From NCBI RefSeq assembly GCF_011058315.1, contig NZ_CP049298.1:558001-622000 (forward strand): DNA of 64,000 bases. Direction: 5' to 3'. The position numbers were made by a program, and so were the translations under genes. How positions within the stretch are numbered: position 1 is the first letter of the stretch; the number at the start of each line of letters is the position of its first letter. A model generated the notes under the pieces. The model searched no databases. It was not told the origin of the DNA and saw only the letters and a list, made by a program, of their open reading frames with translations. This stretch comes from Chryseobacterium sp. POL2. GTDB taxonomy: Bacteria; Bacteroidota; Bacteroidia; Flavobacteriales; Weeksellaceae. This document shows, piece after piece, positions 1-64,000 of this stretch.

Positions 1-391
1 TGATGTGTAGCAATAACCAAAATTCAAAACACGGATTACTTACAGCAACAAACATATTCTCCAAATCATTACAGGCTTGGATAATATCAGGAATATTCCT
101 CCATCTGTCGGTGTCAATAATCATCCAAAGTTCATCTCCTGTCTTGAAATTAAACTCGTCTTTTGCCTCCTTTTTCAATTTACTAAAAACGTGATTAGGT
201 GCACTATTGGTATCATCGTTTGCACGTTTTAATAAATGTAAGTAAATCAGTTCGTCATTAAACTTATTGGAATCTCTAAATTCAGAAAAGTATTTTTCTT
301 CGGTTTTATTCCCCTCGAAAGCCAATACGAATATTTTCTCCCTTTCGGTAGTGTTACTTTCTCTGAAAAAATCTTCTCTTTCTCTTGGCAT
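1..391 (-). CDS. rloB: RloB-like TOPRIM-type protein, 3' end outside window
   Basis: Start codon at 391; the gene runs off the window at position 1, so only about 130 N-terminal residues are seen. FEGNKTE at residues 25-31 and DTDR at 93-96 fit the acidic pattern of RloB/OLD-type TOPRIM nucleases, and SNPCFEFW at 118-125 is also typical of RloB. It starts 10 nt after the stop of the AAA ATPase gene, so the two form an operon. RloA/RloB pairs are known from restriction loci and resemble ATPase-TOPRIM anti-phage pairs such as PARIS. The defence role is inferred from family and pairing. Confidence 0.75.
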   Translation of the reverse strand, partial: MPREREDFFRESNTTEREKIFVLAFEGNKTEEKYFSEFRDSNKFNDELIYLHLLKRANDDTNSAPNHVFSKLKKEAKDEFNFKTGDELWMIIDTDRWRNIPDIIQACNDLENMFVAVSNPCFEFWLLLHI

Positions 392-401
392 AACAAAAAA
401 A

Positions 402-1772
402 TTACTTGTTAATTACTGTAAGTTTATTTCTGTTACCAATTCGAGGAATAGCCTTAAATCTGCCTAATAGGTAGTCTTTGCGAATTTCTTTATCAAATCG
501 AACATTGTATTCTTCGAGCGAATGCAGTCTTGAAGCTCCGTAATTGTCTTTTACAACAAACCAAATTTCATCTTTTCTTAATAATTTTTGAGTTAATAAA
601 GAAGATTCGTGACTTGCTAAAATTAACTGACTACTTACACCTGTTGATTTTGATAAAAACAAATCCAATAAGTCATAAATCAGATTGGGGTGCAAACTTC
701 TTTCCATTTCGTCTATTATGAAAACATTGTCCCCTTTTAACAAGTCCATTAACAGAGGAATAAAGTCCATTATCCTGTTAGTGCCGTCTGATTCATCACT
801 TGTATCAAATTTTTCAGGATTGTTGGCATTTTTTACCTTATGCTTTGTCATAAATTTCTCAATGACAATATCCTCATTTTTAACCGACAAAAAGTAAGTA
901 GTATTTCCTTTGGATATTATAGAAGCTCTTATGTTCTCTGATTTCTTACTCAATAAATCCTCTCTGATTTTCTCTAATAAAGGCTTGGGAATATCTATAT
1001 TTTCAGAATCAATCTTTTCAAGGCAAACACCGTCAATTCCTGTGTCAAAATAGGATAAAAATTCTTCAAAGGTTGTCAGTAATTCTTCGTCCTGTTTTAA
1101 CTCAAATTTCAACCCCTCGTTGTATTTGTCATCTGGAAAAATGACCTTTAAGGAATTTTGAAACCAATCAATAACATTGAGTAAATCCTCTATTTTTGAA
1201 ACATTTTCTTTAACTTTTCTTGTTCTGATTTCAGTCAAAAAGAGCTGATTATTAGGCGTTCCTTTCGCAATAAAGCGAAGAAATTGTTTTTCTTCCTCTT
1301 TTTTTAGCTTTTGCAGAATATAATCTAAATCAAATATTTGCTTATTTGAAAAGTTTCTCTCAAAAATTTTAACCTCTTTTTTTGCTCCGACTTCATAAAG
1401 CCATTCTTCCTTGATTAACTCATTATCGAATACAAAACCATAAGCATAATTTTTCCCCTTATGCTGTATTTCATATTCAATTCTTGAATTATTAGTATTG
1501 GAATTTTTGTCAAGTCTAAATTTTTGATAGTCTATTGGTTTTTCTGGCTTAGTTCCTCTTAAAACTAATTTTTTCCCAAAATCAATAGCTTTAATCAAAT
1601 TAGATTTTCCCGAAGCATTTGCACCAAATAAAACAGATGTTTTCAATGCAGAAACACCATTAACCTTTGGGGTTTTGTGGTCTGCTTTTAAACTTCCTTT
1701 ACCTGGCAACATAGAAAATTTTTGTCTATCACTAAATGACAAAAAATTCTCAACTGAAAACCTGATTAGCAT
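402..1772 (-). CDS. rloA: AAA family ATPase, RloA-like
   Basis: 456 residues from the ATG at 1772; a longer reading from 1844 adds 24 residues with no homology-like character, and the TACATTTG -7 box at 1793-1800 lies inside that extension, so the shorter start is chosen. MLIRFSVENFLSFSD at the N-terminus and GANASGKSNL (Walker A, residues 50-59) are typical of AAA15/SMC-like ATPases. VFIIDEMERSLHP (Walker B, near residue 345-358) is followed by a LILASHES switch region. The middle is helical and charged. It is the first gene of a pair with the RloB-like gene and probably senses or drives a nuclease response to phage or foreign DNA. The phenotype is untested. Confidence 0.8.
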   Translation of the reverse strand: MLIRFSVENFLSFSDRQKFSMLPGKGSLKADHKTPKVNGVSALKTSVLFGANASGKSNLIKAIDFGKKLVLRGTKPEKPIDYQKFRLDKNSNTNNSRIEYEIQHKGKNYAYGFVFDNELIKEEWLYEVGAKKEVKIFERNFSNKQIFDLDYILQKLKKEEEKQFLRFIAKGTPNNQLFLTEIRTRKVKENVSKIEDLLNVIDWFQNSLKVIFPDDKYNEGLKFELKQDEELLTTFEEFLSYFDTGIDGVCLEKIDSENIDIPKPLLEKIREDLLSKKSENIRASIISKGNTTYFLSVKNEDIVIEKFMTKHKVKNANNPEKFDTSDESDGTNRIMDFIPLLMDLLKGDNVFIIDEMERSLHPNLIYDLLDLFLSKSTGVSSQLILASHESSLLTQKLLRKDEIWFVVKDNYGASRLHSLEEYNVRFDKEIRKDYLLGRFKAIPRIGNRNKLTVINK

Positions 1773-1792
1773 ATCTTTTGTTTTTACTGATG

Positions 1793-1800
1793 CAAATGTA
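1793..1800 (-). promoter_or_regulatory. -7 box of rloAB promoter (TACATTTG)
   Basis: Matches the Bacteroidota -7 consensus TAnnTTTG, 20 nt before the rloA start. The bases TACATTTGCATCA are repeated at the WYL cassette promoter (23291). No clear -33 TTTG is seen. Confidence 0.5.
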
Positions 1801-1897
1801 GTGATTTTTTCACAACTTGTATGCTTTTGTTGGGTGAAAAACAAAAAAAACAGTGCTAAAAGATATTTCAGAGGTTGAAACCTCTAATGAAAACGAT

Positions 1898-1931
1898 AAA
1901 GTAGAGTTTCACTATCCAAAAACTCTACTTT
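1898..1931 (-). terminator. Hairpin after the tandem-repeat gene
   Basis: A perfect 12-bp stem (AAAGTAGAGTTT with AAACTCTACTTT, 10-nt loop) lies directly after the stop of the gene at 1941. A second short palindrome, AGAGGTTGAAACCTCT, sits at 1870-1885. Together they probably separate the repeat gene from rloAB. Confidence 0.6.
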
Positions 1932-1940
1932 AAAGATTTG

Positions 1941-2369
1941 TCATTCTTTTACGAAAACAGTGTTACCCCAAGCGTCTTTCTTGTAAGTTCCTACTTTATT
2001 TCCTCTGTTGTCATAGACAGCTGTGTTTCCCCAAGCATCCTTTTTGTAAGTGTACTCGGTATTTCCCCGATTGTCTTGTTGGATGGTATTTCCCCAAGCA
2101 TCTTTTTTGTAAGTGGATTGTGTGTTTCCTCTACTGTCTTGCTCGATTGTATTACCCCACGCATCTTTCTTTTGTGTTGTTATAGTGTTTCCTCTATCAT
2201 CAACCCAAACCTTGTTTCCCCACGCATCAGTTTTCTGTGTGGCAATTGTATTACCTCTATCATCAACTGCTACTGTGTTACCCCACGCATCTTTCTTATA
2301 GGTTATGTTTTGACTAAACCCTACAACTGCAACTAACATAAAAGTTAGTGATAAAATTGCTTTTTTCAT
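1941..2369 (-). CDS. Secreted protein of tandem KKDAWGNT repeats
   Basis: 142 residues. Residues 1-19 form a signal peptide ending near VGFSQ. The rest is six units of about 20 residues, each with the pattern Y/Q-K-K-D-A-W-G-N-T followed by a D-x-R-G-N-T half. The repeats resemble RHS/YD-like or beta-strand surface repeats, but I do not recognise the family. It sits between the last cassette site (site 1) and rloAB and has no site at its own 3' end, so it is probably outside the array. Low sequence complexity means the repeat number may vary between strains. Confidence 0.7.
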   Translation of the reverse strand: MKKAILSLTFMLVAVVGFSQNITYKKDAWGNTVAVDDRGNTIATQKTDAWGNKVWVDDRGNTITTQKKDAWGNTIEQDSRGNTQSTYKKDAWGNTIQQDNRGNTEYTYKKDAWGNTAVYDNRGNKVGTYKKDAWGNTVFVKE

Positions 2370-2473
2370 TTTTTACAATTTATGTTTTGCCTACTCTTTC
2401 AAGATGTGGTTTTCGGCTTCCCCGTTGTATTTCATCTTCCTTTCAAGGATAGTTGCTCGGTAAAATGGCATAC

Positions 2474-2658
2474 AACGGAAAAAGTATTGGCGAAGTGCGG
2501 GCTTAATTTGAACGAAAGTTCAAGTTCACACCAAACGTAGCGAATGCTTTTTCAATACTGCTAACTTACAAAAAATTGCAGAATTGAAAAGCATGAGCGT
2601 ATTATTTTTTCTGCTTTTCAATTTTGCACTTCTCCCCGCATTTTGCCAATACTATGTT
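2474..2658 (-). repeat. attC-like site 1
   Basis: 185 bp. Outer arms GTATTGGCG/TGCCAATAC. Low end CATACAAC (array border), high end GTTACCTGC. Identical to site 26, which belongs to the other GNAT cassette. Confidence 0.8.
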
Positions 2659-2674
2659 ACCTGCAGTGTTTTTA

Positions 2675-3379
2675 TTATTTAATTTCACCAATGTAAAAAC
2701 ATTCATAAACTTCGCTTCTTTTATCGAAATCTTTATATCGACCTTCAAAGCAATTTCCATTATATTTTATTCTGACTTTCCATTCATCACTTCCGAACAA
2801 TAATAAAGGTTTTAAAAAGGTTTTTTTATCTTCTTTGAAATCTAAATTTGAAAACCAATTTGGCATTGTGTTTTTAGGAAATTGCGAATTCCATATTTCA
2901 ATTGTGTTATCATTATTTAGCATTTCATAATTTGTTGAGGATAGTTGCAAAACATCACCGAAAATGTTAAACATATAAATTTTGTCATCATTATTTTTAC
3001 GTGCATTTTCAGGATAATACTCAAAACCTAATTTTTTCCAAGCAAATTCAGATGATTTAGGTGCACAATATAAATGCATTGCTTTATAATCTGAATTTTT
3101 GAAATTTTTTTCAATCGCTTTTTTAATAAATTTTGCAACACCACGATTTCTGTGACTCTCTTTGGTTTCTGCAATAATTATAAAAATGCAAACTGCTTCA
3201 AGCTCATATGCGAAAAATCCAACAGTTTCATTTTGAATCATTGCAACACATAAATTATTTTTTTCAAAACATTTTTGAATAACAGACCAATTATTTTTAG
3301 GAAAAGTCGTCCAAGAAAAAATTTCGCTTAAGTTTTCTTCTGTAGGATTGAAATTTATTGTTATAGACGAATTTTTCAT
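2675..3379 (-). CDS. GNAT-fold N-acetyltransferase-like protein, copy 1
   Basis: 234 residues from the ATG at 3379. An upstream in-frame reading from 3442 only translates site 2 and is rejected. ETKESHRNRGVAKF at residues 71-84 is the acetyl-CoA binding motif (R/Q-x-x-G-x-A) of the GNAT fold. LGFEYYPE further on is the usual C-terminal strand of the domain. The last 90 residues are an extra domain that I do not recognise. Substrate unknown. The start codon is 12 nt from the cassette border. The cassette, together with the noncoding cassette behind it, is duplicated at 25899-27522. Confidence 0.7.
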   Translation of the reverse strand: MKNSSITINFNPTEENLSEIFSWTTFPKNNWSVIQKCFEKNNLCVAMIQNETVGFFAYELEAVCIFIIIAETKESHRNRGVAKFIKKAIEKNFKNSDYKAMHLYCAPKSSEFAWKKLGFEYYPENARKNNDDKIYMFNIFGDVLQLSSTNYEMLNNDNTIEIWNSQFPKNTMPNWFSNLDFKEDKKTFLKPLLLFGSDEWKVRIKYNGNCFEGRYKDFDKRSEVYECFYIGEIK

Positions 3380-3391
3380 AACATTGCAGGT

Positions 3392-3576
3392 AACGGAAAA
3401 AGTATTGGCGAAGTGCGGGAATTCGAAGGACTGAAAGTTCAAGAATTCAGAAACGTAGCCGATGCTTTTTCACTTCTGCTAACTTACAAAAAATTGCAGA
3501 ATTGAAAAGCATTCGGCGGAATATTTTTACAAAATTTCAACGTTCTCAAAATTCCGCATTTTGCCAATACACTGTT
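3392..3576 (-). repeat. attC-like site 2
   Basis: 185 bp. Low end GCAGGTAAC pairs with the start of the GNAT cassette; high end GTTACGCGC. Belongs to noncoding cassette a. Same as site 27. Confidence 0.8.
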
Positions 3577-4097
3577 ACGCGCAGTAGAAATTGAGAATTT
3601 TTCAACGCTGAAAAATAGTTCTAAAAAATTATGAGCAATTAAATTACAAACAAATCAAAAGAATAAAACGAAACTTAACCAGTTTTCAAACTGCATTTTT
3701 CCAACAAAATTTAAAACTCAATTATCTGAAATTTTTCTCGATGGTTTCTGCGAAAAGTAAAATTGAAAATTCGTAAAAAATAAAAGTTATTTTTATGAAA
3801 ATCTTAAAAAATGGCAAAACTTTCAACTATGGTTTATGAAGTTGATATTTTCTGATTTTTTCAAATGAGAAAAATTTCAATTATAAAAAGAAAAGAGTAG
3901 AAGAAGCTTAAAAATCACGCGAAATTTTAAGCGAAAAAACCTCGAAATTTATTTGTCGAGAAAAGTGTTTTCAAGAAAATTTAAGAACTTTTTAAACCCA
4001 ATATTTCTACTGAATTTTTTCTTATAAAAACCAAAAATAGCAATGTTAAAAAAAGAGAAATTATTATCCGAAAACGCGCTAATCTATTGCGTGTAAC
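3574..4097 (-). repeat. Noncoding cassette element, copy a
   Basis: About 0.5 kb between GTTACGCGC and GCGTGTAAC. No ORF longer than about 14 codons is shared between copies on either strand. Near its low end GAACT-TTTCA / TGAAA-AAT-AGTTC can form a 10-bp hairpin; in this copy the C is replaced by T, which still pairs with G. Further on CTTAAAA/TTTTAAG and CTCGA/TCGAG stems are kept. May be a structured RNA, or a cassette that spreads without a gene. Confidence 0.7.
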
Positions 4098-4281
4098 GGA
4101 AAAAGGCTTTGCGAAGTGCGGGAATTCGAAGAACTTCAGTTCAAGGATTCACAAACGTAGCAAATGGCTTTTTCAGATTGTTAAGTTAATAAAAAATTGC
4201 AATATGAAAAGCCAATTTGCGGATAAATATCTAAAATAGTTCAACTTAGACTTTAACCCCGCATTTTGCAAAACCACTGTT
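4095..4281 (-). repeat. attC-like site 3
   Basis: 187 bp, outer arms GGCTTTGCG/TGCAAAACC. Inner arms GCAAATGGC/GCCAATTTGC. Ends GCGTGTAAC and GTTGTCTGC. Confidence 0.8.
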
Positions 4282-4295
4282 GTCTGCAGTGCTTT

Positions 4296-4709
4296 TTATT
4301 TTTTAGTATAAGTCTTTTTTATATTCAAAAAAATTGTTGAAATGAATATACCAATTGCGGATACAATAGAAAAAGTTAGAGCACTAAAATTCCCGTTAAC
4401 ATCATACTTTTCTTTTCCAAAGGATGCATATATTGTTAATAATATTAATAATGTAGAAATTCCACTTAGTATCAATTTATTTTTTGTGTAAAGATTATTC
4501 ATTCCAAACTTAGAAATTAAAAATACAACGAGGAAAGTTGGAAAGGAATAAATTATAGAATAAAAAAACATAAAAATTCCGAAACCTATAAAACTTAAAT
4601 CAAGACTTTTGGATTTTATAGCACTTCCAAGAATAAAAATCAAAATTGCAAAAATTATTGATAAAATCCAGAATTTTATAATATAATAATTATTGGCGGT
4701 ATCTTTCAT
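4296..4709 (-). CDS. Small four-helix membrane protein
   Basis: 137 residues from the ATG at 4709, 12 nt from the border; the reading upstream to 4772 is site sequence. Four hydrophobic segments are visible (about residues 10-32, 40-62, 75-95 and 110-130), with few charged residues between them, so it is an inner-membrane protein. Not recognised. It is the only gene of its cassette. A small integral membrane protein in such an array could be an immunity protein, but nothing in the sequence shows it. Confidence 0.6.
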   Translation of the reverse strand: MKDTANNYYIIKFWILSIIFAILIFILGSAIKSKSLDLSFIGFGIFMFFYSIIYSFPTFLVVFLISKFGMNNLYTKNKLILSGISTLLILLTIYASFGKEKYDVNGNFSALTFSIVSAIGIFISTIFLNIKKTYTKK

Positions 4710-4721
4710 AGCATTGCAGAC

Positions 4722-4906
4722 AACGGAAAAAGTATTGGCGAAGTGCGGGAATTCGAAGAACTGAAAGTTCAAGAATTCAGAAACGTAGCCGATGCTTTTT
4801 CACTTCTGCTAACTTACAAAAAATCGCAGAATTGAAAAGCATTCGGCGGAATATTTTTACAAAATTTCAACTTTTACAAAATCCCGCATTTTGCCAATAC
4901 AATGTT
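4722..4906 (-). repeat. attC-like site 4
   Basis: 185 bp, outer arms GTATTGGCG/TGCCAATAC. Ends GCAGACAAC and GTTAGCAGA. Confidence 0.8.
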
Positions 4907-4919
4907 AGCAGAAGGTTTT

Positions 4920-5378
4920 TTATTTCTGTCGAATATAAATTCCAGAATTTGGAAATGTAATTTGTGCGAGATAATCTTCTTTAGTAATGTATTGAAACCA
5001 TTTTTTATATTTACGGTTTCTAAAATCATAAACATTAATTATTAAATATGGTTGTTCAAGATTTTTTTTTTGCAATTTTATATTAAAGGTTTTAAGATTC
5101 TGTATTCCTTTTTTAAATGTGTTATATGTGAAAGTCAGAGTAAAGTATTCATCAAGATTTTCAAATTTTTCTTTATCGTAATTGCTAACTATCAAATCTC
5201 CAGGATAATAATTTGCATATATTTTTTCATCAGTTTTTTGATTATTGTTACTCAAATATAAATTAGTAATTTCTCCATTAATGTTTTGATCATTTACTTG
5301 AAGGATTACGTTAAAATTTTGAGCTATTAGATTTAAAGTTCCAATAAATAAGGTTGCAAAAGTCAGTGAAAATTTCAT
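4920..5378 (-). CDS. Exported hypothetical protein, 152 aa
   Basis: Signal peptide at residues 1-19 (hydrophobic core FATLFIGTLNL, end near IAQ). The mature part has alternating beta-like segments such as FNVILQVNDQNINGEI and FTLTFTYNTF, then a basic stretch RNRKYKKWFQYITKED. It resembles no family I know. Sole gene of the cassette; start 41 nt from the border. Confidence 0.6.
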   Translation of the reverse strand: MKFSLTFATLFIGTLNLIAQNFNVILQVNDQNINGEITNLYLSNNNQKTDEKIYANYYPGDLIVSNYDKEKFENLDEYFTLTFTYNTFKKGIQNLKTFNIKLQKKNLEQPYLIINVYDFRNRKYKKWFQYITKEDYLAQITFPNSGIYIRQK

Positions 5379-5419
5379 TTAGTATTTGATTTGACGATTG
5401 TTTGGATAAACTTTCTGCT

Positions 5420-5605
5420 AACGGAAAAAGGCTTTGCGAAGTGCGGGAATTCGTAGAACTTTAGTTCAAGGATTCACAAACGTAGCAAATGGCTTTTTCA
5501 GATTGTTAAATTACAAAAAAGAGCAATATGAAAAGCCAATTTGCGGATTATTTTGACAAAATTTTCAGCTTTGACCTAAACCCCGCATTTTGCAAAACCT
5601 ATGTT
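5420..5605 (-). repeat. attC-like site 5
   Basis: 186 bp, outer arms GGCTTTGCG/TGCAAAACC. Ends TCTGCTAAC and GTTAGCGGA. Confidence 0.8.
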
Positions 5606-5624
5606 AGCGGAAGTCTTATTATTT

Positions 5625-6104
5625 TTAATAGGTGGGTATTTTTTCGTGTATTTTATTCATAATATTTGGAATCGACTCCCAATATTTCTGTTGCATTCTT
5701 GTTAAGCTATCTAGTCTTTTACTACCATAAAACTCTAAGCAGTGATTTAAAACATTTCTTTTTTGATACAGCGGCTTTAAATCTTCAGGATATGTGCCTT
5801 CTGAATTTATTGAGTCTAATCTAATTAAGTTTATTTCCTTTTTAACTTGAAATTCAAGAGAATCATCAAATATTGCTATTGCTAAAGCATTATAATAAGA
5901 CCGATCATTATCCCATAATTTTTTTTCTATATTTTTATTTTCGTAACCTTTCAATTGACATAAGCAAAAAGCTCTTGATTTAAATTCTTTATCCCAATTA
6001 TTAAAATTCCATGCTTCTCTTTCATCTTTCAATTCTTTATTGATAGAACAAGAAGTAAATGTTTGCAATAATATTGTGAATATATAGAAATAATAATTTT
6101 TCAT
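5625..6104 (-). CDS. Lipoprotein, possible immunity-type protein
   Basis: 159 residues. The signal ends in a lipobox-like LQTFTSC with the Cys near residue 19. The mature part is helical and contains AFCLCQLKGY, ALAIAIFDDS and NHCLEFYGSKRLDSL, with several Cys residues. The shape (short helical periplasmic lipoprotein) recalls Tai4-like immunity proteins of type VI amidases, but that is only a resemblance. Sole gene of the cassette. Confidence 0.55.
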   Translation of the reverse strand: MKNYYFYIFTILLQTFTSCSINKELKDEREAWNFNNWDKEFKSRAFCLCQLKGYENKNIEKKLWDNDRSYYNALAIAIFDDSLEFQVKKEINLIRLDSINSEGTYPEDLKPLYQKRNVLNHCLEFYGSKRLDSLTRMQQKYWESIPNIMNKIHEKIPTY

Positions 6105-6135
6105 TTATGCAGACAGTTGGTTTAAGATTTCCGCT

Positions 6136-6321
6136 AACGGAAAAAGTATTGGCGAAGTGCGGGCTAAAACACTGAAAATGTTCAACTTAAACTGCAAAAA
6201 GCAAAAACTTTTTTCCTTTTGCTAAAATACAAAAAATTGTAAAAGAAAAAAGTTTTTTGCGACGAAATACAATTAAATTTTCAATTAAAACTTCAATCCC
6301 GCATTTTGCCAATACAATGTT
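6136..6321 (-). repeat. attC-like site 6
   Basis: 186 bp. The inner arms are unusual in sequence (GCAAAAACTTTTTTCC against GAAAAAAGTTTTTTGC) but pair fully. Ends TCCGCTAAC and GTTATCTGT. Confidence 0.8.
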
Positions 6322-6784
6322 ATCTGTAGTTCTTTTTTAAAGTTATTTTGGGTTTGAATTCAATTTTTTCACACGCATAACAACCATCCTTTTTATAAGA
6401 TTTGTATTCATCAAATTTTGTTTTGAAAGTTTCATAACCGTTATTTGAAATTTCAAAATCTGCATAACACCAAGCAAAAGGTAAATCAAGTGGTGTATGA
6501 AACCAGTCTATTCGAGATTTTTGTTCAAGAAAAAAGTTTCCATTATCGTCAGTTTTTGTAGTTTGAGATTTATATTCAGAGTGTTCTTCGTAACCCCATT
6601 TTTTATTTTTCCACCGTTTTTCTTCAATTCTTGAAACTACAGCGTTTTTTATTGGAATTCCATTTTCGTCGATAACTTTTCCAGAAATTTTTGCTTCATA
6701 TATTACTTTTTGAGGTCGAATAAAAAGACCAATAATAAAGATTAGAAAAATTCCTATAATTACTTTTATGACACGGTTTTTCAT
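6320..6784 (-). CDS. Membrane-anchored carboxypeptidase-regulatory-like protein, copy 1
   Basis: 154 residues. One N-terminal membrane segment at residues 7-23. ISGKVIDENGIPIKNAVV at residues 33-50 is the signature of a carboxypeptidase regulatory-like (CarboxypepD_reg, Ig-like) domain. Two Cys lie in DGCYACEK near the end. The stop codon TAA is formed by the cassette core itself (ACAGATAAC), so the gene uses the full length of its cassette. The start is 12 nt from the other border. The same gene recurs at 29382-29846. Confidence 0.65.
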   Translation of the reverse strand: MKNRVIKVIIGIFLIFIIGLFIRPQKVIYEAKISGKVIDENGIPIKNAVVSRIEEKRWKNKKWGYEEHSEYKSQTTKTDDNGNFFLEQKSRIDWFHTPLDLPFAWCYADFEISNNGYETFKTKFDEYKSYKKDGCYACEKIEFKPKITLKKNYR

Positions 6785-6796
6785 AGAATTACAGAT

Positions 6797-6981
6797 AACG
6801 GAAAAAGTATTGGCGAAGTGCGGGCTTAATTTGAACGAAAGTTCAAGTTCAGACCAATCGTAGCCAATATTTTTTCAATGGAACTAAGTTAAACAAAAAT
6901 GTGGAATTGGAAAATATTGGCGGCTAAATATTACAAAAAGTTCAACTAAGACTTCTCCCCGCATTTTGCCAATACTATGTT
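6797..6981 (-). repeat. attC-like site 7
   Basis: 185 bp. Inner arms GCCAATATTTTTTCAAT/ATTGGAAAATATTGGC. Ends ACAGATAAC and GTTAGCAGA. Confidence 0.8.
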
Positions 6982-7001
6982 AGCAGAAGTGCTTTTTATT
7001 T

Positions 7002-7319
7002 TTATTTTGATTTTCTTCTTTCATCAGTCATTTTTATTGGATTTTGTCTTCCATCAAAAATGTCATTGATGATTATTTTAGTATCCACAATTTTGTAAAT
7101 GACTTTATAATTTCCACAAACAATATATCTATGCTTTTGATTTAGTTTTTCTAGATTTAATTCAATTTGGCCAGATTTAGGATTATTGATTAATTGTTTT
7201 GTCGAGGTCAAAATTTGCTTCCGAATTTTATGAGCAACTTTTTTATTTGCTTTATTTGAGTAATAATCAAAAATATCTTTAAGATTTTCTATTGCAAAAT
7301 CGGTCCAAATAATTTTCAT
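7002..7319 (-). CDS. RelE/ParE-family toxin, copy 1
   Basis: 105 residues from the ATG at 7319; a TTG at 7328 overlapping the antitoxin stop is an alternative. KIIWTDFAIENLKDIFDYY at the N-terminus, NPKSGQ in the middle and YRYIVCGNYKVIYKI-like strands followed by IFDGRQNP are the standard pattern of ParE/RelE toxins (mRNA interferase or gyrase poison). It directly follows its antitoxin gene. A second copy is at 45275-45592. Confidence 0.8.
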   Translation of the reverse strand: MKIIWTDFAIENLKDIFDYYSNKANKKVAHKIRKQILTSTKQLINNPKSGQIELNLEKLNQKHRYIVCGNYKVIYKIVDTKIIINDIFDGRQNPIKMTDERRKSK

Positions 7320-7321
7320 TT

Positions 7322-7561
7322 CTACCAATTTGCTGATAATTTTTCCAAATCTTCTTGAGATTTATATTTTCCATTTTTAAAATCTTGTTCAGATTTTTCA
7401 ATTCTGTTAATAAGTTCTTCAACAGTAAATGGTCTGAATTCAGAATGATCTTCTTTTTCGAATTTTCTTAAAATATAATTTTCGATTTTTTCAAAGAAAC
7501 TTTCATCCTGCAATTGAGCAAGGTATGTGATTAAGTTTAATTTTCTATTTTCTAAATCCAT
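7322..7561 (-). CDS. Antitoxin of RelE/ParE module, copy 1
   Basis: 79 residues, acidic and helical, with the end pattern SEQDFKNGKYKSQEDLEKLSANW typical of Bacteroidota antitoxins that pair with ParE/RelE. It comes first in the operon and ends just before the toxin ATG. Such antitoxins normally neutralise the toxin and repress the operon. It carries its own -7 box (7579), so the module does not need read-through from outside the cassette. Confidence 0.7.
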   Translation of the reverse strand: MDLENRKLNLITYLAQLQDESFFEKIENYILRKFEKEDHSEFRPFTVEELINRIEKSEQDFKNGKYKSQEDLEKLSANW

Positions 7562-7578
7562 TGTAATAATATTTGAAT

Positions 7579-7586
7579 CAAATTTA
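7579..7586 (-). promoter_or_regulatory. -7 box of TA cassette (TAAATTTG)
   Basis: Matches TAnnTTTG, 17 nt before the antitoxin start. The same octamer stands before both other antitoxin genes (32010 and 45852). Confidence 0.5.
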
Positions 7587-7640
7587 CTGAATTATTTTTG
7601 GATTTTGAATTTGAACACGAATTTTTGTAGCATTTCTGCT

Positions 7641-7826
7641 AACGGAAAAAGTATTGGCGAAGTGCGGGAATTCGAAGGACTGAAAGTTCAAGAATTCAGA
7701 AACGTAGCCGATGCTTTTTCACTTCTGCTAACTTACAAAAAAATTGCAGAATTGAAAAGCATTCGGCGGAATATTTTTACAAAATTTCAACGTTTACAAA
7801 ATCCCGCATTTTGCCAATACATTGTT
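7641..7826 (-). repeat. attC-like site 8
   Basis: 186 bp. Inner arms GCCGATGCTTTTTCA/TGAAAAGCATTCGGC. Ends TCTGCTAAC and GTTACGCGC. Same as sites 22 and 42; belongs to noncoding cassette b. Confidence 0.8.
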
Positions 7827-8347
7827 ACGCGCAGTAGAAAATGAGAACTTTTCAACGCTGAAAAATAGTTCTAAAAAATTATGAGCAATTAAATCACAAA
7901 CAAATCAGAAGAATAAAACGAAGCTTAACCAGTTTTCAAACTGCATTTTTCCAGCAAAATTTAAAACTCAATTATCTGAAATTTTTCTCGATGGTTTCTG
8001 CGAAAAGTAAAATTGAAAATTCGTAAAAAATAAAAGTTATTTTTATGAAAATCTTAAAAAATGGCAAAACTTTCAACTATGGTTTATGAAGTTGATATTT
8101 TCTGATTTTTTCAAATGAGAAAAATTTCAATTATAAAAAGAAAAGAGTAGAAGAAGCTTAAAAATCACGCGAAATTTTAAGCGAAAAAAACTCGAAATTT
8201 ATTTGTCGAGAAAAGTGTTTTCAAGAAAATTTAAGAACTTTTTAAACCCAATATTTCTACTGAATTTTTTCTTATAAAAACCAAAAATAGCAATGTTAAA
8301 AAAAGAGAAATTATTATCCGAAAACGCGCTAATCTATTGCGTGTAAC
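7824..8347 (-). repeat. Noncoding cassette element, copy b
   Basis: Followed at once by a second noncoding cassette (c). The pair with its two sites recurs at 23413-24822. Confidence 0.7.
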
Positions 8348-8530
8348 GGAAAAAGTATTGGCGAAGTGCGGGCTTTCGAAGAACTGAAAGTTCAAGAACG
8401 ACCAAGCGTAGCGAATGCTTTTTCAAGTACACTAAAATAAGAAAAAAATGTGGAATTGAAAAGCATGAGCGGATTATTTTTTCTGCTTTTCAATTCTTCC
8501 CTAAATCCCGCATTTTGCCAATACATTGTT
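8345..8530 (-). repeat. attC-like site 9
   Basis: 186 bp. Ends GCGTGTAAC and GTTACGCGC: both neighbours are noncoding cassettes. Same as sites 23, 33, 38 and 47. Confidence 0.8.
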
Positions 8531-9050
8531 ACGCGCAGTAGAAAATGAGAACTTTTCAACGCTGAAAAATAGTTCTAAAAAATTATGAGCAATTAAATCA
8601 CAAACAAATCAGATGAATAAAACGAAGCTTAACCAGTTTTCAAACTGCATTTTTCCAGCAAAATTTAAAACTCAATTATCTGAAATTTTTCTCGATGGTT
8701 TCTGCGAAAAGTAAAATTGAAAATTCGTAAAAAATAAAAGTTATTTTTATGAAAATCTTAAAAAATGGCAAAACTTTCAACTATGGTTTATGAAGTTGAT
8801 ATTTTCTGATTTTTTCAAATGAGAAAAATTTCAATTATAAAAAGAAAAGAGTAGAAGAAGCTTAAAAATCACGCGAAATTTTAAGCGAAAAAACCTCGAA
8901 GTTTATTTGTCGAGAAAAGTGTTTTCAAGAAAATTTAAGAACTTTTTAAACCCAATATTTCTATTGAATTTTTTCTTATAAAACCTAAAATATCAATGTT
9001 TAAAAAAGAGAAATTATTATCCGAAAACGCGCTAATCTATTGCGTGTAAC
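8528..9050 (-). repeat. Noncoding cassette element, copy c
   Basis: Carries the variant AAAACCTAAAATATC near the high end, shared with copies e, i and k, so these four form one lineage. Confidence 0.7.
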
Positions 9051-9233
9051 GGAAAAAGTATTGGCGAAGTGCGGGCTTAATTTGAACGAAAGTTCAAGTT
9101 CAGACCAATCGTAGCCAATATTTTTTCAATGGAACTAAGTTAAACAAAAAAGTGGAATTGGAAAATATTGGCGGATAAATATTACTAAAAGTTCAATTTA
9201 GCCTTAAACCCCGCATTTTGCCAATACAATGTT
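9048..9233 (-). repeat. attC-like site 10
   Basis: 186 bp. Ends GCGTGTAAC and GTTATGTGC. Identical to site 16, which belongs to the second copy of the same gene. Confidence 0.8.
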
Positions 9234-9244
9234 ATGTGCAGTTC

Positions 9245-9835
9245 TTACTTTATATTTTCATCTTTCCAAACATCTTCGTAGCCATTTCTATCTATTTGAA
9301 ATCTGTAACCAATCTCTAAACCCAAGAAATCAATTATTTTTGGATAAATATTAAGTAAATGTTCAGCACAAATAGGTTGAAAAAAATCAGGATCTTCTGA
9401 ATATTCTCCAAACCAAATAAACCAACCTGAAGTCCCTTTTTCAGCGGAATGTCTTAAACCATTAATTGGTTCAAGATCATAATTTTGTGAAAGTCCAATA
9501 TTTAATTTTTTATTAATAGGCTTCCATTCAGATTTGTACTTTTCGCAAAGTTCCTTCTGTAATTTTATATGAAAATTCCAATTATTATATTCTAAAAGTT
9601 TGTCTTCTCCCGTCATTAGATAATGTTTCCATAGACTAATATTCAATTTATTTATTTTGAAATTAATTTCTGTATTATCCCACTGAAATATTATATCTGA
9701 AACAATATCATTTTCAAATTCAATTTCATCATCAAATATTGCTTTTCCTGCAAAAGTTTCGATTTCATTTTCAGTAATTTTATCAGAGAGATAATTATCA
9801 CAAATTTTCACTAAATCTTCTGTGTTAACTTTCAT
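9245..9835 (-). CDS. Immunity-like protein (Imm33-like C-terminus), copy 1
   Basis: 196 residues from the ATG at 9835; the reading up to 9922 is site 11 in translation. The C-terminal part, HSAEKGTSGWFIWFGEYSED then GYRFQIDRNGYEDVW, recalls the Trp/Gly pattern of DUF2185/Imm33 immunity proteins. The N-terminal 80 residues look like a separate small helical domain. The family call is from memory of the motif only. No toxin lies beside it, so it could be an orphan immunity gene. A second copy is at 14964-15554. Confidence 0.55.
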   Translation of the reverse strand: MKVNTEDLVKICDNYLSDKITENEIETFAGKAIFDDEIEFENDIVSDIIFQWDNTEINFKINKLNISLWKHYLMTGEDKLLEYNNWNFHIKLQKELCEKYKSEWKPINKKLNIGLSQNYDLEPINGLRHSAEKGTSGWFIWFGEYSEDPDFFQPICAEHLLNIYPKIIDFLGLEIGYRFQIDRNGYEDVWKDENIK

Positions 9836-9861
9836 TGCGTGGTTTTGGGAGAATTGCACAT

Positions 9862-10047
9862 AACGGAAAAAGTATTGGCGAAGTGCGGGCTTTCGAAGAA
9901 CTGAAAGTTCAAGAACGACCAAACGTAGCCGATATTTTTTTCGTGGAACTAAACTACAAAAAATTGTGGAATGAAAAAATAGCGGCGACTAAAAAAGTAG
10001 AGTAGTTCAACTTTGTACTTTCCCCCGCATTTTGCCAATACAATGTT
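9862..10047 (-). repeat. attC-like site 11
   Basis: 186 bp. Inner arms GCCGATATTTTTTTC/GAAAAAATAGCGGC. Ends GCACATAAC and GTTATGTGC. Confidence 0.8.
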
Positions 10048-10061
10048 ATGTGCAGTGCTTC

Positions 10062-10778
10062 TTAGTTCCAATCTAATAAGAACATTTTCCATTCTTTTTG
10101 AATTGTTTTATCCAAGAATTCGATAAATATTTTTTTGTCATTTTGAAATTTAACATCTTGGAAATTTTTATCAGTTTCAAGAGTGTATTTTAAACTTTGA
10201 GCTATTTCCGGAGTAATTTCATTTGTAATATATTCTGAATTAAATTGTTCTAATCTTTTATCATTATTATAGATGTTCCCATAAATTAAATCATCAAAAA
10301 TTTTATTTTTCTCTCGTAATAGAGATAAAAAGCTAATTTTAAATTCAAAATTCCCTAAATGACTTTGAACCCATTTTTGTTGAAATTTTTCAGGTAATGT
10401 TTCTTTAAAAAATAGATAATCCAAACCTGCATTCCAATATTCTTTGTTTCCATTTAAAGTGGATTCGATAACTTCTTCTGCTAATGCATAATCAGTCGCT
10501 TCTATTTTTTTTGTGTTATGTATGTATTTTTTTGATAAAGTATCTTGAGATACAGGATTTATTTGTGATAATTTTTTTAAATCATTTTTTAATTTTTCAT
10601 TCTGAAAATCAAATGATTGATAGTTTTTTAAAAAAATATCAATTTTTTGGTTGTCAAACACTAGAAAGGTAAATTGTAAATCATTTTGGTCATAATATTT
10701 ATTACCAATTTCTGTGTTTTTCGTTTTTATACAATTTTGTAGAAGAAAAAGACTAATAATTATTAGAAACTGTTTCAT
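10062..10778 (-). CDS. Lipoprotein, 238 aa, unknown
   Basis: From the ATG at 10778; the longer reading to 10802 is leader sequence. Signal with lipobox LLQNC (Cys at residue 16). The mature protein is helical and rich in Lys, Glu and Asn, with aromatic stretches such as DLQFTFLVFDNQKIDIF and WNAGLDYLFFKETLPEKFQQKW. No family recognised. Sole gene of the cassette. Confidence 0.6.
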   Translation of the reverse strand: MKQFLIIISLFLLQNCIKTKNTEIGNKYYDQNDLQFTFLVFDNQKIDIFLKNYQSFDFQNEKLKNDLKKLSQINPVSQDTLSKKYIHNTKKIEATDYALAEEVIESTLNGNKEYWNAGLDYLFFKETLPEKFQQKWVQSHLGNFEFKISFLSLLREKNKIFDDLIYGNIYNNDKRLEQFNSEYITNEITPEIAQSLKYTLETDKNFQDVKFQNDKKIFIEFLDKTIQKEWKMFLLDWN

Positions 10779-10804
10779 AGCGGTCTTTTTGGTGCATTGC
10801 ACAT

Positions 10805-10988
10805 AACGGAAAAAGTATTGGCGAAGTGCGGGCTAAATTGGACGAATAGTTCAATTTAGTCTGAACGAAGCCGATGCTTTTTTCGGATTGTTAAATTACA
10901 AAAATAATCAATACGAAAAAGCAGCGGTGGCTAAATAGTTCAAATCTTTCAACTTGCATTTAACCCCGCATTTTGCCAATACAATGTT
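10805..10988 (-). repeat. attC-like site 12
   Basis: 184 bp. Ends GCACATAAC and GTTAACTGC. Confidence 0.8.
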
Positions 10989-11009
10989 AACTGCAGTTGT
11001 GTAATGTTC

Positions 11010-11645
11010 TTATCTTCCAATAATGTTTAATAAATCATTAGATATTTCATTATCATTTTGGGAAAGTAAAAATTTTGCATTTTGAATTTCATTGTTTTCT
11101 AATGATAATAATGCTAATTGATAGTTCGCTTGTTCGATTTCGTATACGGAATATTTATCTACTTGATTTATAATTGATAAAAAGATTTCCTTAGCTTTCA
11201 AGTTGTCTTTTTTTATTCCTAATCCGTATAAATAATGAAAGGCTAATTCAATCGGAAAAATGCTATCAATTTCAAAAACTTTATAAAGTAATTCGACGAC
11301 TTTTACATAATCACCTTTATCACGATAAATAGTGGATAAATTAAATGCAGCAGTACTTAAATTTTCTCTGATTAATTCGTTGTAAAGTTCAATTGATTTG
11401 TTAATGTCTTTTTTACATCCTATTCCTTCTGATAGATAATCAGCAACTCTTATTTTACAATAATTATAATGTGAACCTTCTAAATAAATCTCAAAAGCTT
11501 TTTCGAAATTTTGTTTAATTTCTAAATTATTTTCATCTATTAAACCTTCTTCATAAACTTGTGCTATTAATAAAAAATCATCTTCAGATTTATACTTTTT
11601 GATTAATAAATCATTCAAATCTTCAACGGTTTCAATTTCTTTCAT
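11010..11645 (-). CDS. Sel1/TPR-like repeat protein
   Basis: 211 residues, no signal peptide. Repeats with A-x-x-Y-L-x-x-G-I/L-G-x-x-K-D (DYLSEGIGCKKDINKSIELY and HYLYGLGIKKDNLKAKEIF) are Sel1-like. The middle unit FNLSTIYRDKGDYVKVVELLYK is more TPR-like. Such alpha-solenoids bind partner proteins. Likely cytoplasmic. Sole gene of the cassette. Confidence 0.7.
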   Translation of the reverse strand: MKEIETVEDLNDLLIKKYKSEDDFLLIAQVYEEGLIDENNLEIKQNFEKAFEIYLEGSHYNYCKIRVADYLSEGIGCKKDINKSIELYNELIRENLSTAAFNLSTIYRDKGDYVKVVELLYKVFEIDSIFPIELAFHYLYGLGIKKDNLKAKEIFLSIINQVDKYSVYEIEQANYQLALLSLENNEIQNAKFLLSQNDNEISNDLLNIIGR

Positions 11646-11674
11646 TTACGAGAAGTTTTTTTACAATTGCAGTT

Positions 11675-11859
11675 AACGGAAAAAGTATTGGCGAAGTGCG
11701 GGCTAAATGGAACGAAAAGTTCTATTTAGACCAATCGTAGCCAATATTTTTTCAATGGAACTAATTTAAGCAAAAAAGTGGAATTGGAAAATATTGGCGG
11801 CTAAAAATTACAAAAAGTTCAACTTGGACTTTAACCCCGCATTTTGCCAATACAATGTT
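11675..11859 (-). repeat. attC-like site 13
   Basis: 185 bp. Ends GCAGTTAAC and GTTATCTGC. Confidence 0.8.
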
Positions 11860-11876
11860 ATCTGCAGGCGTATTTT

Positions 11877-12554
11877 TTATTTTTTATCCAATTTTACTGA
11901 TATACCCATTCCACTTATTGAGTATTCAGGATAATCTTTTAAGTCCATATTTGGCAGTTGATATTTCATACTTTGTTTATCGATTAAATTAAATTTTTCA
12001 ATTCCATAACCGATTACTTTTTTATTTTGCAATTTTAGAAACTCATTCATTTTGGTATTAAAAATTGAACTGAGAAGAAATTTGTTTAAGTCTTTATATT
12101 CAATTCTTTTTTTACCATATTTTGCGTTATATTCATTTGATAGTTTTGTAACTATATCTGGATAATAAATAAAAGTGTTTGTAAAATATAGGTAATTAAG
12201 TTTTTCAATGTTAAAATCTTGTTTAATTAGAGTTAAACAATTTTCCGTATTTTTTATTGCAGTTTTTAAATTAATGGGATTTTTGTGAAAAATATTTATG
12301 CTCATAGATTTGTCTCTTTCATATTCGTGAGCGCTTATTGCAAAATCAAGAGTGTCTTTTCCAACAATCCAATAATAACTATAAGATTTTGAATAAAACC
12401 CAACTTCATAAGATTTTTCTATTGAATTTTTGTGTTTTACAATAATAGTGTCTTGAACATTACTTTTATAATTTGTAGAGAATTTTTTAGCGTTTATCTG
12501 TAAAAAACAAATTGATGCTAATAAAGCAAAAAATATTAAGACATTTTTTCTCAT
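11877..12554 (-). CDS. Exported hypothetical protein, 225 aa
   Basis: Signal peptide at residues 1-22 (VLIFFALLASICFLQINA). The mature part is mixed alpha/beta without recognisable motif; FYSKSYSYYWIVGKDTLDFAISAHEYERDKS is its most distinctive stretch. The start at 12554 is kept because the hydrophobic segment follows it directly. Sole gene of a cassette whose upstream neighbour ends in a short site of another type. Confidence 0.55.
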   Translation of the reverse strand: MRKNVLIFFALLASICFLQINAKKFSTNYKSNVQDTIIVKHKNSIEKSYEVGFYSKSYSYYWIVGKDTLDFAISAHEYERDKSMSINIFHKNPINLKTAIKNTENCLTLIKQDFNIEKLNYLYFTNTFIYYPDIVTKLSNEYNAKYGKKRIEYKDLNKFLLSSIFNTKMNEFLKLQNKKVIGYGIEKFNLIDKQSMKYQLPNMDLKDYPEYSISGMGISVKLDKK

Positions 12555-12587
12555 TTTGTGCGGTTTTTTTGTGATACGCTTGCAGAT

Positions 12588-12713
12588 AACGTTTTTCGGC
12601 TTTGCGTTCGGGCGGGCTTTTTAGCACTGCACCCGATACGAAGAACCGCACTTCAATTATACACAAAATTGTCAATAGAAGCACGACACCCCGCCTGACG
12701 CAAAACCGATGTT
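12588..12713 (-). repeat. attC-like site 14, short class
   Basis: 126 bp. Outer arms GGCTTTGCGTTCGGGCGGG/CCCGCCTGACGCAAAACC. Ends GCAGATAAC and GTTGGCGGT. Close in size to Vibrio VCR sites. Confidence 0.8.
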
Positions 12714-12726
12714 GGCGGTAGCTTTT

Positions 12727-13626
12727 CTATTGTCCATATGTGCCGTCCTTGTAATCCCATTCGGCAGTCATTTCTCCCTTGTCATTAAACCACTTCCACA
12801 CTCCAATCCGCTTTCCTCCACTTGTCAGTCCAGTAAACTTTATCTTGCCATTCGGATAATGTTCGTGATTATTTTCCCACCAAACAGAAGATACAGTTTT
12901 GCCATTTTTATCTTTAATCTCTGTCACTTTAAAAACCAATTCGTCTTTTTGTAACTCGCAATATTTTTCAAAAATTGAGGTGTCTTTAAGTGCAGTCTGT
13001 CTTGTTTTTATGAAGCCGTTTTGATAGAAATATGAAGTTAAACCATTTGTCAAGTCGAACTCTGATTTAACTACTCCATTGTCGAAGAAGTGTCTCCAAA
13101 TTTTTACAGATTTACCTTTCTTGAATTGACCTTCCGCAATGACAATATTGTTTGAGTTTATGAATTTGAATTTACCCGATAATTTATTTTTGAAAATGTC
13201 AGCAAACTGTTTCAAAATGTGAAGTTCATTTACAACAATCGGGTTATCACTAATTTGCTTTGTCCATCTGTCACAGTTGCCTCCAAAACTAAATACCCGT
13301 CCGCTGCCACCTGTATAAATTAAGTATGACTTGCCAACTGTCAAGTATGAACCAGCTCTAAGCGTTATAATGTTAGTATCAACGTTACCAAAATAAACTT
13401 CTATTATTTCTGCGGTAGCTGTCCCGTCAATACTACCGTCTGAGGCAATCATAGCTATATTATCTCCGTAGTTTGGAGTTGAAAAAGTCAAAATGCGGCA
13501 GGAAAAAATTGTCCCAGAGTTTCCATTAAACAACCTTTCAGTCAAAGTCCTGTCATCTTCTGCGCAACATCCGTATGACGTATTTGTCAGTCCGACACAT
13601 AGTAATATGTAAAGTAGTCTTTTCAT
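12727..13626 (-). CDS. Exported MORN-type repeat protein (YwqK-like)
   Basis: 299 residues from the ATG at 13626, 12 nt from the border. Signal peptide at residues 1-18, then CCAED with two Cys. The C-terminal half has toxin-antitoxin YwqK/MORN-variant repeats: GQFKKGKSVKIWRHFFDNG, NGLTSYFYQNG, EHYPNGKIKFTG and GKRIGVWKWFNDKGEM. The N-terminal half is a beta domain with RAGSYLTVGKSYLIYTGGSG, similar to a tissue-inhibitor (NTR-like) fold in outline only. Its codon use is more GC-rich than its neighbours and its site differs too, suggesting a different donor. Confidence 0.65.
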   Translation of the reverse strand: MKRLLYILLCVGLTNTSYGCCAEDDRTLTERLFNGNSGTIFSCRILTFSTPNYGDNIAMIASDGSIDGTATAEIIEVYFGNVDTNIITLRAGSYLTVGKSYLIYTGGSGRVFSFGGNCDRWTKQISDNPIVVNELHILKQFADIFKNKLSGKFKFINSNNIVIAEGQFKKGKSVKIWRHFFDNGVVKSEFDLTNGLTSYFYQNGFIKTRQTALKDTSIFEKYCELQKDELVFKVTEIKDKNGKTVSSVWWENNHEHYPNGKIKFTGLTSGGKRIGVWKWFNDKGEMTAEWDYKDGTYGQ

Positions 13627-13638
13627 AAAGTTACCGCC

Positions 13639-13823
13639 AACGGAAAAAGTATTGGCGAAGTGCGGGCTTTCGAAGAACTTTAGTTCAAGAACGACCAAGC
13701 GGAGCCGATGCTTTTTCAATGAAGTAAACTTACAAAAAAACTACGGAATTGAAAAGCAGCGGCGGAATATTTTTTCAAAAGTTCAACTTTGCACTTTCTC
13801 CCGCATTTTGCCAATACAATGTT
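13639..13823 (-). repeat. attC-like site 15
   Basis: 185 bp. Ends ACCGCCAAC and GTTAGCAGA. Confidence 0.8.
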
Positions 13824-13835
13824 AGCAGAAGTTTT

Positions 13836-14741
13836 TTATTTCTTGTTTTTTATGTATCTGATTGAAGGAAATAAATTAAAAAATGGATTCTGATTACCAG
13901 TAAATTCATAGACTGGTTTATCCAAATAATTATTTTTAATTAATTCTTTTTCTGTATCATATTTTCCTTCTATTTTTAAAACTAACTCATCTAATTTTTT
14001 ATATTGAGTATCGTGAATATCTTCAACATCCTTTAAAGTTGTTATTATTTCGTCAAGCAAATATTTTATATATTCTCCTGATTCTAATCTGCTGATCGCC
14101 GAATTTACATAGGAAGAAAGTGCATTTGATTTAACGCCCTTGAGATTCCATATGTCTCCGTTAATTTTTTCGATTTCATTTTTTATTCTTTTTAAATCTG
14201 AACTTAATGACTTTTCTGTTGATTCATTTTGAAATGTGCTTAATTTTTCAATTAGATTTATTTGTTTTTGCTTTTCTTTAAAGTCTTCGTTGATTTTATC
14301 AGAAAATTTGTTTTCCATTTTCACAAAGATTTTATCAATATTTTCTTTATTTAGCTTATCATTTTGTGTAATTTCCTTTAAAATATCGGCTTTTAATTCA
14401 GAAAACTTTTCCATAATGTCTTTGTTTATACTTTCCAAATCTTTTTTATTAACTCTCCAGTTAAAAAATATTTGACTTCCAAATATTGCTAAAAGAAATG
14501 CAAGTGAAAGACCAATAGTCCATTGAATAGTTGTTGTTAATTGCTCATTAAAATCTTTGGAATTTTCATATAGTAACTTATATAAATCTTCTTGATTTTC
14601 TATTTTATTACTTTTACTTACGTTATTTTCATAAAGTTTTTTTTCTATTTTAATAGAATCATTATTAGACTTTATTTTTTTTTGCGCATAAATATTGAAC
14701 ACAGTAAACAATAATAAAAAAAGAAGGTATTTTTTTTTCAC
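13836..14741 (-). CDS. Membrane-anchored coiled-coil protein
   Basis: 301 residues. Signal-like segment at 3-19, a second hydrophobic segment at about 76-94 (WTIGLSLAFLLAIFGSQIFF), then a Lys/Glu-rich coiled coil to about residue 200. The end is a basic tail. This is the layout of a protein with a periplasmic N-terminus and a cytoplasmic coiled coil. Not recognised. Sole gene of the cassette. Confidence 0.6.
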   Translation of the reverse strand: MKKKYLLFLLLFTVFNIYAQKKIKSNNDSIKIEKKLYENNVSKSNKIENQEDLYKLLYENSKDFNEQLTTTIQWTIGLSLAFLLAIFGSQIFFNWRVNKKDLESINKDIMEKFSELKADILKEITQNDKLNKENIDKIFVKMENKFSDKINEDFKEKQKQINLIEKLSTFQNESTEKSLSSDLKRIKNEIEKINGDIWNLKGVKSNALSSYVNSAISRLESGEYIKYLLDEIITTLKDVEDIHDTQYKKLDELVLKIEGKYDTEKELIKNNYLDKPVYEFTGNQNPFFNLFPSIRYIKNKK

Positions 14742-14766
14742 GTGATTTTGTTTTAAAATTTCTGCT

Positions 14767-14952
14767 AACGGAAAAAGTATTGGCGAAGTGCGGGCTTAAT
14801 TTGAACGAAAGTTCAAGTTCAGACCAATCGTAGCCAATATTTTTTCAATGGAACTAAGTTAAACAAAAAAGTGGAATTGGAAAATATTGGCGGATAAATA
14901 TTACTAAAAGTTCAATTTAGCCTTAAACCCCGCATTTTGCCAATACAATGTT
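14767..14952 (-). repeat. attC-like site 16
   Basis: 186 bp, identical in its body to site 10. Ends TCTGCTAAC and GTTATGTGC. Confidence 0.8.
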
Positions 14953-14963
14953 ATGTGCAGTTC

Positions 14964-15554
14964 TTACTTTATATTTTCATCTTTCCAAACATCTTCGTAG
15001 CCATTTCTATCTATTTGAAATCTGTAACCAATCTCTAAACCCAAGAAATCAATTATTTTTGGATAAATATTAAGTAAATGTTCAGCACAAATAGGTTGAA
15101 AAAAATCAGGATCTTCTGAATATTCTCCAAACCAAATAAACCAACCTGAAGTCCCTTTTTCAGCGGAATGTCTTAAACCATTAATTGGTTCAAGATCATA
15201 ATTTTGTGAAAGTCCAATATTTAATTTTTTATTAATAGGCTTCCATTCAGATTTGTACTTTTCGCAAAGTTCCTTCTGTAATTTTATATGAAAATTCCAA
15301 TTATTATATTCTAAAAGTTTGTCTTCTCCCGTCATTAGATAATGTTTCCATAGACTAATATTCAATTTATTTATTTTGAAATTAATTTCTGTATTATCCC
15401 ACTGAAATATTATATCTGAAACAATATCATTTTCAAATTCAATTTCATCATCAAATATTGCTTTTCCTGCAAAAGTTTCGATTTCATTTTCAGTAATTTT
15501 ATCAGAGAGATAATTATCACAAATTTTCACTAAATCTTCTGTGTTAACTTTCAT
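14964..15554 (-). CDS. Immunity-like protein, copy 2
   Basis: Same 196-residue protein as at 9245. The identity includes the downstream site (10 and 16) and continues to the border GCACATAACGG on the other side, where the two copies part (AAAAAGTATTGG there, GAAACGCATTGG here). This is a clean example of a gene moving with the site at its 3' side. Duplicate immunity genes would be useful if the matching toxin is common among competitors, but that is inference. Confidence 0.6.
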   Translation of the reverse strand: MKVNTEDLVKICDNYLSDKITENEIETFAGKAIFDDEIEFENDIVSDIIFQWDNTEINFKINKLNISLWKHYLMTGEDKLLEYNNWNFHIKLQKELCEKYKSEWKPINKKLNIGLSQNYDLEPINGLRHSAEKGTSGWFIWFGEYSEDPDFFQPICAEHLLNIYPKIIDFLGLEIGYRFQIDRNGYEDVWKDENIK

Positions 15555-15580
15555 TGCGTGGTTTTGGGAGAATTGCACAT

Positions 15581-15767
15581 AACGGGAAACGCATTGGCGA
15601 AGTGGCGGATAAATTGGGCGAAAAGTTCAATTTAGCAGTAACCTAGCCGATGTGTTTCCACAGAAGCTAAATTATTAAAATAAGTTGAATGTGGAACACA
15701 TTCGGCGGCTAAATATGCAGAAAGTTTCAATTTAGCAATTACCCCGCCATTTTGCCAATGCGCTGTT
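15581..15767 (-). repeat. attC-like site 17
   Basis: 187 bp. Outer arms GCATTGGCGAAGTGGCGG/CCGCCATTTTGCCAATGC; inner GCCGATGTGTTTCCACA/TGTGGAACACATTCGGC. Same subtype as sites 44-46. Ends GCACATAAC and GTTAGGCGA. Confidence 0.8.
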
Positions 15768-17841
15768 AGGCGATCGTTGTTTTTTCTTCAGCATATTTTA
15801 TCAATAGTTCGTCTTCGAAATCAAACAAAGTAAGAGCAAGTTTTATCCTGTCAAACTTTCCGTTATTGTCAATATTTCCTTCTATAAAATAAGTTTCATT
15901 GATTGGCACAGGTTGTCTTGGATTTCCTTCTGTTGGATTTTTAGTTAAGCCAATTTTTTCAGCAAGTTCTGTTGTGAAAAAAGTCTCAGGTTGTAGTTCA
16001 AAAAGTTGTCTAAAAACTTCAAAATATAGTTTTGCAACTTGATTTACTTCAATTTTTTGGTCAAAGAATACAGCATATTCTAACTTTTTCCCTTTTGGGT
16101 CTTCTGCTTCAAAAATGTTTATTTCATCATTATCTGAACTTTCGTCAATTGTAATGTTGGGAATTTCCCAAATTTTCAAAAAGCGTTCAGAAATTAGATT
16201 ATATCGTATTTCAATTTCTGCTTTATCCCACTTGTCAAGAATTGTAAGATATTTGTTTAGCCATAATCGACTATCTTTATAACCTGCCTCGGCTAAATCT
16301 CTTTTGTCAAGGAATGGTTTGTTACCTAATTTTCCATTATTTCCTGATAATGTTAGGTTTCCAATAGTATTAAGATAGTTTTCTTTGATATAGTTGTATT
16401 CATCTGCTCCTAAATCTAATTTCCATTTAGCATCAGGATTTTGAGGAAAAATGTGTTCAATTGTTATGTCAGGGTTTCCTTCAATTAAAACAGGTTCTCT
16501 ATTTTCAAAATTTTCAAGTCTTTCCAATAAATAAGTTCTGTTTTTAGATTTGATGTTATAAACATCTTTTATCCTTAAAGCATCAGTAACTTCTGCATTT
16601 CTTGGAAATCTTTGTACACCAGTTCTTTGTAAAAGTGATTTTTGTACTGAATGTAAATAATTGTCAGTTTCAACTTTGTCGTAAAGATTCATAAATATTT
16701 TATTCAAGGCATTTGTTGGCAAACCAAGAATAAAACGTCTCCAAGTAAACGATTGAATTAGTTCTAAAATTTTGACGAATGTAGATTTGTCAATGATTTC
16801 TTTAGAATAATCATCGTAAACTTTCATTAAAAACGGATAAGCGACATTAATTTCTAACTTACTGATATATTCTAATTGTTTTCTGATGTCTTTGTCAGTT
16901 TCATTTTTCGGGTTTAGTAGCTTGTTGTAATGTTTTACTAACGATTTTATATTTCCGAGATTTGTTTCTAAATCTTCGAGTGAAGAAGTTGGATATTTAG
17001 CTTTGAACTCTAAATACACTTTTCCTTTATTGGGAATATTGTTATTTTCAAGTGTTAAATAATCTCTTATAAAATCAGAAACTCGACTTGAATTAGAAGA
17101 TTCATCTTTTGCAAGTTTTTCAATTACTTCCCAGTAATTTTGATAGATTTTGTTTTGGTCTCTTCGATTGAGTCCCATTAAAATATAGTTTCTAATCAAA
17201 TCCGCTTGTGTCAATTCCAAACCTGTTGAGTTCAAACTTTCAAAAATTCTTTGAGGGTCGTCTTTTTCTCTGTCAAGTGAAACTTCAACAAACATAAGTT
17301 TTGACAAGCCTTTTAAAACCACGAGATAATTTTCTTCCGAAATTCTCCCCTTAAAATAATTGAAGTTGTCTATCAATTTTGAAAAATCGGTATATTCTTC
17401 GTCAGAATGCCCACGTAACAGATATTTTAATGCTTTATCGTTGTTTTCCGTTGGTCTTAATTTTAATTTTTCCTCTTCTGGTGCGAATTTGTTTATAAGA
17501 TATGTTTCGCTTATTTCGCTTTCAAGTCCGTCATCTTTTAAATCTTTAGCGAGTTGATATAAAGCTAAATAAATTAAAGTAAGTGTTGTAAGACGTTGTT
17601 GTCCATCAATAATTGTTAATTCCTTTATTCGTGAAGCTGTATAAACATCATCGTGAACATAGACAATGCTCCCAATAAAGTGAGCGTTCATTTTTTTGTT
17701 TGTTCCTACTTCAAGAATATCGTCTAAAAGTTGTTTGCATTGTCCTGTTGTCCAATCATAGTTTCTTTGGTAAACTGGGATTACAAATTGAGTTTTATTT
17801 GATGATAAAAAGTCTTCTACTTTAGTTTCGTTTGCTTTCAT
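15766..17841 (-). CDS. DUF262/DUF1524 (GmrSD-like) defence protein
   Basis: 691 residues, the largest cassette gene. PVYQRNYDW (22-30) and TIIDGQQRLTTLTLIYLAL (about 77-95) are the DUF262 (GmrS/ParB-like NTPase) motifs. ITIEHIFPQNP near residue 460 is the His-rich DUF1524 (GmrD, HNH-like nuclease) motif. Fusions of the two are type IV restriction-like enzymes that attack modified phage DNA. The C-terminal 150 residues are an extra domain. The stop TAA is made by the core GCCTAAC of the cassette. Start 50 nt from the other border. Anti-phage function is known for the family; it is inferred here. Confidence 0.85.
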   Translation of the reverse strand: MKANETKVEDFLSSNKTQFVIPVYQRNYDWTTGQCKQLLDDILEVGTNKKMNAHFIGSIVYVHDDVYTASRIKELTIIDGQQRLTTLTLIYLALYQLAKDLKDDGLESEISETYLINKFAPEEEKLKLRPTENNDKALKYLLRGHSDEEYTDFSKLIDNFNYFKGRISEENYLVVLKGLSKLMFVEVSLDREKDDPQRIFESLNSTGLELTQADLIRNYILMGLNRRDQNKIYQNYWEVIEKLAKDESSNSSRVSDFIRDYLTLENNNIPNKGKVYLEFKAKYPTSSLEDLETNLGNIKSLVKHYNKLLNPKNETDKDIRKQLEYISKLEINVAYPFLMKVYDDYSKEIIDKSTFVKILELIQSFTWRRFILGLPTNALNKIFMNLYDKVETDNYLHSVQKSLLQRTGVQRFPRNAEVTDALRIKDVYNIKSKNRTYLLERLENFENREPVLIEGNPDITIEHIFPQNPDAKWKLDLGADEYNYIKENYLNTIGNLTLSGNNGKLGNKPFLDKRDLAEAGYKDSRLWLNKYLTILDKWDKAEIEIRYNLISERFLKIWEIPNITIDESSDNDEINIFEAEDPKGKKLEYAVFFDQKIEVNQVAKLYFEVFRQLFELQPETFFTTELAEKIGLTKNPTEGNPRQPVPINETYFIEGNIDNNGKFDRIKLALTLFDFEDELLIKYAEEKTTIA

Positions 17842-17891
17842 TATTAAGATGGAATTTCAATTTAGGGCAGTGTTTACATACAATGTCGCCT

Positions 17892-18074
17892 AACGGAAAA
17901 AGGCTTTGCGAAGTGCGGGAATTCGAAGGACTGAAAGTTCAAGAATTCAGAAACGAAGCAAATGCTTTTTCAGATTGTCTAATTTAGTCAAAAAAACAAT
18001 ATGAAAAGCAGTTGCGAATAATTTTGACTAAATTTCAATCATGACTAAACCCCGCATTTTGCAAAGCCTATGTT
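17892..18074 (-). repeat. attC-like site 18
   Basis: 183 bp, outer arms GGCTTTGCG/TGCAAAGCC. Ends TCGCCTAAC and GTTGTCTGC. Confidence 0.8.
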
Positions 18075-18085
18075 GTCTGCAGTTT

Positions 18086-18652
18086 TTATCGTATTCTCTT
18101 AACCTCCCAATTAACAAAGCCTTTTAATGTATCTTTTGGTTTAACTTCAAAATATTTAATTTTTTGAATTCCTCCTTTTTTCTTATCAGGCTTTTCTACT
18201 TCTGCAAGAACTGAAATATTTCCATCACTAAAATGATGACCAATTGAATCAGCTTCACCTGTTTTGCGATTATAAAATATCCAATCGGAAACTGGAATTA
18301 TTTTTTTTGATTTATAATTATAAACAACAAAACCTTCATTTTCTTTTCTTCCATTTTCAAAATAATTTTTTATTTCAAAAAAATTTGGTTTTTGTAATAA
18401 TGTTGCAACTAGTTTTTTATTTTGATTTGTGTGAAACTCAACCATTTTTGTAATAGTATCTTTATCAAAATCTGTAATAGCTAAAATTTTATTAGTGTTT
18501 TTATCATACACTTCTATTTTGATTTTGAAATCATCTTTATAATATTCTTTAACAATATTTGCTCCATTATTTACACTCATTTCTTCAACTCTATTTGGAT
18601 TTTTTTTACATCCAATTAATAAAAAAGATACTAAGAATAAGTTTTTTTTCAC
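18086..18652 (-). CDS. Lipoprotein with YwqK-like features, 188 aa
   Basis: Signal and lipobox FLLIGC (Cys near residue 15). Mature segments IKNYFENGRKENEGFVVYNY and DWIFYNRKTGEADSIGHHFSDG resemble the MORN-variant (YwqK) repeats of the protein at 12727. Outer or inner membrane lipoprotein, role unknown. Sole gene of the cassette. Confidence 0.6.
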   Translation of the reverse strand: MKKNLFLVSFLLIGCKKNPNRVEEMSVNNGANIVKEYYKDDFKIKIEVYDKNTNKILAITDFDKDTITKMVEFHTNQNKKLVATLLQKPNFFEIKNYFENGRKENEGFVVYNYKSKKIIPVSDWIFYNRKTGEADSIGHHFSDGNISVLAEVEKPDKKKGGIQKIKYFEVKPKDTLKGFVNWEVKRIR

Positions 18653-18684
18653 TATAATAACAGTTTTTTGGTGAAATTGCAGAC

Positions 18685-18870
18685 AACGGAAAAAGTATTG
18701 GCGAAGTGCGGGAATTCGGAGAACTGAAAGTTCAAGAATTCACAATCGTAGCCGATATTTTTTCAATGGAACTAAATTAAGAAAAAATGTGGAATTGGAA
18801 AATATTGGCGGCTAAATATTACAAAATGTTTAATTTAGACTTTAACCCCGCATTTTGCCAATACAATGTT
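18685..18870 (-). repeat. attC-like site 19
   Basis: 186 bp. Ends GCAGACAAC and GTTATGCGA. Confidence 0.8.
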
Positions 18871-18884
18871 ATGCGACGTTTTTT

Positions 18885-19466
18885 TTAATTTTTTAATAAG
18901 TTGGAAAGTTTCTCAAAATCTCCATCTTGACCGAAGTTTTCTGTATTTGCATTTGTTCCTATGATTCTGAATAAACGGCAATCAAAACATATTTTACAAA
19001 ATCCTATAATTTTCTTATTTTTTTTAAAGACAAGAATATCACGATAAACTGCAACACAAGCTGCTGCATAATTTTCATAAACTGTTTTTTCGGTGAAAAT
19101 TTGATTAATTTCCTTAAATTTAGATTGAGGAATTTGAGATCTTGTAAATCCTATTTCGCTTAGTGAAGTTATAAACTTTAAGTTATTTAAATTTTCAGGT
19201 TTTTCGCCAATAATAATATCAAATTTTAATTTGTCTATTTGTGATTTATTTTGTGAATCAAATAAATCCATAGCTTTATCTTCTGGAATTTTTGTGTGAT
19301 AATATTCAATTACATCAAAATTAAAAAATGAATTTCCATATTTTGGGACAAATTTATTTTCAACGAATTTATTTTTTTTATTATCAATCTCAGTATTTTT
19401 ATTCTCAGTTTGTTTGCATCCTATAAAAATGAGAATAATTAAAAAAATGTTGAAAATTTCTTTCAT
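18885..19466 (-). CDS. Lipoprotein, 193 aa, unknown
   Basis: Signal MKEIFNIFLIILIFIGC with the lipobox Cys at residue 17. Mature part helical, with a late Cys pair in IIGFCKICFDCRLF that may bind metal or form a disulphide. No family recognised. Sole gene of the cassette. Confidence 0.6.
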   Translation of the reverse strand: MKEIFNIFLIILIFIGCKQTENKNTEIDNKKNKFVENKFVPKYGNSFFNFDVIEYYHTKIPEDKAMDLFDSQNKSQIDKLKFDIIIGEKPENLNNLKFITSLSEIGFTRSQIPQSKFKEINQIFTEKTVYENYAAACVAVYRDILVFKKNKKIIGFCKICFDCRLFRIIGTNANTENFGQDGDFEKLSNLLKN

Positions 19467-19493
19467 AGACGTGTTTTATGTAAAATGTCGCAT

Positions 19494-19678
19494 AACGGAA
19501 AAAGTATTGGCGAAGTGCGGGAATTCGAAGGACTGAAAGTTCAAGAATTCAGAAACGTAGCCGATGCTTTTTCACTTCTGCTAACTTACAAAAAATTGCA
19601 GAATTGAAAAGCATTCGGCGGAATATTTTTACAAAATTTCAACGTTCCCAAAACCCCGCATTTTGCCAATACAATGTT
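19494..19678 (-). repeat. attC-like site 20
   Basis: 185 bp. Ends TCGCATAAC and GTTGTACGA. Confidence 0.8.
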
Positions 19679-19691
19679 GTACGAAGTGTTT

Positions 19692-20150
19692 TTATTTTTT
19701 ATAATTATATGTTGAAAATGGATCATCATTTTTCTCAACTGCAACAGGTCTTTCTTTTATTAGTTTTAGAAGATATTCCATTGCATTATAAACTTTATTT
19801 GCATTTTCTCTATCCTTTAATTGTTTTACCATAAAACTTTGAGAAAAATTAGATTCTCCTTTTCGATTTGTTGATTTCACACATTTTGAATTGTATTTAC
19901 ATATCAACATTACATTTGTAGTTCCAATATTTTCTCGTTTCTCTAATTCAACGTCTTTATAATCAACAATTGTTTCCCAAACCCAAAAATCTTTAAATTT
20001 CATTACTCCGTATTTATCCACACTTATAAATGAACTATAATCACTTGGTTCAATAGAGTTTATGTAATTAATAGTTTCTTCGATTGATAAGTTTTGAGAA
20101 AAACAAAAATTAGAAATTAAGAAGATTGTAGAATAAAATATTTTTTTCAT
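19692..20150 (-). CDS. Exported hypothetical protein, 152 aa
   Basis: From the ATG at 20150, which opens a signal peptide (MKKIFYSTIFLISNFCFSQ); 14 codons further upstream belong to the leader. Mature part begins SIEETINYINSIEP, a pattern seen in small exported Bacteroidota proteins; ICKYNSKCVK holds two Cys. Function not recognised. Sole gene of the cassette. Confidence 0.6.
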   Translation of the reverse strand: MKKIFYSTIFLISNFCFSQNLSIEETINYINSIEPSDYSSFISVDKYGVMKFKDFWVWETIVDYKDVELEKRENIGTTNVMLICKYNSKCVKSTNRKGESNFSQSFMVKQLKDRENANKVYNAMEYLLKLIKERPVAVEKNDDPFSTYNYKK

Positions 20151-20190
20151 TTTCCGTTTATTCAACGCAATTTTTGGTAACATTGCGTAC

Positions 20191-20377
20191 AACGGAAAAA
20201 GTATTGGCGAAGTGCGGGCAAAAAATGAACTTTAGTTCAATTTTAGACCAAGCGTAGCCGATATTTTTTCCATGAAACTAAACTACAAAAATAATGTGGA
20301 ATGGAAAAATAGCGGCGGCGAAGATGCTGAAATTTTTCAATTCTGTTGTAAACCCCGCATTTTGCCAATACAATGTT
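20191..20377 (-). repeat. attC-like site 21
   Basis: 187 bp. Ends GCGTACAAC and GTTAGCAGA. It is the 3' site of the largest multi-gene cassette. Confidence 0.8.
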
Positions 20378-20402
20378 AGCAGAAGTGTTTGTTTTCGTAA
20401 GT

Positions 20403-21350
20403 TTACTTATAATTTTCAGACATTTCTCTGATAGTATTTGTAATGTGTTTTCGGAAAGATTCGGGAGAAATTACCGTAACATTTTGTCCGTGAGAAAGAA
20501 TTTCTTGCGTGAAATCGAAAGTTGGGCACAGCTTCACTTTTATTCGTAATTCTTTTTCATTATCTGTTACTATTTCTTGTGAATGATGAAGCGGTAAAGA
20601 TTTTATATATTGTCCTTGATGTGGTGTGAAAGACAAAATGATTTCTTGCGGAATCTCATCTAATGTTGATGAAACTCCGAAAGAATACTTGAAGGAATCC
20701 TCTAAAATATCATCAAAACGAAGTTGCCTTGTGTAATGAACCTCCACATTAGAAATGCGGTCTAATCCAAAACTTTTAATCTTTGGTTTTTCATTGTTGG
20801 AAAGGAAATCCCCAACTGATTTTTTATTTTCAACAGAGTAATCAGTAGCTAAAAGATACCAGCGATTTTGAGATTCTTTCAAAGCGTAAGGAACTACAAC
20901 TCTTTTTTCAGGTTGATTTTCATAGAATTTTTGGTATTCAAAGGAAACTATTCTGTGTCTTTTAAGAGCATCAATAAAATCAGAAAAATGGTATAAACCT
21001 CTGGGTTCTCTTTTTTCAAATAGAATAATTTTAGAATTTCTCTTTGATTTTCGATAAGCTTCGATTAGCAAAACATCTTCTAAAGTACCTTCTGAATCTT
21101 CTTCCAATTCTTCATGGTTTAATGCAAAAGTTCCTGAGTCCTTTTTGTATTTGCTTTCTAAGCCCAAAATTTCGGCAATGAGATTACGGTCTCGCTTAAA
21201 AGTTTTCTCACTGAATTTAAGCTCAAATCCTTTTTCTTCAAACTTTTTTTCAAGAAAGTCTTTGGTTTCTTCAAACGTAATTCCGTTAGGTTTACTTTTT
21301 AGCAATTCTGCGATATACAATAAACGTTGGATTTGTTCTAGTTTAGCCAT
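20403..21350 (-). CDS. WYL-domain transcriptional regulator
   Basis: 315 residues. N-terminal winged helix (residues 1-60, KLEQIQRLLYIAELLKSKP then FSEKTFKRDRNLIAEILG). WYL domain from about 110, with RHRIVSFEYQKF, VVPYALKESQNRWYLLATDY and the C-terminal WCX part. WYL regulators respond to nucleic acid or nucleotide ligands and often control phage-defence operons. It is the last gene of a six-gene cassette (23283 to 20403). The palindrome at 23306 in front of the first gene is a plausible operator for it. Confidence 0.8.
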   Translation of the reverse strand: MAKLEQIQRLLYIAELLKSKPNGITFEETKDFLEKKFEEKGFELKFSEKTFKRDRNLIAEILGLESKYKKDSGTFALNHEELEEDSEGTLEDVLLIEAYRKSKRNSKIILFEKREPRGLYHFSDFIDALKRHRIVSFEYQKFYENQPEKRVVVPYALKESQNRWYLLATDYSVENKKSVGDFLSNNEKPKIKSFGLDRISNVEVHYTRQLRFDDILEDSFKYSFGVSSTLDEIPQEIILSFTPHQGQYIKSLPLHHSQEIVTDNEKELRIKVKLCPTFDFTQEILSHGQNVTVISPESFRKHITNTIREMSENYK

Positions 21351-21358
21351 GATTTTGT

Positions 21359-21778
21359 TTATAAAATTTTATCTAACCCATCAATTTCTTTGATGATATG
21401 ATTTTCCTGATTTATTATGTAGTATTTTCCATTTTTACAAACCTTGGCTTCTCCATCTTGAAAGACAGAAGCATAAGAATATTCAAATGGAATTATAATT
21501 TCATTTTTCCAATTGATAAATCCCCATAATTCTCCTTTGTTTGCAAGAATTATTTTACTTTCAAGCTCTGCAAAATCAATGAGATTATCATATTCTAAAG
21601 GAATTATTATGTTACCATTTCTATCAATTACACCTGAATAACCTTCAACAGAAATTATTCCGTAACCTTGCTTGTCAAAAATTGTTACATGCTCCCATTC
21701 AGTTGGCTCTTTTCCGTTATTCTCGTCTCGGTAAAAAGTAAAAACTTCTGTTACGTCTTTAGGCTCAATTTTTTTCAT
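21359..21778 (-). CDS. WG-repeat protein, 139 aa
   Basis: Contains WG-type beta repeats: GVIDRNGNIIIPLEYDNLIDF, LWGFINWKNEIIIPFEYSYASVF and a degenerate third KYYIINQENHIIKEI. No signal peptide. Overlaps the preceding UDG-like gene by 4 nt (ATG/TAA region 21775-21778), so the two are translationally coupled. Role unknown; WG repeats bind partners. Confidence 0.65.
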   Translation of the reverse strand: MKKIEPKDVTEVFTFYRDENNGKEPTEWEHVTIFDKQGYGIISVEGYSGVIDRNGNIIIPLEYDNLIDFAELESKIILANKGELWGFINWKNEIIIPFEYSYASVFQDGEAKVCKNGKYYIINQENHIIKEIDGLDKIL

Positions 21779-22437
21779 CTTAAAACATCAATTAAATCGT
21801 TTCCAATTAAATTTCTAATTTCCGTACTATTGTAGCCTCTTGCTGAAAAATGTGGAATAGAATGAACTAATTTATTATTTAAAATTCCACTTTTTGTATA
21901 TTTTCCTATTTTTTGAATATTTTTAACTCCTATTTTTCTAAGTACGGATGTGTCTGAAGTGAAAATTATTATATTTTTGGGGTTTAAAATATCAATAAGT
22001 TCAATTGTCTTTTGTAAACAAAAATTTTTTATTTCGTGGTCTAAATCTTTAAGATTCTGAGATGAAATCGTATTGAAAAAAGTAGTGTTGGTCATAACAG
22101 AATTTGTTAACTTACAAAATAGCTGCTCGGTAAAGAAAATCTCTTTTAGTTTTCTTCTTACTTGTGAAAGACTATCTCCCCAATTGGCTTCTTCTATTAA
22201 TAAATTTTGCGAATAATATAAGCTTTCTGGTTTCCTTTTTTCAATTTTATTATTTTTTAAGTAATCAGAATATTTACCATTATTTCCTGGATTAATTCCA
22301 ATCAAAAGTATATCTGGATTAAATGAAATAGAAGTTTGAAAACAATAAAAATCCAAATCAGTTTTTAAAGCAAATTCATGACATTGCTCTGCAACTTCTT
22401 TCAACCATTTTTCCTTTTTTAATTCGAAATCTTTCAT
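21775..22437 (-). CDS. Uracil-DNA-glycosylase-fold protein
   Basis: 220 residues from the ATG at 22437; the reading up to 22476 overlaps the lipoprotein gene upstream. DILLIGINPG at residues 42-51 is motif 1 of the UDG superfamily, and KLVHSIPHFSARGYN near the C-terminus occupies the place of the His motif. The usual catalytic residues of a true UDG are not all evident, so substrate and activity are open. It is coupled to the WG gene. Confidence 0.6.
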   Translation of the reverse strand: MKDFELKKEKWLKEVAEQCHEFALKTDLDFYCFQTSISFNPDILLIGINPGNNGKYSDYLKNNKIEKRKPESLYYSQNLLIEEANWGDSLSQVRRKLKEIFFTEQLFCKLTNSVMTNTTFFNTISSQNLKDLDHEIKNFCLQKTIELIDILNPKNIIIFTSDTSVLRKIGVKNIQKIGKYTKSGILNNKLVHSIPHFSARGYNSTEIRNLIGNDLIDVLR

Positions 22438-22444
22438 ATTATTC

Positions 22445-22870
22445 TTATTTACTGAATGTATATTTTGTAACATCATTTCCCACCGAATTTACTAAAATCA
22501 ATTCATTTTCAGACAAACTAGAAACTGAATAAATTAGCACATCATTTTGAGCGTTTTTTGCGGTTATTTTTTTATTGTTTTCGTCAATAGAATAAGTGTA
22601 ATTATCAGTATCTATTATACAATTGTTATTGACAACTGAATTATGATTTTCATATAACTTATTATTATAATCGAAGACAAAGTTTCCAAGATTCAGACAA
22701 GGTGAAGATGCAGGAATATTAGTTCCGTTACTTTCCTTTTTTACAATTGTCCAAGTTCCTATTATTTTTTGATGAATAGTAATTTGTGTAGCATTATCTT
22801 CATCTCGGTCTTCTCCACAAGCTTGAAGCATAAACAAAGTTATTGCTCCTAAAAATAATTTTCTTTTCAT
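22445..22870 (-). CDS. Lipocalin-like lipoprotein
   Basis: 141 residues from the ATG at 22870 (a start at 22891 adds seven basic residues). Lipobox LFMLQAC. IIGTWTIVKKES followed by short beta strands and NVLIYSVSSLSENELILV is the pattern of Bacteroidota lipocalin-like (DUF5004/DUF4923-type) lipoproteins. Surface or periplasmic; ligand unknown. Confidence 0.6.
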   Translation of the reverse strand: MKRKLFLGAITLFMLQACGEDRDEDNATQITIHQKIIGTWTIVKKESNGTNIPASSPCLNLGNFVFDYNNKLYENHNSVVNNNCIIDTDNYTYSIDENNKKITAKNAQNDVLIYSVSSLSENELILVNSVGNDVTKYTFSK

Positions 22871-22877
22871 ATTTTTT

Positions 22878-23075
22878 CTATTTTTTTTCAATTACAAAAT
22901 AAGAGGAACTACATTTTCCTTCGTTTACTTCAATATTGTACTTTATTTGAAATGCACTTACAATTTCTTTAGGTCTAGGTTCTCCACTTCTATCCGAAAT
23001 TACAATTTCCACACTCATTCCTTTCACTACTTTTCCGCTGTCTCTTTTTGCGGTGACTTTCCAAAGTTTTGCCAT
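22878..23075 (-). CDS. Small hypothetical protein, 65 aa (DUF6140-like)
   Basis: Basic beta-rich protein with KGMSVEIVISDRSGEPRPKEI. The pattern resembles short Bacteroidota DUF6140 proteins, from memory only. No signal. Second gene of the WYL cassette. Confidence 0.5.
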   Translation of the reverse strand: MAKLWKVTAKRDSGKVVKGMSVEIVISDRSGEPRPKEIVSAFQIKYNIEVNEGKCSSSYFVIEKK

Positions 23076-23076
23076 T

Positions 23077-23283
23077 TTATTTATTTTTTAATTGTTTAAT
23101 CCTTGACTGTATTCTTTCCAAAATCTTTTTGTCAGAATCATTGTGAATATCTCTTATTTCTTCCGAATCTTTTTTAAATTCATTAATATTCAGATTGAAT
23201 AAGATTTGTCCAAACCTTTGATTTGGATTCTCTTTACAATAATTTGCAATGATATTTAGTATTTCTTGTTTCGCTTCATTCAT
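23077..23283 (-). CDS. Small hypothetical protein, first gene of WYL cassette
   Basis: 68 residues from the ATG at 23283. IIANYCKENPNQRFGQILFNLNI is a helical motif seen in small phage or mobile-element proteins. The start is set by the -7 box 8 nt upstream, which leaves almost no leader; the longer reading to 23343 would run through the promoter. Confidence 0.6.
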   Translation of the reverse strand: MNEAKQEILNIIANYCKENPNQRFGQILFNLNINEFKKDSEEIRDIHNDSDKKILERIQSRIKQLKNK

Positions 23284-23290
23284 TATGATG

Positions 23291-23298
23291 CAAATGTA
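23291..23298 (-). promoter_or_regulatory. -7 box of WYL cassette (TACATTTG)
   Basis: Fits TAnnTTTG. Transcription should begin at or next to the ATG at 23283, giving a near-leaderless mRNA. Same extended box as rloAB (TACATTTGCATCA). Confidence 0.6.
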
Positions 23299-23305
23299 AC
23301 TTTTA

Positions 23306-23328
23306 AAACAGACAAAATATGTCTGTTT
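23306..23328. promoter_or_regulatory. Operator-like palindrome AAACAGACA-n5-TGTCTGTTT
   Basis: A perfect 9-bp inverted repeat with a 5-bp spacer, 7 bp upstream of the -7 box, covering the place where the -33 element should be. Position fits a repressor site; the WYL protein of the same cassette is the obvious candidate. Confidence 0.6.
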
Positions 23329-23412
23329 ATTATTTGAAATCAAAAATTATTGAAATAAATTAAACCTTAGAAAAAATTTCTTTTGAAACGGAATTTTGGC
23401 AACATTTCTGCT

Positions 23413-23598
23413 AACGGAAAAAGTATTGGCGAAGTGCGGGAATTCGAAGGACTGAAAGTTCAAGAATTCAGAAACGTAGCCGATGCTTTTTCACTTCTGC
23501 TAACTTACAAAAAAATTGCAGAATTGAAAAGCATTCGGCGGAATATTTTTACAAAATTTCAACGTTTACAAAATCCCGCATTTTGCCAATACATTGTT
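23413..23598 (-). repeat. attC-like site 22
   Basis: 186 bp, same as sites 8 and 42. Ends TCTGCTAAC and GTTACGCGC. Confidence 0.8.
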
Positions 23599-24119
23599 AC
23601 GCGCAGTAGAAAATGAGAACTTTTCAACGCTGAAAAATAGTTCTAAAAAATTATGAGCAATTAAATCACAAACAAATCAGAAGAATAAAACGAAGCTTAA
23701 CCAGTTTTCAAACTGCATTTTTCCAGCAAAATTTAAAACTCAATTATCTGAAATTTTTCTCGATGGTTTCTGCGAAAAGTAAAATTGAAAATTCGTAAAA
23801 AATAAAAGTTATTTTTATGAAAATCTTAAAAAATGGCAAAACTTTCAACTATGGTTTATGAAGTTGATATTTTCTGATTTTTTCAAATGAGAAAAATTTC
23901 AATTATAAAAAGAAAAGAGTAGAAGAAGCTTAAAAATCACGCGAAATTTTAAGCGAAAAAAACTCGAAATTTATTTGTCGAGAAAAGTGTTTTCAAGAAA
24001 ATTTAAGAACTTTTTAAACCCAATATTTCTACTGAATTTTTTCTTATAAAAACCAAAAATAGCAATGTTAAAAAAAGAGAAATTATTATCCGAAAACGCG
24101 CTAATCTATTGCGTGTAAC
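23596..24119 (-). repeat. Noncoding cassette element, copy d
   Basis: Same sequence as copy b, and in the same place in a b-c / d-e tandem pair. Confidence 0.7.
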
Positions 24120-24302
24120 GGAAAAAGTATTGGCGAAGTGCGGGCTTTCGAAGAACTGAAAGTTCAAGAACGACCAAGCGTAGCGAATGCTTTTTCAAGT
24201 ACACTAAAATAAGAAAAAAATGTGGAATTGAAAAGCATGAGCGGATTATTTTTTCTGCTTTTCAATTCTTCCCTAAATCCCGCATTTTGCCAATACATTG
24301 TT
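24117..24302 (-). repeat. attC-like site 23
   Basis: 186 bp, same as site 9. Ends GCGTGTAAC and GTTACGCGC. Confidence 0.8.
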
Positions 24303-24822
24303 ACGCGCAGTAGAAAATGAGAACTTTTCAACGCTGAAAAATAGTTCTAAAAAATTATGAGCAATTAAATCACAAACAAATCAGATGAATAAAACGAAGC
24401 TTAACCAGTTTTCAAACTGCATTTTTCCAGCAAAATTTAAAACTCAATTATCTGAAATTTTTCTCGATGGTTTCTGCGAAAAGTAAAATTGAAAATTCGT
24501 AAAAAATAAAAGTTATTTTTATGAAAATCTTAAAAAATGGCAAAACTTTCAACTATGGTTTATGAAGTTGATATTTTCTGATTTTTTCAAATGAGAAAAA
24601 TTTCAATTATAAAAAGAAAAGAGTAGAAGAAGCTTAAAAATCACGCGAAATTTTAAGCGAAAAAACCTCGAAGTTTATTTGTCGAGAAAAGTGTTTTCAA
24701 GAAAATTTAAGAACTTTTTAAACCCAATATTTCTATTGAATTTTTTCTTATAAAACCTAAAATATCAATGTTTAAAAAAGAGAAATTATTATCCGAAAAC
24801 GCGCTAATCTATTGCGTGTAAC
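24300..24822 (-). repeat. Noncoding cassette element, copy e
   Basis: Same sequence as copy c. Confidence 0.7.
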
Positions 24823-25005
24823 GGAAAAAGTATTGGCGAAGTACGGGCTTAATTTGAACGAAAGTTCAAGTTCAGACCAATCGTAGCCAATATTTTTTCA
24901 ATGGAACTAAGTTAAACAAAAATGTGGAATTGGAAAATATTGGCGGCTAAATATTACAAATAGTTCAACTTAGACTTTAACCCCGCATTTTGCCAATACA
25001 ATGTT
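24820..25005 (-). repeat. attC-like site 24
   Basis: 186 bp. Carries GAAGTACGGG instead of GAAGTGCGGG, so one pair of the outer stem is changed. Ends GCGTGTAAC and GTTAGGCGA. Confidence 0.8.
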
Positions 25006-25018
25006 AGGCGACGTTTTA

Positions 25019-25564
25019 TTAAATTATAATTGTTCCAAAAATTAAGAAAGTCAATTTTGCATTCTTTATAAAATCTTCATAGCTCGTATTTTCATTTGCA
25101 TTCTCATTTGTTAATTCTAAATAATATTCATCAGGATTTATTCGACTCGATAACAATTTCTCAAAATCAGTTTGATTAGAATTAGCTTTTGTTGGAAAAA
25201 TCCAAAATTTAAAACGTTTTGTTTGTGGATTAGGGTTTAGTAAACTTAATTCATCAAAACTGGCGATTTTTAAGTAAGAACTTTTATTTATTTCGTAAGG
25301 ATCTAAAAATCCATTTTGTAAAATAAGCTTGTATTTATAATCAAGCTTTTCAGCGAATTCAATAGTTTTTGTATTGTTTAAAATTACTTTATTTGTTTCT
25401 ATTTTAACTTGTAATTCGGTGAATTTTAAATAATCTTTTTTCTTGTATTTTTTTTCAAAAATTTCTTTTGCAGGATGATATTTCCCAGAGTTTATATTTT
25501 CACTTTGTGAGTATATATTAAATGGAATTAATATTAGAAATATTATTTGAATAACGGTTTTCAT
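25019..25564 (-). CDS. Exported hypothetical protein, 181 aa
   Basis: Signal peptide MKTVIQIIFLILIPFNIYSQ. The mature part has a hydrophobic C-terminal end (NAKLTFLIFGTIII), unusual for a secreted protein and possibly a tail anchor or buried strand. Start 12 nt from the border. Not recognised. Confidence 0.55.
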   Translation of the reverse strand: MKTVIQIIFLILIPFNIYSQSENINSGKYHPAKEIFEKKYKKKDYLKFTELQVKIETNKVILNNTKTIEFAEKLDYKYKLILQNGFLDPYEINKSSYLKIASFDELSLLNPNPQTKRFKFWIFPTKANSNQTDFEKLLSSRINPDEYYLELTNENANENTSYEDFIKNAKLTFLIFGTIII

Positions 25565-25576
25565 AAAATGTCGCCT

Positions 25577-25702
25577 AACGGTTCCGCAGCTTTGCGAGGT
25601 TGCGACCTAAAAACCTAAAATTCACAAATAAAAAACACACTTAAAATTATGACTAAAGTTTCCAAAAAATCACAGACCAAGCAATCTTGCAAAACTGGTG
25701 TT
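25577..25702 (-). repeat. attC-like site 25, short and divergent
   Basis: 126 bp. Arms CAGCTTTGCGAGGTTGCG and CAAGCAATCTTGCAAAACTGG pair only in part. Ends TCGCCTAAC and GTTAGTGGC. A plus-strand ORF starts inside it. Confidence 0.65.
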
Positions 25703-25900
25703 AGTGGCAGTCTTTCTAAACGTGAAAAGCTATCACTTTTATCAGCAGATATTTTTGCAAGGAGAAACGATTATAATTTTCATTTAACAAGTGAATTGTG
25801 TGCTGTTATTTGGCATTTAAGTAAAGGAACTAAAAACGAATATGATTGCATGGAAATTATAAATTCTGTTTATCCGCAGTTCTTTCAAGATTGCCACTAA
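25649..25900 (+). CDS. Small hypothetical protein starting inside a site
   Basis: 83 residues on the plus strand, against the array direction. The first 17 residues or so (Lys/Ser-rich) are encoded by site 25, and the stop TAA is formed by the core CACTAAC of site 26. The part inside the cassette, ADIFARRNDYNFHLTSELCAVIWHLSKGTKNEYDCMEIINSVYP, looks like real protein. The true start may be the ATG at 25649 only because no other Met lies nearby. Not recognised. Confidence 0.45.
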   Translation: MTKVSKKSQTKQSCKTGVSGSLSKREKLSLLSADIFARRNDYNFHLTSELCAVIWHLSKGTKNEYDCMEIINSVYPQFFQDCH

Positions 25901-26083
25901 CGGAAAAAGTATTGGCGAAGTGCGGGCTTAATTTGAACGAAAGTTCAAGTTCACACCAAACGTAGCGAATGCTTTTTCAATACTGCTAACTTACAAAAAA
26001 TTGCAGAATTGAAAAGCATGAGCGTATTATTTTTTCTGCTTTTCAATTTTGCACTTCTCCCCGCATTTTGCCAATACTATGTT
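25899..26083 (-). repeat. attC-like site 26
   Basis: 185 bp, body identical to site 1. Ends GCCACTAAC and GTTACCTGC. Confidence 0.8.
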
Positions 26084-26099
26084 ACCTGCAGTGTTTTTA

Positions 26100-26804
26100 T
26101 TATTTAATTTCACCAATGTAAAAACATTCATAAACTTCGCTTCTTTTATCGAAATCTTTATATCGACCTTCAAAGCAATTTCCATTATATTTTATTCTGA
26201 CTTTCCATTCATCACTTCCGAACAATAATAAAGGTTTTAAAAAGGTTTTTTTATCTTCTTTGAAATCTAAATTTGAAAACCAATTTGGCATTGTGTTTTT
26301 AGGAAATTGCGAATTCCATATTTCAATTGTGTTATCATTATTTAGCATTTCATAATTTGTTGAGGATAGTTGCAAAACATCACCGAAAATGTTAAACATA
26401 TAAATTTTGTCATCATTATTTTTACGTGCATTTTCAGGATAATACTCAAAACCTAATTTTTTCCAAGCAAATTCAGATGATTTAGGTGCACAATATAAAT
26501 GCATTGCTTTATAATCTGAATTTTTGAAATTTTTTTCAATCGCTTTTTTAATAAATTTTGCAACACCACGATTTCTGTGACTCTCTTTGGTTTCTGCAAT
26601 AATTATAAAAATGCAAACTGCTTCAAGCTCATATGCGAAAAATCCAACAGTTTCATTTTGAATCATTGCAACACATAAATTATTTTTTTCAAAACATTTT
26701 TGAATAACAGACCAATTATTTTTAGGAAAAGTCGTCCAAGAAAAAATTTCGCTTAAGTTTTCTTCTGTAGGATTGAAATTTATTGTTATAGACGAATTTT
26801 TCAT
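26100..26804 (-). CDS. GNAT-fold N-acetyltransferase-like protein, copy 2
   Basis: Same 234-residue protein as at 2675. The duplicated block is two cassettes long (GNAT plus noncoding element) and ends at AAC on one side (CATACAAC there, GCCACTAAC here) and at GTGTAACGG on the other (AAAAAGGC there, TTTGGGGC here). Confidence 0.7.
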   Translation of the reverse strand: MKNSSITINFNPTEENLSEIFSWTTFPKNNWSVIQKCFEKNNLCVAMIQNETVGFFAYELEAVCIFIIIAETKESHRNRGVAKFIKKAIEKNFKNSDYKAMHLYCAPKSSEFAWKKLGFEYYPENARKNNDDKIYMFNIFGDVLQLSSTNYEMLNNDNTIEIWNSQFPKNTMPNWFSNLDFKEDKKTFLKPLLLFGSDEWKVRIKYNGNCFEGRYKDFDKRSEVYECFYIGEIK

Positions 26805-26816
26805 AACATTGCAGGT

Positions 26817-27001
26817 AACGGAAAAAGTATTGGCGAAGTGCGGGAATTCGAAGGACTGAAAGTTCAAGAATTCAGAAACGTAGCCGATGCTTTTTCACTT
26901 CTGCTAACTTACAAAAAATTGCAGAATTGAAAAGCATTCGGCGGAATATTTTTACAAAATTTCAACGTTCTCAAAATTCCGCATTTTGCCAATACACTGT
27001 T
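26817..27001 (-). repeat. attC-like site 27
   Basis: 185 bp, same as site 2. Ends GCAGGTAAC and GTTACGCGC. Confidence 0.8.
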
Positions 27002-27522
27002 ACGCGCAGTAGAAATTGAGAATTTTTCAACGCTGAAAAATAGTTCTAAAAAATTATGAGCAATTAAATTACAAACAAATCAAAAGAATAAAACGAAACT
27101 TAACCAGTTTTCAAACTGCATTTTTCCAACAAAATTTAAAACTCAATTATCTGAAATTTTTCTCGATGGTTTCTGCGAAAAGTAAAATTGAAAATTCGTA
27201 AAAAATAAAAGTTATTTTTATGAAAATCTTAAAAAATGGCAAAACTTTCAACTATGGTTTATGAAGTTGATATTTTCTGATTTTTTCAAATGAGAAAAAT
27301 TTCAATTATAAAAAGAAAAGAGTAGAAGAAGCTTAAAAATCACGCGAAATTTTAAGCGAAAAAAACTCGAAATTTATTTGTCGAGAAAAGTGTTTTCAAG
27401 AAAATTTAAGAACTTTTTAAACCCAATATTTCTACTGAATTTTTTCTTATAAAAACCTAAAATATCAATGTTTAAAAAAAAGAAATTATTATCCGAAAAT
27501 GCGCTAATCTATTGCGTGTAAC
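26999..27522 (-). repeat. Noncoding cassette element, copy f
   Basis: Close to copy a at the low end, but at the high end it has CCTAAAATATC as in the c/e/i/k lineage, a mosaic. Also GAAAATGCGC in place of GAAAACGCGC. Confidence 0.7.
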
Positions 27523-27643
27523 GGTTTGGGGCTTTGCGTTCGGGCGGGTTTCCGAAGCACAAAGTTTCAATTTATTACTAAAGTTCATTAAAAGCACAAA
27601 TCTTCAAGTTTGCACGTCAGCCCGCCTGACGCAAAACCCCTGT
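27520..27643 (-). repeat. attC-like site 28, short class, split by IS
   Basis: Arms GGCTTTGCGTTCGGGCGGG/CCCGCCTGACGCAAAACC as in site 14. The IS follows CCCTGT; the GTT core continues beyond the IS at 29381. Confidence 0.75.
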
Positions 27644-29376
27644 GCTTGTTGCACAACTCAAATATACAAATAAACTTGTATAAAAACGGGATATTTCGTA
27701 AATTGATGTATGCAAGGAAAGAAGAGTTTTACACCACAATTATTTGTTTCGGTCAATTTATTAGACCTAGTTCCAGAGGATAATTTTTATAGAAAAATGT
27801 TATCCGAACTCAATTTAGATTTCATTTATAAAGCAACTCAAAAGTATTATGGTAAGGAAGGACAGGAGAGTATAGATCCTGTTGTTTTCTTTAAGATATT
27901 ATTGGTGGGATATTTAAACAATATCAATTCAGATAGACAGTTGATAGCTTTTTGTAGTGATAGCTTGTCGATAAGATTGTTTTTAGGTTATGATGTACAT
28001 GAGCAGCTTCCTTGGCACAGTACCATTAGCCGAACTCGCGGTTTGTATGGCGAAGAAGTCTTTTTAAACTTGTTTAAAGAAGTCTTGAGAATGTGCGTTT
28101 CTAAAAATATGGTTCGTGGTAAACGACAAGCGGTGGACAGCGTTTTCATCAAAGCTAATGCTTCTATGGATAGCTTGGTAGAGAAAGAAGTTTTAGAAGA
28201 CGCCAGTGCTTTTGTAAACGAACTAGAAGAAAACAGCGAATACAAAGTAACTACCACCCGCAAGAAACTCGTTGAACGCCACCATGATTGGAAAGCAGAA
28301 GCGTATAAAGGAATGCCAGCAAATAGCAATAGTAGACAGATAGATGAAAACGGCAATCTCATCCGTCCCAAATACCTATCTAATCACACCCATTATTCTC
28401 CCACAGATAGCGATGCTAGAGTGAGTGTAAAACCCGGCAAAGCGCGACAATTAAATTATTTTGGACAAATCGCAGTTGACGATGCGCACCATGTCATTAC
28501 AGGAGCGTGTTCAGATTTTGCGGATAAACGCGACAGTCAGTGTTTAGAACAAATTGTAGAACTCACAGAAGAAAACCTAAAGGAAAACGGAATAGAATTA
28601 CAAGAACTTTTAGCCGATGGTGGTTACAGCAGTGGCGAAGCATTGGCGTATTTGCACGAAAAAAACATCAACGCCTACATCCCTAACTTCGGACAATACA
28701 AATCAGAGCGAGAAGGTTTTACTTACCACAAAGAAGAAAACTATTATCAATGCACAAAACCCGAAGGTAAGCAAGCTAAACTGCTTTTCAAAGGCGAAAA
28801 AATGGATAGTAAAGGCTACACCAAACGAACGTACCGAAGCAGTGAAACAGATTGCAAAAACTGTCCACTAAGAGAACAATGCTGTGGCAAAAGCACCAAG
28901 TTTAAAAAGCTAGACGACAGCATCCACAAAGAACATTACGACCGTATGCATCAAAAACTCACCCAAAACGAGAAATATGCCAAGAAAATGGTTAGAGTGC
29001 GAAGCAAAACGGTAGAACCCGTCATTGGAACGTTGATCAACTTTACCAACATGAAACGAGTCAACACTCGAGGCATCAAAAACGCAAACAAACATGTACT
29101 GATGGCAAGTTTAACCTACAACTTGAAGAAATACATGCGTTTTACCATTAAAAAACCAAGTATTTTAGCCCAAGTTCTATCTCTAAAACAAGGGAAGAAC
29201 TTTGCTTTTTCAAAACGCGCCTTTTCAGTCTATAAAAACTCGATTTTAAGCTATTCAAATTCTAGAATTTTGAACTACAACTAAAAAAAAACCTCTCTAA
29301 AATTGCTTCTAAAGAGGTCAAAATTTCATGTTTTTGAAAACTATTTTCTAAAAAAAAGGAGTTGTGCAACAGTTAC
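27644..29376 (+). mobile_element. IS1182-family element, copy 1 (1733 bp)
   Basis: Terminal repeats TGTTGCACAACTC / GAGTTGTGCAACA. Flanks CCCTGT on the left and CAATGT on the right do not match, so the original target duplication has been lost or exchanged. A terminator-like stem (CCTCT with AGAGG) follows the transposase. Confidence 0.85.
27710..29284 (+). CDS. IS1182-family DDE transposase, copy 1
   Basis: 524 residues. N-terminal DUF772-type domain (about 45-120, DPVVFFKILLVGYLNNINSD and LPWHSTISRTR). Catalytic residues are likely D142 (AVDSVFIKAN), D302 (LLADGGYSSG) and E434 (VEPVIGTLINFTNMKR). A CNNCPLREQC Cys cluster lies between the second and third, as usual in this family. The length is normal and the frame intact, so it should be active. 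It runs against most cassette genes. Confidence 0.95.
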   Translation: MQGKKSFTPQLFVSVNLLDLVPEDNFYRKMLSELNLDFIYKATQKYYGKEGQESIDPVVFFKILLVGYLNNINSDRQLIAFCSDSLSIRLFLGYDVHEQLPWHSTISRTRGLYGEEVFLNLFKEVLRMCVSKNMVRGKRQAVDSVFIKANASMDSLVEKEVLEDASAFVNELEENSEYKVTTTRKKLVERHHDWKAEAYKGMPANSNSRQIDENGNLIRPKYLSNHTHYSPTDSDARVSVKPGKARQLNYFGQIAVDDAHHVITGACSDFADKRDSQCLEQIVELTEENLKENGIELQELLADGGYSSGEALAYLHEKNINAYIPNFGQYKSEREGFTYHKEENYYQCTKPEGKQAKLLFKGEKMDSKGYTKRTYRSSETDCKNCPLREQCCGKSTKFKKLDDSIHKEHYDRMHQKLTQNEKYAKKMVRVRSKTVEPVIGTLINFTNMKRVNTRGIKNANKHVLMASLTYNLKKYMRFTIKKPSILAQVLSLKQGKNFAFSKRAFSVYKNSILSYSNSRILNYN

Positions 29377-29381
29377 CAATG

Positions 29382-29846
29382 TTATCTGTAGTTCTTTTTT
29401 AAAGTTATTTTGGGTTTGAATTCAATTTTTTCACACGCATAACAACCATCCTTTTTATAAGATTTGTATTCATCAAATTTTGTTTTGAAAGTTTCATAAC
29501 CGTTATTTGAAATTTCAAAATCTGCATAACACCAAGCAAAAGGTAAATCAAGTGGTGTATGAAACCAGTCTATTCGAGATTTTTGTTCAAGAAAAAAGTT
29601 TCCATTATCGTCAGTTTTTGTAGTTTGAGATTTATATTCAGAGTGTTCTTCGTAACCCCATTTTTTATTTTTCCACCGTTTTTCTTCAATTCTTGAAACT
29701 ACAGCGTTTTTTATTGGAATTCCATTTTCGTCGATAACTTTTCCAGAAATTTTTGCTTCATATATTACTTTTTGAGGTCGAATAAAAAGACCAATAATAA
29801 AGATTAGAAAAATTCCTATAATTACTTTTATGACACGGTTTTTCAT
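29382..29846 (-). CDS. Membrane-anchored carboxypeptidase-regulatory-like protein, copy 2
   Basis: Same protein as at 6320, again with its stop in the core GTTATCTGT. Upstream the copies part right after ACAGATAACG. Downstream an IS has split the site, and the arms beyond the IS belong to a different site type. Confidence 0.65.
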   Translation of the reverse strand: MKNRVIKVIIGIFLIFIIGLFIRPQKVIYEAKISGKVIDENGIPIKNAVVSRIEEKRWKNKKWGYEEHSEYKSQTTKTDDNGNFFLEQKSRIDWFHTPLDLPFAWCYADFEISNNGYETFKTKFDEYKSYKKDGCYACEKIEFKPKITLKKNYR

Positions 29847-29858
29847 AGAATTACAGAT

Positions 29859-30044
29859 AACGAGTCACGGCTTGGCGAAGTGCGGGCTTGAATTGAGCGA
29901 AAGTTCAATTCAGACCGAGACATAGCCAAAGCTGTGAGCCTTTTGGTAAATTTAAGAAAAAAACAAAAGCAAACAGCTTTTGGCGGATAAAAAGGCGAGA
30001 AGTTCAATTTTGCACTTAACCCCGCATTTTGCCAAGCCGATGTT
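29859..30044 (-). repeat. attC-like site 29
   Basis: 186 bp. Outer arms CGGCTTGGCGAAGTGCGGG/CCCGCATTTTGCCAAGCCG, inner GCCAAAGCTGT/ACAGCTTTTGGC. Ends ACAGATAAC and GTTGTACGA. Confidence 0.8.
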
Positions 30045-30528
30045 GTACGACGTTATTGTTTTTTATCCAAAGATTAGACACTTCGTAATGTGAGAAGAAT
30101 AATATCCAATTCGTTTTTTCAGATATAATAGTCACATCGTCAGATGATGGATAAAGAAAATCTGTCCAATATTTTAGAAAGATTGTTTTATTTGTTTTTA
30201 AAGTTGTTTTTCTATTCCAAGAAATAATTAAATCTTCGTCGAATTTTGATAATTTTTGTGCTAAATTATTTCTGAAATTTTCAATTTTTTCATCGTTTTC
30301 TTGACTCGATCTGAACCAATCAGTTTGTTGATAATTTAAAATCCTATTTGATTCGATTTCATAAAAATCAATTACTTTATTCAGTCTTTTAGATTCTGTT
30401 TCAGACAGCGGTAGAATTTGTTTTAATTCTTCGTCAGAAATATCTGAATTATGTGATTTTGAAAATCTCCAACCTAAATCAAAATCTTCAAACGGAATTA
30501 TTTCTTTGCTATCAATTTTTATATCCAT
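30016..30528 (-). CDS. Hypothetical protein whose C-terminus is encoded by its site
   Basis: 170 residues from the ATG at 30528; a TTG at 30552 lies on the border itself. The core here is GTTG (CAAC on the coding strand) and gives no stop, so translation runs on into the stem of site 29 for about ten residues (VVQHRLGKMRG) and ends there. Acidic and Trp-containing, DLGWRFSKSHNSDISDEELKQ; no signal. Function unknown. Confidence 0.55.
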   Translation of the reverse strand: MDIKIDSKEIIPFEDFDLGWRFSKSHNSDISDEELKQILPLSETESKRLNKVIDFYEIESNRILNYQQTDWFRSSQENDEKIENFRNNLAQKLSKFDEDLIISWNRKTTLKTNKTIFLKYWTDFLYPSSDDVTIISEKTNWILFFSHYEVSNLWIKNNNVVQHRLGKMRG

Positions 30529-30550
30529 TCTGTTGGGAATAATGTCGTAC

Positions 30551-30735
30551 AACGAAAAAGTATTTGCGAAGTGCGGGCTGGATTTAACTGAAAGTTCAAT
30601 TCAGACAGAGCGAAGCAAAATGCTTTTTCAGATTGTTAAATTACAAATAAAATCAAGATGAAAAGCATTTTTGCGTGTAAATTGTTGATGCTTTTCAACT
30701 TTGATTTAATCCCCGCATTTTGCAAATACACTGTT
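30551..30735 (-). repeat. attC-like site 30
   Basis: 185 bp. Outer arms GTATTTGCG/TGCAAATAC, one G missing after AAC. Ends TCGTACAAC and GTTGTACGA. Confidence 0.8.
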
Positions 30736-30749
30736 GTACGACGTTCTTT

Positions 30750-31244
30750 TTAAGATTTATTTTTGAAAAGATAGATTATTCCGAAAATTAAGCCTACAAT
30801 TCCACCATAATAACTTCCAGAGTTCATAAAGTTAGCTTGAACATATTTTTGAGGATTTTGAACTGAAATATCCATCCAAATTTCTGAATTCTCCCAGGGA
30901 ATTATGAATCCGATAAAATATCCAATGATACTTCCAATTAAAGCGAAAAGAATATTTATCAAAATTGCCTTGAATATGTATTTGAAGTTATTTTCAGTAT
31001 TTATAAACAGGAAAATTACAGCGTAAATAACACCTAATATAAATCCAACCCAATATGAGCCTAAAATTCCGACAACTGAGGCTTCAAATCTTTTATTATT
31101 TAGATTCCATTCATTAATTCCAAAATTTCCAAACAGAAAGTCTTCAAAAAATTCATTTGATACAGAATATGAAAGTTGATTATGGATTGCACCAAAAATA
31201 CTTGCAATTATTAAAGCTTTCAAAATTATTGCGGTTGTTTTCAT
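30750..31244 (-). CDS. Four-helix membrane protein, 164 aa
   Basis: From the ATG at 31244, 12 nt from the border. Hydrophobic segments near residues 6-24, 52-74, 82-105 and 138-158; YYGGIVGLIFGIIYLF is the last. Gly-rich helices suggest close packing or a small channel. Not recognised. Confidence 0.6.
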   Translation of the reverse strand: MKTTAIILKALIIASIFGAIHNQLSYSVSNEFFEDFLFGNFGINEWNLNNKRFEASVVGILGSYWVGFILGVIYAVIFLFINTENNFKYIFKAILINILFALIGSIIGYFIGFIIPWENSEIWMDISVQNPQKYVQANFMNSGSYYGGIVGLIFGIIYLFKNKS

Positions 31245-31256
31245 AGAATGTCGTAC

Positions 31257-31443
31257 AACGGAAAAAGTATTGGAGAAGTGCGGGCTTTCGAAGAACTGAA
31301 AGTTCAAGAACGACTGAGCGTAGCCGATGCTTTTTTCGGATTGTTAAATTACAAAAATAATCAATACGGAAAAAGCAATCGGCGGATAAATGCTAAAAAT
31401 ATTTCAACTTGCGTTTCGCCCCGCATTTTGCCAATACACTGTT
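31257..31443 (-). repeat. attC-like site 31
   Basis: 187 bp, GTATTGGAG in place of GTATTGGCG. Ends TCGTACAAC and GTTAGGCGA. Confidence 0.8.
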
Positions 31444-31461
31444 AGGCGATGTTTTTTTATT

Positions 31462-31767
31462 TTAGGTGTAATCAAATTCGGTGTCATTTTCATCTCGTCT
31501 TGCGTCCCAAATTGATTGAACAATTAGTTCTTTTTCTGTAAATTCATAGAAAATTAAATAGTCTCGAACAATATTTATTCGAGTTTCCCCATCATTTGTG
31601 GTTCTTCCGATTTTCGGATGTTCAGATAAAAGATTTACGGCTTCACTAAATAATTTGTTAAGTTTTTTGCTATAGGTTTTAGATTTTGTTCTATTAATCC
31701 AATAAATCAAAATTTCTTTTCGTTCAAATTTTGCAGATTTGGTCCAAATTATTTTTCGTTTAGCCAT
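31462..31767 (-). CDS. RelE/ParE-family toxin, second module
   Basis: 101 residues. KRKIIWTKSAKFERKEILIYW at the start, HPKIGR in the middle and VRDYLIFYEF then IVQSIWDARRD are the ParE/RelE pattern. It overlaps its antitoxin gene by 19 nt. It differs clearly in sequence from the module at 7002. Confidence 0.8.
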   Translation of the reverse strand: MAKRKIIWTKSAKFERKEILIYWINRTKSKTYSKKLNKLFSEAVNLLSEHPKIGRTTNDGETRINIVRDYLIFYEFTEKELIVQSIWDARRDENDTEFDYT

Positions 31768-31991
31768 TGTTCAATTTCGTTTTCTACTTCATCATTTGTA
31801 AAAGTTTCTCCATTAGTATATTCTTTTCTTGCTTTCATAATACGATTTTTTTGTTTTTTCGATAGTTCGAAAATTTCTTCATCAAGTTCGAAATCAAGAA
31901 GTTTTTTTAATTCTTTAATAATCCGAATTTCTTTTAATTCGGTTATTTTATTGATCAATTCTAATTTAAGTTTCAACTCAGCTGTACTCAT
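31749..31991 (-). CDS. Antitoxin of second RelE/ParE module
   Basis: 80 residues, charged and helical, no signal (KLKLELINKITELKEIRIIKELKKLL then NEIEQWLNEK). Its place before and overlapping the toxin identifies it. The -7 box is at 32010. Confidence 0.7.
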   Translation of the reverse strand: MSTAELKLKLELINKITELKEIRIIKELKKLLDFELDEEIFELSKKQKNRIMKARKEYTNGETFTNDEVENEIEQWLNEK

Positions 31992-32009
31992 TTTGCAAAT
32001 TATTTATCT

Positions 32010-32017
32010 CAAATTTA
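32010..32017 (-). promoter_or_regulatory. -7 box of second TA cassette (TAAATTTG)
   Basis: TAnnTTTG match 18 nt before the antitoxin start. Confidence 0.5.
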
Positions 32018-32071
32018 CATAAAATTTTGAAACAAAATATTTAAGCGTATAGTTTTTATAAAATATCGCCT

Positions 32072-32258
32072 AACGAAAAAGGCTTTGCGAAGTGCGGGAA
32101 TTCGAAGAACGAAAAGTTCAAGAATTCCAAAACGTAGCAAATGGCTTTTTCAGATTGTTAAGTTAATAAAAAACAGCAATATGAAAAGCCAATTTGCGGA
32201 TTATTTTGATAAAATTTTCAGCTTAGACTTAAACCCCGCATTTTGCAAAACCAATGTT
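32072..32258 (-). repeat. attC-like site 32
   Basis: 187 bp, outer arms GGCTTTGCG/TGCAAAACC. Ends TCGCCTAAC and GTTGTACGC. Confidence 0.8.
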
Positions 32259-32271
32259 GTACGCAGTATTT

Positions 32272-32769
32272 TTAAAATTCAAGTTTATCTTTTTTGCAAT
32301 ACCATTTTGGATCACAATTTGAAATTTCGCATCCTGCAAAATGATATTTTTTCTTATTTTTTTTCATGAATCTTCCAGTTGTAAGTCCGTAGAAAATTGG
32401 AATAACATCATTTTCAGATATACAATTAGGACAAACTTTGCTTTTATTCGCTCTGTATTGACAGAATTTTTCAACATAAAAAATTTCATTTATGTTTTTA
32501 TTTAAATCAATTTTGAATATGTTTTCTTTATATTCTTCATTTAAAATTTGCAGTTTGTATAATCCTTTTTCTAACTCTTTAAATTCAAATTCTTGATTTT
32601 GATTAGTTTTTTGGAAGTATATTTTATTATTTGATTGATTTGTTAGCTTTAATTCGAATTCAGGAGTGTTATGTCTCTTAATTAGTGAATCGATAATTTT
32701 CCCATTAAGTTTTTGAGCTATTAATTGAGTTGAAAAAATCAAAAAAAATAGAAAATAAATAAGCTTCAT
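32272..32769 (-). CDS. Exported hypothetical protein with Cys cluster, 165 aa
   Basis: From the ATG at 32769; the reading up to 32889 is site 33. Signal peptide MKLIYFLFFLIFSTQLIAQ. An Ig-like carboxypeptidase-regulatory segment follows (KLNGKIIDS... ELEKGLYKLQIL). The C-terminal third has six Cys (FCQYRANKSKVCPNC, FAGCEISNCDPKWYC) that could bind metal or form disulphides. Confidence 0.6.
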   Translation of the reverse strand: MKLIYFLFFLIFSTQLIAQKLNGKIIDSLIKRHNTPEFELKLTNQSNNKIYFQKTNQNQEFEFKELEKGLYKLQILNEEYKENIFKIDLNKNINEIFYVEKFCQYRANKSKVCPNCISENDVIPIFYGLTTGRFMKKNKKKYHFAGCEISNCDPKWYCKKDKLEF

Positions 32770-32801
32770 TTTGTGCGGTTTGTTTGGGAAATATTGCGTA
32801 C

Positions 32802-32987
32802 AACGGAAAAAGTATTGGCGAAGTGCGGGCTTTCGAAGAACTGAAAGTTCAAGAACGACCAAGCGTAGCGAATGCTTTTTCAAGTACACTAAAATAAGAA
32901 AAAAATGTGGAATTGAAAAGCATGAGCGGATTATTTTTTCTGCTTTTCAATTCTTCCCTAAATCCCGCATTTTGCCAATACATTGTT
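32802..32987 (-). repeat. attC-like site 33
   Basis: 186 bp, same as site 9. Ends GCGTACAAC and GTTACGCGC. Confidence 0.8.
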
Positions 32988-33507
32988 ACGCGCAGTAGAA
33001 AATGAGAACTTTTCAACGCTGAAAAATAGTTCTAAAAAATTATGAGCAATTAAATCACAAACAAATCAGATGAATAAAACGAAGCTTAACCAGTTTTCAA
33101 ACTGCATTTTTCCAGCAAAATTTAAAACTCAATTATCTGAAATTTTTCTCGATGGTTTCTGCGAAAAGTAAAATTGAAAATTCGTAAAAAATAAAAGTTA
33201 TTTTTATGAAAATATTAAAATGATAAATTTTTCAACTATGGTTTCTGAAGTTGATATTTTCTGATTTTTTCAAATGAGAAAAATTTCAATTATAAAAAAA
33301 GAAAAGAGTAGAAGAAGCTTAAAACGTTAGAAAATTTTAAGCGAAAAAAACTCGAAATTTATTTGTCGAGAAAAGTGTTTCCAAGAAAATTTAAGAACTT
33401 TTTAAACCCAATATTTCTACTGAATTTTTTCTTATAAAAACCAAAAATATAAATGTTAAAAAAAGAGAAATTATTATCCGAAAACGCGCTAATCTATTGC
33501 GTGTAAC
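32985..33507 (-). repeat. Noncoding cassette element, copy g
   Basis: Divergent middle: AAAATGATAAATTTTTC replaces the usual AAAAAATGGCAAAAC, and AAACGTTAGAAAATTTTAAG replaces the CACGCG loop, while the CTTAAAA/TTTTAAG arms remain partly paired. Confidence 0.7.
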
Positions 33508-33687
33508 GAAAAAGTATTGGCGAAGTGCGGGCTTTCGAAGAACTGAAAGTTCAAGAACGACCAAACGGAGCGAATGCTTTTTCAAGTACACTAAATTAAG
33601 AAAAAAAGTGGAATTGAAAAGCATGAGCGGATTAAAATTTCTGCTTTTCAATTTTGAACTTCTCCCCGCATTTTGCCAAACCGATGT
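33505..33687 (-). repeat. attC-like site 34, split by IS
   Basis: Ends with CCGATGT before the IS; the GTT core continues at 35425 (GTTAGCTGT). Low end GCGTGTAAC. Confidence 0.75.
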
Positions 33688-35420
33688 GCTTGTTGCACAA
33701 CTCAAATATACAAATAAACTTGTATAAAAACGGGATATTTCGTAAATTGATGTATGCAAGGAAAGAAGAGTTTTACACCACAATTATTTGTTTCGGTCAA
33801 TTTATTAGACCTAGTTCCAGAGGATAATTTTTATAGAAAAATGTTATCCGAACTCAATTTAGATTTCATTTATAAAGCAACTCAAAAGTATTATGGTAAG
33901 GAAGGACAAGAGAGTATAGATCCTGTTGTTTTCTTTAAGATATTATTGGTGGGATATTTAAACAATATCAATTCAGATAGACAGTTGATAGCTTTTTGTA
34001 GTGATAGCTTGTCGATAAGATTGTTTTTAGGTTATGATGTACATGAGCAGCTTCCTTGGCACAGTACCATTAGCCGAACTCGCGGTTTGTATGGCGAAGA
34101 AGTCTTTTTAAACTTGTTTAAAGAAGTCTTGAGAATGTGCGTTTCTAAAAATATGGTTCGTGGTAAACGACAAGCGGTGGACAGCGTTTTCATCAAAGCT
34201 AATGCTTCTATGGATAGCTTGGTAGAGAAAGAAGTTTTAGAAGACGCCAGTGCTTTTGTAAACGAACTAGAAGAAAACAGCGAATACAAAGTAACTACCA
34301 CCCGCAAGAAACTCGTTGAACGCCACCATGATTGGAAAGCAGAAGCGTATAAAGGAATGCCAGCAAATAGCAATAGTAGACAGATAGATGAAAACGGCAA
34401 TCTCATCCGTCCCAAATACCTATCTAATCACACCCATTATTCTCCCACAGATAGCGATGCTAGAGTGAGTGTAAAACCCGGCAAAGCGCGACAATTAAAT
34501 TATTTTGGACAAATCGCAGTTGACGATGCGCACCATGTCATTACAGGAGCGTGTTCAGATTTTGCGGATAAACGCGACAGTCAGTGTTTAGAACAAATTG
34601 TAGAACTCACAGAAGAAAACCTAAAGGAAAACGGAATAGAATTACAAGAACTTTTAGCCGATGGTGGTTACAGCAGTGGCGAAGCATTGGCGTATTTGCA
34701 CGAAAAAAACATCAACGCCTACATCCCTAACTTCGGACAATACAAATCAGAGCGAGAAGGTTTTACTTACCACAAAGAAGAAAACTATTATCAATGCACA
34801 AAACCCGAAGGTAAGCAAGCTAAACTGCTTTTCAAAGGCGAAAAAATGGATAGTAAAGGCTACACCAAACGAACGTACCGAAGCAGTGAAACAGATTGCA
34901 AAAACTGTCCACTAAGAGAACAATGCTGTGGCAAAAGCACCAAGTTTAAAAAGCTAGACGACAGCATCCACAAAGAACATTACGACCGTATGCATCAAAA
35001 ACTCACCCAAAACGAGAAATATGCCAAGAAAATGGTTAGAGTGCGAAGCAAAACGGTAGAACCCGTCATTGGAACGTTGATCAACTTTACCAACATGAAA
35101 CGAGTCAACACTCGAGGCATCAAAAACGCAAACAAACATGTACTGATGGCAAGTTTAACCTACAACTTGAAGAAATACATGCGTTTTACCATTAAAAAAC
35201 CAAGTATTTTAGCCCAAGTTCTATCTCTAAAACAAGGGAAGAACTTTGCTTTTTCAAAACGCGCCTTTTCAGTCTATAAAAACTCGATTTTAAGCTATTC
35301 AAATTCTAGAATTTTGAACTACAACTAAAAAAAAACCTCTCTAAAATTGCTTCTAAAGAGGTCAAAATTTCATGTTTTTGAAAACTATTTTCTAAAAAAA
35401 AGGAGTTGTGCAACAGTTAC
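33688..35420 (+). mobile_element. IS1182-family element, copy 2 (1733 bp)
   Basis: Flanked on both sides by CGATGT (33682-33687 and 35421-35426), the best-preserved direct repeat and a sign of simple insertion. Confidence 0.9.
33754..35328 (+). CDS. IS1182-family DDE transposase, copy 2
   Basis: Same 524-residue protein as copy 1. A silent difference (GACAAGAGAG instead of GACAGGAGAG) groups copies 2, 3 and 5 against copies 1 and 4. Confidence 0.95.
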   Translation: MQGKKSFTPQLFVSVNLLDLVPEDNFYRKMLSELNLDFIYKATQKYYGKEGQESIDPVVFFKILLVGYLNNINSDRQLIAFCSDSLSIRLFLGYDVHEQLPWHSTISRTRGLYGEEVFLNLFKEVLRMCVSKNMVRGKRQAVDSVFIKANASMDSLVEKEVLEDASAFVNELEENSEYKVTTTRKKLVERHHDWKAEAYKGMPANSNSRQIDENGNLIRPKYLSNHTHYSPTDSDARVSVKPGKARQLNYFGQIAVDDAHHVITGACSDFADKRDSQCLEQIVELTEENLKENGIELQELLADGGYSSGEALAYLHEKNINAYIPNFGQYKSEREGFTYHKEENYYQCTKPEGKQAKLLFKGEKMDSKGYTKRTYRSSETDCKNCPLREQCCGKSTKFKKLDDSIHKEHYDRMHQKLTQNEKYAKKMVRVRSKTVEPVIGTLINFTNMKRVNTRGIKNANKHVLMASLTYNLKKYMRFTIKKPSILAQVLSLKQGKNFAFSKRAFSVYKNSILSYSNSRILNYN

Positions 35421-35438
35421 CGATGTTAGCTGTAGTCG

Positions 35439-36005
35439 TTATTTTTCTTTTGCTAAGTCTTCCAATGTTCTATTTTCAGAATCATAAATCAAAGTTAGAT
35501 TTGTAGCAAATGCAGGTTGAGTAATATTTATGTTCCAATTTTTATCTTTGATATTTAAAGTTTTATTTATTTGGTCAACGAAATAAAACCAACCTGGAGT
35601 TTCTTCATTCACATTGTAAACTTTTTCATCAGTAATTATTTCAGCGACAATTAAATCAGTTGTTAGTAAATCCTTTTTGTATGCGATTATAGATTTAATA
35701 TTCTTCCAATTTATTAGTTCAGGGTTTTTAAGTTTATCAATGTAAAATCCATCACTATAAAATTCGAAAATTCCTTCATCGGTATAAATTTCGTGAAAGC
35801 TTTTTTTATTAAGTTCTGCTTTTTCATTGTAGTTCATTAAAAATTTAGCTTTTGGGAAAATTATTTTTAGGATTGCAAGTATCAATCCTATAATACCAAA
35901 AACTAAAACAATCCAATTTAGAAATTTAGATTCTTTACTAACAAGTAAAATTCCAAATATTAAAATCAAAAATGACGTAATTAAAAGTTTGTTTGATTCT
36001 TTCAC
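35439..36005 (-). CDS. Membrane protein with two N-terminal helices, 188 aa
   Basis: No ATG lies near the border; the GTG at 36005 (V-KESNKLL) is chosen because the first hydrophobic helix follows at once and everything upstream is site 35. Two helices at about 6-22 and 30-50 are followed by a soluble PH-like domain (FEFYSDGFYIDKLKNPELINWKNIKSI), similar in outline to bacterial PH/STM3941-type proteins. Its role is unknown. Confidence 0.55.
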   Translation of the reverse strand: MKESNKLLITSFLILIFGILLVSKESKFLNWIVLVFGIIGLILAILKIIFPKAKFLMNYNEKAELNKKSFHEIYTDEGIFEFYSDGFYIDKLKNPELINWKNIKSIIAYKKDLLTTDLIVAEIITDEKVYNVNEETPGWFYFVDQINKTLNIKDKNWNINITQPAFATNLTLIYDSENRTLEDLAKEK

Positions 36006-36030
36006 GTTATGTTGGTTAACTATTACAGCT

Positions 36031-36216
36031 AACGGTTCGGGGCTTTGCGAAGTGGCGGTAAATCGAAGACGAAAGTTTCGATTTAGACGACACGTAGCAA
36101 AAGCCAATTTCTATTTGCTAAATTATGAAAAAAAGCCAATAAAATTGGCTTTTGCGGATTACGAAGCACAAAGTTTCAACTTAGACGAAAACCCGCCATT
36201 TTGCAAAACCCTTGTT
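36031..36216 (-). repeat. attC-like site 35
   Basis: 186 bp. Outer arms GGGGCTTTGCGAAGTGGCGG/CCGCCATTTTGCAAAACCC; inner GCAAAAGCCAATTT/AAATTGGCTTTTGC. Ends ACAGCTAAC and GTTACCAGC. Confidence 0.8.
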
Positions 36217-36224
36217 ACCAGCTG

Positions 36225-37094
36225 TTATTTTTCCCACTCTTTGTAAAATCCTGCTTTAATATATTCTTTGTCTCGCTCGTTGACAGGTTTACCTTGATGT
36301 TCGGCAAATATATCGTAAGTGTCTTCAACTGTATTAACTCCAATATCAAAACAAGCTCGTCCCCATTGATAAAGAGCAACACTTTGTTTTGTCGTAAACA
36401 CGCCTTGTTTTATTTGAACTCCGTCATATTCTTTTCCTTTGATTTCCGTAAAAAAATCAAGTTTTCCTCCTTGTTTAGTTTCTGCAAGTATGAAAGATTT
36501 GAGTTCACTTTTTGAAGGTATAATAATGTCGGACGGTTTCTTTTTGTTTAATTTCTCCTTTTTGATTAGTGCTAAAACTGCTTTTTCAATTTCTTGGTTT
36601 GAAATGATTTTGAACATTTTCCCATTAAATTTCAATTTTCCGTTTTCAATGGTTGCATTTGTGTCATACTTTTCTTTAATGATTTCATTAGCCCGATTTT
36701 CAGTAATGTCGCCAATAAGATTGCAAGCGAAAGTTGATTGTTGATTTGTCCGCATTTCAATTGTCATAAATTGCAGTTTGGGGTCATTTTGTAGCATAAC
36801 CATAACAACCATTTTACTTTCCTTTGTCAATATAAAAAAGTCAGAAGGAAGGTTGATTGCCGACTTTTCTATTTGGTCTAATGTCGGGTTTTCAGAAACA
36901 AACACGGAAGATTGTCTATTTTCAATGTTGTTTTTGAGTGTATAATAGTTAGAAATAAGTAAAAAATCGTCAACCGATTTTTCAGAAGTTGAAACGGAAT
37001 TGAATACTGGGTTTCCGTTATTGTCGGTTTGTCCAAATGCCTGACCTAATACCAATGTTAGTAATGTCAAAATGATAGTTGTGATTTTTTTCAT
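36225..37094 (-). CDS. Exported hypothetical protein, 289 aa
   Basis: From the ATG at 37094, opening a signal peptide (KKITTIILTLLTLVLGQAFGQ). The mature protein is mixed alpha/beta with VVMVMLQNDPKLQFMTIEM and LYQWGRACFDIGVNTVEDTY. More GC and different codons than its neighbours, like the genes at 12727 and 37970. No family recognised. Confidence 0.6.
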   Translation of the reverse strand: MKKITTIILTLLTLVLGQAFGQTDNNGNPVFNSVSTSEKSVDDFLLISNYYTLKNNIENRQSSVFVSENPTLDQIEKSAINLPSDFFILTKESKMVVMVMLQNDPKLQFMTIEMRTNQQSTFACNLIGDITENRANEIIKEKYDTNATIENGKLKFNGKMFKIISNQEIEKAVLALIKKEKLNKKKPSDIIIPSKSELKSFILAETKQGGKLDFFTEIKGKEYDGVQIKQGVFTTKQSVALYQWGRACFDIGVNTVEDTYDIFAEHQGKPVNERDKEYIKAGFYKEWEK

Positions 37095-37121
37095 TGCTGT
37101 CTTTTTGTTATAATTGCTGGT

Positions 37122-37306
37122 AACGGAAAAAGTATTGGCGAAGTGCGGGAATTCGAAGGACTGAAAGTTCAAGAATTCAGAAACGTAGCCGATGCTTTTT
37201 CACTTCTGCTAACTTACAAAAAATCGCAGAATTGAAAAGCATTCGGCGGAATATTTTTACAAAATTTCAACGTTTACAAAACCCCGCATTTTGCCAATAC
37301 AATGTT
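37122..37306 (-). repeat. attC-like site 36
   Basis: 185 bp. Ends GCTGGTAAC and GTTACGCGC. Confidence 0.8.
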
Positions 37307-37827
37307 ACGCGCAGTAGAAAATGAGAATTTTTCAATGCTGAAAAATAGTTCTAAAAAATTATGAGCAATTAAATCACAAACAAATCAGATGAATAAAACG
37401 AAGCTTAACCAGTTTTCAAACTGCATTTTTCCGGCAAAATTTAAAACTCAATTATCTGAAATTTTTCTCGATGGTTTCTGCGAAAAGTAAAATTGAAAAT
37501 TCGTAAAAAATGAAAATTATTTTTATGAAAATATTAAAAAATGGCAAAACTTTCAACTATGGTTTCTGAATTCGATATTTTTTAATTTTTCAAATGGGAA
37601 AAATTTCAATTATAAAAAAAGAAAAGAGTAGAAGAAGCTTAAAAATCACGCGAAATTTTAAGCGAAAAAAACTCGAAATTTATTTGTCGAGAAAAGTGTA
37701 ATCAAGAAAATTTAATAACTTTTAAACCCAACATTTCTACTGAATTTTTTCTTATAAAAACCTTAAATTTCAATGTTAAAAAAAGAGAAATTATTATCCG
37801 AAAACGCGCTAATCTATTGCGTGTAAC
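37304..37827 (-). repeat. Noncoding cassette element, copy h
   Basis: The most divergent copy, with several substitutions (TCAATGCTGAAAAA in the first hairpin loop, GAATTCGATATTTTTTAA in the middle). The first hairpin still pairs. Confidence 0.7.
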
Positions 37828-37949
37828 GGCTGGCAAATTGGCGATGGAGCCGACTTTTAGCACAAATGTTGAATAGAATTACTAATCTTCAACATTGCAC
37901 AAAAGTTCAATAGAAGTACTTCACCGGCTCTATTGCCAATTTGTTTGTT
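37825..37949 (-). repeat. attC-like site 37, short class
   Basis: 125 bp. Arms GCAAATTGGCGATGGAGCCG/CGGCTCTATTGCCAATTTG, inner TTGAAT-type arms around CTTCAACATT. Ends GCGTGTAAC and GTTATGTGC. 3' site of tet(X). Confidence 0.75.
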
Positions 37950-37969
37950 ATGTGCCGTTTTATTCCATT

Positions 37970-39136
<1,167 letters not shown>

Positions 39137-39151
39137 TCAAAAATGGCCCAT

Positions 39152-39337
39152 AACGGAAAAAGTATTGGCGAAGTGCGGGCTTTCGAAGAACTGAAAGTTC
39201 AAGAACGACCAAGCGTAGCGAATGCTTTTTCAAGTACACTAAAATAAGAAAAAAATGTGGAATTGAAAAGCATGAGCGGATTATTTTTTCTGCTTTTCAA
39301 TTCTTCCCTAAATCCCGCATTTTGCCAATACATTGTT
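39152..39337 (-). repeat. attC-like site 38
   Basis: 186 bp, same as site 9. Ends GGCCCATAAC and GTTACGCGC. Confidence 0.8.
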
Positions 39338-39857
39338 ACGCGCAGTAGAAAATGAGAACTTTTCAACGCTGAAAAATAGTTCTAAAAAATTATGAGCAAT
39401 TAAATCACAAACAAATCAGATGAATAAAACGAAGCTTAACCAGTTTTCAAACTGCATTTTTCCAGCAAAATTTAAAACTCAATTATCTGAAATTTTTCTC
39501 GATGGTTTCTGCGAAAAGTAAAATTGAAAATTCGTAAAAAATAAAAGTTATTTTTATGAAAATCTTAAAAAATGGCAAAACTTTCAACTATGGTTTATGA
39601 AGTTGATATTTTCTGATTTTTTCAAATGAGAAAAATTTCAATTATAAAAAGAAAAGAGTAGAAGAAGCTTAAAAATCACGCGAAATTTTAAGCGAAAAAA
39701 CCTCGAAGTTTATTTGTCGAGAAAAGTGTTTTCAAGAAAATTTAAGAACTTTTTAAACCCAATATTTCTATTGAATTTTTTCTTATAAAACCTAAAATAT
39801 CAATGTTTAAAAAAGAGAAATTATTATCCGAAAACGCGCTAATCTATTGCGTGTAAC
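39335..39857 (-). repeat. Noncoding cassette element, copy i
   Basis: Belongs to the c/e/i/k lineage; stands directly before tet(X) in the reading direction. Confidence 0.7.
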
Positions 39858-40038
39858 GGAAAACGGCTTTGCGAAGGAGCGGCTAAGAAAGCCAAAACTT
39901 TCAATAATCACTAAAAGTAGCAAAAGTAATTTTCTTGCACTAAATTACAAAAAAATGTGAAATAAAATTGCTTTTGCGGGTAAAAAAGTAGAGTAGTTCA
40001 ACTTAGATTTAAACCCGCTCTTTTGCAAAACCGATGTT
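39855..40038 (-). repeat. attC-like site 39
   Basis: 184 bp. Outer arms CGGCTTTGCGAAGGAGCGG/CCGCTCTTTTGCAAAACCG; inner GCAAAAGTAATTTT/AAAATTGCTTTTGC. Ends GCGTGTAAC and GTTAGCAGA. Confidence 0.8.
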
Positions 40039-40085
40039 AGCAGAAGGTGTTTTGGCGTATTGTATTTTTTATTACTCTTGCCAAT

Positions 40086-40607
40086 TTATTTTAAACTATC
40101 TCTGGGTATCATTCTGATGTCATAATTTTTATAATCAGGATTTGTTAATCTCATATTTTCTAAATAAATATAATATGCTTTTGATGGTTCAAATTTTGTT
40201 ATGCCCCATTCGCTAGAGGTTTCCATCCATTTTTCATTTCTTTTTGTATAATTAAAAATAAACATTAAACCCGACTTAAAATAATTAATCACTACAACAG
40301 CTGTATTGTTTTTGATATTTACACTTGCGGAATAAAAATTTGTTGTTGTATGATTCAATAATTCTGTGTTTGACAAAAAATTAATGTTTAATAAATCATA
40401 ATTGACTCTTTTTCCATTTATCTCATTAAAAACATTTCTTTTCAATGATAGAGTCAAAAGGCTTATTTGCTTGGATGACAAAGCCTTTGAAATAAGTATT
40501 TCTTCATCAGATTTATGATTGTCCAATCTCATTCCTGTGGGGAATAAAACAATTATAAAAATACTTAATAATAGCATTAATCCTATTGTTTTCATACTTT
40601 TTTTCAT
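40086..40607 (-). CDS. Exported or membrane-anchored protein, partner of metallopeptidase
   Basis: 173 residues with one N-terminal hydrophobic segment (TIGLMLLLSIFIIVLF). The rest is beta-rich (FYSASVNIKNNTAVVVINYFKSGLMFIFNY). It begins 2 nt after the stop of the metallopeptidase gene, so it is co-transcribed and possibly its immunity or accessory protein. Not recognised. Confidence 0.6.
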   Translation of the reverse strand: MKKSMKTIGLMLLLSIFIIVLFPTGMRLDNHKSDEEILISKALSSKQISLLTLSLKRNVFNEINGKRVNYDLLNINFLSNTELLNHTTTNFYSASVNIKNNTAVVVINYFKSGLMFIFNYTKRNEKWMETSSEWGITKFEPSKAYYIYLENMRLTNPDYKNYDIRMIPRDSLK

Positions 40608-40608
40608 A

Positions 40609-42177
40609 TTATTGTTTGATAAGGTTAATGTTCCCCATGTTTACTACAACACCATAGGTTGCTATTTCCCATTCTTCACCGCTTTCTTGTGTGTAGTTGA
40701 AAAATAAACCATCAGTCCAGTGAACAAATTCGTGAAGTAATGTTATTGACAAAAACAGTTTCATAATCTCAGCATCAGCACCAACAGAATTTTCTAGTTT
40801 TTTAACATAATTTACATCTATCTTTACGGTATTTGTAAAAGGATTATGATATCCATAAGCACCAGGTAAATCTACTATTTGAATTAAAGGACCTTGTCCA
40901 AATTTTAATTTATCCAAAATTTGCTGTTCATTCAATCCTGTAAACTGTGTTAATGTTTGCATGACTTTCATGTTAGAATTAACATAATTTGCAATGTTTA
41001 TGACAGCATTTGTAAATTTAGGATACTTCAACTGGTCAACTTTCCTCATTTTAAAATCGGGAGAATTTAGTGATTGGTAATTTAAAACAGTTGCTGGATT
41101 TTGCAAAACAATTTGTTGTAAAAAGCCACTAGGAATGTCGGTAATAAACTCGTTTTGAAACTGTACCCAAGTGAAATTAGGGTTTTGCAACATAAAATCA
41201 AAAGCAAAATCTTGGATTGTGCTTATCTTTGTCCAACTATCTGGGTTTTGATTTTTATATGAGGTAGCAGAAGCAAAAATAGGACTAAAGTTAAACCAAG
41301 CAATATCCTTTTTAGTAACATATTCTAAAACAGAGGTAATGAAACCTTGGTGCTTGGGAGCTAATCCATTTTGTGCAAAATAGTTGGTTATATCAGTCAG
41401 TGCGCCAATGTTTTCTGTGATATAGGCATGAGTAGATGGTGAAAGAAATGCTATGAAATTATTAATCTGTTCTGTAGTAGGTACATTAGGTACTGTACCA
41501 CCACCACCTCCTCCTGATGGTGGCCCACCAGTATTTCCGCCTGAGGATCCGCCCGAAGATCCACCGCCACCTCCTGTTGTACAAGTAGCCATTATATAAT
41601 AGGTTACTCCATTATAATCACTACATGGGCAACCCGCACCAAAACAAGGGACATGCATTTCTACCATACATGTAGTAGAATTCTTTGCATGGTTTTCTGT
41701 TTTGTTATTTCCATTAATATCCGTTATTTTTAAAATACCTTGATAATCTCCTTTTTTACTAGCTATATAATTTTTTAACCATTGAGCATCTGGTATATAG
41801 TGATAAATGTATTCTTCTATATTGCCGTTATGTACATTAATTATAAGATTTGAAAATGTAAAGTCTTTGTCACCTAATGTGTTAACTTTTAAAGTAAAAG
41901 AAGTAACATCGTTATGTACAACTTTAATAATATCTGCTGTATCAATAGCAGTAATATATTGTTCTGTATTTTTATTTAGATTATTGGGTTTTAAATAATC
42001 TGGAAGAGTATTTTTCGCATTTTTTTGAATAAAATTTTCCATTTCCTCAAAACTCACTTTGTCCACTCTTGAATTTGAATGAACTTGAATTGTGTCATTA
42101 GACTCCATAAGATATTCTCTTGTACACGAGAATAGAAATAATAAAGCAAGCATTGTTAAAAAATAATTCTTTTTCAT
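40609..42177 (-). CDS. Lipoprotein with HExxH metallopeptidase-like domain
   Basis: 522 residues. Lipobox LFLFSC (Cys near residue 18). About 40-190: beta domain with a Cys-rich end (CMVEMHVPCFGAGCPC). About 200-230: Gly/Ser/Pro-rich linker. From about 235: a helical region, then HNPFTNTVKIDVNYVKKLE and LLHEFVHWTDG, with the zinc motif HEFVH near 481-485, and a following Glu in ESGEEWEIATYG. This layout (export signal, linker, C-terminal toxin-like peptidase) recalls polymorphic toxin metallopeptidases. Cell-wall or protein substrate unknown. Confidence 0.65.
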   Translation of the reverse strand: MKKNYFLTMLALLFLFSCTREYLMESNDTIQVHSNSRVDKVSFEEMENFIQKNAKNTLPDYLKPNNLNKNTEQYITAIDTADIIKVVHNDVTSFTLKVNTLGDKDFTFSNLIINVHNGNIEEYIYHYIPDAQWLKNYIASKKGDYQGILKITDINGNNKTENHAKNSTTCMVEMHVPCFGAGCPCSDYNGVTYYIMATCTTGGGGGSSGGSSGGNTGGPPSGGGGGGTVPNVPTTEQINNFIAFLSPSTHAYITENIGALTDITNYFAQNGLAPKHQGFITSVLEYVTKKDIAWFNFSPIFASATSYKNQNPDSWTKISTIQDFAFDFMLQNPNFTWVQFQNEFITDIPSGFLQQIVLQNPATVLNYQSLNSPDFKMRKVDQLKYPKFTNAVINIANYVNSNMKVMQTLTQFTGLNEQQILDKLKFGQGPLIQIVDLPGAYGYHNPFTNTVKIDVNYVKKLENSVGADAEIMKLFLSITLLHEFVHWTDGLFFNYTQESGEEWEIATYGVVVNMGNINLIKQ

Positions 42178-42248
42178 AAATTTTTGTTTTTTAAATTAAT
42201 AAAATTTTTTCATTCGTTGAAACGTAAAGTTTGGAAACACTTTCTGCT

Positions 42249-42430
42249 AACGGAAAAAGGCTTTGCGAAGTGCGGGAATTCGAAGAACTTTAGTTCAAGG
42301 ATTCATAAACGTAGCAAATGCTTTTTCAGATTGTCTAAATTAGTTAAAAAAACAATATGAAAAGCAGTTGCGAATTTTTTTGACTAAATTTCAATCAAGA
42401 CTAAACCCCGCATTTTGCAAAACCTATGTT
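42249..42430 (-). repeat. attC-like site 40
   Basis: 182 bp, outer arms GGCTTTGCG/TGCAAAACC. Ends TCTGCTAAC and GTTAGCAGA. Confidence 0.8.
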
Positions 42431-42455
42431 AGCAGAAGTTTTTTAGAAATGTTAT

Positions 42456-42845
42456 CTAATTTCTATAAATGTTGTTAACACTTAATTTAATAGAGTCGCG
42501 AAGTCTTTCTTTACCTAAATCGCGATAAACTACATTTTGACCTTTTCTATTTACTCCATTTTCAATTATTTCTGAAAAGATTGTACCACTATTATCTGAT
42601 TCCAGCTTCAAACCAATATTTAGTTCACCAGTGGAAAGTTGTTTTTTAAAACAAAATCTTCTTCCATCATCATATTTTAAAACCATATCATAATCTTGCT
42701 CTAATATATCTGTGAAATTTTTATGTCTAGCAACTAAACCACCTGTCTGAATATAAAAATCTCTTATTTTTTCGTTATCCTTGTTATTGCTAACAATAGC
42801 CCATATTATAAATATTGCTACTAAAATTATAATTATTGTCCACAT
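42456..42845 (-). CDS. Small protein with N-terminal membrane helix, 129 aa
   Basis: Residues 1-19 are a membrane helix (MWTIIIILVAIFIIWAIV). The soluble part (YDDGRRFCFKKQLSTGELNIGL) is beta-rich and has no motif I recognise. Second gene of a two-gene cassette, 33 nt after the gene at 42879. Confidence 0.55.
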   Translation of the reverse strand: MWTIIIILVAIFIIWAIVSNNKDNEKIRDFYIQTGGLVARHKNFTDILEQDYDMVLKYDDGRRFCFKKQLSTGELNIGLKLESDNSGTIFSEIIENGVNRKGQNVVYRDLGKERLRDSIKLSVNNIYRN

Positions 42846-42878
42846 TTTTAGTTAATTATTTTAGAATTATATAAAGTT

Positions 42879-43244
42879 TTAAAATCCATTATTTAATCGC
42901 ATTTCACAATCACTCACAAAAAAATAAAATTCATAACGTTCCAATTTTAATTCTCGAAACTTATCTAATTGTTTTTGATTCATTGAATTATTATTTTTTA
43001 AAATTTCCAGTTCTTCAATTACTTTATCTAAACTTTCAAGATTATTCTTCATTTGAAACAATGATAAACTATAATTTTGGTCTAATAAAGTTATCATATA
43101 TATGAATCCATATTCAATATTAGACTTTTCTAAATTATAACCCATTTTTGCAAGAGGTCTCGCGCTATTAAAATCATTTTCTTGAATTTTTTCTATAGCA
43201 TTTTGTATCCAAAATTCTGGCATTGTATGATCAAAGGCATTCAT
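42879..43244 (-). CDS. Small helical protein, 121 aa
   Basis: No signal. Helical throughout; AIEKIQENDFNSARPLAKMGYNLEKSNIEYGFIYMITLL could be a TPR-like pair. Starts about 87 nt from the border. Possibly works with the membrane protein behind it; unrecognised. Confidence 0.55.
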   Translation of the reverse strand: MNAFDHTMPEFWIQNAIEKIQENDFNSARPLAKMGYNLEKSNIEYGFIYMITLLDQNYSLSLFQMKNNLESLDKVIEELEILKNNNSMNQKQLDKFRELKLERYEFYFFVSDCEMRLNNGF

Positions 43245-43331
43245 AAACTGATAATTGTTTTTATTATTTTTAAATTAATTGTGAAAATCAGATTTTCAAT
43301 TGCAGAAAGGTTTTTTGATAAAATTTCTGCT

Positions 43332-43514
43332 AACGAAAAAGTATTTGCGAAGTGCGGGCTGGATTTAACTGAAAGTTCAATTCAGATCGAGCGAAGCAAA
43401 ATGCTTTTTCAGATTGTTAAATTACAAAATAAATCAAGATGAAAAGCATTTTTGCGGATAAATATCTGATGCTTTTCAGCTATGATTTAACCCCGCATTT
43501 TGCAAATACACTGT
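43332..43514 (-). repeat. attC-like site 41, split by IS
   Basis: Outer arms GTATTTGCG/TGCAAATAC as in site 30. The IS follows CACTGT; the GTT core continues at 45252 (GTTAGCAGA). Confidence 0.75.
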
Positions 43515-45247
43515 GCTTGTTGCACAACTCAAATATACAAATAAACTTGTATAAAAACGGGATATTTCGTAAATTGATGTATGCAAGGAAAGAAGAGTTT
43601 TACACCACAATTATTTGTTTCGGTCAATTTATTAGACCTAGTTCCAGAGGATAATTTTTATAGAAAAATGTTATCCGAACTCAATTTAGATTTCATTTAT
43701 AAAGCAACTCAAAAGTATTATGGTAAGGAAGGACAAGAGAGTATAGATCCTGTTGTTTTCTTTAAGATATTATTGGTGGGATATTTAAACAATATCAATT
43801 CAGATAGACAGTTGATAGCTTTTTGTAGTGATAGCTTGTCGATAAGATTGTTTTTAGGTTATGATGTACATGAGCAGCTTCCTTGGCACAGTACCATTAG
43901 CCGAACTCGCGGTTTGTATGGCGAAGAAGTCTTTTTAAACTTGTTTAAAGAAGTCTTGAGAATGTGCGTTTCTAAAAATATGGTTCGTGGTAAACGACAA
44001 GCGGTGGACAGCGTTTTCATCAAAGCTAATGCTTCTATGGATAGCTTGGTAGAGAAAGAAGTTTTAGAAGACGCCAGTGCTTTTGTAAACGAACTAGAAG
44101 AAAACAGCGAATACAAAGTAACTACCACCCGCAAGAAACTCGTTGAACGCCACCATGATTGGAAAGCAGAAGCGTATAAAGGAATGCCAGCAAATAGCAA
44201 TAGTAGACAGATAGATGAAAACGGCAATCTCATCCGTCCCAAATACCTATCTAATCACACCCATTATTCTCCCACAGATAGCGATGCTAGAGTGAGTGTA
44301 AAACCCGGCAAAGCGCGACAATTAAATTATTTTGGACAAATCGCAGTTGACGATGCGCACCATGTCATTACAGGAGCGTGTTCAGATTTTGCGGATAAAC
44401 GCGACAGTCAGTGTTTAGAACAAATTGTAGAACTCACAGAAGAAAACCTAAAGGAAAACGGAATAGAATTACAAGAACTTTTAGCCGATGGTGGTTACAG
44501 CAGTGGCGAAGCATTGGCGTATTTGCACGAAAAAAACATCAACGCCTACATCCCTAACTTCGGACAATACAAATCAGAGCGAGAAGGTTTTACTTACCAC
44601 AAAGAAGAAAACTATTATCAATGCACAAAACCCGAAGGTAAGCAAGCTAAACTGCTTTTCAAAGGCGAAAAAATGGATAGTAAAGGCTACACCAAACGAA
44701 CGTACCGAAGCAGTGAAACAGATTGCAAAAACTGTCCACTAAGAGAACAATGCTGTGGCAAAAGCACCAAGTTTAAAAAGCTAGACGACAGCATCCACAA
44801 AGAACATTACGACCGTATGCATCAAAAACTCACCCAAAACGAGAAATATGCCAAGAAAATGGTTAGAGTGCGAAGCAAAACGGTAGAACCCGTCATTGGA
44901 ACGTTGATCAACTTTACCAACATGAAACGAGTCAACACTCGAGGCATCAAAAACGCAAACAAACATGTACTGATGGCAAGTTTAACCTACAACTTGAAGA
45001 AATACATGCGTTTTACCATTAAAAAACCAAGTATTTTAGCCCAAGTTCTATCTCTAAAACAAGGGAAGAACTTTGCTTTTTCAAAACGCGCCTTTTCAGT
45101 CTATAAAAACTCGATTTTAAGCTATTCAAATTCTAGAATTTTGAACTACAACTAAAAAAAAACCTCTCTAAAATTGCTTCTAAAGAGGTCAAAATTTCAT
45201 GTTTTTGAAAACTATTTTCTAAAAAAAAGGAGTTGTGCAACAGTTAC
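43515..45247 (+). mobile_element. IS1182-family element, copy 3 (1733 bp)
   Basis: Left flank CACTGT, right flank CTATGT. The right flank is the one expected for the TA cassette (site 7 has CTATGT); the left flank comes from another site. Confidence 0.85.
43581..45155 (+). CDS. IS1182-family DDE transposase, copy 3
   Basis: Intact 524-residue frame, same protein as copy 1. Confidence 0.95.
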   Translation: MQGKKSFTPQLFVSVNLLDLVPEDNFYRKMLSELNLDFIYKATQKYYGKEGQESIDPVVFFKILLVGYLNNINSDRQLIAFCSDSLSIRLFLGYDVHEQLPWHSTISRTRGLYGEEVFLNLFKEVLRMCVSKNMVRGKRQAVDSVFIKANASMDSLVEKEVLEDASAFVNELEENSEYKVTTTRKKLVERHHDWKAEAYKGMPANSNSRQIDENGNLIRPKYLSNHTHYSPTDSDARVSVKPGKARQLNYFGQIAVDDAHHVITGACSDFADKRDSQCLEQIVELTEENLKENGIELQELLADGGYSSGEALAYLHEKNINAYIPNFGQYKSEREGFTYHKEENYYQCTKPEGKQAKLLFKGEKMDSKGYTKRTYRSSETDCKNCPLREQCCGKSTKFKKLDDSIHKEHYDRMHQKLTQNEKYAKKMVRVRSKTVEPVIGTLINFTNMKRVNTRGIKNANKHVLMASLTYNLKKYMRFTIKKPSILAQVLSLKQGKNFAFSKRAFSVYKNSILSYSNSRILNYN

Positions 45248-45274
45248 CTATGTTAGCAGAAGTGCTTTTTATTT

Positions 45275-45592
45275 TTATTTTGATTTTCTTCTTTCATCAG
45301 TCATTTTTATTGGATTTTGTCTTCCATCAAAAATGTCATTGATGATTATTTTAGTATCCACAATTTTGTAAATGACTTTATAATTTCCACAAACAATATA
45401 TCTATGCTTTTGATTTAGTTTTTCTAGATTTAATTCAATTTGGCCAGATTTAGGATTATTGATTAATTGTTTTGTCGAGGTCAAAATTTGCTTCCGAATT
45501 TTATGAGCAACTTTTTTATTTGCTTTATTTGAGTAATAATCAAAAATATCTTTAAGATTTTCTATTGCAAAATCGGTCCAAATAATTTTCAT
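45275..45592 (-). CDS. RelE/ParE-family toxin, copy 2
   Basis: Same protein as at 7002, ATG at 45592. The two copies are the same from the core GTTAGCAGA up to TCTGCTAAC and through the next site (8 and 42). Confidence 0.8.
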   Translation of the reverse strand: MKIIWTDFAIENLKDIFDYYSNKANKKVAHKIRKQILTSTKQLINNPKSGQIELNLEKLNQKHRYIVCGNYKVIYKIVDTKIIINDIFDGRQNPIKMTDERRKSK

Positions 45593-45594
45593 TT

Positions 45595-45834
45595 CTACCA
45601 ATTTGCTGATAATTTTTCCAAATCTTCTTGAGATTTATATTTTCCATTTTTAAAATCTTGTTCAGATTTTTCAATTCTGTTAATAAGTTCTTCAACAGTA
45701 AATGGTCTGAATTCAGAATGATCTTCTTTTTCGAATTTTCTTAAAATATAATTTTCGATTTTTTCAAAGAAACTTTCATCCTGCAATTGAGCAAGGTATG
45801 TGATTAAGTTTAATTTTCTATTTTCTAAATCCAT
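45595..45834 (-). CDS. Antitoxin of RelE/ParE module, copy 2
   Basis: Same protein as at 7322. Two copies of one module double the antitoxin supply, so loss of one copy alone would not be lethal; the stabilising effect may be weaker than for a single module. Confidence 0.7.
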   Translation of the reverse strand: MDLENRKLNLITYLAQLQDESFFEKIENYILRKFEKEDHSEFRPFTVEELINRIEKSEQDFKNGKYKSQEDLEKLSANW

Positions 45835-45851
45835 TGTAATAATATTTGAAT

Positions 45852-45859
45852 CAAATTTA
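45852..45859 (-). promoter_or_regulatory. -7 box of TA cassette copy 2 (TAAATTTG)
   Basis: Same as at 7579. Confidence 0.5.
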
Positions 45860-45913
45860 CTGAATTATTTTTGGATTTTGAATTTGAACACGAATTTTTG
45901 TAGCATTTCTGCT

Positions 45914-46099
45914 AACGGAAAAAGTATTGGCGAAGTGCGGGAATTCGAAGGACTGAAAGTTCAAGAATTCAGAAACGTAGCCGATGCTTTTTCACTTCTG
46001 CTAACTTACAAAAAAATTGCAGAATTGAAAAGCATTCGGCGGAATATTTTTACAAAATTTCAACGTTTACAAAATCCCGCATTTTGCCAATACATTGTT
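45914..46099 (-). repeat. attC-like site 42
   Basis: 186 bp, same as site 8. Ends TCTGCTAAC and GTTACGCGC. Confidence 0.8.
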
Positions 46100-46620
46100 A
46101 CGCGCAGTAGAAAATGAGAACTTTTCAACGCTGAAAAATAGTTCTAAAAAATTATGAGCAATTAAATCACAAACAAATCAGAAGAATAAAACGAAGCTTA
46201 ACCAGTTTTCAAACTGCATTTTTCCAGCAAAATTTAAAACTCAATTATCTGAAATTTTTCTCGATGGTTTCTGCGAAAAGTAAAATTGAAAATTCGTAAA
46301 AAATAAAAGTTATTTTTATGAAAATATTAAAATGATAAATTTTTCAACTATGGTTTCTGAAGTTGATATTTTCTGATTTTTTCAAATGAGAAAAATTTCA
46401 ATTATAAAAAAAGAAAAGAGTAGAAGAAGCTTAAAAATCACGCGAAATTTTAAGCGAAAAAACCTCGAAATTTATTTGTCGAGAAAAGTGTTTTCAAGAA
46501 AATTTAAGAACTTTTTAAACCCAATATTTCTACTGAATTTTTTCTTATAAAAACCAAAAATAGCAATGTTAAAAAAAGAGAAATTATTATCCGAAAACGC
46601 GCTAATCTATTGCGTGTAAC
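46097..46620 (-). repeat. Noncoding cassette element, copy j
   Basis: A mosaic: low end as copy b, middle as copy g (AAAATGATAAATTTTTC), high end as copy b again. Confidence 0.7.
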
Positions 46621-46800
46621 GGAAAAAGTATTGGCGAAGTGCGGGCTTTCGAAGAACAAAAAGTTCAAGGAAGACCAAACGTAGCGAATGCTTTTTCGAT
46701 TATGCTAACTTACAAAAAATTGCAGAATTGAAAAGCATGAGCGGATTAATATTTCTGCTTTTCAATTTTCACTTTACCCCGCATTTTGCCAATACTATGT
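46618..46800 (-). repeat. attC-like site 43, split by IS
   Basis: Ends CTATGT before the IS; the GTT core continues at 48538 (GTTACCTGC). Low end GCGTGTAAC. Confidence 0.75.
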
Positions 46801-48533
46801 GCTTGTTGCACAACTCAAATATACAAATAAACTTGTATAAAAACGGGATATTTCGTAAATTGATGTATGCAAGGAAAGAAGAGTTTTACACCACAATTAT
46901 TTGTTTCGGTCAATTTATTAGACCTAGTTCCAGAGGATAATTTTTATAGAAAAATGTTATCCGAACTCAATTTAGATTTCATTTATAAAGCAACTCAAAA
47001 GTATTATGGTAAGGAAGGACAGGAGAGTATAGATCCTGTTGTTTTCTTTAAGATATTATTGGTGGGATATTTAAACAATATCAATTCAGATAGACAGTTG
47101 ATAGCTTTTTGTAGTGATAGCTTGTCGATAAGATTGTTTTTAGGTTATGATGTACATGAGCAGCTTCCTTGGCACAGTACCATTAGCCGAACTCGCGGTT
47201 TGTATGGCGAAGAAGTCTTTTTAAACTTGTTTAAAGAAGTCTTGAGAATGTGCGTTTCTAAAAATATGGTTCGTGGTAAACGACAAGCGGTGGACAGCGT
47301 TTTCATCAAAGCTAATGCTTCTATGGATAGCTTGGTAGAGAAAGAAGTTTTAGAAGACGCCAGTGCTTTTGTAAACGAACTAGAAGAAAACAGCGAATAC
47401 AAAGTAACTACCACCCGCAAGAAACTCGTTGAACGCCACCATGATTGGAAAGCAGAAGCGTATAAAGGAATGCCAGCAAATAGCAATAGTAGACAGATAG
47501 ATGAAAACGGCAATCTCATCCGTCCCAAATACCTATCTAATCACACCCATTATTCTCCCACAGATAGCGATGCTAGAGTGAGTGTAAAACCCGGCAAAGC
47601 GCGACAATTAAATTATTTTGGACAAATCGCAGTTGACGATGCGCACCATGTCATTACAGGAGCGTGTTCAGATTTTGCGGATAAACGCGACAGTCAGTGT
47701 TTAGAACAAATTGTAGAACTCACAGAAGAAAACCTAAAGGAAAACGGAATAGAATTACAAGAACTTTTAGCCGATGGTGGTTACAGCAGTGGCGAAGCAT
47801 TGGCGTATTTGCACGAAAAAAACATCAACGCCTACATCCCTAACTTCGGACAATACAAATCAGAGCGAGAAGGTTTTACTTACCACAAAGAAGAAAACTA
47901 TTATCAATGCACAAAACCCGAAGGTAAGCAAGCTAAACTGCTTTTCAAAGGCGAAAAAATGGATAGTAAAGGCTACACCAAACGAACGTACCGAAGCAGT
48001 GAAACAGATTGCAAAAACTGTCCACTAAGAGAACAATGCTGTGGCAAAAGCACCAAGTTTAAAAAGCTAGACGACAGCATCCACAAAGAACATTACGACC
48101 GTATGCATCAAAAACTCACCCAAAACGAGAAATATGCCAAGAAAATGGTTAGAGTGCGAAGCAAAACGGTAGAACCCGTCATTGGAACGTTGATCAACTT
48201 TACCAACATGAAACGAGTCAACACTCGAGGCATCAAAAACGCAAACAAACATGTACTGATGGCAAGTTTAACCTACAACTTGAAGAAATACATGCGTTTT
48301 ACCATTAAAAAACCAAGTATTTTAGCCCAAGTTCTATCTCTAAAACAAGGGAAGAACTTTGCTTTTTCAAAACGCGCCTTTTCAGTCTATAAAAACTCGA
48401 TTTTAAGCTATTCAAATTCTAGAATTTTGAACTACAACTAAAAAAAAACCTCTCTAAAATTGCTTCTAAAGAGGTCAAAATTTCATGTTTTTGAAAACTA
48501 TTTTCTAAAAAAAAGGAGTTGTGCAACAGTTAC
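46801..48533 (+). mobile_element. IS1182-family element, copy 4 (1733 bp)
   Basis: Flanks CTATGT and CAATGT differ at one base. Shares the GACAGGAGAG variant with copy 1. Confidence 0.85.
46867..48441 (+). CDS. IS1182-family DDE transposase, copy 4
   Basis: Intact 524-residue frame, same protein as copy 1. Confidence 0.95.
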   Translation: MQGKKSFTPQLFVSVNLLDLVPEDNFYRKMLSELNLDFIYKATQKYYGKEGQESIDPVVFFKILLVGYLNNINSDRQLIAFCSDSLSIRLFLGYDVHEQLPWHSTISRTRGLYGEEVFLNLFKEVLRMCVSKNMVRGKRQAVDSVFIKANASMDSLVEKEVLEDASAFVNELEENSEYKVTTTRKKLVERHHDWKAEAYKGMPANSNSRQIDENGNLIRPKYLSNHTHYSPTDSDARVSVKPGKARQLNYFGQIAVDDAHHVITGACSDFADKRDSQCLEQIVELTEENLKENGIELQELLADGGYSSGEALAYLHEKNINAYIPNFGQYKSEREGFTYHKEENYYQCTKPEGKQAKLLFKGEKMDSKGYTKRTYRSSETDCKNCPLREQCCGKSTKFKKLDDSIHKEHYDRMHQKLTQNEKYAKKMVRVRSKTVEPVIGTLINFTNMKRVNTRGIKNANKHVLMASLTYNLKKYMRFTIKKPSILAQVLSLKQGKNFAFSKRAFSVYKNSILSYSNSRILNYN

Positions 48534-48553
48534 CAATGTTACCTGCAGTTTCT

Positions 48554-49501
48554 TTATTCACGAAGCCATTTATTTATCTCGTTAAAAGTATTTTCGCTCT
48601 GTTCAATCCAGGGAAAATGACCTGCTTTGTCAATAATCACCAATTTTGAGTTTGGTAAGCGGAAGTGCAGTTCTGTTGCATATTCAGGTAAATTGTTTGT
48701 GTCATATTTTCCGTTAATTATTAAAATTTTTGTTTTTAAATTGTTAAACTTTTTCTGAAATTCCAAATATTTTTGGCGTTCTTCGGGTGTTTCCTGATAA
48801 TAATTACTTCCGATTGGTTTTCTTCGTCCTGCTTTTGTAATTTCTTTCACAATTGGAATAACTTTTTGAGAGGTTTCTTCATTATAAGTCCACCATTTTG
48901 TTCTTGCAGTAGAAATGTCATTTCCATTTTTGTCAAAAATTGTATTGTTTGCATTCATGTAATCCCAATCCTCAATAACTTTAGCAAACCATGTAGATTC
49001 TTTTATCCTCTTGTTTTCAGAAATTCTTCTTCTTTCAATAGATTCGTTTTGACTTCCTGTATAACTTGTTCCTGATAAAATTATCCCCGAAACATTATTT
49101 GGATATTCTACTGCGTATTGCAAAGCAATTGCACTTTGGTCTGAATGTCCAAACAACCAAATCTTTTTTGCACCAAGTTTTTCTCTTAACAATTCAATTT
49201 CTTTTACGGAATTTGCAGGAGTGTAATCTTCAATTTTTTTTGGTGTTTCAGACTTTCCTGTTCCGCGAGAATCATAATAAACCATTGTGAATTTTTCTTC
49301 AAGTGGTTTTAAAGTCATTTCGTAACCGATTTTTCCCGAACTTGGATGTCCAATAAGCATAATTGGACCTTTTCCTCTTACTGTATAATTGATATTTAAG
49401 TTATCAATTTTTTCCGTGTAATTTCCATTCTCAATTTTAGAACTTGAAGCACAAGAAATTAAGAAAAATGATAATATTAAAATTCTGAAAATTCCTTTCA
49501 T
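48554..49501 (-). CDS. Alpha/beta-hydrolase lipoprotein
   Basis: 315 residues. Lipobox FFLISC (Cys 17). Fold markers: MLIGHPSSGKIGYE (oxyanion loop, about 48-61), YYDSRGTGKSE (75-85), and the nucleophile elbow FGHSDQSA with Ser120, where the usual final Gly is replaced by Gln. The acid is likely Asp in NGKYD (about 264) and the base His in AGHFPW (about 291), so the triad is complete. Similar to proline iminopeptidase-like and epoxide-hydrolase-like enzymes. Substrate unknown; it acts in the periplasm or outer membrane. Confidence 0.75.
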   Translation of the reverse strand: MKGIFRILILSFFLISCASSSKIENGNYTEKIDNLNINYTVRGKGPIMLIGHPSSGKIGYEMTLKPLEEKFTMVYYDSRGTGKSETPKKIEDYTPANSVKEIELLREKLGAKKIWLFGHSDQSAIALQYAVEYPNNVSGIILSGTSYTGSQNESIERRRISENKRIKESTWFAKVIEDWDYMNANNTIFDKNGNDISTARTKWWTYNEETSQKVIPIVKEITKAGRRKPIGSNYYQETPEERQKYLEFQKKFNNLKTKILIINGKYDTNNLPEYATELHFRLPNSKLVIIDKAGHFPWIEQSENTFNEINKWLRE

Positions 49502-49528
49502 AAACGCTGTTTTGATGAAATTGCAGGT

Positions 49529-49716
49529 AACGGGAAACGCATTGGCGAAGTGGCGGATAAATTGAACCGAAAGTTCAATTTAGCAGTAACGTAGCCGATG
49601 TGTTTCCACAGAAGCTAAATTATTAAAAAAAAGCTGAATGTGGAACACATTCGGCGGAATAAAAAGCACAAAAGTTGAATTTTGTACTTAACCCGCCATT
49701 TTGCCAATGCGATGTT
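49529..49716 (-). repeat. attC-like site 44
   Basis: 188 bp, outer arms GCATTGGCG/TGCCAATGC. Ends GCAGGTAAC and GTTATGTGT. Nearly the same as site 46, the site of the other catB cassette. Confidence 0.8.
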
Positions 49717-49732
49717 ATGTGTAGTTTTTTTG

Positions 49733-49740
49733 TATCTTTG
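49733..49740 (+). promoter_or_regulatory. -7 box of catB copy 1 (TATCTTTG)
   Basis: TAnnTTTG match 19 bp inside the cassette border, facing the opposite way to the array. Confidence 0.6.
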
Positions 49741-49744
49741 TCAG

Positions 49745-49762
49745 ATGAAATTATCAGATTAG
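49745..49762 (+). CDS. Short leader ORF (MKLSD) before catB copy 1
   Basis: ATG to TAG, five codons, directly after the -7 box. Downstream GAAGAGAATA and TATTCTTC (about 49787-49816) can form a hairpin in the 100-nt leader. The layout fits attenuation of an inducible cat gene; untested. Confidence 0.35.
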   Translation: MKLSD

Positions 49763-49856
49763 CATATTTACTTTACGCAACGTATAGGAAGAGAATAGTT
49801 TAGTATTATTCTTCGTTTCCTTATTGTCTCTTATTGTAAATTAAATATGTTAAATA

Positions 49857-50486
49857 ATGAAAAATTTCTTCGAAAGTCCTTTTAAAGGAAAAATAATCAA
49901 AGACCACATAACTAATCCCAATATAATTTCGGGTAAATATTCTTATTATTCTGGTTATTATCACGGTCATTCATTTGACGATTGTGCTCGTTATCTGTTT
50001 CCGGACAGGAATGATGTCGATAAACTAATTATCGGTTCTTATTGTTCAATAGGGAGCGGTGCAAGTTTCATAATGGCAGGTAATCAAGGTCATAAATATG
50101 ATTGGATTTCCAGTTTTCCATTTTTTTATATGTCTGAATTTGATGTTTTCAGTAAAAGCCAAGATGGATTTCAAAAAGCAGGAGATACAGTTGTTGGGAA
50201 TGATGTTTGGATTGGTAGTGAAGCTATGATAATGCCAGGAGTTCAGATAGGAGATGGAGCTGTTATTGGCAGTCGTGCTTTGGTTACAAAAGATGTTGAA
50301 CCTTATTCAATTGTAGGGGGAAATCCAGCCAAATTGATAAAAAAGAGATTTAGTGATGATGACATCCAAAAATTGCAGGAAATGAAATGGTGGGAATGGG
50401 ATGAAGAAACCCTTTTTGAAGCAATGCCAATTCTTTGTTCAAATAAAATCGATTTGTTGTACAAGTTTTTTAGAAAAATGAAATGA
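49857..50486 (+). CDS. catB: Type B chloramphenicol acetyltransferase, copy 1
   Basis: 209 residues, the normal length for CatB/xenobiotic acetyltransferases (XAT). Left-handed beta-helix hexapeptides: [15 protein letters not shown] and [54 protein letters not shown]. The catalytic His is likely H79 in GNQGHKYDW. It acetylates chloramphenicol with acetyl-CoA. It runs against the array, has its own promoter and a terminator at 50495. The cassette lacks a site on its high side (see 50556). Confidence 0.9.
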
Positions 50487-50494
50487 TAAAAAGA

Positions 50495-50519
50495 AGGTTC
50501 CGAAATTCGGAGCCTTTTT
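50495..50519 (+). terminator. Terminator of catB copy 1
   Basis: Stem GGTTCCGAA/TTCGGAGCC (one G-U pair) followed by CTTTTTG. Confidence 0.75.
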
Positions 50520-50555
50520 GTTTTAACTGCGTTTGCGGCTAAAATTACACATAAC

Positions 50556-50689
50556 TTATTTATTGATACGGCTTTTCTGTACAAAACAGCATAATACTTG
50601 ATGTTTTTGTGCAGGTTTGTTTCTTTATTTGATCAAATATAACGAAAGTAGGTAGACAATGATTTCTTATTTCTCATCAAGTAATCACG
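50556..50689. other. Junction region with no site between catB and dfr
   Basis: After TACACATAAC a site should follow, as it does at 54080, but unrelated sequence leads straight to the dfr stop. Nothing gene-like is seen. It marks an insertion or deletion that joined the dfr fragment to the catB cassette. Confidence 0.6.
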
Positions 50690-51193
50690 TTACCTCCAAT
50701 ACCTTTTCACTTCAAACGCATAGGCATTTTTCTCATCCACTGCTTGGGTTGCTACCGTTTCAACATTCCAAGCGACAGCTTCGAATTTCGGGAAGAAGGT
50801 ATCTGCACCAAATTCGCCCTGCACATGGGTAATAAACATCTCTTGAACACAATCAAGCGCTAAAGCTTCTCGGTAAATTTGTCCGCCTCCAATTATGAAA
50901 ACGGTTCGTTCCACTTCATTTTTATAATGATCCAAACAGGATTCCAAGGAAGAAAAAACAACTGCTCCAGGAGCATGATATTCGGTATTGCGTGTTAAGA
51001 CCGCATTCTCGCGGTTGGGCAACGGCCGAAAACGTTCCGGAATGGAATCGTAGTTTTTTCTACCTGTAACCACAATATGTCCCGTGGTTGTTTCTTTGAA
51101 AAATTTCATATCTGCAGGCAAATGCCACATCAAATCATTGTTCTTTCCAATACCGAATTGCTGATCAACAGCAACAATCAATGCTACTTTCAT
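50690..51193 (-). CDS. dfr: Dihydrofolate reductase (trimethoprim resistance candidate)
   Basis: 167 residues from the ATG at 51193. NADPH-dependent reduction of dihydrofolate. VALIVAVDQQFGIGKNNDLMWHLPADMKFFKETT, TGRKNYDSIPERFRPLPNR and VFIIGGGQIYREAL are the standard FolA motifs; the substrate-binding acid is Asp28 in LPADMKFF. GC content is clearly higher than around it. It has no promoter of its own in view. It follows the start region of tet(X) in the same frame, so a 237-residue fusion is also possible. Whether it is drug-insensitive cannot be told from sequence alone. Confidence 0.9.
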   Translation of the reverse strand: MKVALIVAVDQQFGIGKNNDLMWHLPADMKFFKETTTGHIVVTGRKNYDSIPERFRPLPNRENAVLTRNTEYHAPGAVVFSSLESCLDHYKNEVERTVFIIGGGQIYREALALDCVQEMFITHVQGEFGADTFFPKFEAVAWNVETVATQAVDEKNAYAFEVKRYWR

Positions 51194-51329
51194 GGAAGTA
51201 CTTTGTAAATTGTAGGTGAAATGAACACCATGCGGGGATTTGGAATTACTGCATCGTGAACCTGTGTTCCCCTGGCCTCTTCTTCCGTGAGAAAATAACC
51301 AATTACCCAATGATAGGTTCCATCCGGAG
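51190..51329 (-). pseudogene. 3' tail of the gene once upstream of dfr
   Basis: In a different frame from dfr, the 46 codons before it read GYFLTEEEARGTQVHDAVI then ISPTIYKVLP and stop with a TGA that overlaps the dfr ATG (ATGA). This looks like the end of a chromosomal neighbour coupled to folA, captured together with it. Confidence 0.55.
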
Positions 51330-51403
51330 CCACCACCAATTATTGCAACGTTCTTATCACTAAGTAAATTCATTTGTTTGTCTGTATCTATTCGCATTGT
51401 CAT
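51330..51403 (-). pseudogene. tet(X)': tet(X) 5' fragment
   Basis: The first 25 codons of tet(X), ending at AIIGGG, then a switch to foreign DNA. The shared sequence goes on upstream through the border GGCCCATAAC, so the cassette start of tet(X) now drives the dfr fragment. Confidence 0.85.
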
Positions 51404-51418
51404 TCAAAAATGGCCCAT

Positions 51419-51605
51419 AACGGGAAACGCATTGGCGAAGTGGCGGATAAATTGGACGAAAAGTTCAATTTAGCAGTGACGTAGCCGATGTGTTTCCACA
51501 GAAGCTAAATTATTAAAAAAAGCTGAATGTGGAACACATTCGGCGGAATAAAATGCAGAAACTTTCAATTTAGCACTTAACCTGCCATTTTGCCAATGCG
51601 ATGTT
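51419..51605 (-). repeat. attC-like site 45
   Basis: 187 bp, outer arms GCATTGGCG/TGCCAATGC; one base of the distal arm is changed (CCTGCCATTTTG). Ends GGCCCATAAC and GTTATGTGA. Confidence 0.8.
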
Positions 51606-51623
51606 ATGTGAAGGAATTTTTAG

Positions 51624-51631
51624 TATCTTTG
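51624..51631 (+). promoter_or_regulatory. -7 box of ereD-like gene (TATCTTTG)
   Basis: TAnnTTTG, 21 bp inside the border; the same octamer as in front of both catB copies. Confidence 0.6.
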
Positions 51632-51652
51632 TATTCAAATAATTCACATTTT

Positions 51653-51676
51653 ATGTATTTCAGCAAGCCTTGGTAA
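51653..51676 (+). CDS. Leader peptide MYFSKPW
   Basis: A seven-codon ORF in the 130-nt leader of the esterase gene. Its stop overlaps the left arm of the hairpin at 51675. A ribosome stalled on it by a macrolide would open that hairpin. Confidence 0.45.
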   Translation: MYFSKPW

Positions 51677-51746
51677 TTAAAAATTAAAGTAAATTATTAA
51701 ATCGTCTTTTTGAGACGGTTGCTATTTGGTACGTTAATTTTTAATT
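51675..51746 (+). promoter_or_regulatory. Attenuator-like hairpin before ereD-like gene
   Basis: AATTAAAAATTAA (51675-51687) pairs perfectly with TTAATTTTTAATT (51734-51746); an inner stem CGTCT/AGACG lies at 51703-51717. It ends 15 nt before the start codon. Confidence 0.5.
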
Positions 51747-51761
51747 TAAAATAAGGTAATA

Positions 51762-52988
51762 ATGAAAAATATAAAACCCTTAACTTTTCCGTTTAATTCG
51801 GAAAATAATACATCCATAAAACAAAGTCTTTTTCGATTTCGAGAATATTTTGATTCTTCTACAATTGTTGGTTTAGGCGAAAACGCACATTTCATAAAAG
51901 AGTTTTTTACATTCAGGCATCAAGTTATTGAGTTTTTAGTAACTGAATGTGATTTTGACACCTTGGCATTTGAGTTTGGTTTTTCTGAAGGATTAGAAGT
52001 TGATAAGTGGATAAAATCACAAATTCCATTCGACGATTTGGATAAGTTACTGTCACACTTTTATTATCCAAATGAGTTTAAAGATACTTTGCTATGGCTT
52101 CGTCGGTATAATCAAGACAATAATAATCAAATTACCTTTTTAGGTGTGGATATTCCTAAAAATGGAGGTTCTTATTTTCCAAACTTTCGTATTGTATCTG
52201 ATTATTTGCAAAGACTTTCAATCGTTTCTTCTGATGTCTTACAGAAGATTTTAAATCTTGCTGAGAAATTTGATTTCTATTCGACTTCTCAGCTTGCGTT
52301 AAATTTATCGCTTTTTGATGAAGCTGAACATAATGAATTAAAAGCATTGCTATTAAAAGTTTACATTCGTTTGGTCACTCTTCAACCAAAACTGGAAAGT
52401 TTAGAGTTTCAATCGATACTTCATCAAGTTAAAGGCTTGATTTATATGAATTATAATGCTGATGCTATGGAAAGCTTCATTACTGAAAAGGGAATTGAGG
52501 GAGATATGGGAGCAAAAGACCAGTATATGGCAGAAAGTATTGATTGGTTTTTGAAAAATTCACTTGGTAAAAAGATTATTTTAGTTGCCCACAATGCTCA
52601 CATTCAAAAAACTCCGGTGGATTTTGACGGATTTATTAGTTGTTATCCAATGGGGCAAAGACTTTCGATGACTTTTGGAGAAAAATACAAAGCATTTGCA
52701 ATAACTAATCTACGTGGAGAAACTGCCGCATTGTATCCTGATAATGATTATCAATTTGGTTTTAGGGTTGATAAATTTCCACTTGATTCTCCAGAGTCGG
52801 ATTCTGTTGAATTTTTTATGCAGGAATTATCAGGAAAAGAATGCTGTTTAATAATCAATAAAAGTAAGGAATTAAAAAATTGTAGTAAGATTCGTTTTGA
52901 TTCTATATATCTAAAAACTGAAATAGTAGATTCTTTTGATGGGATTTTCCTAATAGAAAAATCAACTGTTTCAGAAATAGTGGATTGA
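51762..52988 (+). CDS. ereD: Erythromycin esterase, EreD-like
   Basis: 408 residues, normal for erythromycin esterases, which hydrolyse the lactone ring of 14-membered macrolides. VGLGENAHFIKEFFTFRHQVIEFL at residues 36-59 holds the GE..H catalytic motif (E40, H43). FEFGFSEGLEVDKWI, FLGVDIPKNGG and ILVAHNAHIQKTP (about 275-287) complete the Ere/SNF family pattern. The symbol is given because of likeness to the Riemerella EreD as I remember it. It runs against the array with its own promoter and leader. Confidence 0.85.
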   Translation: MKNIKPLTFPFNSENNTSIKQSLFRFREYFDSSTIVGLGENAHFIKEFFTFRHQVIEFLVTECDFDTLAFEFGFSEGLEVDKWIKSQIPFDDLDKLLSHFYYPNEFKDTLLWLRRYNQDNNNQITFLGVDIPKNGGSYFPNFRIVSDYLQRLSIVSSDVLQKILNLAEKFDFYSTSQLALNLSLFDEAEHNELKALLLKVYIRLVTLQPKLESLEFQSILHQVKGLIYMNYNADAMESFITEKGIEGDMGAKDQYMAESIDWFLKNSLGKKIILVAHNAHIQKTPVDFDGFISCYPMGQRLSMTFGEKYKAFAITNLRGETAALYPDNDYQFGFRVDKFPLDSPESDSVEFFMQELSGKECCLIINKSKELKNCSKIRFDSIYLKTEIVDSFDGIFLIEKSTVSEIVD

Positions 52989-53055
52989 GAATAATGTAAA
53001 TTTGATTTCGAAAAGGTACTTTCTTTTTTGGAGGTGCCGTTTTATTCTTTCACAT

Positions 53056-53243
53056 AACGGGAAACGCATTGGCGAAGTGGCGGATAAATTGAACCGAAAG
53101 TTCAATTTAGCAGTGACGTAGCCGATGTGTTTCCACAGAAGCTAAATTATTAAAAAAAAGCTGAATGTGGGACACATTCGGCGGAATAAAAAGCACAAAA
53201 GTTGAATTTTGAACTTAACCCGCCATTTTGCCAATGCGATGTT
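53056..53243 (-). repeat. attC-like site 46
   Basis: 188 bp, nearly the same as site 44 (three single-base differences seen). Ends TTCACATAAC and GTTATGTGT. Confidence 0.8.
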
Positions 53244-53259
53244 ATGTGTAGTTTTTTAG

Positions 53260-53267
53260 TATCTTTG
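53260..53267 (+). promoter_or_regulatory. -7 box of catB copy 2 (TATCTTTG)
   Basis: Same position in the cassette as for copy 1. Confidence 0.6.
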
Positions 53268-53271
53268 TCAG

Positions 53272-53289
53272 ATGAAATTATCAGATTAG
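53272..53289 (+). CDS. Short leader ORF (MKLSD) before catB copy 2
   Basis: Same five codons as at 49745; one base after the stop differs (AGCAAATT here, AGCATATT there). Confidence 0.35.
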   Translation: MKLSD

Positions 53290-53383
53290 CAAATTTACTT
53301 TACGCAACGTATAGGAAGAGAATAGTTTAGTATTATTCTTCGTTTCCTTATTGTCTCTTATTGTAAATTAAATATGTTAAATA

Positions 53384-54013
53384 ATGAAAAATTTCTTCGA
53401 AAGTCCTTTTAAAGGAAAAATAATCAAAGACCACATAACTAATCCCAATATAATTTCGGGTAAATATTCTTATTATTCTGGTTATTATCACGGTCATTCA
53501 TTTGACGATTGTGCTCGTTATCTGTTTCCGGACAGGAATGATGTCGATAAACTAATTATCGGTTCTTATTGTTCAATAGGGAGCGGTGCAAGTTTCATAA
53601 TGGCAGGTAATCAAGGTCATAAATATGATTGGATTTCCAGTTTTCCATTTTTTTATATGTCTGAATTTGATGTTTTCAGTAAAAGCCAAGATGGATTTCA
53701 AAAAGCAGGAGATACAGTTGTTGGGAATGATGTTTGGATTGGTAGTGAAGCTATGATAATGCCAGGAGTTCAGATAGGAGATGGAGCTGTTATTGGCAGT
53801 CGTGCTTTGGTTACAAAAGATGTTGAACCTTATTCAATTGTAGGGGGAAATCCAGCCAAATTGATAAAAAAGAGATTTAGTGATGATGACATCCAAAAAT
53901 TGCAGGAAATGAAATGGTGGGAATGGGATGAAGAAACCCTTTTTGAAGCAATGCCAATTCTTTGTTCAAATAAAATCGATTTGTTGTACAAGTTTTTTAG
54001 AAAAATGAAATGA
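53384..54013 (+). CDS. catB: Type B chloramphenicol acetyltransferase, copy 2
   Basis: Same 209-residue protein as at 49857, with the same leader and terminator. Here the cassette ends normally at TACACATAAC followed by site 47, which shows what the first copy has lost. Two cat cassettes flank the esterase cassette, so recombination between them could delete or duplicate it. Confidence 0.9.
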
Positions 54014-54022
54014 TAAAAAGAA

Positions 54023-54047
54023 GGTTCCGAAATTCGGAGCCTTTTTG
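54023..54047 (+). terminator. Terminator of catB copy 2
   Basis: Same stem GGTTCCGAA/TTCGGAGCC and T-run as copy 1. Confidence 0.75.
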
Positions 54048-54079
54048 TTTTAACTGCGTTTGCGGCTAAAATTACACAT

Positions 54080-54265
54080 AACGGAAAAAGTATTGGCGAA
54101 GTGCGGGCTTTCGAAGAACTGAAAGTTCAAGAACGACCAAGCGTAGCGAATGCTTTTTCAAGTACACTAAAATAAGAAAAAAATGTGGAATTGAAAAGCA
54201 TGAGCGGATTATTTTTTCTGCTTTTCAATTCTTCCCTAAATCCCGCATTTTGCCAATACATTGTT
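54080..54265 (-). repeat. attC-like site 47
   Basis: 186 bp, same as site 9. Ends TACACATAAC and GTTACGCGC. Confidence 0.8.
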
Positions 54266-54787
54266 ACGCGCAGTAGAAAATGAGAACTTTTCAACGCTGA
54301 AAAATAGTTCTAAAAAATTATGAGCAATTAAATCACAAACAAATCAGATGAATAAAACGAAGCTTAACCAGTTTTCAAACTGCATTTTTCCAGCAAAATT
54401 TAAAACTCAATTATCTGAAATTTTTCTCGATGGTTTCTGCGAAAAGTAAAATTGAAAATTCGTAAAAAATAAAAGTTATTTTTATGAAAATCTTAAAAAA
54501 TGGCAAAACTTTCAACTATGGTTTATGAAGTTGATATTTTCTGATTTTTTCAAATGAGAAAAATTTCAATTATAAAAAGAAAAGAGTAGAAGAAGCTTAA
54601 AAATCACGCGAAATTTTAAGCGAAAAAACCTCGAAGTTTATTTGTCGAGAAAAGTGTTTTCAAGAAAATTTAAGAACTTTTTAAACCCAATATTTCTATT
54701 GAATTTTTTCTTATAAAACCTAAAATATCAATGTTTAAAAAAGAGAAATTATTATCCGAAAACGCGCTAATCTATTGCGTGTAACGA
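54263..54787 (-). repeat. Noncoding cassette element, copy k
   Basis: Belongs to the c/e/i/k lineage. Confidence 0.7.
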
Positions 54788-54967
54788 AAAAGTATTGGCG
54801 AAGTGCGGGCTTAATTTGAACGAAAGTTCAATTTTAGACCAATCGTAGCCAATATTTTTTCAATGGAACTAAATTAAGAAAAAATGTGGAATTGGAAAAT
54901 ATTGGCGGATAAATATTACAAATAGTTCAATTAACCCTTAAACCCCGCATTTTGCCAATACACTGTT
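54785..54967 (-). repeat. attC-like site 48
   Basis: 183 bp. Ends GCGTGTAAC and GTTAGCTGC. Confidence 0.8.
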
Positions 54968-54978
54968 AGCTGCAGTTC

Positions 54979-55512
54979 TTATTTTTCAATATAGAAAGTT
55001 GATTCTCTCTTAAATTTATTTTGATAGACAATTTTATCAATCTCGGCAATCAGATTCTCAATGTTTTCAGGAAATATCATTGATTCTAATGTTCTGGATT
55101 TATTGTCAGAATCGTAATAGTATATTATTCTCTTAGTTATTCCATCACAACAATCATTTGATTCATATTTTATTGTTGGGAAACTTATAGTATTTATTTT
55201 TTCTGAAATTCTCTCAAAATCAATTTGATTTAATTTGCCACTAAATGAACCAATTTTAGTAGAATCAATTGTTTTTGGATTTCCTTCGATAAAATTTTGG
55301 ACTGAGATTGAATCTGTTTTATAAAAATTATCAATTTTTAGTTTGAATGTGTTTTCATTCGTTAATTCTACACTATACTCATTACAGATACCCCAACAAT
55401 CATTGTTAATTTTATGTACAATTATTTTATTGTATTCGTTGTTTTTAATTTCATTGTTTTTTACACAACCAATTAAAGTCAAAATTATACAAAATGTTGA
55501 AAAATAGTTCAT
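54979..55512 (-). CDS. Lipoprotein, 177 aa, unknown
   Basis: Signal MNYFSTFCIILTLIGC, lipobox Cys 16. DCWGICNEYSVELTNENTFKLKI and SNDCCDGITKRIIYYYDSDNKSRTLESM resemble small periplasmic proteins with a CxxxC and a CC pair (DUF6438-like outline, from memory). Sole gene of the cassette. Confidence 0.6.
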   Translation of the reverse strand: MNYFSTFCIILTLIGCVKNNEIKNNEYNKIIVHKINNDCWGICNEYSVELTNENTFKLKIDNFYKTDSISVQNFIEGNPKTIDSTKIGSFSGKLNQIDFERISEKINTISFPTIKYESNDCCDGITKRIIYYYDSDNKSRTLESMIFPENIENLIAEIDKIVYQNKFKRESTFYIEK

Positions 55513-55539
55513 TGACTGGATTTTGGTAGAATTACAGCT

Positions 55540-55723
55540 AACGGAAAAAGTATTGGCGAAGTGCGGGATTTCGAAGAACTAAAAGTTCAAAAAATCCAAA
55601 ACGTAGCGAATGCTTTTTCGATTATGCTAACTTACAAAAATTTGCAGAATTGAAAAGCATGAGCGGATTAATATTTCTGCTTTTCAATTCTGCACTTCTC
55701 CCCGCATTTTGCCAATACAATGT
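55540..55723 (-). repeat. attC-like site 49, split by IS
   Basis: Last site on the high side. CAATGT precedes the IS; the GTT core continues at 57461 (GTTATATGC). Low end ACAGCTAAC. Confidence 0.75.
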
Positions 55724-57456
55724 GCTTGTTGCACAACTCAAATATACAAATAAACTTGTATAAAAACGGGATATTTCGTAAATTGATGTATGCAAGGAAA
55801 GAAGAGTTTTACACCACAATTATTTGTTTCGGTCAATTTATTAGACCTAGTTCCAGAGGATAATTTTTATAGAAAAATGTTATCCGAACTCAATTTAGAT
55901 TTCATTTATAAAGCAACTCAAAAGTATTATGGTAAGGAAGGACAAGAGAGTATAGATCCTGTTGTTTTCTTTAAGATATTATTGGTGGGATATTTAAACA
56001 ATATCAATTCAGATAGACAGTTGATAGCTTTTTGTAGTGATAGCTTGTCGATAAGATTGTTTTTAGGTTATGATGTACATGAGCAGCTTCCTTGGCACAG
56101 TACCATTAGCCGAACTCGCGGTTTGTATGGCGAAGAAGTCTTTTTAAACTTGTTTAAAGAAGTCTTGAGAATGTGCGTTTCTAAAAATATGGTTCGTGGT
56201 AAACGACAAGCGGTGGACAGCGTTTTCATCAAAGCTAATGCTTCTATGGATAGCTTGGTAGAGAAAGAAGTTTTAGAAGACGCCAGTGCTTTTGTAAACG
56301 AACTAGAAGAAAACAGCGAATACAAAGTAACTACCACCCGCAAGAAACTCGTTGAACGCCACCATGATTGGAAAGCAGAAGCGTATAAAGGAATGCCAGC
56401 AAATAGCAATAGTAGACAGATAGATGAAAACGGCAATCTCATCCGTCCCAAATACCTATCTAATCACACCCATTATTCTCCCACAGATAGCGATGCTAGA
56501 GTGAGTGTAAAACCCGGCAAAGCGCGACAATTAAATTATTTTGGACAAATCGCAGTTGACGATGCGCACCATGTCATTACAGGAGCGTGTTCAGATTTTG
56601 CGGATAAACGCGACAGTCAGTGTTTAGAACAAATTGTAGAACTCACAGAAGAAAACCTAAAGGAAAACGGAATAGAATTACAAGAACTTTTAGCCGATGG
56701 TGGTTACAGCAGTGGCGAAGCATTGGCGTATTTGCACGAAAAAAACATCAACGCCTACATCCCTAACTTCGGACAATACAAATCAGAGCGAGAAGGTTTT
56801 ACTTACCACAAAGAAGAAAACTATTATCAATGCACAAAACCCGAAGGTAAGCAAGCTAAACTGCTTTTCAAAGGCGAAAAAATGGATAGTAAAGGCTACA
56901 CCAAACGAACGTACCGAAGCAGTGAAACAGATTGCAAAAACTGTCCACTAAGAGAACAATGCTGTGGCAAAAGCACCAAGTTTAAAAAGCTAGACGACAG
57001 CATCCACAAAGAACATTACGACCGTATGCATCAAAAACTCACCCAAAACGAGAAATATGCCAAGAAAATGGTTAGAGTGCGAAGCAAAACGGTAGAACCC
57101 GTCATTGGAACGTTGATCAACTTTACCAACATGAAACGAGTCAACACTCGAGGCATCAAAAACGCAAACAAACATGTACTGATGGCAAGTTTAACCTACA
57201 ACTTGAAGAAATACATGCGTTTTACCATTAAAAAACCAAGTATTTTAGCCCAAGTTCTATCTCTAAAACAAGGGAAGAACTTTGCTTTTTCAAAACGCGC
57301 CTTTTCAGTCTATAAAAACTCGATTTTAAGCTATTCAAATTCTAGAATTTTGAACTACAACTAAAAAAAAACCTCTCTAAAATTGCTTCTAAAGAGGTCA
57401 AAATTTCATGTTTTTGAAAACTATTTTCTAAAAAAAAGGAGTTGTGCAACAGTTAC
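55724..57456 (+). mobile_element. IS1182-family element, copy 5 (1733 bp)
   Basis: Flanked on both sides by CAATGT (55718-55723 and 57457-57462). Confidence 0.9.
55790..57364 (+). CDS. IS1182-family DDE transposase, copy 5
   Basis: Intact 524-residue frame, same protein as copy 1. Confidence 0.95.
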   Translation: MQGKKSFTPQLFVSVNLLDLVPEDNFYRKMLSELNLDFIYKATQKYYGKEGQESIDPVVFFKILLVGYLNNINSDRQLIAFCSDSLSIRLFLGYDVHEQLPWHSTISRTRGLYGEEVFLNLFKEVLRMCVSKNMVRGKRQAVDSVFIKANASMDSLVEKEVLEDASAFVNELEENSEYKVTTTRKKLVERHHDWKAEAYKGMPANSNSRQIDENGNLIRPKYLSNHTHYSPTDSDARVSVKPGKARQLNYFGQIAVDDAHHVITGACSDFADKRDSQCLEQIVELTEENLKENGIELQELLADGGYSSGEALAYLHEKNINAYIPNFGQYKSEREGFTYHKEENYYQCTKPEGKQAKLLFKGEKMDSKGYTKRTYRSSETDCKNCPLREQCCGKSTKFKKLDDSIHKEHYDRMHQKLTQNEKYAKKMVRVRSKTVEPVIGTLINFTNMKRVNTRGIKNANKHVLMASLTYNLKKYMRFTIKKPSILAQVLSLKQGKNFAFSKRAFSVYKNSILSYSNSRILNYN

Positions 57457-57463
57457 CAATGTT

Positions 57464-57675
57464 ATATGCAGTGCTTTTTGTTCATACAGTTTGTGAATAT
57501 GCAGGAGTAGCGGTGGGAAATTTATTCTTTTTTGGCGGTGGGGAAAAGAGGGAAGGGAAAAGCTCTTTTGCAGACATGGATTTTGGTGTTGGTGAAGCGG
57601 TATGCAAATGTGCTTTTACCGTTGCGGTGGGTTATATTGTTCGATTTGTAAACAAACATGAAAGAATTTAAAACA
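57464..57675. other. Cassette remnant or array border, no clear gene
   Basis: Starts with the core GTTATATGCAG, but the matching CTGCATATAAC is not found further on, so the cassette is truncated. A 31-codon minus-strand frame (MSAKELFPSLFSPPPKK...) and a 75-codon plus-strand frame are both poor in protein character; I call neither a gene. Confidence 0.4.
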
Positions 57676-57864
57676 ACATCGCAATAATTGAACTCCACAA
57701 TGCTTCAATATAAAATTGCATCACAAGAATATTACTCCACATCGGAAAAATATAAAATCACAACGCTATAATATTACTCCACATCGTGCCAATATAAAAC
57801 CACAAGATAAAAATATAGAGTTACATCGCTAGAATGTAACTCCACATTGTAAGAATATTAAAAC
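57676..57864. repeat. Degenerate 21-bp tandem repeats, nine units
   Basis: Units are like ACATCGnnnnAATATnAnnCC, two of them 23 and 19 bp, the rest 21. Two alternating forms end in ATTACTCC or ATAAAANC. It lies between the array and the first right-flank gene. Confidence 0.6.
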
Positions 57865-57878
57865 TTCTTGGCCAAATA

Positions 57879-58601
57879 TTATTTTCTGCTAGTGAATTCG
57901 ATACTTGAAACGTTTGTGTATTCTGGTGAAGTAGCTCCGTAGAGACTTTTCACGTATTTTTTGACGCTTTGGGCGATAGAATATAAACCTGTTCCGTCTG
58001 AATATAGGATGTTATCTCTTTCAATCAATTTATTGTTAAGTTCAGCTTCTGATTGGTCAACAGCTTGGGTAGAACTGACCAAAGAATCTTTATAAGTGTT
58101 GAGATTTATTAATTTTAAATCGTCTTCATTGGGATTATAGGACGGAATTGTTGAAAGCAATTGTAATAGGATTCCAAAATTCTCGGCTTGTTGGGTGTAA
58201 GACTGCCGAGATGTAGAAATTGTTTTTGGAGTTTCGCCACCTTCAACGGGTGGGGTTTCAGTTTTCTTTTGTCCGCCTTGAATATTACGATTCAAAGATT
58301 TTGCTTGGTCGATTGTTCCCTGTGGGAGTCCCAATATTTCTAAATGATTGATAATTTTTGTGCAAGTTGATTTTAGATTTTCAAAAGCGGATTGACGTAA
58401 TGCGATAGCATTTTTGTTGGCGACTCTCTTGTCTTCTACTTCAGCAAGTTTTGTGGAAGCTGTGGTATAAAGTGTCTGTAGGTTTGCAATCTTTAGATAG
58501 TCGACTGGTGGGTTGTAAAGACTATAAACGTTTACTTGTTCTGTAAGTTTTTGTAGGTTGGCTACATTCTTAGCGTGTCCTACTTCTGATGTACTTGACA
58601 T
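57879..58601 (-). CDS. Hypothetical protein, 240 aa, helical
   Basis: No signal peptide. Long helices with heptad character (TLYTTASTKLAEVEDKRVANKNAIALRQSAFENLKSTCTKIINHLEILG and SSTQAVDQSEAELNNKLIERDNILY), joined by a Pro/Thr/Gly linker (KKTETPPVEGGETPKT). I have seen such proteins in Flavobacteria near small HTH genes, but no function is known to me. It is outside the array. Confidence 0.65.
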   Translation of the reverse strand: MSSTSEVGHAKNVANLQKLTEQVNVYSLYNPPVDYLKIANLQTLYTTASTKLAEVEDKRVANKNAIALRQSAFENLKSTCTKIINHLEILGLPQGTIDQAKSLNRNIQGGQKKTETPPVEGGETPKTISTSRQSYTQQAENFGILLQLLSTIPSYNPNEDDLKLINLNTYKDSLVSSTQAVDQSEAELNNKLIERDNILYSDGTGLYSIAQSVKKYVKSLYGATSPEYTNVSSIEFTSRK

Positions 58602-58634
58602 AATATTTTGTTTTTGGTGTTGATGTTAATTTTA

Positions 58635-58961
58635 CTATGTAAGAAACATTTTTTTCCATTTCGTGACGGAGTTTCTGCTCAGTTTAAAATATGTTGATAA
58701 TTGGCTATTATTGAGTTTGTGCTTTTTTTGATAATCTAAGATCTTCAGAATGTCGGATTTGCTGTAAGAGCGGTATTTTTGGTTTTCGGATTGTTTTTCT
58801 CCTTTGGGAGTATTGAAGATATTATTATTCAGCTCGATAATATCTATGGCAGATAAGTTTTTCTTTTTTAGATGGATTTGGCATTTTTCTTTCTTGTGAG
58901 GAAATTTTTTGTCGAGAATATCTGTAAATATTAACTTGTAATCAGGTGATGGATATTTCAT
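58635..58961 (-). CDS. Small HTH protein, 108 aa
   Basis: The C-terminal half is a helix-turn-helix of transposase or Homeodomain-like type (SKSDILKILDYQKKHKLNNSQLSTYFKLSRNSVTKWKKMF). No catalytic domain follows, so it is a stand-alone DNA-binding protein or the remnant of an element. Confidence 0.65.
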   Translation of the reverse strand: MKYPSPDYKLIFTDILDKKFPHKKEKCQIHLKKKNLSAIDIIELNNNIFNTPKGEKQSENQKYRSYSKSDILKILDYQKKHKLNNSQLSTYFKLSRNSVTKWKKMFLT

Positions 58962-58978
58962 CTTTTTTCGTTATTTGC

Positions 58979-59266
58979 TTATAATAATTTAATCACTTTA
59001 TATTCTGGGTTTTCTCCTTTGTTATAAAAGATACTTCTGTATTCTATCCAAAAAACATATTCTGTGAGCGTAATATCTATCACACAGTCTTCTTCGAAGA
59101 TAAAAGCAATTTCGTCCATGAAAATTCCGCATTTGTATTTACGATAAAACCAGATTTCTGTGTGGGAATTTTTACCAGGCTTTCCGTACTTTTTTTCTAT
59201 ATCTGTTTTTGTTTGGTTTAGATGCTGCTGCACTAGCGTTCGGAGCTTTTGTGTTTGCTTATCCAT
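58979..59266 (-). CDS. Hypothetical protein, 95 aa
   Basis: Helical N-terminus (TLVQQHLNQTKTDIEKKYGKPG) and a beta part (TEIWFYRKYKCGIFMDEIAFIFEEDCVIDITLTEYVFW). Overlaps the preceding HTH gene by 34 nt, so they are coupled. Unrecognised. Confidence 0.55.
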   Translation of the reverse strand: MDKQTQKLRTLVQQHLNQTKTDIEKKYGKPGKNSHTEIWFYRKYKCGIFMDEIAFIFEEDCVIDITLTEYVFWIEYRSIFYNKGENPEYKVIKLL

Positions 59267-59667
59267 TTGTATAAAGTTGTTTTAGGGATTCTGTAGCGTT
59301 CCATTATTTGGTTTTTAGTCATTTCTTTTTTTTCTATCTGTTCCAATATGAAATCGATGATTTCTTTGGTATAGATATTTTTTCGGAACTGCGGTAATTT
59401 TGACTTTACATTATTTTTTTTATTCTTCTCAATTGTTGATGGTGGTGCGTATAAAATAAGATGCTGACTGTAAACTCTGAAAAAATCATACTCCAATAAT
59501 TTGCTCCATCTCAGGAGAAGTTCTGTATCCAAGCTTTTACTTTGGTACATTTCTGTTATTTTCTTTTCTGTACATTTCATAAAATTACAGATGCGGGATA
59601 TTTCGATTCCGTTTTCTGTTACTCTTTGATTGATGAAAGAGCCAATATGGATGTCTTTGAAGTTCAT
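59233..59667 (-). CDS. HTH protein of transposase-associated type, 144 aa
   Basis: N-terminal XRE-like part (IGSFINQRVTENGIEISRICNFMKCTEKKITEMYQSKSLDTELLLRWSKLLEYDFFRVYSQHLILYAPP) and a C-terminal HTH (KKEMTKNQIMERYRIPKTTLYKWISKHK). Proteins of this kind are common in Chryseobacterium-type genomes and are often labelled transposase, though no DDE domain is present here. Confidence 0.65.
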   Translation of the reverse strand: MNFKDIHIGSFINQRVTENGIEISRICNFMKCTEKKITEMYQSKSLDTELLLRWSKLLEYDFFRVYSQHLILYAPPSTIEKNKKNNVKSKLPQFRKNIYTKEIIDFILEQIEKKEMTKNQIMERYRIPKTTLYKWISKHKSSER

Positions 59668-59770
59668 TTTATTTTCATCTTAAATTTTAAATTACAGTTT
59701 GGGACATTTAGAAAAACGCCCCAATACTGTAATTCATCATTGTTTGTGTTTAGAATCGTTTATTGTAATT

Positions 59771-61666
59771 CTATTTTTTGATTAGAAGATTAATTTGTTC
59801 TTGTTGTGTTTTTACAAGAGCTTTTAAATCATCGATTTGTTTTTGCTGTTCAATAGTGTGCAAATACAATTCTTCTACTTTTTCTAAAGTCTGTGTGGAA
59901 AGTTCTGTTATATTGAAAGAATATCCATTTTCATTTTTTTGTAAATCTTTAATAGAAGTTACACCAGGTAAGTGATGATTTTCTTTAATAAAGTTTTCGG
60001 TATCATAAATTGATTTGAATTTATAACTAGAATTAATGCTAGAATTTCCACTGAAATAATCTTCGAAAACGTAATCTGGATAATTAGCGCCCGCCGTTTG
60101 GATGCTTCCATACACGCGTAATTTTTCCGATCCAACTGGTGTAAGTGTTGTTCCTCTAGCTGCTGCACTAGGCGCACCAATGGCTACCCAATTGTTGGTA
60201 CCAGTTGTTGCAATTGCTAATGCTGAATTTAAAGCTGTTGCGTTGTTACCACTTCCAACTTCAAATATTGCATTAGTGTAGTTCGCATTAAACTTTCCAA
60301 ATGCAGTAGAATAATCATTTGTTAGATTAAGATAATAACCAGAGGCGGTAGCTCCAACAATTTTTTTAGTAGTACTGCCTAAAATATTGTAGCGCCCCGT
60401 TACAAAATTGAATGATCTTATTGGGAAATCTGGCCCATAGATATAGTTGCCATCACCTGCGGCAAAATTACTAAATCCAGAATCGATGGTATTATTAGTT
60501 CCTGCGATGAAACTTCCGTTTGCATTATTCAATAACTTGTTACCAGCTCCGCCTACTACAGTATTTGTGCCCAAAACCGTATTATTAGTACCAAATACTG
60601 CATTGTTAAAATAGTTTGATCCAGAAGCGCCAACTTTATTCTCTTGTCCTGTAACTAAATTGTTATTACTATAGACCACATTAGAAGTACCTCCTACTAA
60701 AGTGAAACCTCCAGTTATATTGTTTTTAGTACCAAAAACAGCAATACCATTAGATCCTGCGTTTATTACATTGCCATACCCAGCTGCGAAGCTATCTCCC
60801 GCATTTAGTACATTGCCATAGCCAATTGCACCAGAACGAACTTGGTTAATAGTATTGTTTTCTCCAACTGTAAATGCACTATTTGCCGATACTATGTTAC
60901 CGAATCCTCCTATCAAAGAATTATTTGCTGTACTGGTATTATTGGCTCCGGATACCAAACTTGTTCGGCCGCCCACTTTATTATTGTACCCAGTTGCAAA
61001 TGTATAGACGCCAGTATTTTCATTTAGAGTACCAAAAGAAGTCGAATGACTTCCGCTAGCAATATTTTCTGAACCAGCAGCAAAACTGTTATCTCCTACT
61101 GCTCCTCTTTGTCTCGCTCCGAATCTTACAGAGCCATATACATCCAAGCGTACTCCATCTGGATTATCAGCTTCCGTAGAAGTTGTAGTACCATCATACA
61201 CAGAATTGCGGCTAACTCCCACAGATCCCATTTGGTAGATGCTCTGCGTATTCGAAGTAGCTGGCGTTTGTGTTGTAATATCATTCCAAGGCTCTTGGTA
61301 GGCTGCTGGCGTACTAGGATTTGCAATTTTCATCCAACGACCAGCGGTTCCTTGCGTTTTATCGAAATAGTAATACCCAATTGAGGTTACATTAAATGTT
61401 TTATCTGTTGCTGTAGTAACAGGAGCTGTTGCGTAAATGATTGTTGCGTCTTGATCATTTGTATATAGTGCATCTTTAGCCTGCAATTCGTTACCAGTAA
61501 GTCTCGGCGCGATGAAGCCATCAATTCTTGTATTTATATTGGGAGATGCCACAACGTCCATAGTTGCTGCGGGGGTTGTTGTGTTCACTCCAACTCTGCC
61601 TTCTTGCGCGTAATATAAAGATGCAATTAATAATAGTGAACCAGCTGTAAATTTTGTTTTTAACAT
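59771..61666 (-). CDS. YadA-like head-repeat surface protein
   Basis: 631 residues. Signal peptide (MLKTKFTAGSLLLIASLYYAQ). EGRVGVNTTTPAATMDV opens many Flavobacteria surface proteins. From about 190 to 470 run repeats of the type NxVxGxxNxxxxxxSxAxGxxN, as in YadA/hemagglutinin head beta-rolls. The C-terminus has a YKFKSIYDTENFIKENHHLPGV motif of intramolecular-chaperone-like tails and a coiled coil (STQTLEKVEELYLHTIEQQKQIDDL). Likely a trimeric adhesin or surface fibre. Confidence 0.75.
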   Translation of the reverse strand: MLKTKFTAGSLLLIASLYYAQEGRVGVNTTTPAATMDVVASPNINTRIDGFIAPRLTGNELQAKDALYTNDQDATIIYATAPVTTATDKTFNVTSIGYYYFDKTQGTAGRWMKIANPSTPAAYQEPWNDITTQTPATSNTQSIYQMGSVGVSRNSVYDGTTTSTEADNPDGVRLDVYGSVRFGARQRGAVGDNSFAAGSENIASGSHSTSFGTLNENTGVYTFATGYNNKVGGRTSLVSGANNTSTANNSLIGGFGNIVSANSAFTVGENNTINQVRSGAIGYGNVLNAGDSFAAGYGNVINAGSNGIAVFGTKNNITGGFTLVGGTSNVVYSNNNLVTGQENKVGASGSNYFNNAVFGTNNTVLGTNTVVGGAGNKLLNNANGSFIAGTNNTIDSGFSNFAAGDGNYIYGPDFPIRSFNFVTGRYNILGSTTKKIVGATASGYYLNLTNDYSTAFGKFNANYTNAIFEVGSGNNATALNSALAIATTGTNNWVAIGAPSAAARGTTLTPVGSEKLRVYGSIQTAGANYPDYVFEDYFSGNSSINSSYKFKSIYDTENFIKENHHLPGVTSIKDLQKNENGYSFNITELSTQTLEKVEELYLHTIEQQKQIDDLKALVKTQQEQINLLIKK

Positions 61667-61711
61667 TTATTTTGTTTTAATATTTTTAAATAATTGAAAC
61701 GGTTATTAATT

Positions 61712-62359
61712 TTAGGAAAAATTTAAAACTGATGGAGGTGGACGTGTTTTAAAAGTAGATTTTACACTATGTATTAAACGTATATTTTTATAGAAAATAC
61801 CTTTATTCGAATTTTTTAAAAGTATTTTGATCGATTCTTCAAAAAAAGCATTTGGAGTTGATTTTGAATTATGTTGTGAGCTTTGAAGTGCTGCGTAAAT
61901 ACTTTCGAAACTAGATTTAATAGCTTCATCAGACTTTCCACCGATAAAATTGAAGTTGGGTTTTTTCTCAAGAGCAGTAATTTCTTTACTGTATTCGGAT
62001 TTGCGCGTTTTGTTTGTTGTTGCTAATTCTTCTTTGAAAATTGCTTTTTTCTGAGGATTTTTTAAGACAATAATTTTTGTAGAAGTGATGTTTTCTGCAT
62101 TATAAATGCTTGCACCTTTTGAAACATAAACATTGCCAATTTGGTCTTTAGAAGGAACAATTGTAATTTGTGAAATACCAACTATTTTGACATCTCTGGA
62201 TTGGTATAGTTGAGCAAAAGTAAATTGGAAGTAAAATAAATAAAAAATACACAGTACCCACTTCCCTAAAAAAGCAGATACTGCGCAATTTGTAGTTTTT
62301 AAATTCTTCTTTATCAATCGTATTTTTTCAATCACAAAAAGACAAATAAGAAATGACAT
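61712..62359 (-). CDS. Exported hypothetical protein before surface protein gene
   Basis: 215 residues. A hydrophobic segment at about 31-50 (FLGKWVLCIFYLFYFQFTFAQ) ends like a signal peptide, so the true start may be inside the frame. KIVGISQITIVPSKDQIGNVYVSKGASIYNAE is beta-rich, the rest helical and charged. It ends 45 nt before the YadA-like gene, so both may form an operon. Confidence 0.55.
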   Translation of the reverse strand: MSFLICLFVIEKIRLIKKNLKTTNCAVSAFLGKWVLCIFYLFYFQFTFAQLYQSRDVKIVGISQITIVPSKDQIGNVYVSKGASIYNAENITSTKIIVLKNPQKKAIFKEELATTNKTRKSEYSKEITALEKKPNFNFIGGKSDEAIKSSFESIYAALQSSQHNSKSTPNAFFEESIKILLKNSNKGIFYKNIRLIHSVKSTFKTRPPPSVLNFS

Positions 62360-62481
62360 TTAAAAAGCTTTTACTGACAATTAAACGCTAAAATGAAAGC
62401 GTGAAAATTAGTTATAATATTGATAATCAGTACACTTTATTTGTAAAGCTTTGTTTTGGTATTATAGTTTATAACTTGTTG

Positions 62482-64000
62482 TTATTTCTTTTCTTTGCGT
62501 AATAAATCGATGTATTGAGAAGGCGAAATACCAGTTTTCGTTTTGAAAACAAGCGTGAAATGACTGTGCGAACTATATCCGCACATATCAGCAAGTACAG
62601 CGATTTTGTAATTCAGATATTCAGGATGTTCTCGTAAAGTGGCACTTATATAATCTATTCTCAAAGTGTTGAGGTAACTATAAAAATCTTCATTTCTATA
62701 TTTCTTAAGAATATAGCTCAAATTTCTGGGTGTGATTTTTAATAGTGCTGCTAATTGGGTTGCGGATGCATCTTTTGATGTAAATAACAATTTTTCTTCA
62801 AGTTTATCAAGCTTTTTTAAAATATTTAGTTCGAAAATGTTTTCATCTTGATGATCTATTTCTGATATTGATTTTGGTGTAATATTTCCATCTAAAGTAT
62901 TTGATTTTTGTTCTTTCTTTTTGTCGATATTTTTAATTAGCCTTTGATAGTTATACTGTAATTTTTTGTTTTGGTATTTGTAATAAAGTAATATAAATGT
63001 GATAATTAAGATTAAAATTACTGAAATCAAAAGATACAAAATGCGATTTTCTTTTTCATTTTTCAACTTTAAATTTTTATTTTCTATTTCTTTCTTCACC
63101 ACTTGTTTAGTTGATTCAGTTTGGAAATTCTGAATTTTTATTAATGCTTCATATATTTCGTTTTTCTCCTCTGGCGTTTCAAAAAGTCCGCTAGCCTGCA
63201 TTTCTAAAAGAATGCTTTTAATAGAAGATTTATTTTCTGTTAAACTTACTGTTTTGTAAGATTTTCTGAACCATTGTTTGGCACTAATTTTATCATTTTC
63301 TTTTAGTGCTATTAAAGCTTTTACTAAATAGTATTGCTCTATAATATATGTCGGTTTTTTGGTGCCTAATTCGTCATATAATTTTTCTACAATATCTAAA
63401 TGTTTTAATGCAGTACTTAGATTGTTGCATTTTATGTTTAAATAAGCTAAAGTAATATTCCCAAATATTAGTAAGCTTTTTCTAGAAACTTCATCATCAA
63501 ATTTGTAATCTTTATTATAAACATCAAGTGCTTGTTTTCTATAAGGAATTGCTTCGCAATATTTTTCCTGAATTTCATAAGATTTTGCTATCAATTGTGG
63601 AATTGCAGTTGCTTCATTAGCATTTTGTATGTCGATTGTTTTTTTTATTTTATTTATTACATTATTAGCTTCTGTTGGCAAACTGGCATAACTATAGCTT
63701 AATGCTAATAATGCATTAATGTAGATTTGCATCTGTTTTTTATCACTTGGTTTTGTGTAATTATCATTAGAATCTATATATTTATTAGCTTTTTCTAAAA
63801 AAATGATAGCTGCTAGGTAATCTCCATCTTTGTATTTCCCATCTCCCATATTGTGATAGGCTTTAGCAAATTCCTCATTGGTTTGCGCGTATTTACGCAT
63901 TTCGATACCATTATTGTATATTTCTACAACATTGGTAAGCTTGCGTTTTTCCAAAGAATCAAATACTCGTTTTTTTTCTAGAGTGATGTTTTGTTGGGAA
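62482..64000 (-). CDS. TPR-AraC family regulator, 5' end outside window
   Basis: The frame stays open to the window end (the TTG at 63954 is not a likely start), so the N-terminus is missing. TPR repeats fill about 260 residues, then a membrane helix (ILYLLISVILILIITFILLYYKY), a linker, and a C-terminal AraC-type DNA-binding domain (CGYSSHSHFTLVFKTKTGISPSQYIDLLRKEKK). This is the two-part sensor/regulator type common in Chryseobacterium and relatives. It may regulate the neighbouring surface-protein operon. Confidence 0.85.
   Translation of the reverse strand, partial: SQQNITLEKKRVFDSLEKRKLTNVVEIYNNGIEMRKYAQTNEEFAKAYHNMGDGKYKDGDYLAAIIFLEKANKYIDSNDNYTKPSDKKQMQIYINALLALSYSYASLPTEANNVINKIKKTIDIQNANEATAIPQLIAKSYEIQEKYCEAIPYRKQALDVYNKDYKFDDEVSRKSLLIFGNITLAYLNIKCNNLSTALKHLDIVEKLYDELGTKKPTYIIEQYYLVKALIALKENDKISAKQWFRKSYKTVSLTENKSSIKSILLEMQASGLFETPEEKNEIYEALIKIQNFQTESTKQVVKKEIENKNLKLKNEKENRILYLLISVILILIITFILLYYKYQNKKLQYNYQRLIKNIDKKKEQKSNTLDGNITPKSISEIDHQDENIFELNILKKLDKLEEKLLFTSKDASATQLAALLKITPRNLSYILKKYRNEDFYSYLNTLRIDYISATLREHPEYLNYKIAVLADMCGYSSHSHFTLVFKTKTGISPSQYIDLLRKEKK

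What the first reader, a model, noticed from the sequence alone, without database searches (positions are those of the whole stretch)
2474..57463. A 55-kb integron-like array in Bacteroidota with 49 attC-like sites and no integrase in view
Seen: 49 sites of two length classes (about 185 and 125 bp), each starting with AAC and ending with GTT on the plus strand, alternating with cassettes of one to six genes. Nearly all genes read on the minus strand toward the AAC-side core. Known: integron cassettes have this order (gene, then attC with conserved AAC/GTT triplets). Inference: a sedentary integron or a related cassette system whose recombinase acts from elsewhere. The sites are longer than classical attC and the outer core positions are relaxed (only YAAC/GTTR are strict).
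Basis: partly seen in the sequence, partly recalled or inferred. Interest (0 to 1): 0.97.

Follow-up and report, generated by a model that had tools for sequence, protein, structure and literature searches.

The report
Bacteroidota integrons with an unusual integrase
This stretch is part of a cassette array of over 200 kb that ends at a conserved docking-site sequence, and it is likely one of a separate, phylum-wide family of integrons whose predicted integrase, encoded far away in the genome, lacks the part held to be needed for capturing folded single-stranded DNA.

Summary
A covariance model finds 49 sites in the window (45 of ~186 bp, 4 of ~125 bp), all starting AAC; 44 end GTT and 5 end GTG where an insertion sequence has cut in. 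The array runs from 419 to 635 kb in the genome. It behaves like an integron. A cassette's two ends are mostly complementary to each other, while the two flanks of one site are not. Duplicated cassettes mostly carry the site on their left, and identity stops at AAC. The hairpin covaries strongly. Six genomes with an identical recombinase show four different first cassettes, breaking at AAC. The window's own array ends at a perfect attI without an integrase beside it; candidates lie at 1.85 and 2.72 Mb. Three Riemerella-type genomes show the same split. The recombinase lacks the ~42-residue insert that marks IntI, and the cores lack the classical consensus. So it works like an integron, but is not an IntI integron. 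No recombination was tested.

The parts
2474..55724 (+). part of the cassette array in this window: 49 attC-like sites (coordinates of the sites are the AAC..GTT spans; plus strand = predicted folding strand)
2474..2658 (+). site 1, long
3392..3576 (+). site 2, long
4095..4281 (+). site 3, long
4722..4906 (+). site 4, long
5420..5605 (+). site 5, long
6136..6321 (+). site 6, long
6797..6981 (+). site 7, long
7641..7826 (+). site 8, long
8345..8530 (+). site 9, long
9048..9233 (+). site 10, long
9862..10047 (+). site 11, long
10805..10988 (+). site 12, long
11675..11859 (+). site 13, long
12588..12713 (+). site 14, short
13639..13823 (+). site 15, long
14767..14952 (+). site 16, long
15581..15767 (+). 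site 17, long
17892..18074 (+). site 18, long
18685..18870 (+). site 19, long
19494..19678 (+). site 20, long
20191..20377 (+). site 21, long
23413..23598 (+). site 22, long
24117..24302 (+). site 23, long
24820..25005 (+). site 24, long
25577..25702 (+). site 25, short
25899..26083 (+). site 26, long
26817..27001 (+). site 27, long
27520..27644 (+). site 28, short, cut by insertion sequence
29859..30044 (+). site 29, long
30551..30735 (+). site 30, long
31257..31443 (+). site 31, long
32072..32258 (+). site 32, long
32802..32987 (+). site 33, long
33505..33688 (+). site 34, long, cut by insertion sequence
36031..36216 (+). site 35, long
37122..37306 (+). site 36, long
37825..37949 (+). site 37, short, of the tet(X) cassette
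39152..39337 (+). site 38, long
39855..40038 (+). site 39, long
42249..42430 (+). site 40, long
43332..43515 (+). site 41, long, cut by insertion sequence
45914..46099 (+). site 42, long
46618..46801 (+). site 43, long, cut by insertion sequence
49529..49716 (+). site 44, long
51419..51605 (+). site 45, long
53056..53243 (+). site 46, long
54080..54265 (+). site 47, long
54783..54967 (+). site 48, long
55540..55724 (+). site 49, long, cut by insertion sequence
37970..39136 (-). tet(X)-family monooxygenase gene; with site 37 it makes one cassette
   Evidence: NF033111 860.8 bits over its cut-off of 750; cassette ends agree in 6 of 7 bases (flanks printed)
51762..52988 (+). erythromycin-esterase-family gene in a cassette that a genome of another genus (G029) also holds at equal length with a similar left site and a different right site

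Best explanation
The window holds 49 hairpin sites and their cassettes from a chromosomal array (genome 419-635 kb) that ends at a conserved attI-like site, and the array is likely filled and reshuffled, integron-fashion, by a tyrosine recombinase without the IntI-specific insert that would act here in trans. Shown by sequence: the unit is one site plus the DNA on its right, so a minus-strand gene is followed by its site; unit borders fall at AAC; the two ends of a unit are mostly complementary; the site's hairpin covaries; attI with the same AAC, then a spacer and arm, lies at the end of arrays; recombinase genes of one family sit at that end in many genomes. Inferred: the excised circle joins the two complementary ends into an extended R box; the plus strand (the bottom strand in integron terms, as the genes read on minus) folds; the recombinase pairs this hairpin with double-stranded attI and exchanges strands at AAC; a promoter in attI (TTG-19-TAnnTTTG on the minus strand) expresses the newest cassette. 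In this genome the window's array has attI but no integrase beside it; the orphan recombinase at 2.72 Mb, kept in the one sister genome of the genus, or the widely shared one at 1.85 Mb would serve it.
For: Cassette-end complementarity: 57 of 102 segments match 7 of 7 bases and 27 match 6 of 7, mean 5.77, against 3.63 within one site and 3.60 (max 3.95 of 1000) permuted; within the window 27 and 16 of 48, with 4 of the other 5 cut by an insertion sequence; the same in pieces of five further genomes. Duplicated cassettes: in 12 of 16 pairs examined the left site is the same, identity runs through all of it and ends 0-3 bases beyond AAC. Covariation: 96.2% of cells paired, 19 of 30 pairs with changes on both sides, 0 of 500 shuffles as high, slid controls 45-52%. 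Recombinase linkage: in 247 genomes of the phylum 48 of 74 with sites also have the recombinase, 32 of 173 without (Fisher p 2.8e-12), no such link with IntI; of 35 listed recombinases with a listed site on the same contig, 23 lie within 15 kb of it, all 23 on the attI side (8 of the 12 farther ones). attI: motif upstream of 21 of 36 recombinase loci and 25 of 29 in a later, overlapping set; then found with 0 mismatches at the end of arrays that have no integrase beside them, in G000, G001, G323, G336 and G347. Six genomes with the identical 356-aa recombinase: 150 of 150 bases identical from AAC onward, four different upstream contexts. A cassette with mef(C) and an mph(E)/(G)-family gene sits both at attI of array 2 and inside array 1, 2419 of 2419 bases identical, same border. 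Orphan recombinase against its G001 counterpart: dN 0.23, dS 2.05 (saturated). Outside evidence: Riemerella anatipestifer takes up a resistance gene with a 140-bp attC-like 3' flank independently of homology, mechanism left open (PMC13148043, section 11 read).
Against: No recombination was observed or can be tested here. 26 of 74 genomes with sites lack the recombinase at E <= 1e-45 and 32 of 80 with the recombinase lack sites. No attI motif was found in 15 of 36 loci: some are cut by contig ends, but L084 has sites and 400 bp upstream and still none, and G029 (its genome) and G002 have no 0-mismatch attI. In 4 of 16 pairs of duplicated cassettes the left sites differ (547290 against its three sisters; 476686/518004). 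In the 16-copy group three copies share their right site, because a second copy follows them. One window segment (49717-51418) has non-matching ends. The strand call rests on few columns: leaving out the two near-fixed G-T columns, the others show 28 G-T against 15 A-C cells on the plus strand, 11 of the 15 in one column. Predicted promoter at spacing 19 in 12 of 21 attI. In 16 of the 23 linked cases across the phylum the gene is turned round compared with the nearest clade.
Confidence: 0.88

Rival explanations
1. The sites are recombined as ordinary double-stranded sites by this recombinase family; the hairpin serves another purpose such as transcription termination or RNA stability.
For: attI and the left half of each site share one layout (AAC, about 7 bases, then an arm), so a double-stranded reaction is conceivable. 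The recombinase lacks the insert held to adapt IntI to single strands (PMC7790495, abstract and section 21 read).
Against: The right half of the site is not needed for a double-stranded reaction, yet it covaries with the left half, and the extension beyond AAC is complementary within a cassette, as an excised circle folding on itself would require. The near-fixed G-T pairs fall on the plus strand, which is not the strand of read-through transcripts.
Confidence: 0.12
2. The host XerC/XerD pair, not the dedicated recombinase, moves the cassettes, as in elements that exploit Xer.
For: XerC- and XerD-like genes seem present in this genome (L001, L004, named by me from length and sequence), and Xer proteins are the nearest solved relatives along with IntI4.
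Against: The dedicated recombinase family tracks the sites (p 2.8e-12) and, where within 15 kb of a listed site, lies on its attI side in 23 of 23 cases. No dif search was made.
Confidence: 0.05
3. Ordinary IntI integron remnant: the sites are classical attC of a lost IntI and the array is a fossil.
For: The architecture and polarity are the same as in integrons, and no integrase lies beside the window's array.
Against: No IntI in this genome (0 of 27 profile matches over the cut-off); sites are not positively associated with IntI across the phylum (12 of 74); the classical core consensus is not met (12 of 217 and 9 of 236); duplicated cassettes and identical integrases with different first cassettes point to recent movement.
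Confidence: 0.04
4. The array grew by homologous recombination between repeats and by insertion sequences, without site-specific recombination.
For: Sites are similar to each other (mean column identity 69%) and could recombine by homology; 12 insertion-sequence copies sit in sites; copies whose left sites differ within the site exist.
Against: Borders fall at AAC rather than anywhere in 186 bp of similar sequence in 12 of 16 pairs and at attI in four contexts.
Confidence: 0.04

Closest known systems
Sedentary chromosomal integron (IntI, attI, attC; recalled, plus passages of PMC9668308 and PMC8618304)
   Same: Cassette = gene plus hairpin site; borders at a conserved triplet; complementary cassette ends; attI at the platform end with a predicted promoter; integrase divergent from the cassettes in the clade nearest to this one.
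   Different: Integrase has 91 residues between the two catalytic boxes against 133 in six Bacteroidota IntI, forms its own branch and mostly carries an N-terminal extension; cores are YAAC/GTTR only; sites reach 190 bp; attI unlike any that I recall.
CALIN (cluster of attC sites lacking an integron integrase)
   Same: The window's array has no integrase beside it.
   Different: It still ends at an intact attI, and the genome holds two recombinases of the matching family.
Homology-independent gene uptake in Riemerella anatipestifer (PMC13148043, 2026)
   Same: A 140-bp 3' flank folds like attC and is carried in with the gene; Riemerella-type genomes here have the recombinase, 40-76 site matches and attI.
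   Different: That paper names no recombinase or attI (0 occurrences of recombinase, integrase, XerD in the main text).
XerA / Xer recombinases
   Same: Closest by sequence and fold, and likewise without the IntI insert.
   Different: No array-end linkage is known to me for XerA; N-terminal extension; C-terminal SPLD segment that aligns with IntI4.

Membership tests
Integron (IntI type) | cassettes of gene plus recombination site in one polarity, borders at a conserved triplet | tested here: met
Integron (IntI type) | site is a conserved hairpin rather than a conserved sequence | tested here: met
   19 of 30 pairs with double changes, 0 of 500 shuffles; mean column identity is nevertheless 69%
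Integron (IntI type) | core consensus RYYYAAC / GTTRRRY | tested here: not met
   9 of 236 left and 12 of 217 right cores; YAAC 233 of 236, GTTR 213 of 217
Integron (IntI type) | extrahelical bases in the outer stem | tested here: inconclusive
   no conserved bulge in the outer stem of A1 (column 21 filled in 2 of 32 rows); two near-fixed G-T/A-C positions instead
Integron (IntI type) | IntI with its specific additional domain | tested here: not met
   no match over the TIGR02249 cut-off in this genome; box distance 91 in 25 of 25 measured recombinases against 133 in 6 of 6 IntI (7 of 32 not measured because the pattern missed)
Integron (IntI type) | attI at the platform end where new cassettes enter | tested here: met
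   that new cassettes enter there is inferred from differing first cassettes
Integron (IntI type) | integrase gene beside attI | tested here: not met
   not met for the window's array; met for array 2 of the same genome and for many relatives
Integron (IntI type) | promoter Pc reading into the first cassette | tested here: inconclusive
   TTG-N19-TAnnTTTG in 12 of 21 attI; consensus recalled, no expression data
Integron (IntI type) | recombination of the folded bottom strand | not testable with these tools
   strand lean in wobble pairs only
CALIN | two or more attC sites without integrase nearby | tested here: met
   for the window's array, if these sites are counted as attC; the IntegronFinder attC model could not be run
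Xer recombinase | fold and catalytic residues without the IntI insert | tested here: met
Xer recombinase | acts on a chromosomal dif site | not tested
   no dif search was made

The most novel reading that the evidence does not exclude
Bacteroidota carry a second integron machinery, evolved apart from IntI: a recombinase family without the I2 insert captures cassettes through folded DNA by another solution (perhaps its N-terminal domain), is spread over the phylum, and in some genera works as a split system with attI plus array in one place and the integrase in another. It would be the enzyme behind the unexplained gene uptake of Riemerella.
Probability: 0.6. Interest if true: 0.96.

Novelty: new variant of a known kind. 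Interest (0 to 1): 0.93.

Why it matters
The published account is that integron integrases gained single-strand recombination through one inserted helix (PMC7790495, abstract). A large recombinase family that lacks it yet tracks hairpin cassette sites makes that account directly testable. It also offers an enzyme, a docking site and a cassette format for gene capture in a group where IntI is scarce: of 247 genomes sampled from the phylum 72 have IntI, but only 1 of these 72 belongs to the window's class or closer, and IntegronFinder 2.0 reported one complete integron within Bacteroidetes proper, in Salinibacter (PMC9024848, passages). Cassettes in this genome include tet(X), mef(C) with an mph-family gene, and an erythromycin-esterase-family gene. 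Tools built on IntI and classical attC would probably miss the system.

Tried and rejected
Rfam gave nothing relevant in the window. The 405-aa integrases beside sites (434, 512, 521 and 33 kb) were first taken as candidates for the cassette recombinase; two of them open identical 19.9-kb elements that sit in a site core, so they likely belong to an element that uses the sites as target. The 316-aa recombinase at 1871 kb lies next to an IS91-type transposase and was dropped as candidate. Two of the ten multi-copy groups are segments that share an insertion sequence and were left out of the counts, as were their 7 pairs. The ORFless 517-bp cassette has no promoter of the consensus that I scanned. 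The N-terminal extension (predicted beta-beta-alpha-beta-beta-alpha) had only a Pfam hit below the curated cut-off (DUF5710, E 0.0031, 17.6 against 26.5 bits); the fold search barely tested it. My idea that it resembles a HARP domain is recall only and untested. A first, hand-picked list of recombinase-site pairs (22 of 23) left out several far pairs; redid it over all listed places and replaces it. Paper searches for a prior description: (open-licence PMC only; listings seen). Passages found by word search in PMC9024848, PMC8618304, PMC9668308, PMC11194056, PMC8694125 and PMC13148043; PMC7494873 searched for four words, no hit; section 11 of PMC13148043 read; abstract and section 21 of PMC7790495 read. 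None described this system; subscription papers and preprints were not searched.


Full report
WHAT IS THERE. The window is G000:C1:558001-622000 of a 3.24-Mb genome in one contig. Model R1, built from 32 sites of this genome, marks 49 sites on the + strand: 45 long and 4 short, 49 of 49 starting AAC, 44 ending GTT and 5 ending GTG. The five GTG sites are cut by one insertion sequence (DUF772/DDE transposase, 524 aa). Outside the window I examined 253 kb in 14 stretches; R1 marks 75 further sites there by my count (opposite-strand shadows left out): 59 in the same array (419-633 kb), 3 at 31-33 kb, 11 at 1852-1872 kb on the minus strand (array 2) and 2 at 2669-2672 kb; another scan adds one at 2664.7 kb.

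CASSETTE BORDERS. If these are integron cassettes, the bases just inside a cassette's two ends should be complementary to each other, because they meet in the excised circle. Over 102 segments of the array the 7 bases outside the triplets match in 57 fully and in 27 at 6 of 7 (mean 5.77); across one site the mean is 3.63, and permuted pairs give 3.60 (max 3.95 of 1000). In the window the figures are 27 and 16 of 48; of the other 5, 4 are sites cut by the insertion sequence, behind whose far end the expected bases reappear, and 1 (49717-51418) is unexplained. Pieces of five further genomes show the same (means 5.56 to 7.0 against 3.0 to 3.9; G012 with only 2 cassettes). The eighth base is G on the right and A in the complement of the left in 87 of 102 segments, a fixed G-T pair on the plus strand.

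WHICH SITE BELONGS TO WHICH GENE. Ten groups of similar segments occur in the array; two of them are segments sharing an insertion sequence and are left out. In the 16-copy ORFless group the left sites are of two main types and the right sites vary, except that three copies share a right site because a second copy follows them. In the other seven groups 16 pairs were compared: in 12 the left site is the same, identity runs through all 184-189 bp of it and ends 0-3 bases beyond AAC; in 4 the left sites differ (547290 against three sisters; 476686/518004). Right sites differ in all but one of these pairs (560658/584083, whose right-hand neighbour is duplicated too). So the unit is site plus the DNA on its right, and as most long ORFs read on the minus strand, each gene is followed by its site, the order known from integrons (recalled).

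THE HAIRPIN. Two helices (30 pairs) hold 96.2% standard pairs in 32 sites; 19 pairs show changes on both sides, 152 cells; no shuffle of 500 came as high, and sliding the partner by 1 to 3 columns drops pairing to 45-52%. The structure was derived from the same alignment, which helps it against the slid versions. G-T pairs lie on the plus strand at two near-fixed positions (61 of 64 cells); in the other columns the lean is 28 to 15. The plus strand would be the bottom strand of integron terms. That this strand is the one recombined is inference.

THE RECOMBINASE. The genome has 22 tyrosine-recombinase matches and no IntI over the curated cut-off. Two proteins match the IntI profile in two blocks with a gap at its middle and are full length: 356 aa at 1848557-1849627 (minus), at the end of array 2, and 361 aa at 2722297-2723382, behind an rRNA operon; the recombinase of the IS91-type unit at 1871 kb shows the same gap. 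Aligned to IntI4 (2a3v), the gap spans IntI4 residues 182-247 against 23 residues here. The distance between the catalytic boxes is 91 in 25 of 25 measured members and 133 in 6 of 6 Bacteroidota IntI. A tree of 41 rows separates the 32 members from IntI (100/100); with the Treponema and Xer rows included the branch has 95/83, and long branches make deeper placing unsure. In 79 relatives, 44 have sites. Homologues of at least 49% identity over nearly full length lie in 18 of these genomes by my reading.

WHERE IT SITS. Of 29 fetched loci, 14 have sites upstream of the recombinase by the stem scanner, on the same strand, the last one ending 0.4 to 1.9 kb before the gene; R1 adds L097 with one site 4.0 kb upstream. 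Four (L092-L095) have sites at the same end of the array but the gene turned round. The other 10 showed no site; in 5 of them (L075, L078, L086, L089, L096) the contig ends within 300 bp of the gene on that side. Across 247 genomes of the phylum, sites occur in 74, the recombinase (E <= 1e-45) in 80, both in 48 (Fisher p 2.8e-12), while IntI (72 genomes) shows no positive link with the sites (12 of 74). Relatedness of the genomes was not corrected for.

attI. Starting from the last cassette's border I looked for the matching AAC before the recombinase. In 12 of 14 loci it was found; in 10 of these a common sequence follows, AAC then NCTCAAATATACGNA with small variation (the two short-recombinase loci L076 and L080 share a different one). 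The motif lies 133-234 bp before the gene in 21 of 36 loci and in 25 of 29 of a later, partly overlapping set. On the minus strand its CAAATATA reads TATATTTG, the Bacteroidetes -7 element (consensus recalled), with TTG exactly 19 bases before it in 12 of 21 (17 to 21 allowed). Six genomes carry the identical 356-aa recombinase (own, G005, G028, G359, G396, G434): from AAC on, 150 of 150 bases agree; upstream there are four different sequences, three genomes sharing one. One of them is very probably the named Cloacibacterium normanense record, as the coordinates coincide.

A SPLIT SYSTEM. The window's array itself ends at 634644-634661 with a perfect attI whose border matches the last cassette in 10 of 10 bases; the next gene is a sigma factor, not an integrase. 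The sister genome G001 has a perfect attI at C11:366809, below its lowest listed minus-strand site at 367417. Both carry the orphan recombinase in the same place (78.8% DNA identity over 4.5 kb), with dN 0.23 and dS 2.05. Three genomes whose recombinase is 98% identical to a Riemerella anatipestifer protein (P0079) have it with no R1 match or near-perfect attI in the 19 kb around, but hold 66, 76 and 40 R1 matches elsewhere (E <= 0.01, opposite-strand shadows perhaps included) and, in each, one attI with 0 mismatches at the end of the array where it was predicted. In the ten genomes searched there are 11 perfect attI in 8 genomes; G002 and G029 have none; hits with 1 mismatch number 0 to 5 per genome and the reversed pattern gave 7 in all, so only the perfect hits carry weight.

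RECENT MOVEMENT. A cassette with mef(C) and an mph(E)/(G)-family gene and its own short site sits directly at attI of array 2 and again inside array 1 (there cut by the insertion sequence); 2419 of 2419 bases are identical, and the border AAC is followed by attI in one place and by a site in the other. The esterase cassette at 609605-611056 is shared with G029 of another genus at equal length, with a similar left and a different right site.

MEMBERSHIP AND NOVELTY. It works like an integron in the tested features of cassette anatomy. It is not a member of the IntI family: the defining insert is absent and the classical core consensus is met in 12 of 217 and 9 of 236 cores. Hence a new variant of a known kind. 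In ten paper searches of the open library I found no description; a 2026 paper reports homology-independent uptake of a resistance gene with an attC-like 140-bp tail in Riemerella anatipestifer and leaves the mechanism open. That this recombinase family is responsible is my inference.

LIMITS. Everything is sequence evidence. R1 was trained on this genome, so site counts in relatives are likely too low and strands are scored with a bias.

Noticed in passing
window 27645-29400, 33689-35430, 43516-45260, 46802-48550, 55725-57470 (and 7 more copies in 454-630 kb): One insertion sequence (524-aa transposase, DUF772/DDE_Tnp_1_6) sits in 12 sites of the array at the same core position, NNTGT before the element and NNTGTT after it. 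In some copies the bases before and after differ, so site and remainder seem to have been exchanged after insertion.
   Followed up: partly
G000:C1:434123-454060 and 521479-541410: Two copies, 100% identical over 19.9 kb, of an element that opens with a 405-aa integrase (its other ORFs were not annotated), inserted in a site core with AATACAATGTTA at both ends: a mobile element that seems to use these sites as target.
   Followed up: partly
window 3577-4094 and 15 other places in the array: A 517-bp cassette without a long ORF occurs 16 times in the array; function unknown.
   Followed up: partly
L041/L042, genome 1849-1872 kb: Array 2 carries an IS91-type transposase with a recombinase beside it right behind a site core (GTTGAAC), and the mef(C)/mph cassette at attI with genes facing the integrase, opposite to the usual cassette direction.
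   Followed up: partly
recombinase residues 1-76 (L098:4340-4567): N-terminal extension predicted as beta-beta-alpha-beta-beta-alpha with good confidence; shorter members (278-279 aa: L071, L076, L080) lack it; could replace the missing IntI insert in handling folded DNA.
   Followed up: no
L092, L093, L094, L095 and 16 of 23 linked cases: Across most of the phylum the recombinase sits at the same end of the arrays but turned round compared with the clade nearest to the window.
   Followed up: partly
window 49717-51418: Segment with a hexapeptide-transferase-like gene and a DfrA36-like gene whose ends do not match (4 of 7); perhaps two cassettes with a lost or degenerate site between them.
   Followed up: no
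L103: A Treponema contig encodes a relative (34% identity) that also lacks the IntI insert (box distance 92).
   Followed up: no
G028:C1:610594: A further perfect attI behind a + strand array of G028, with no full-length recombinase of the nearest clade listed beside it.
   Followed up: no
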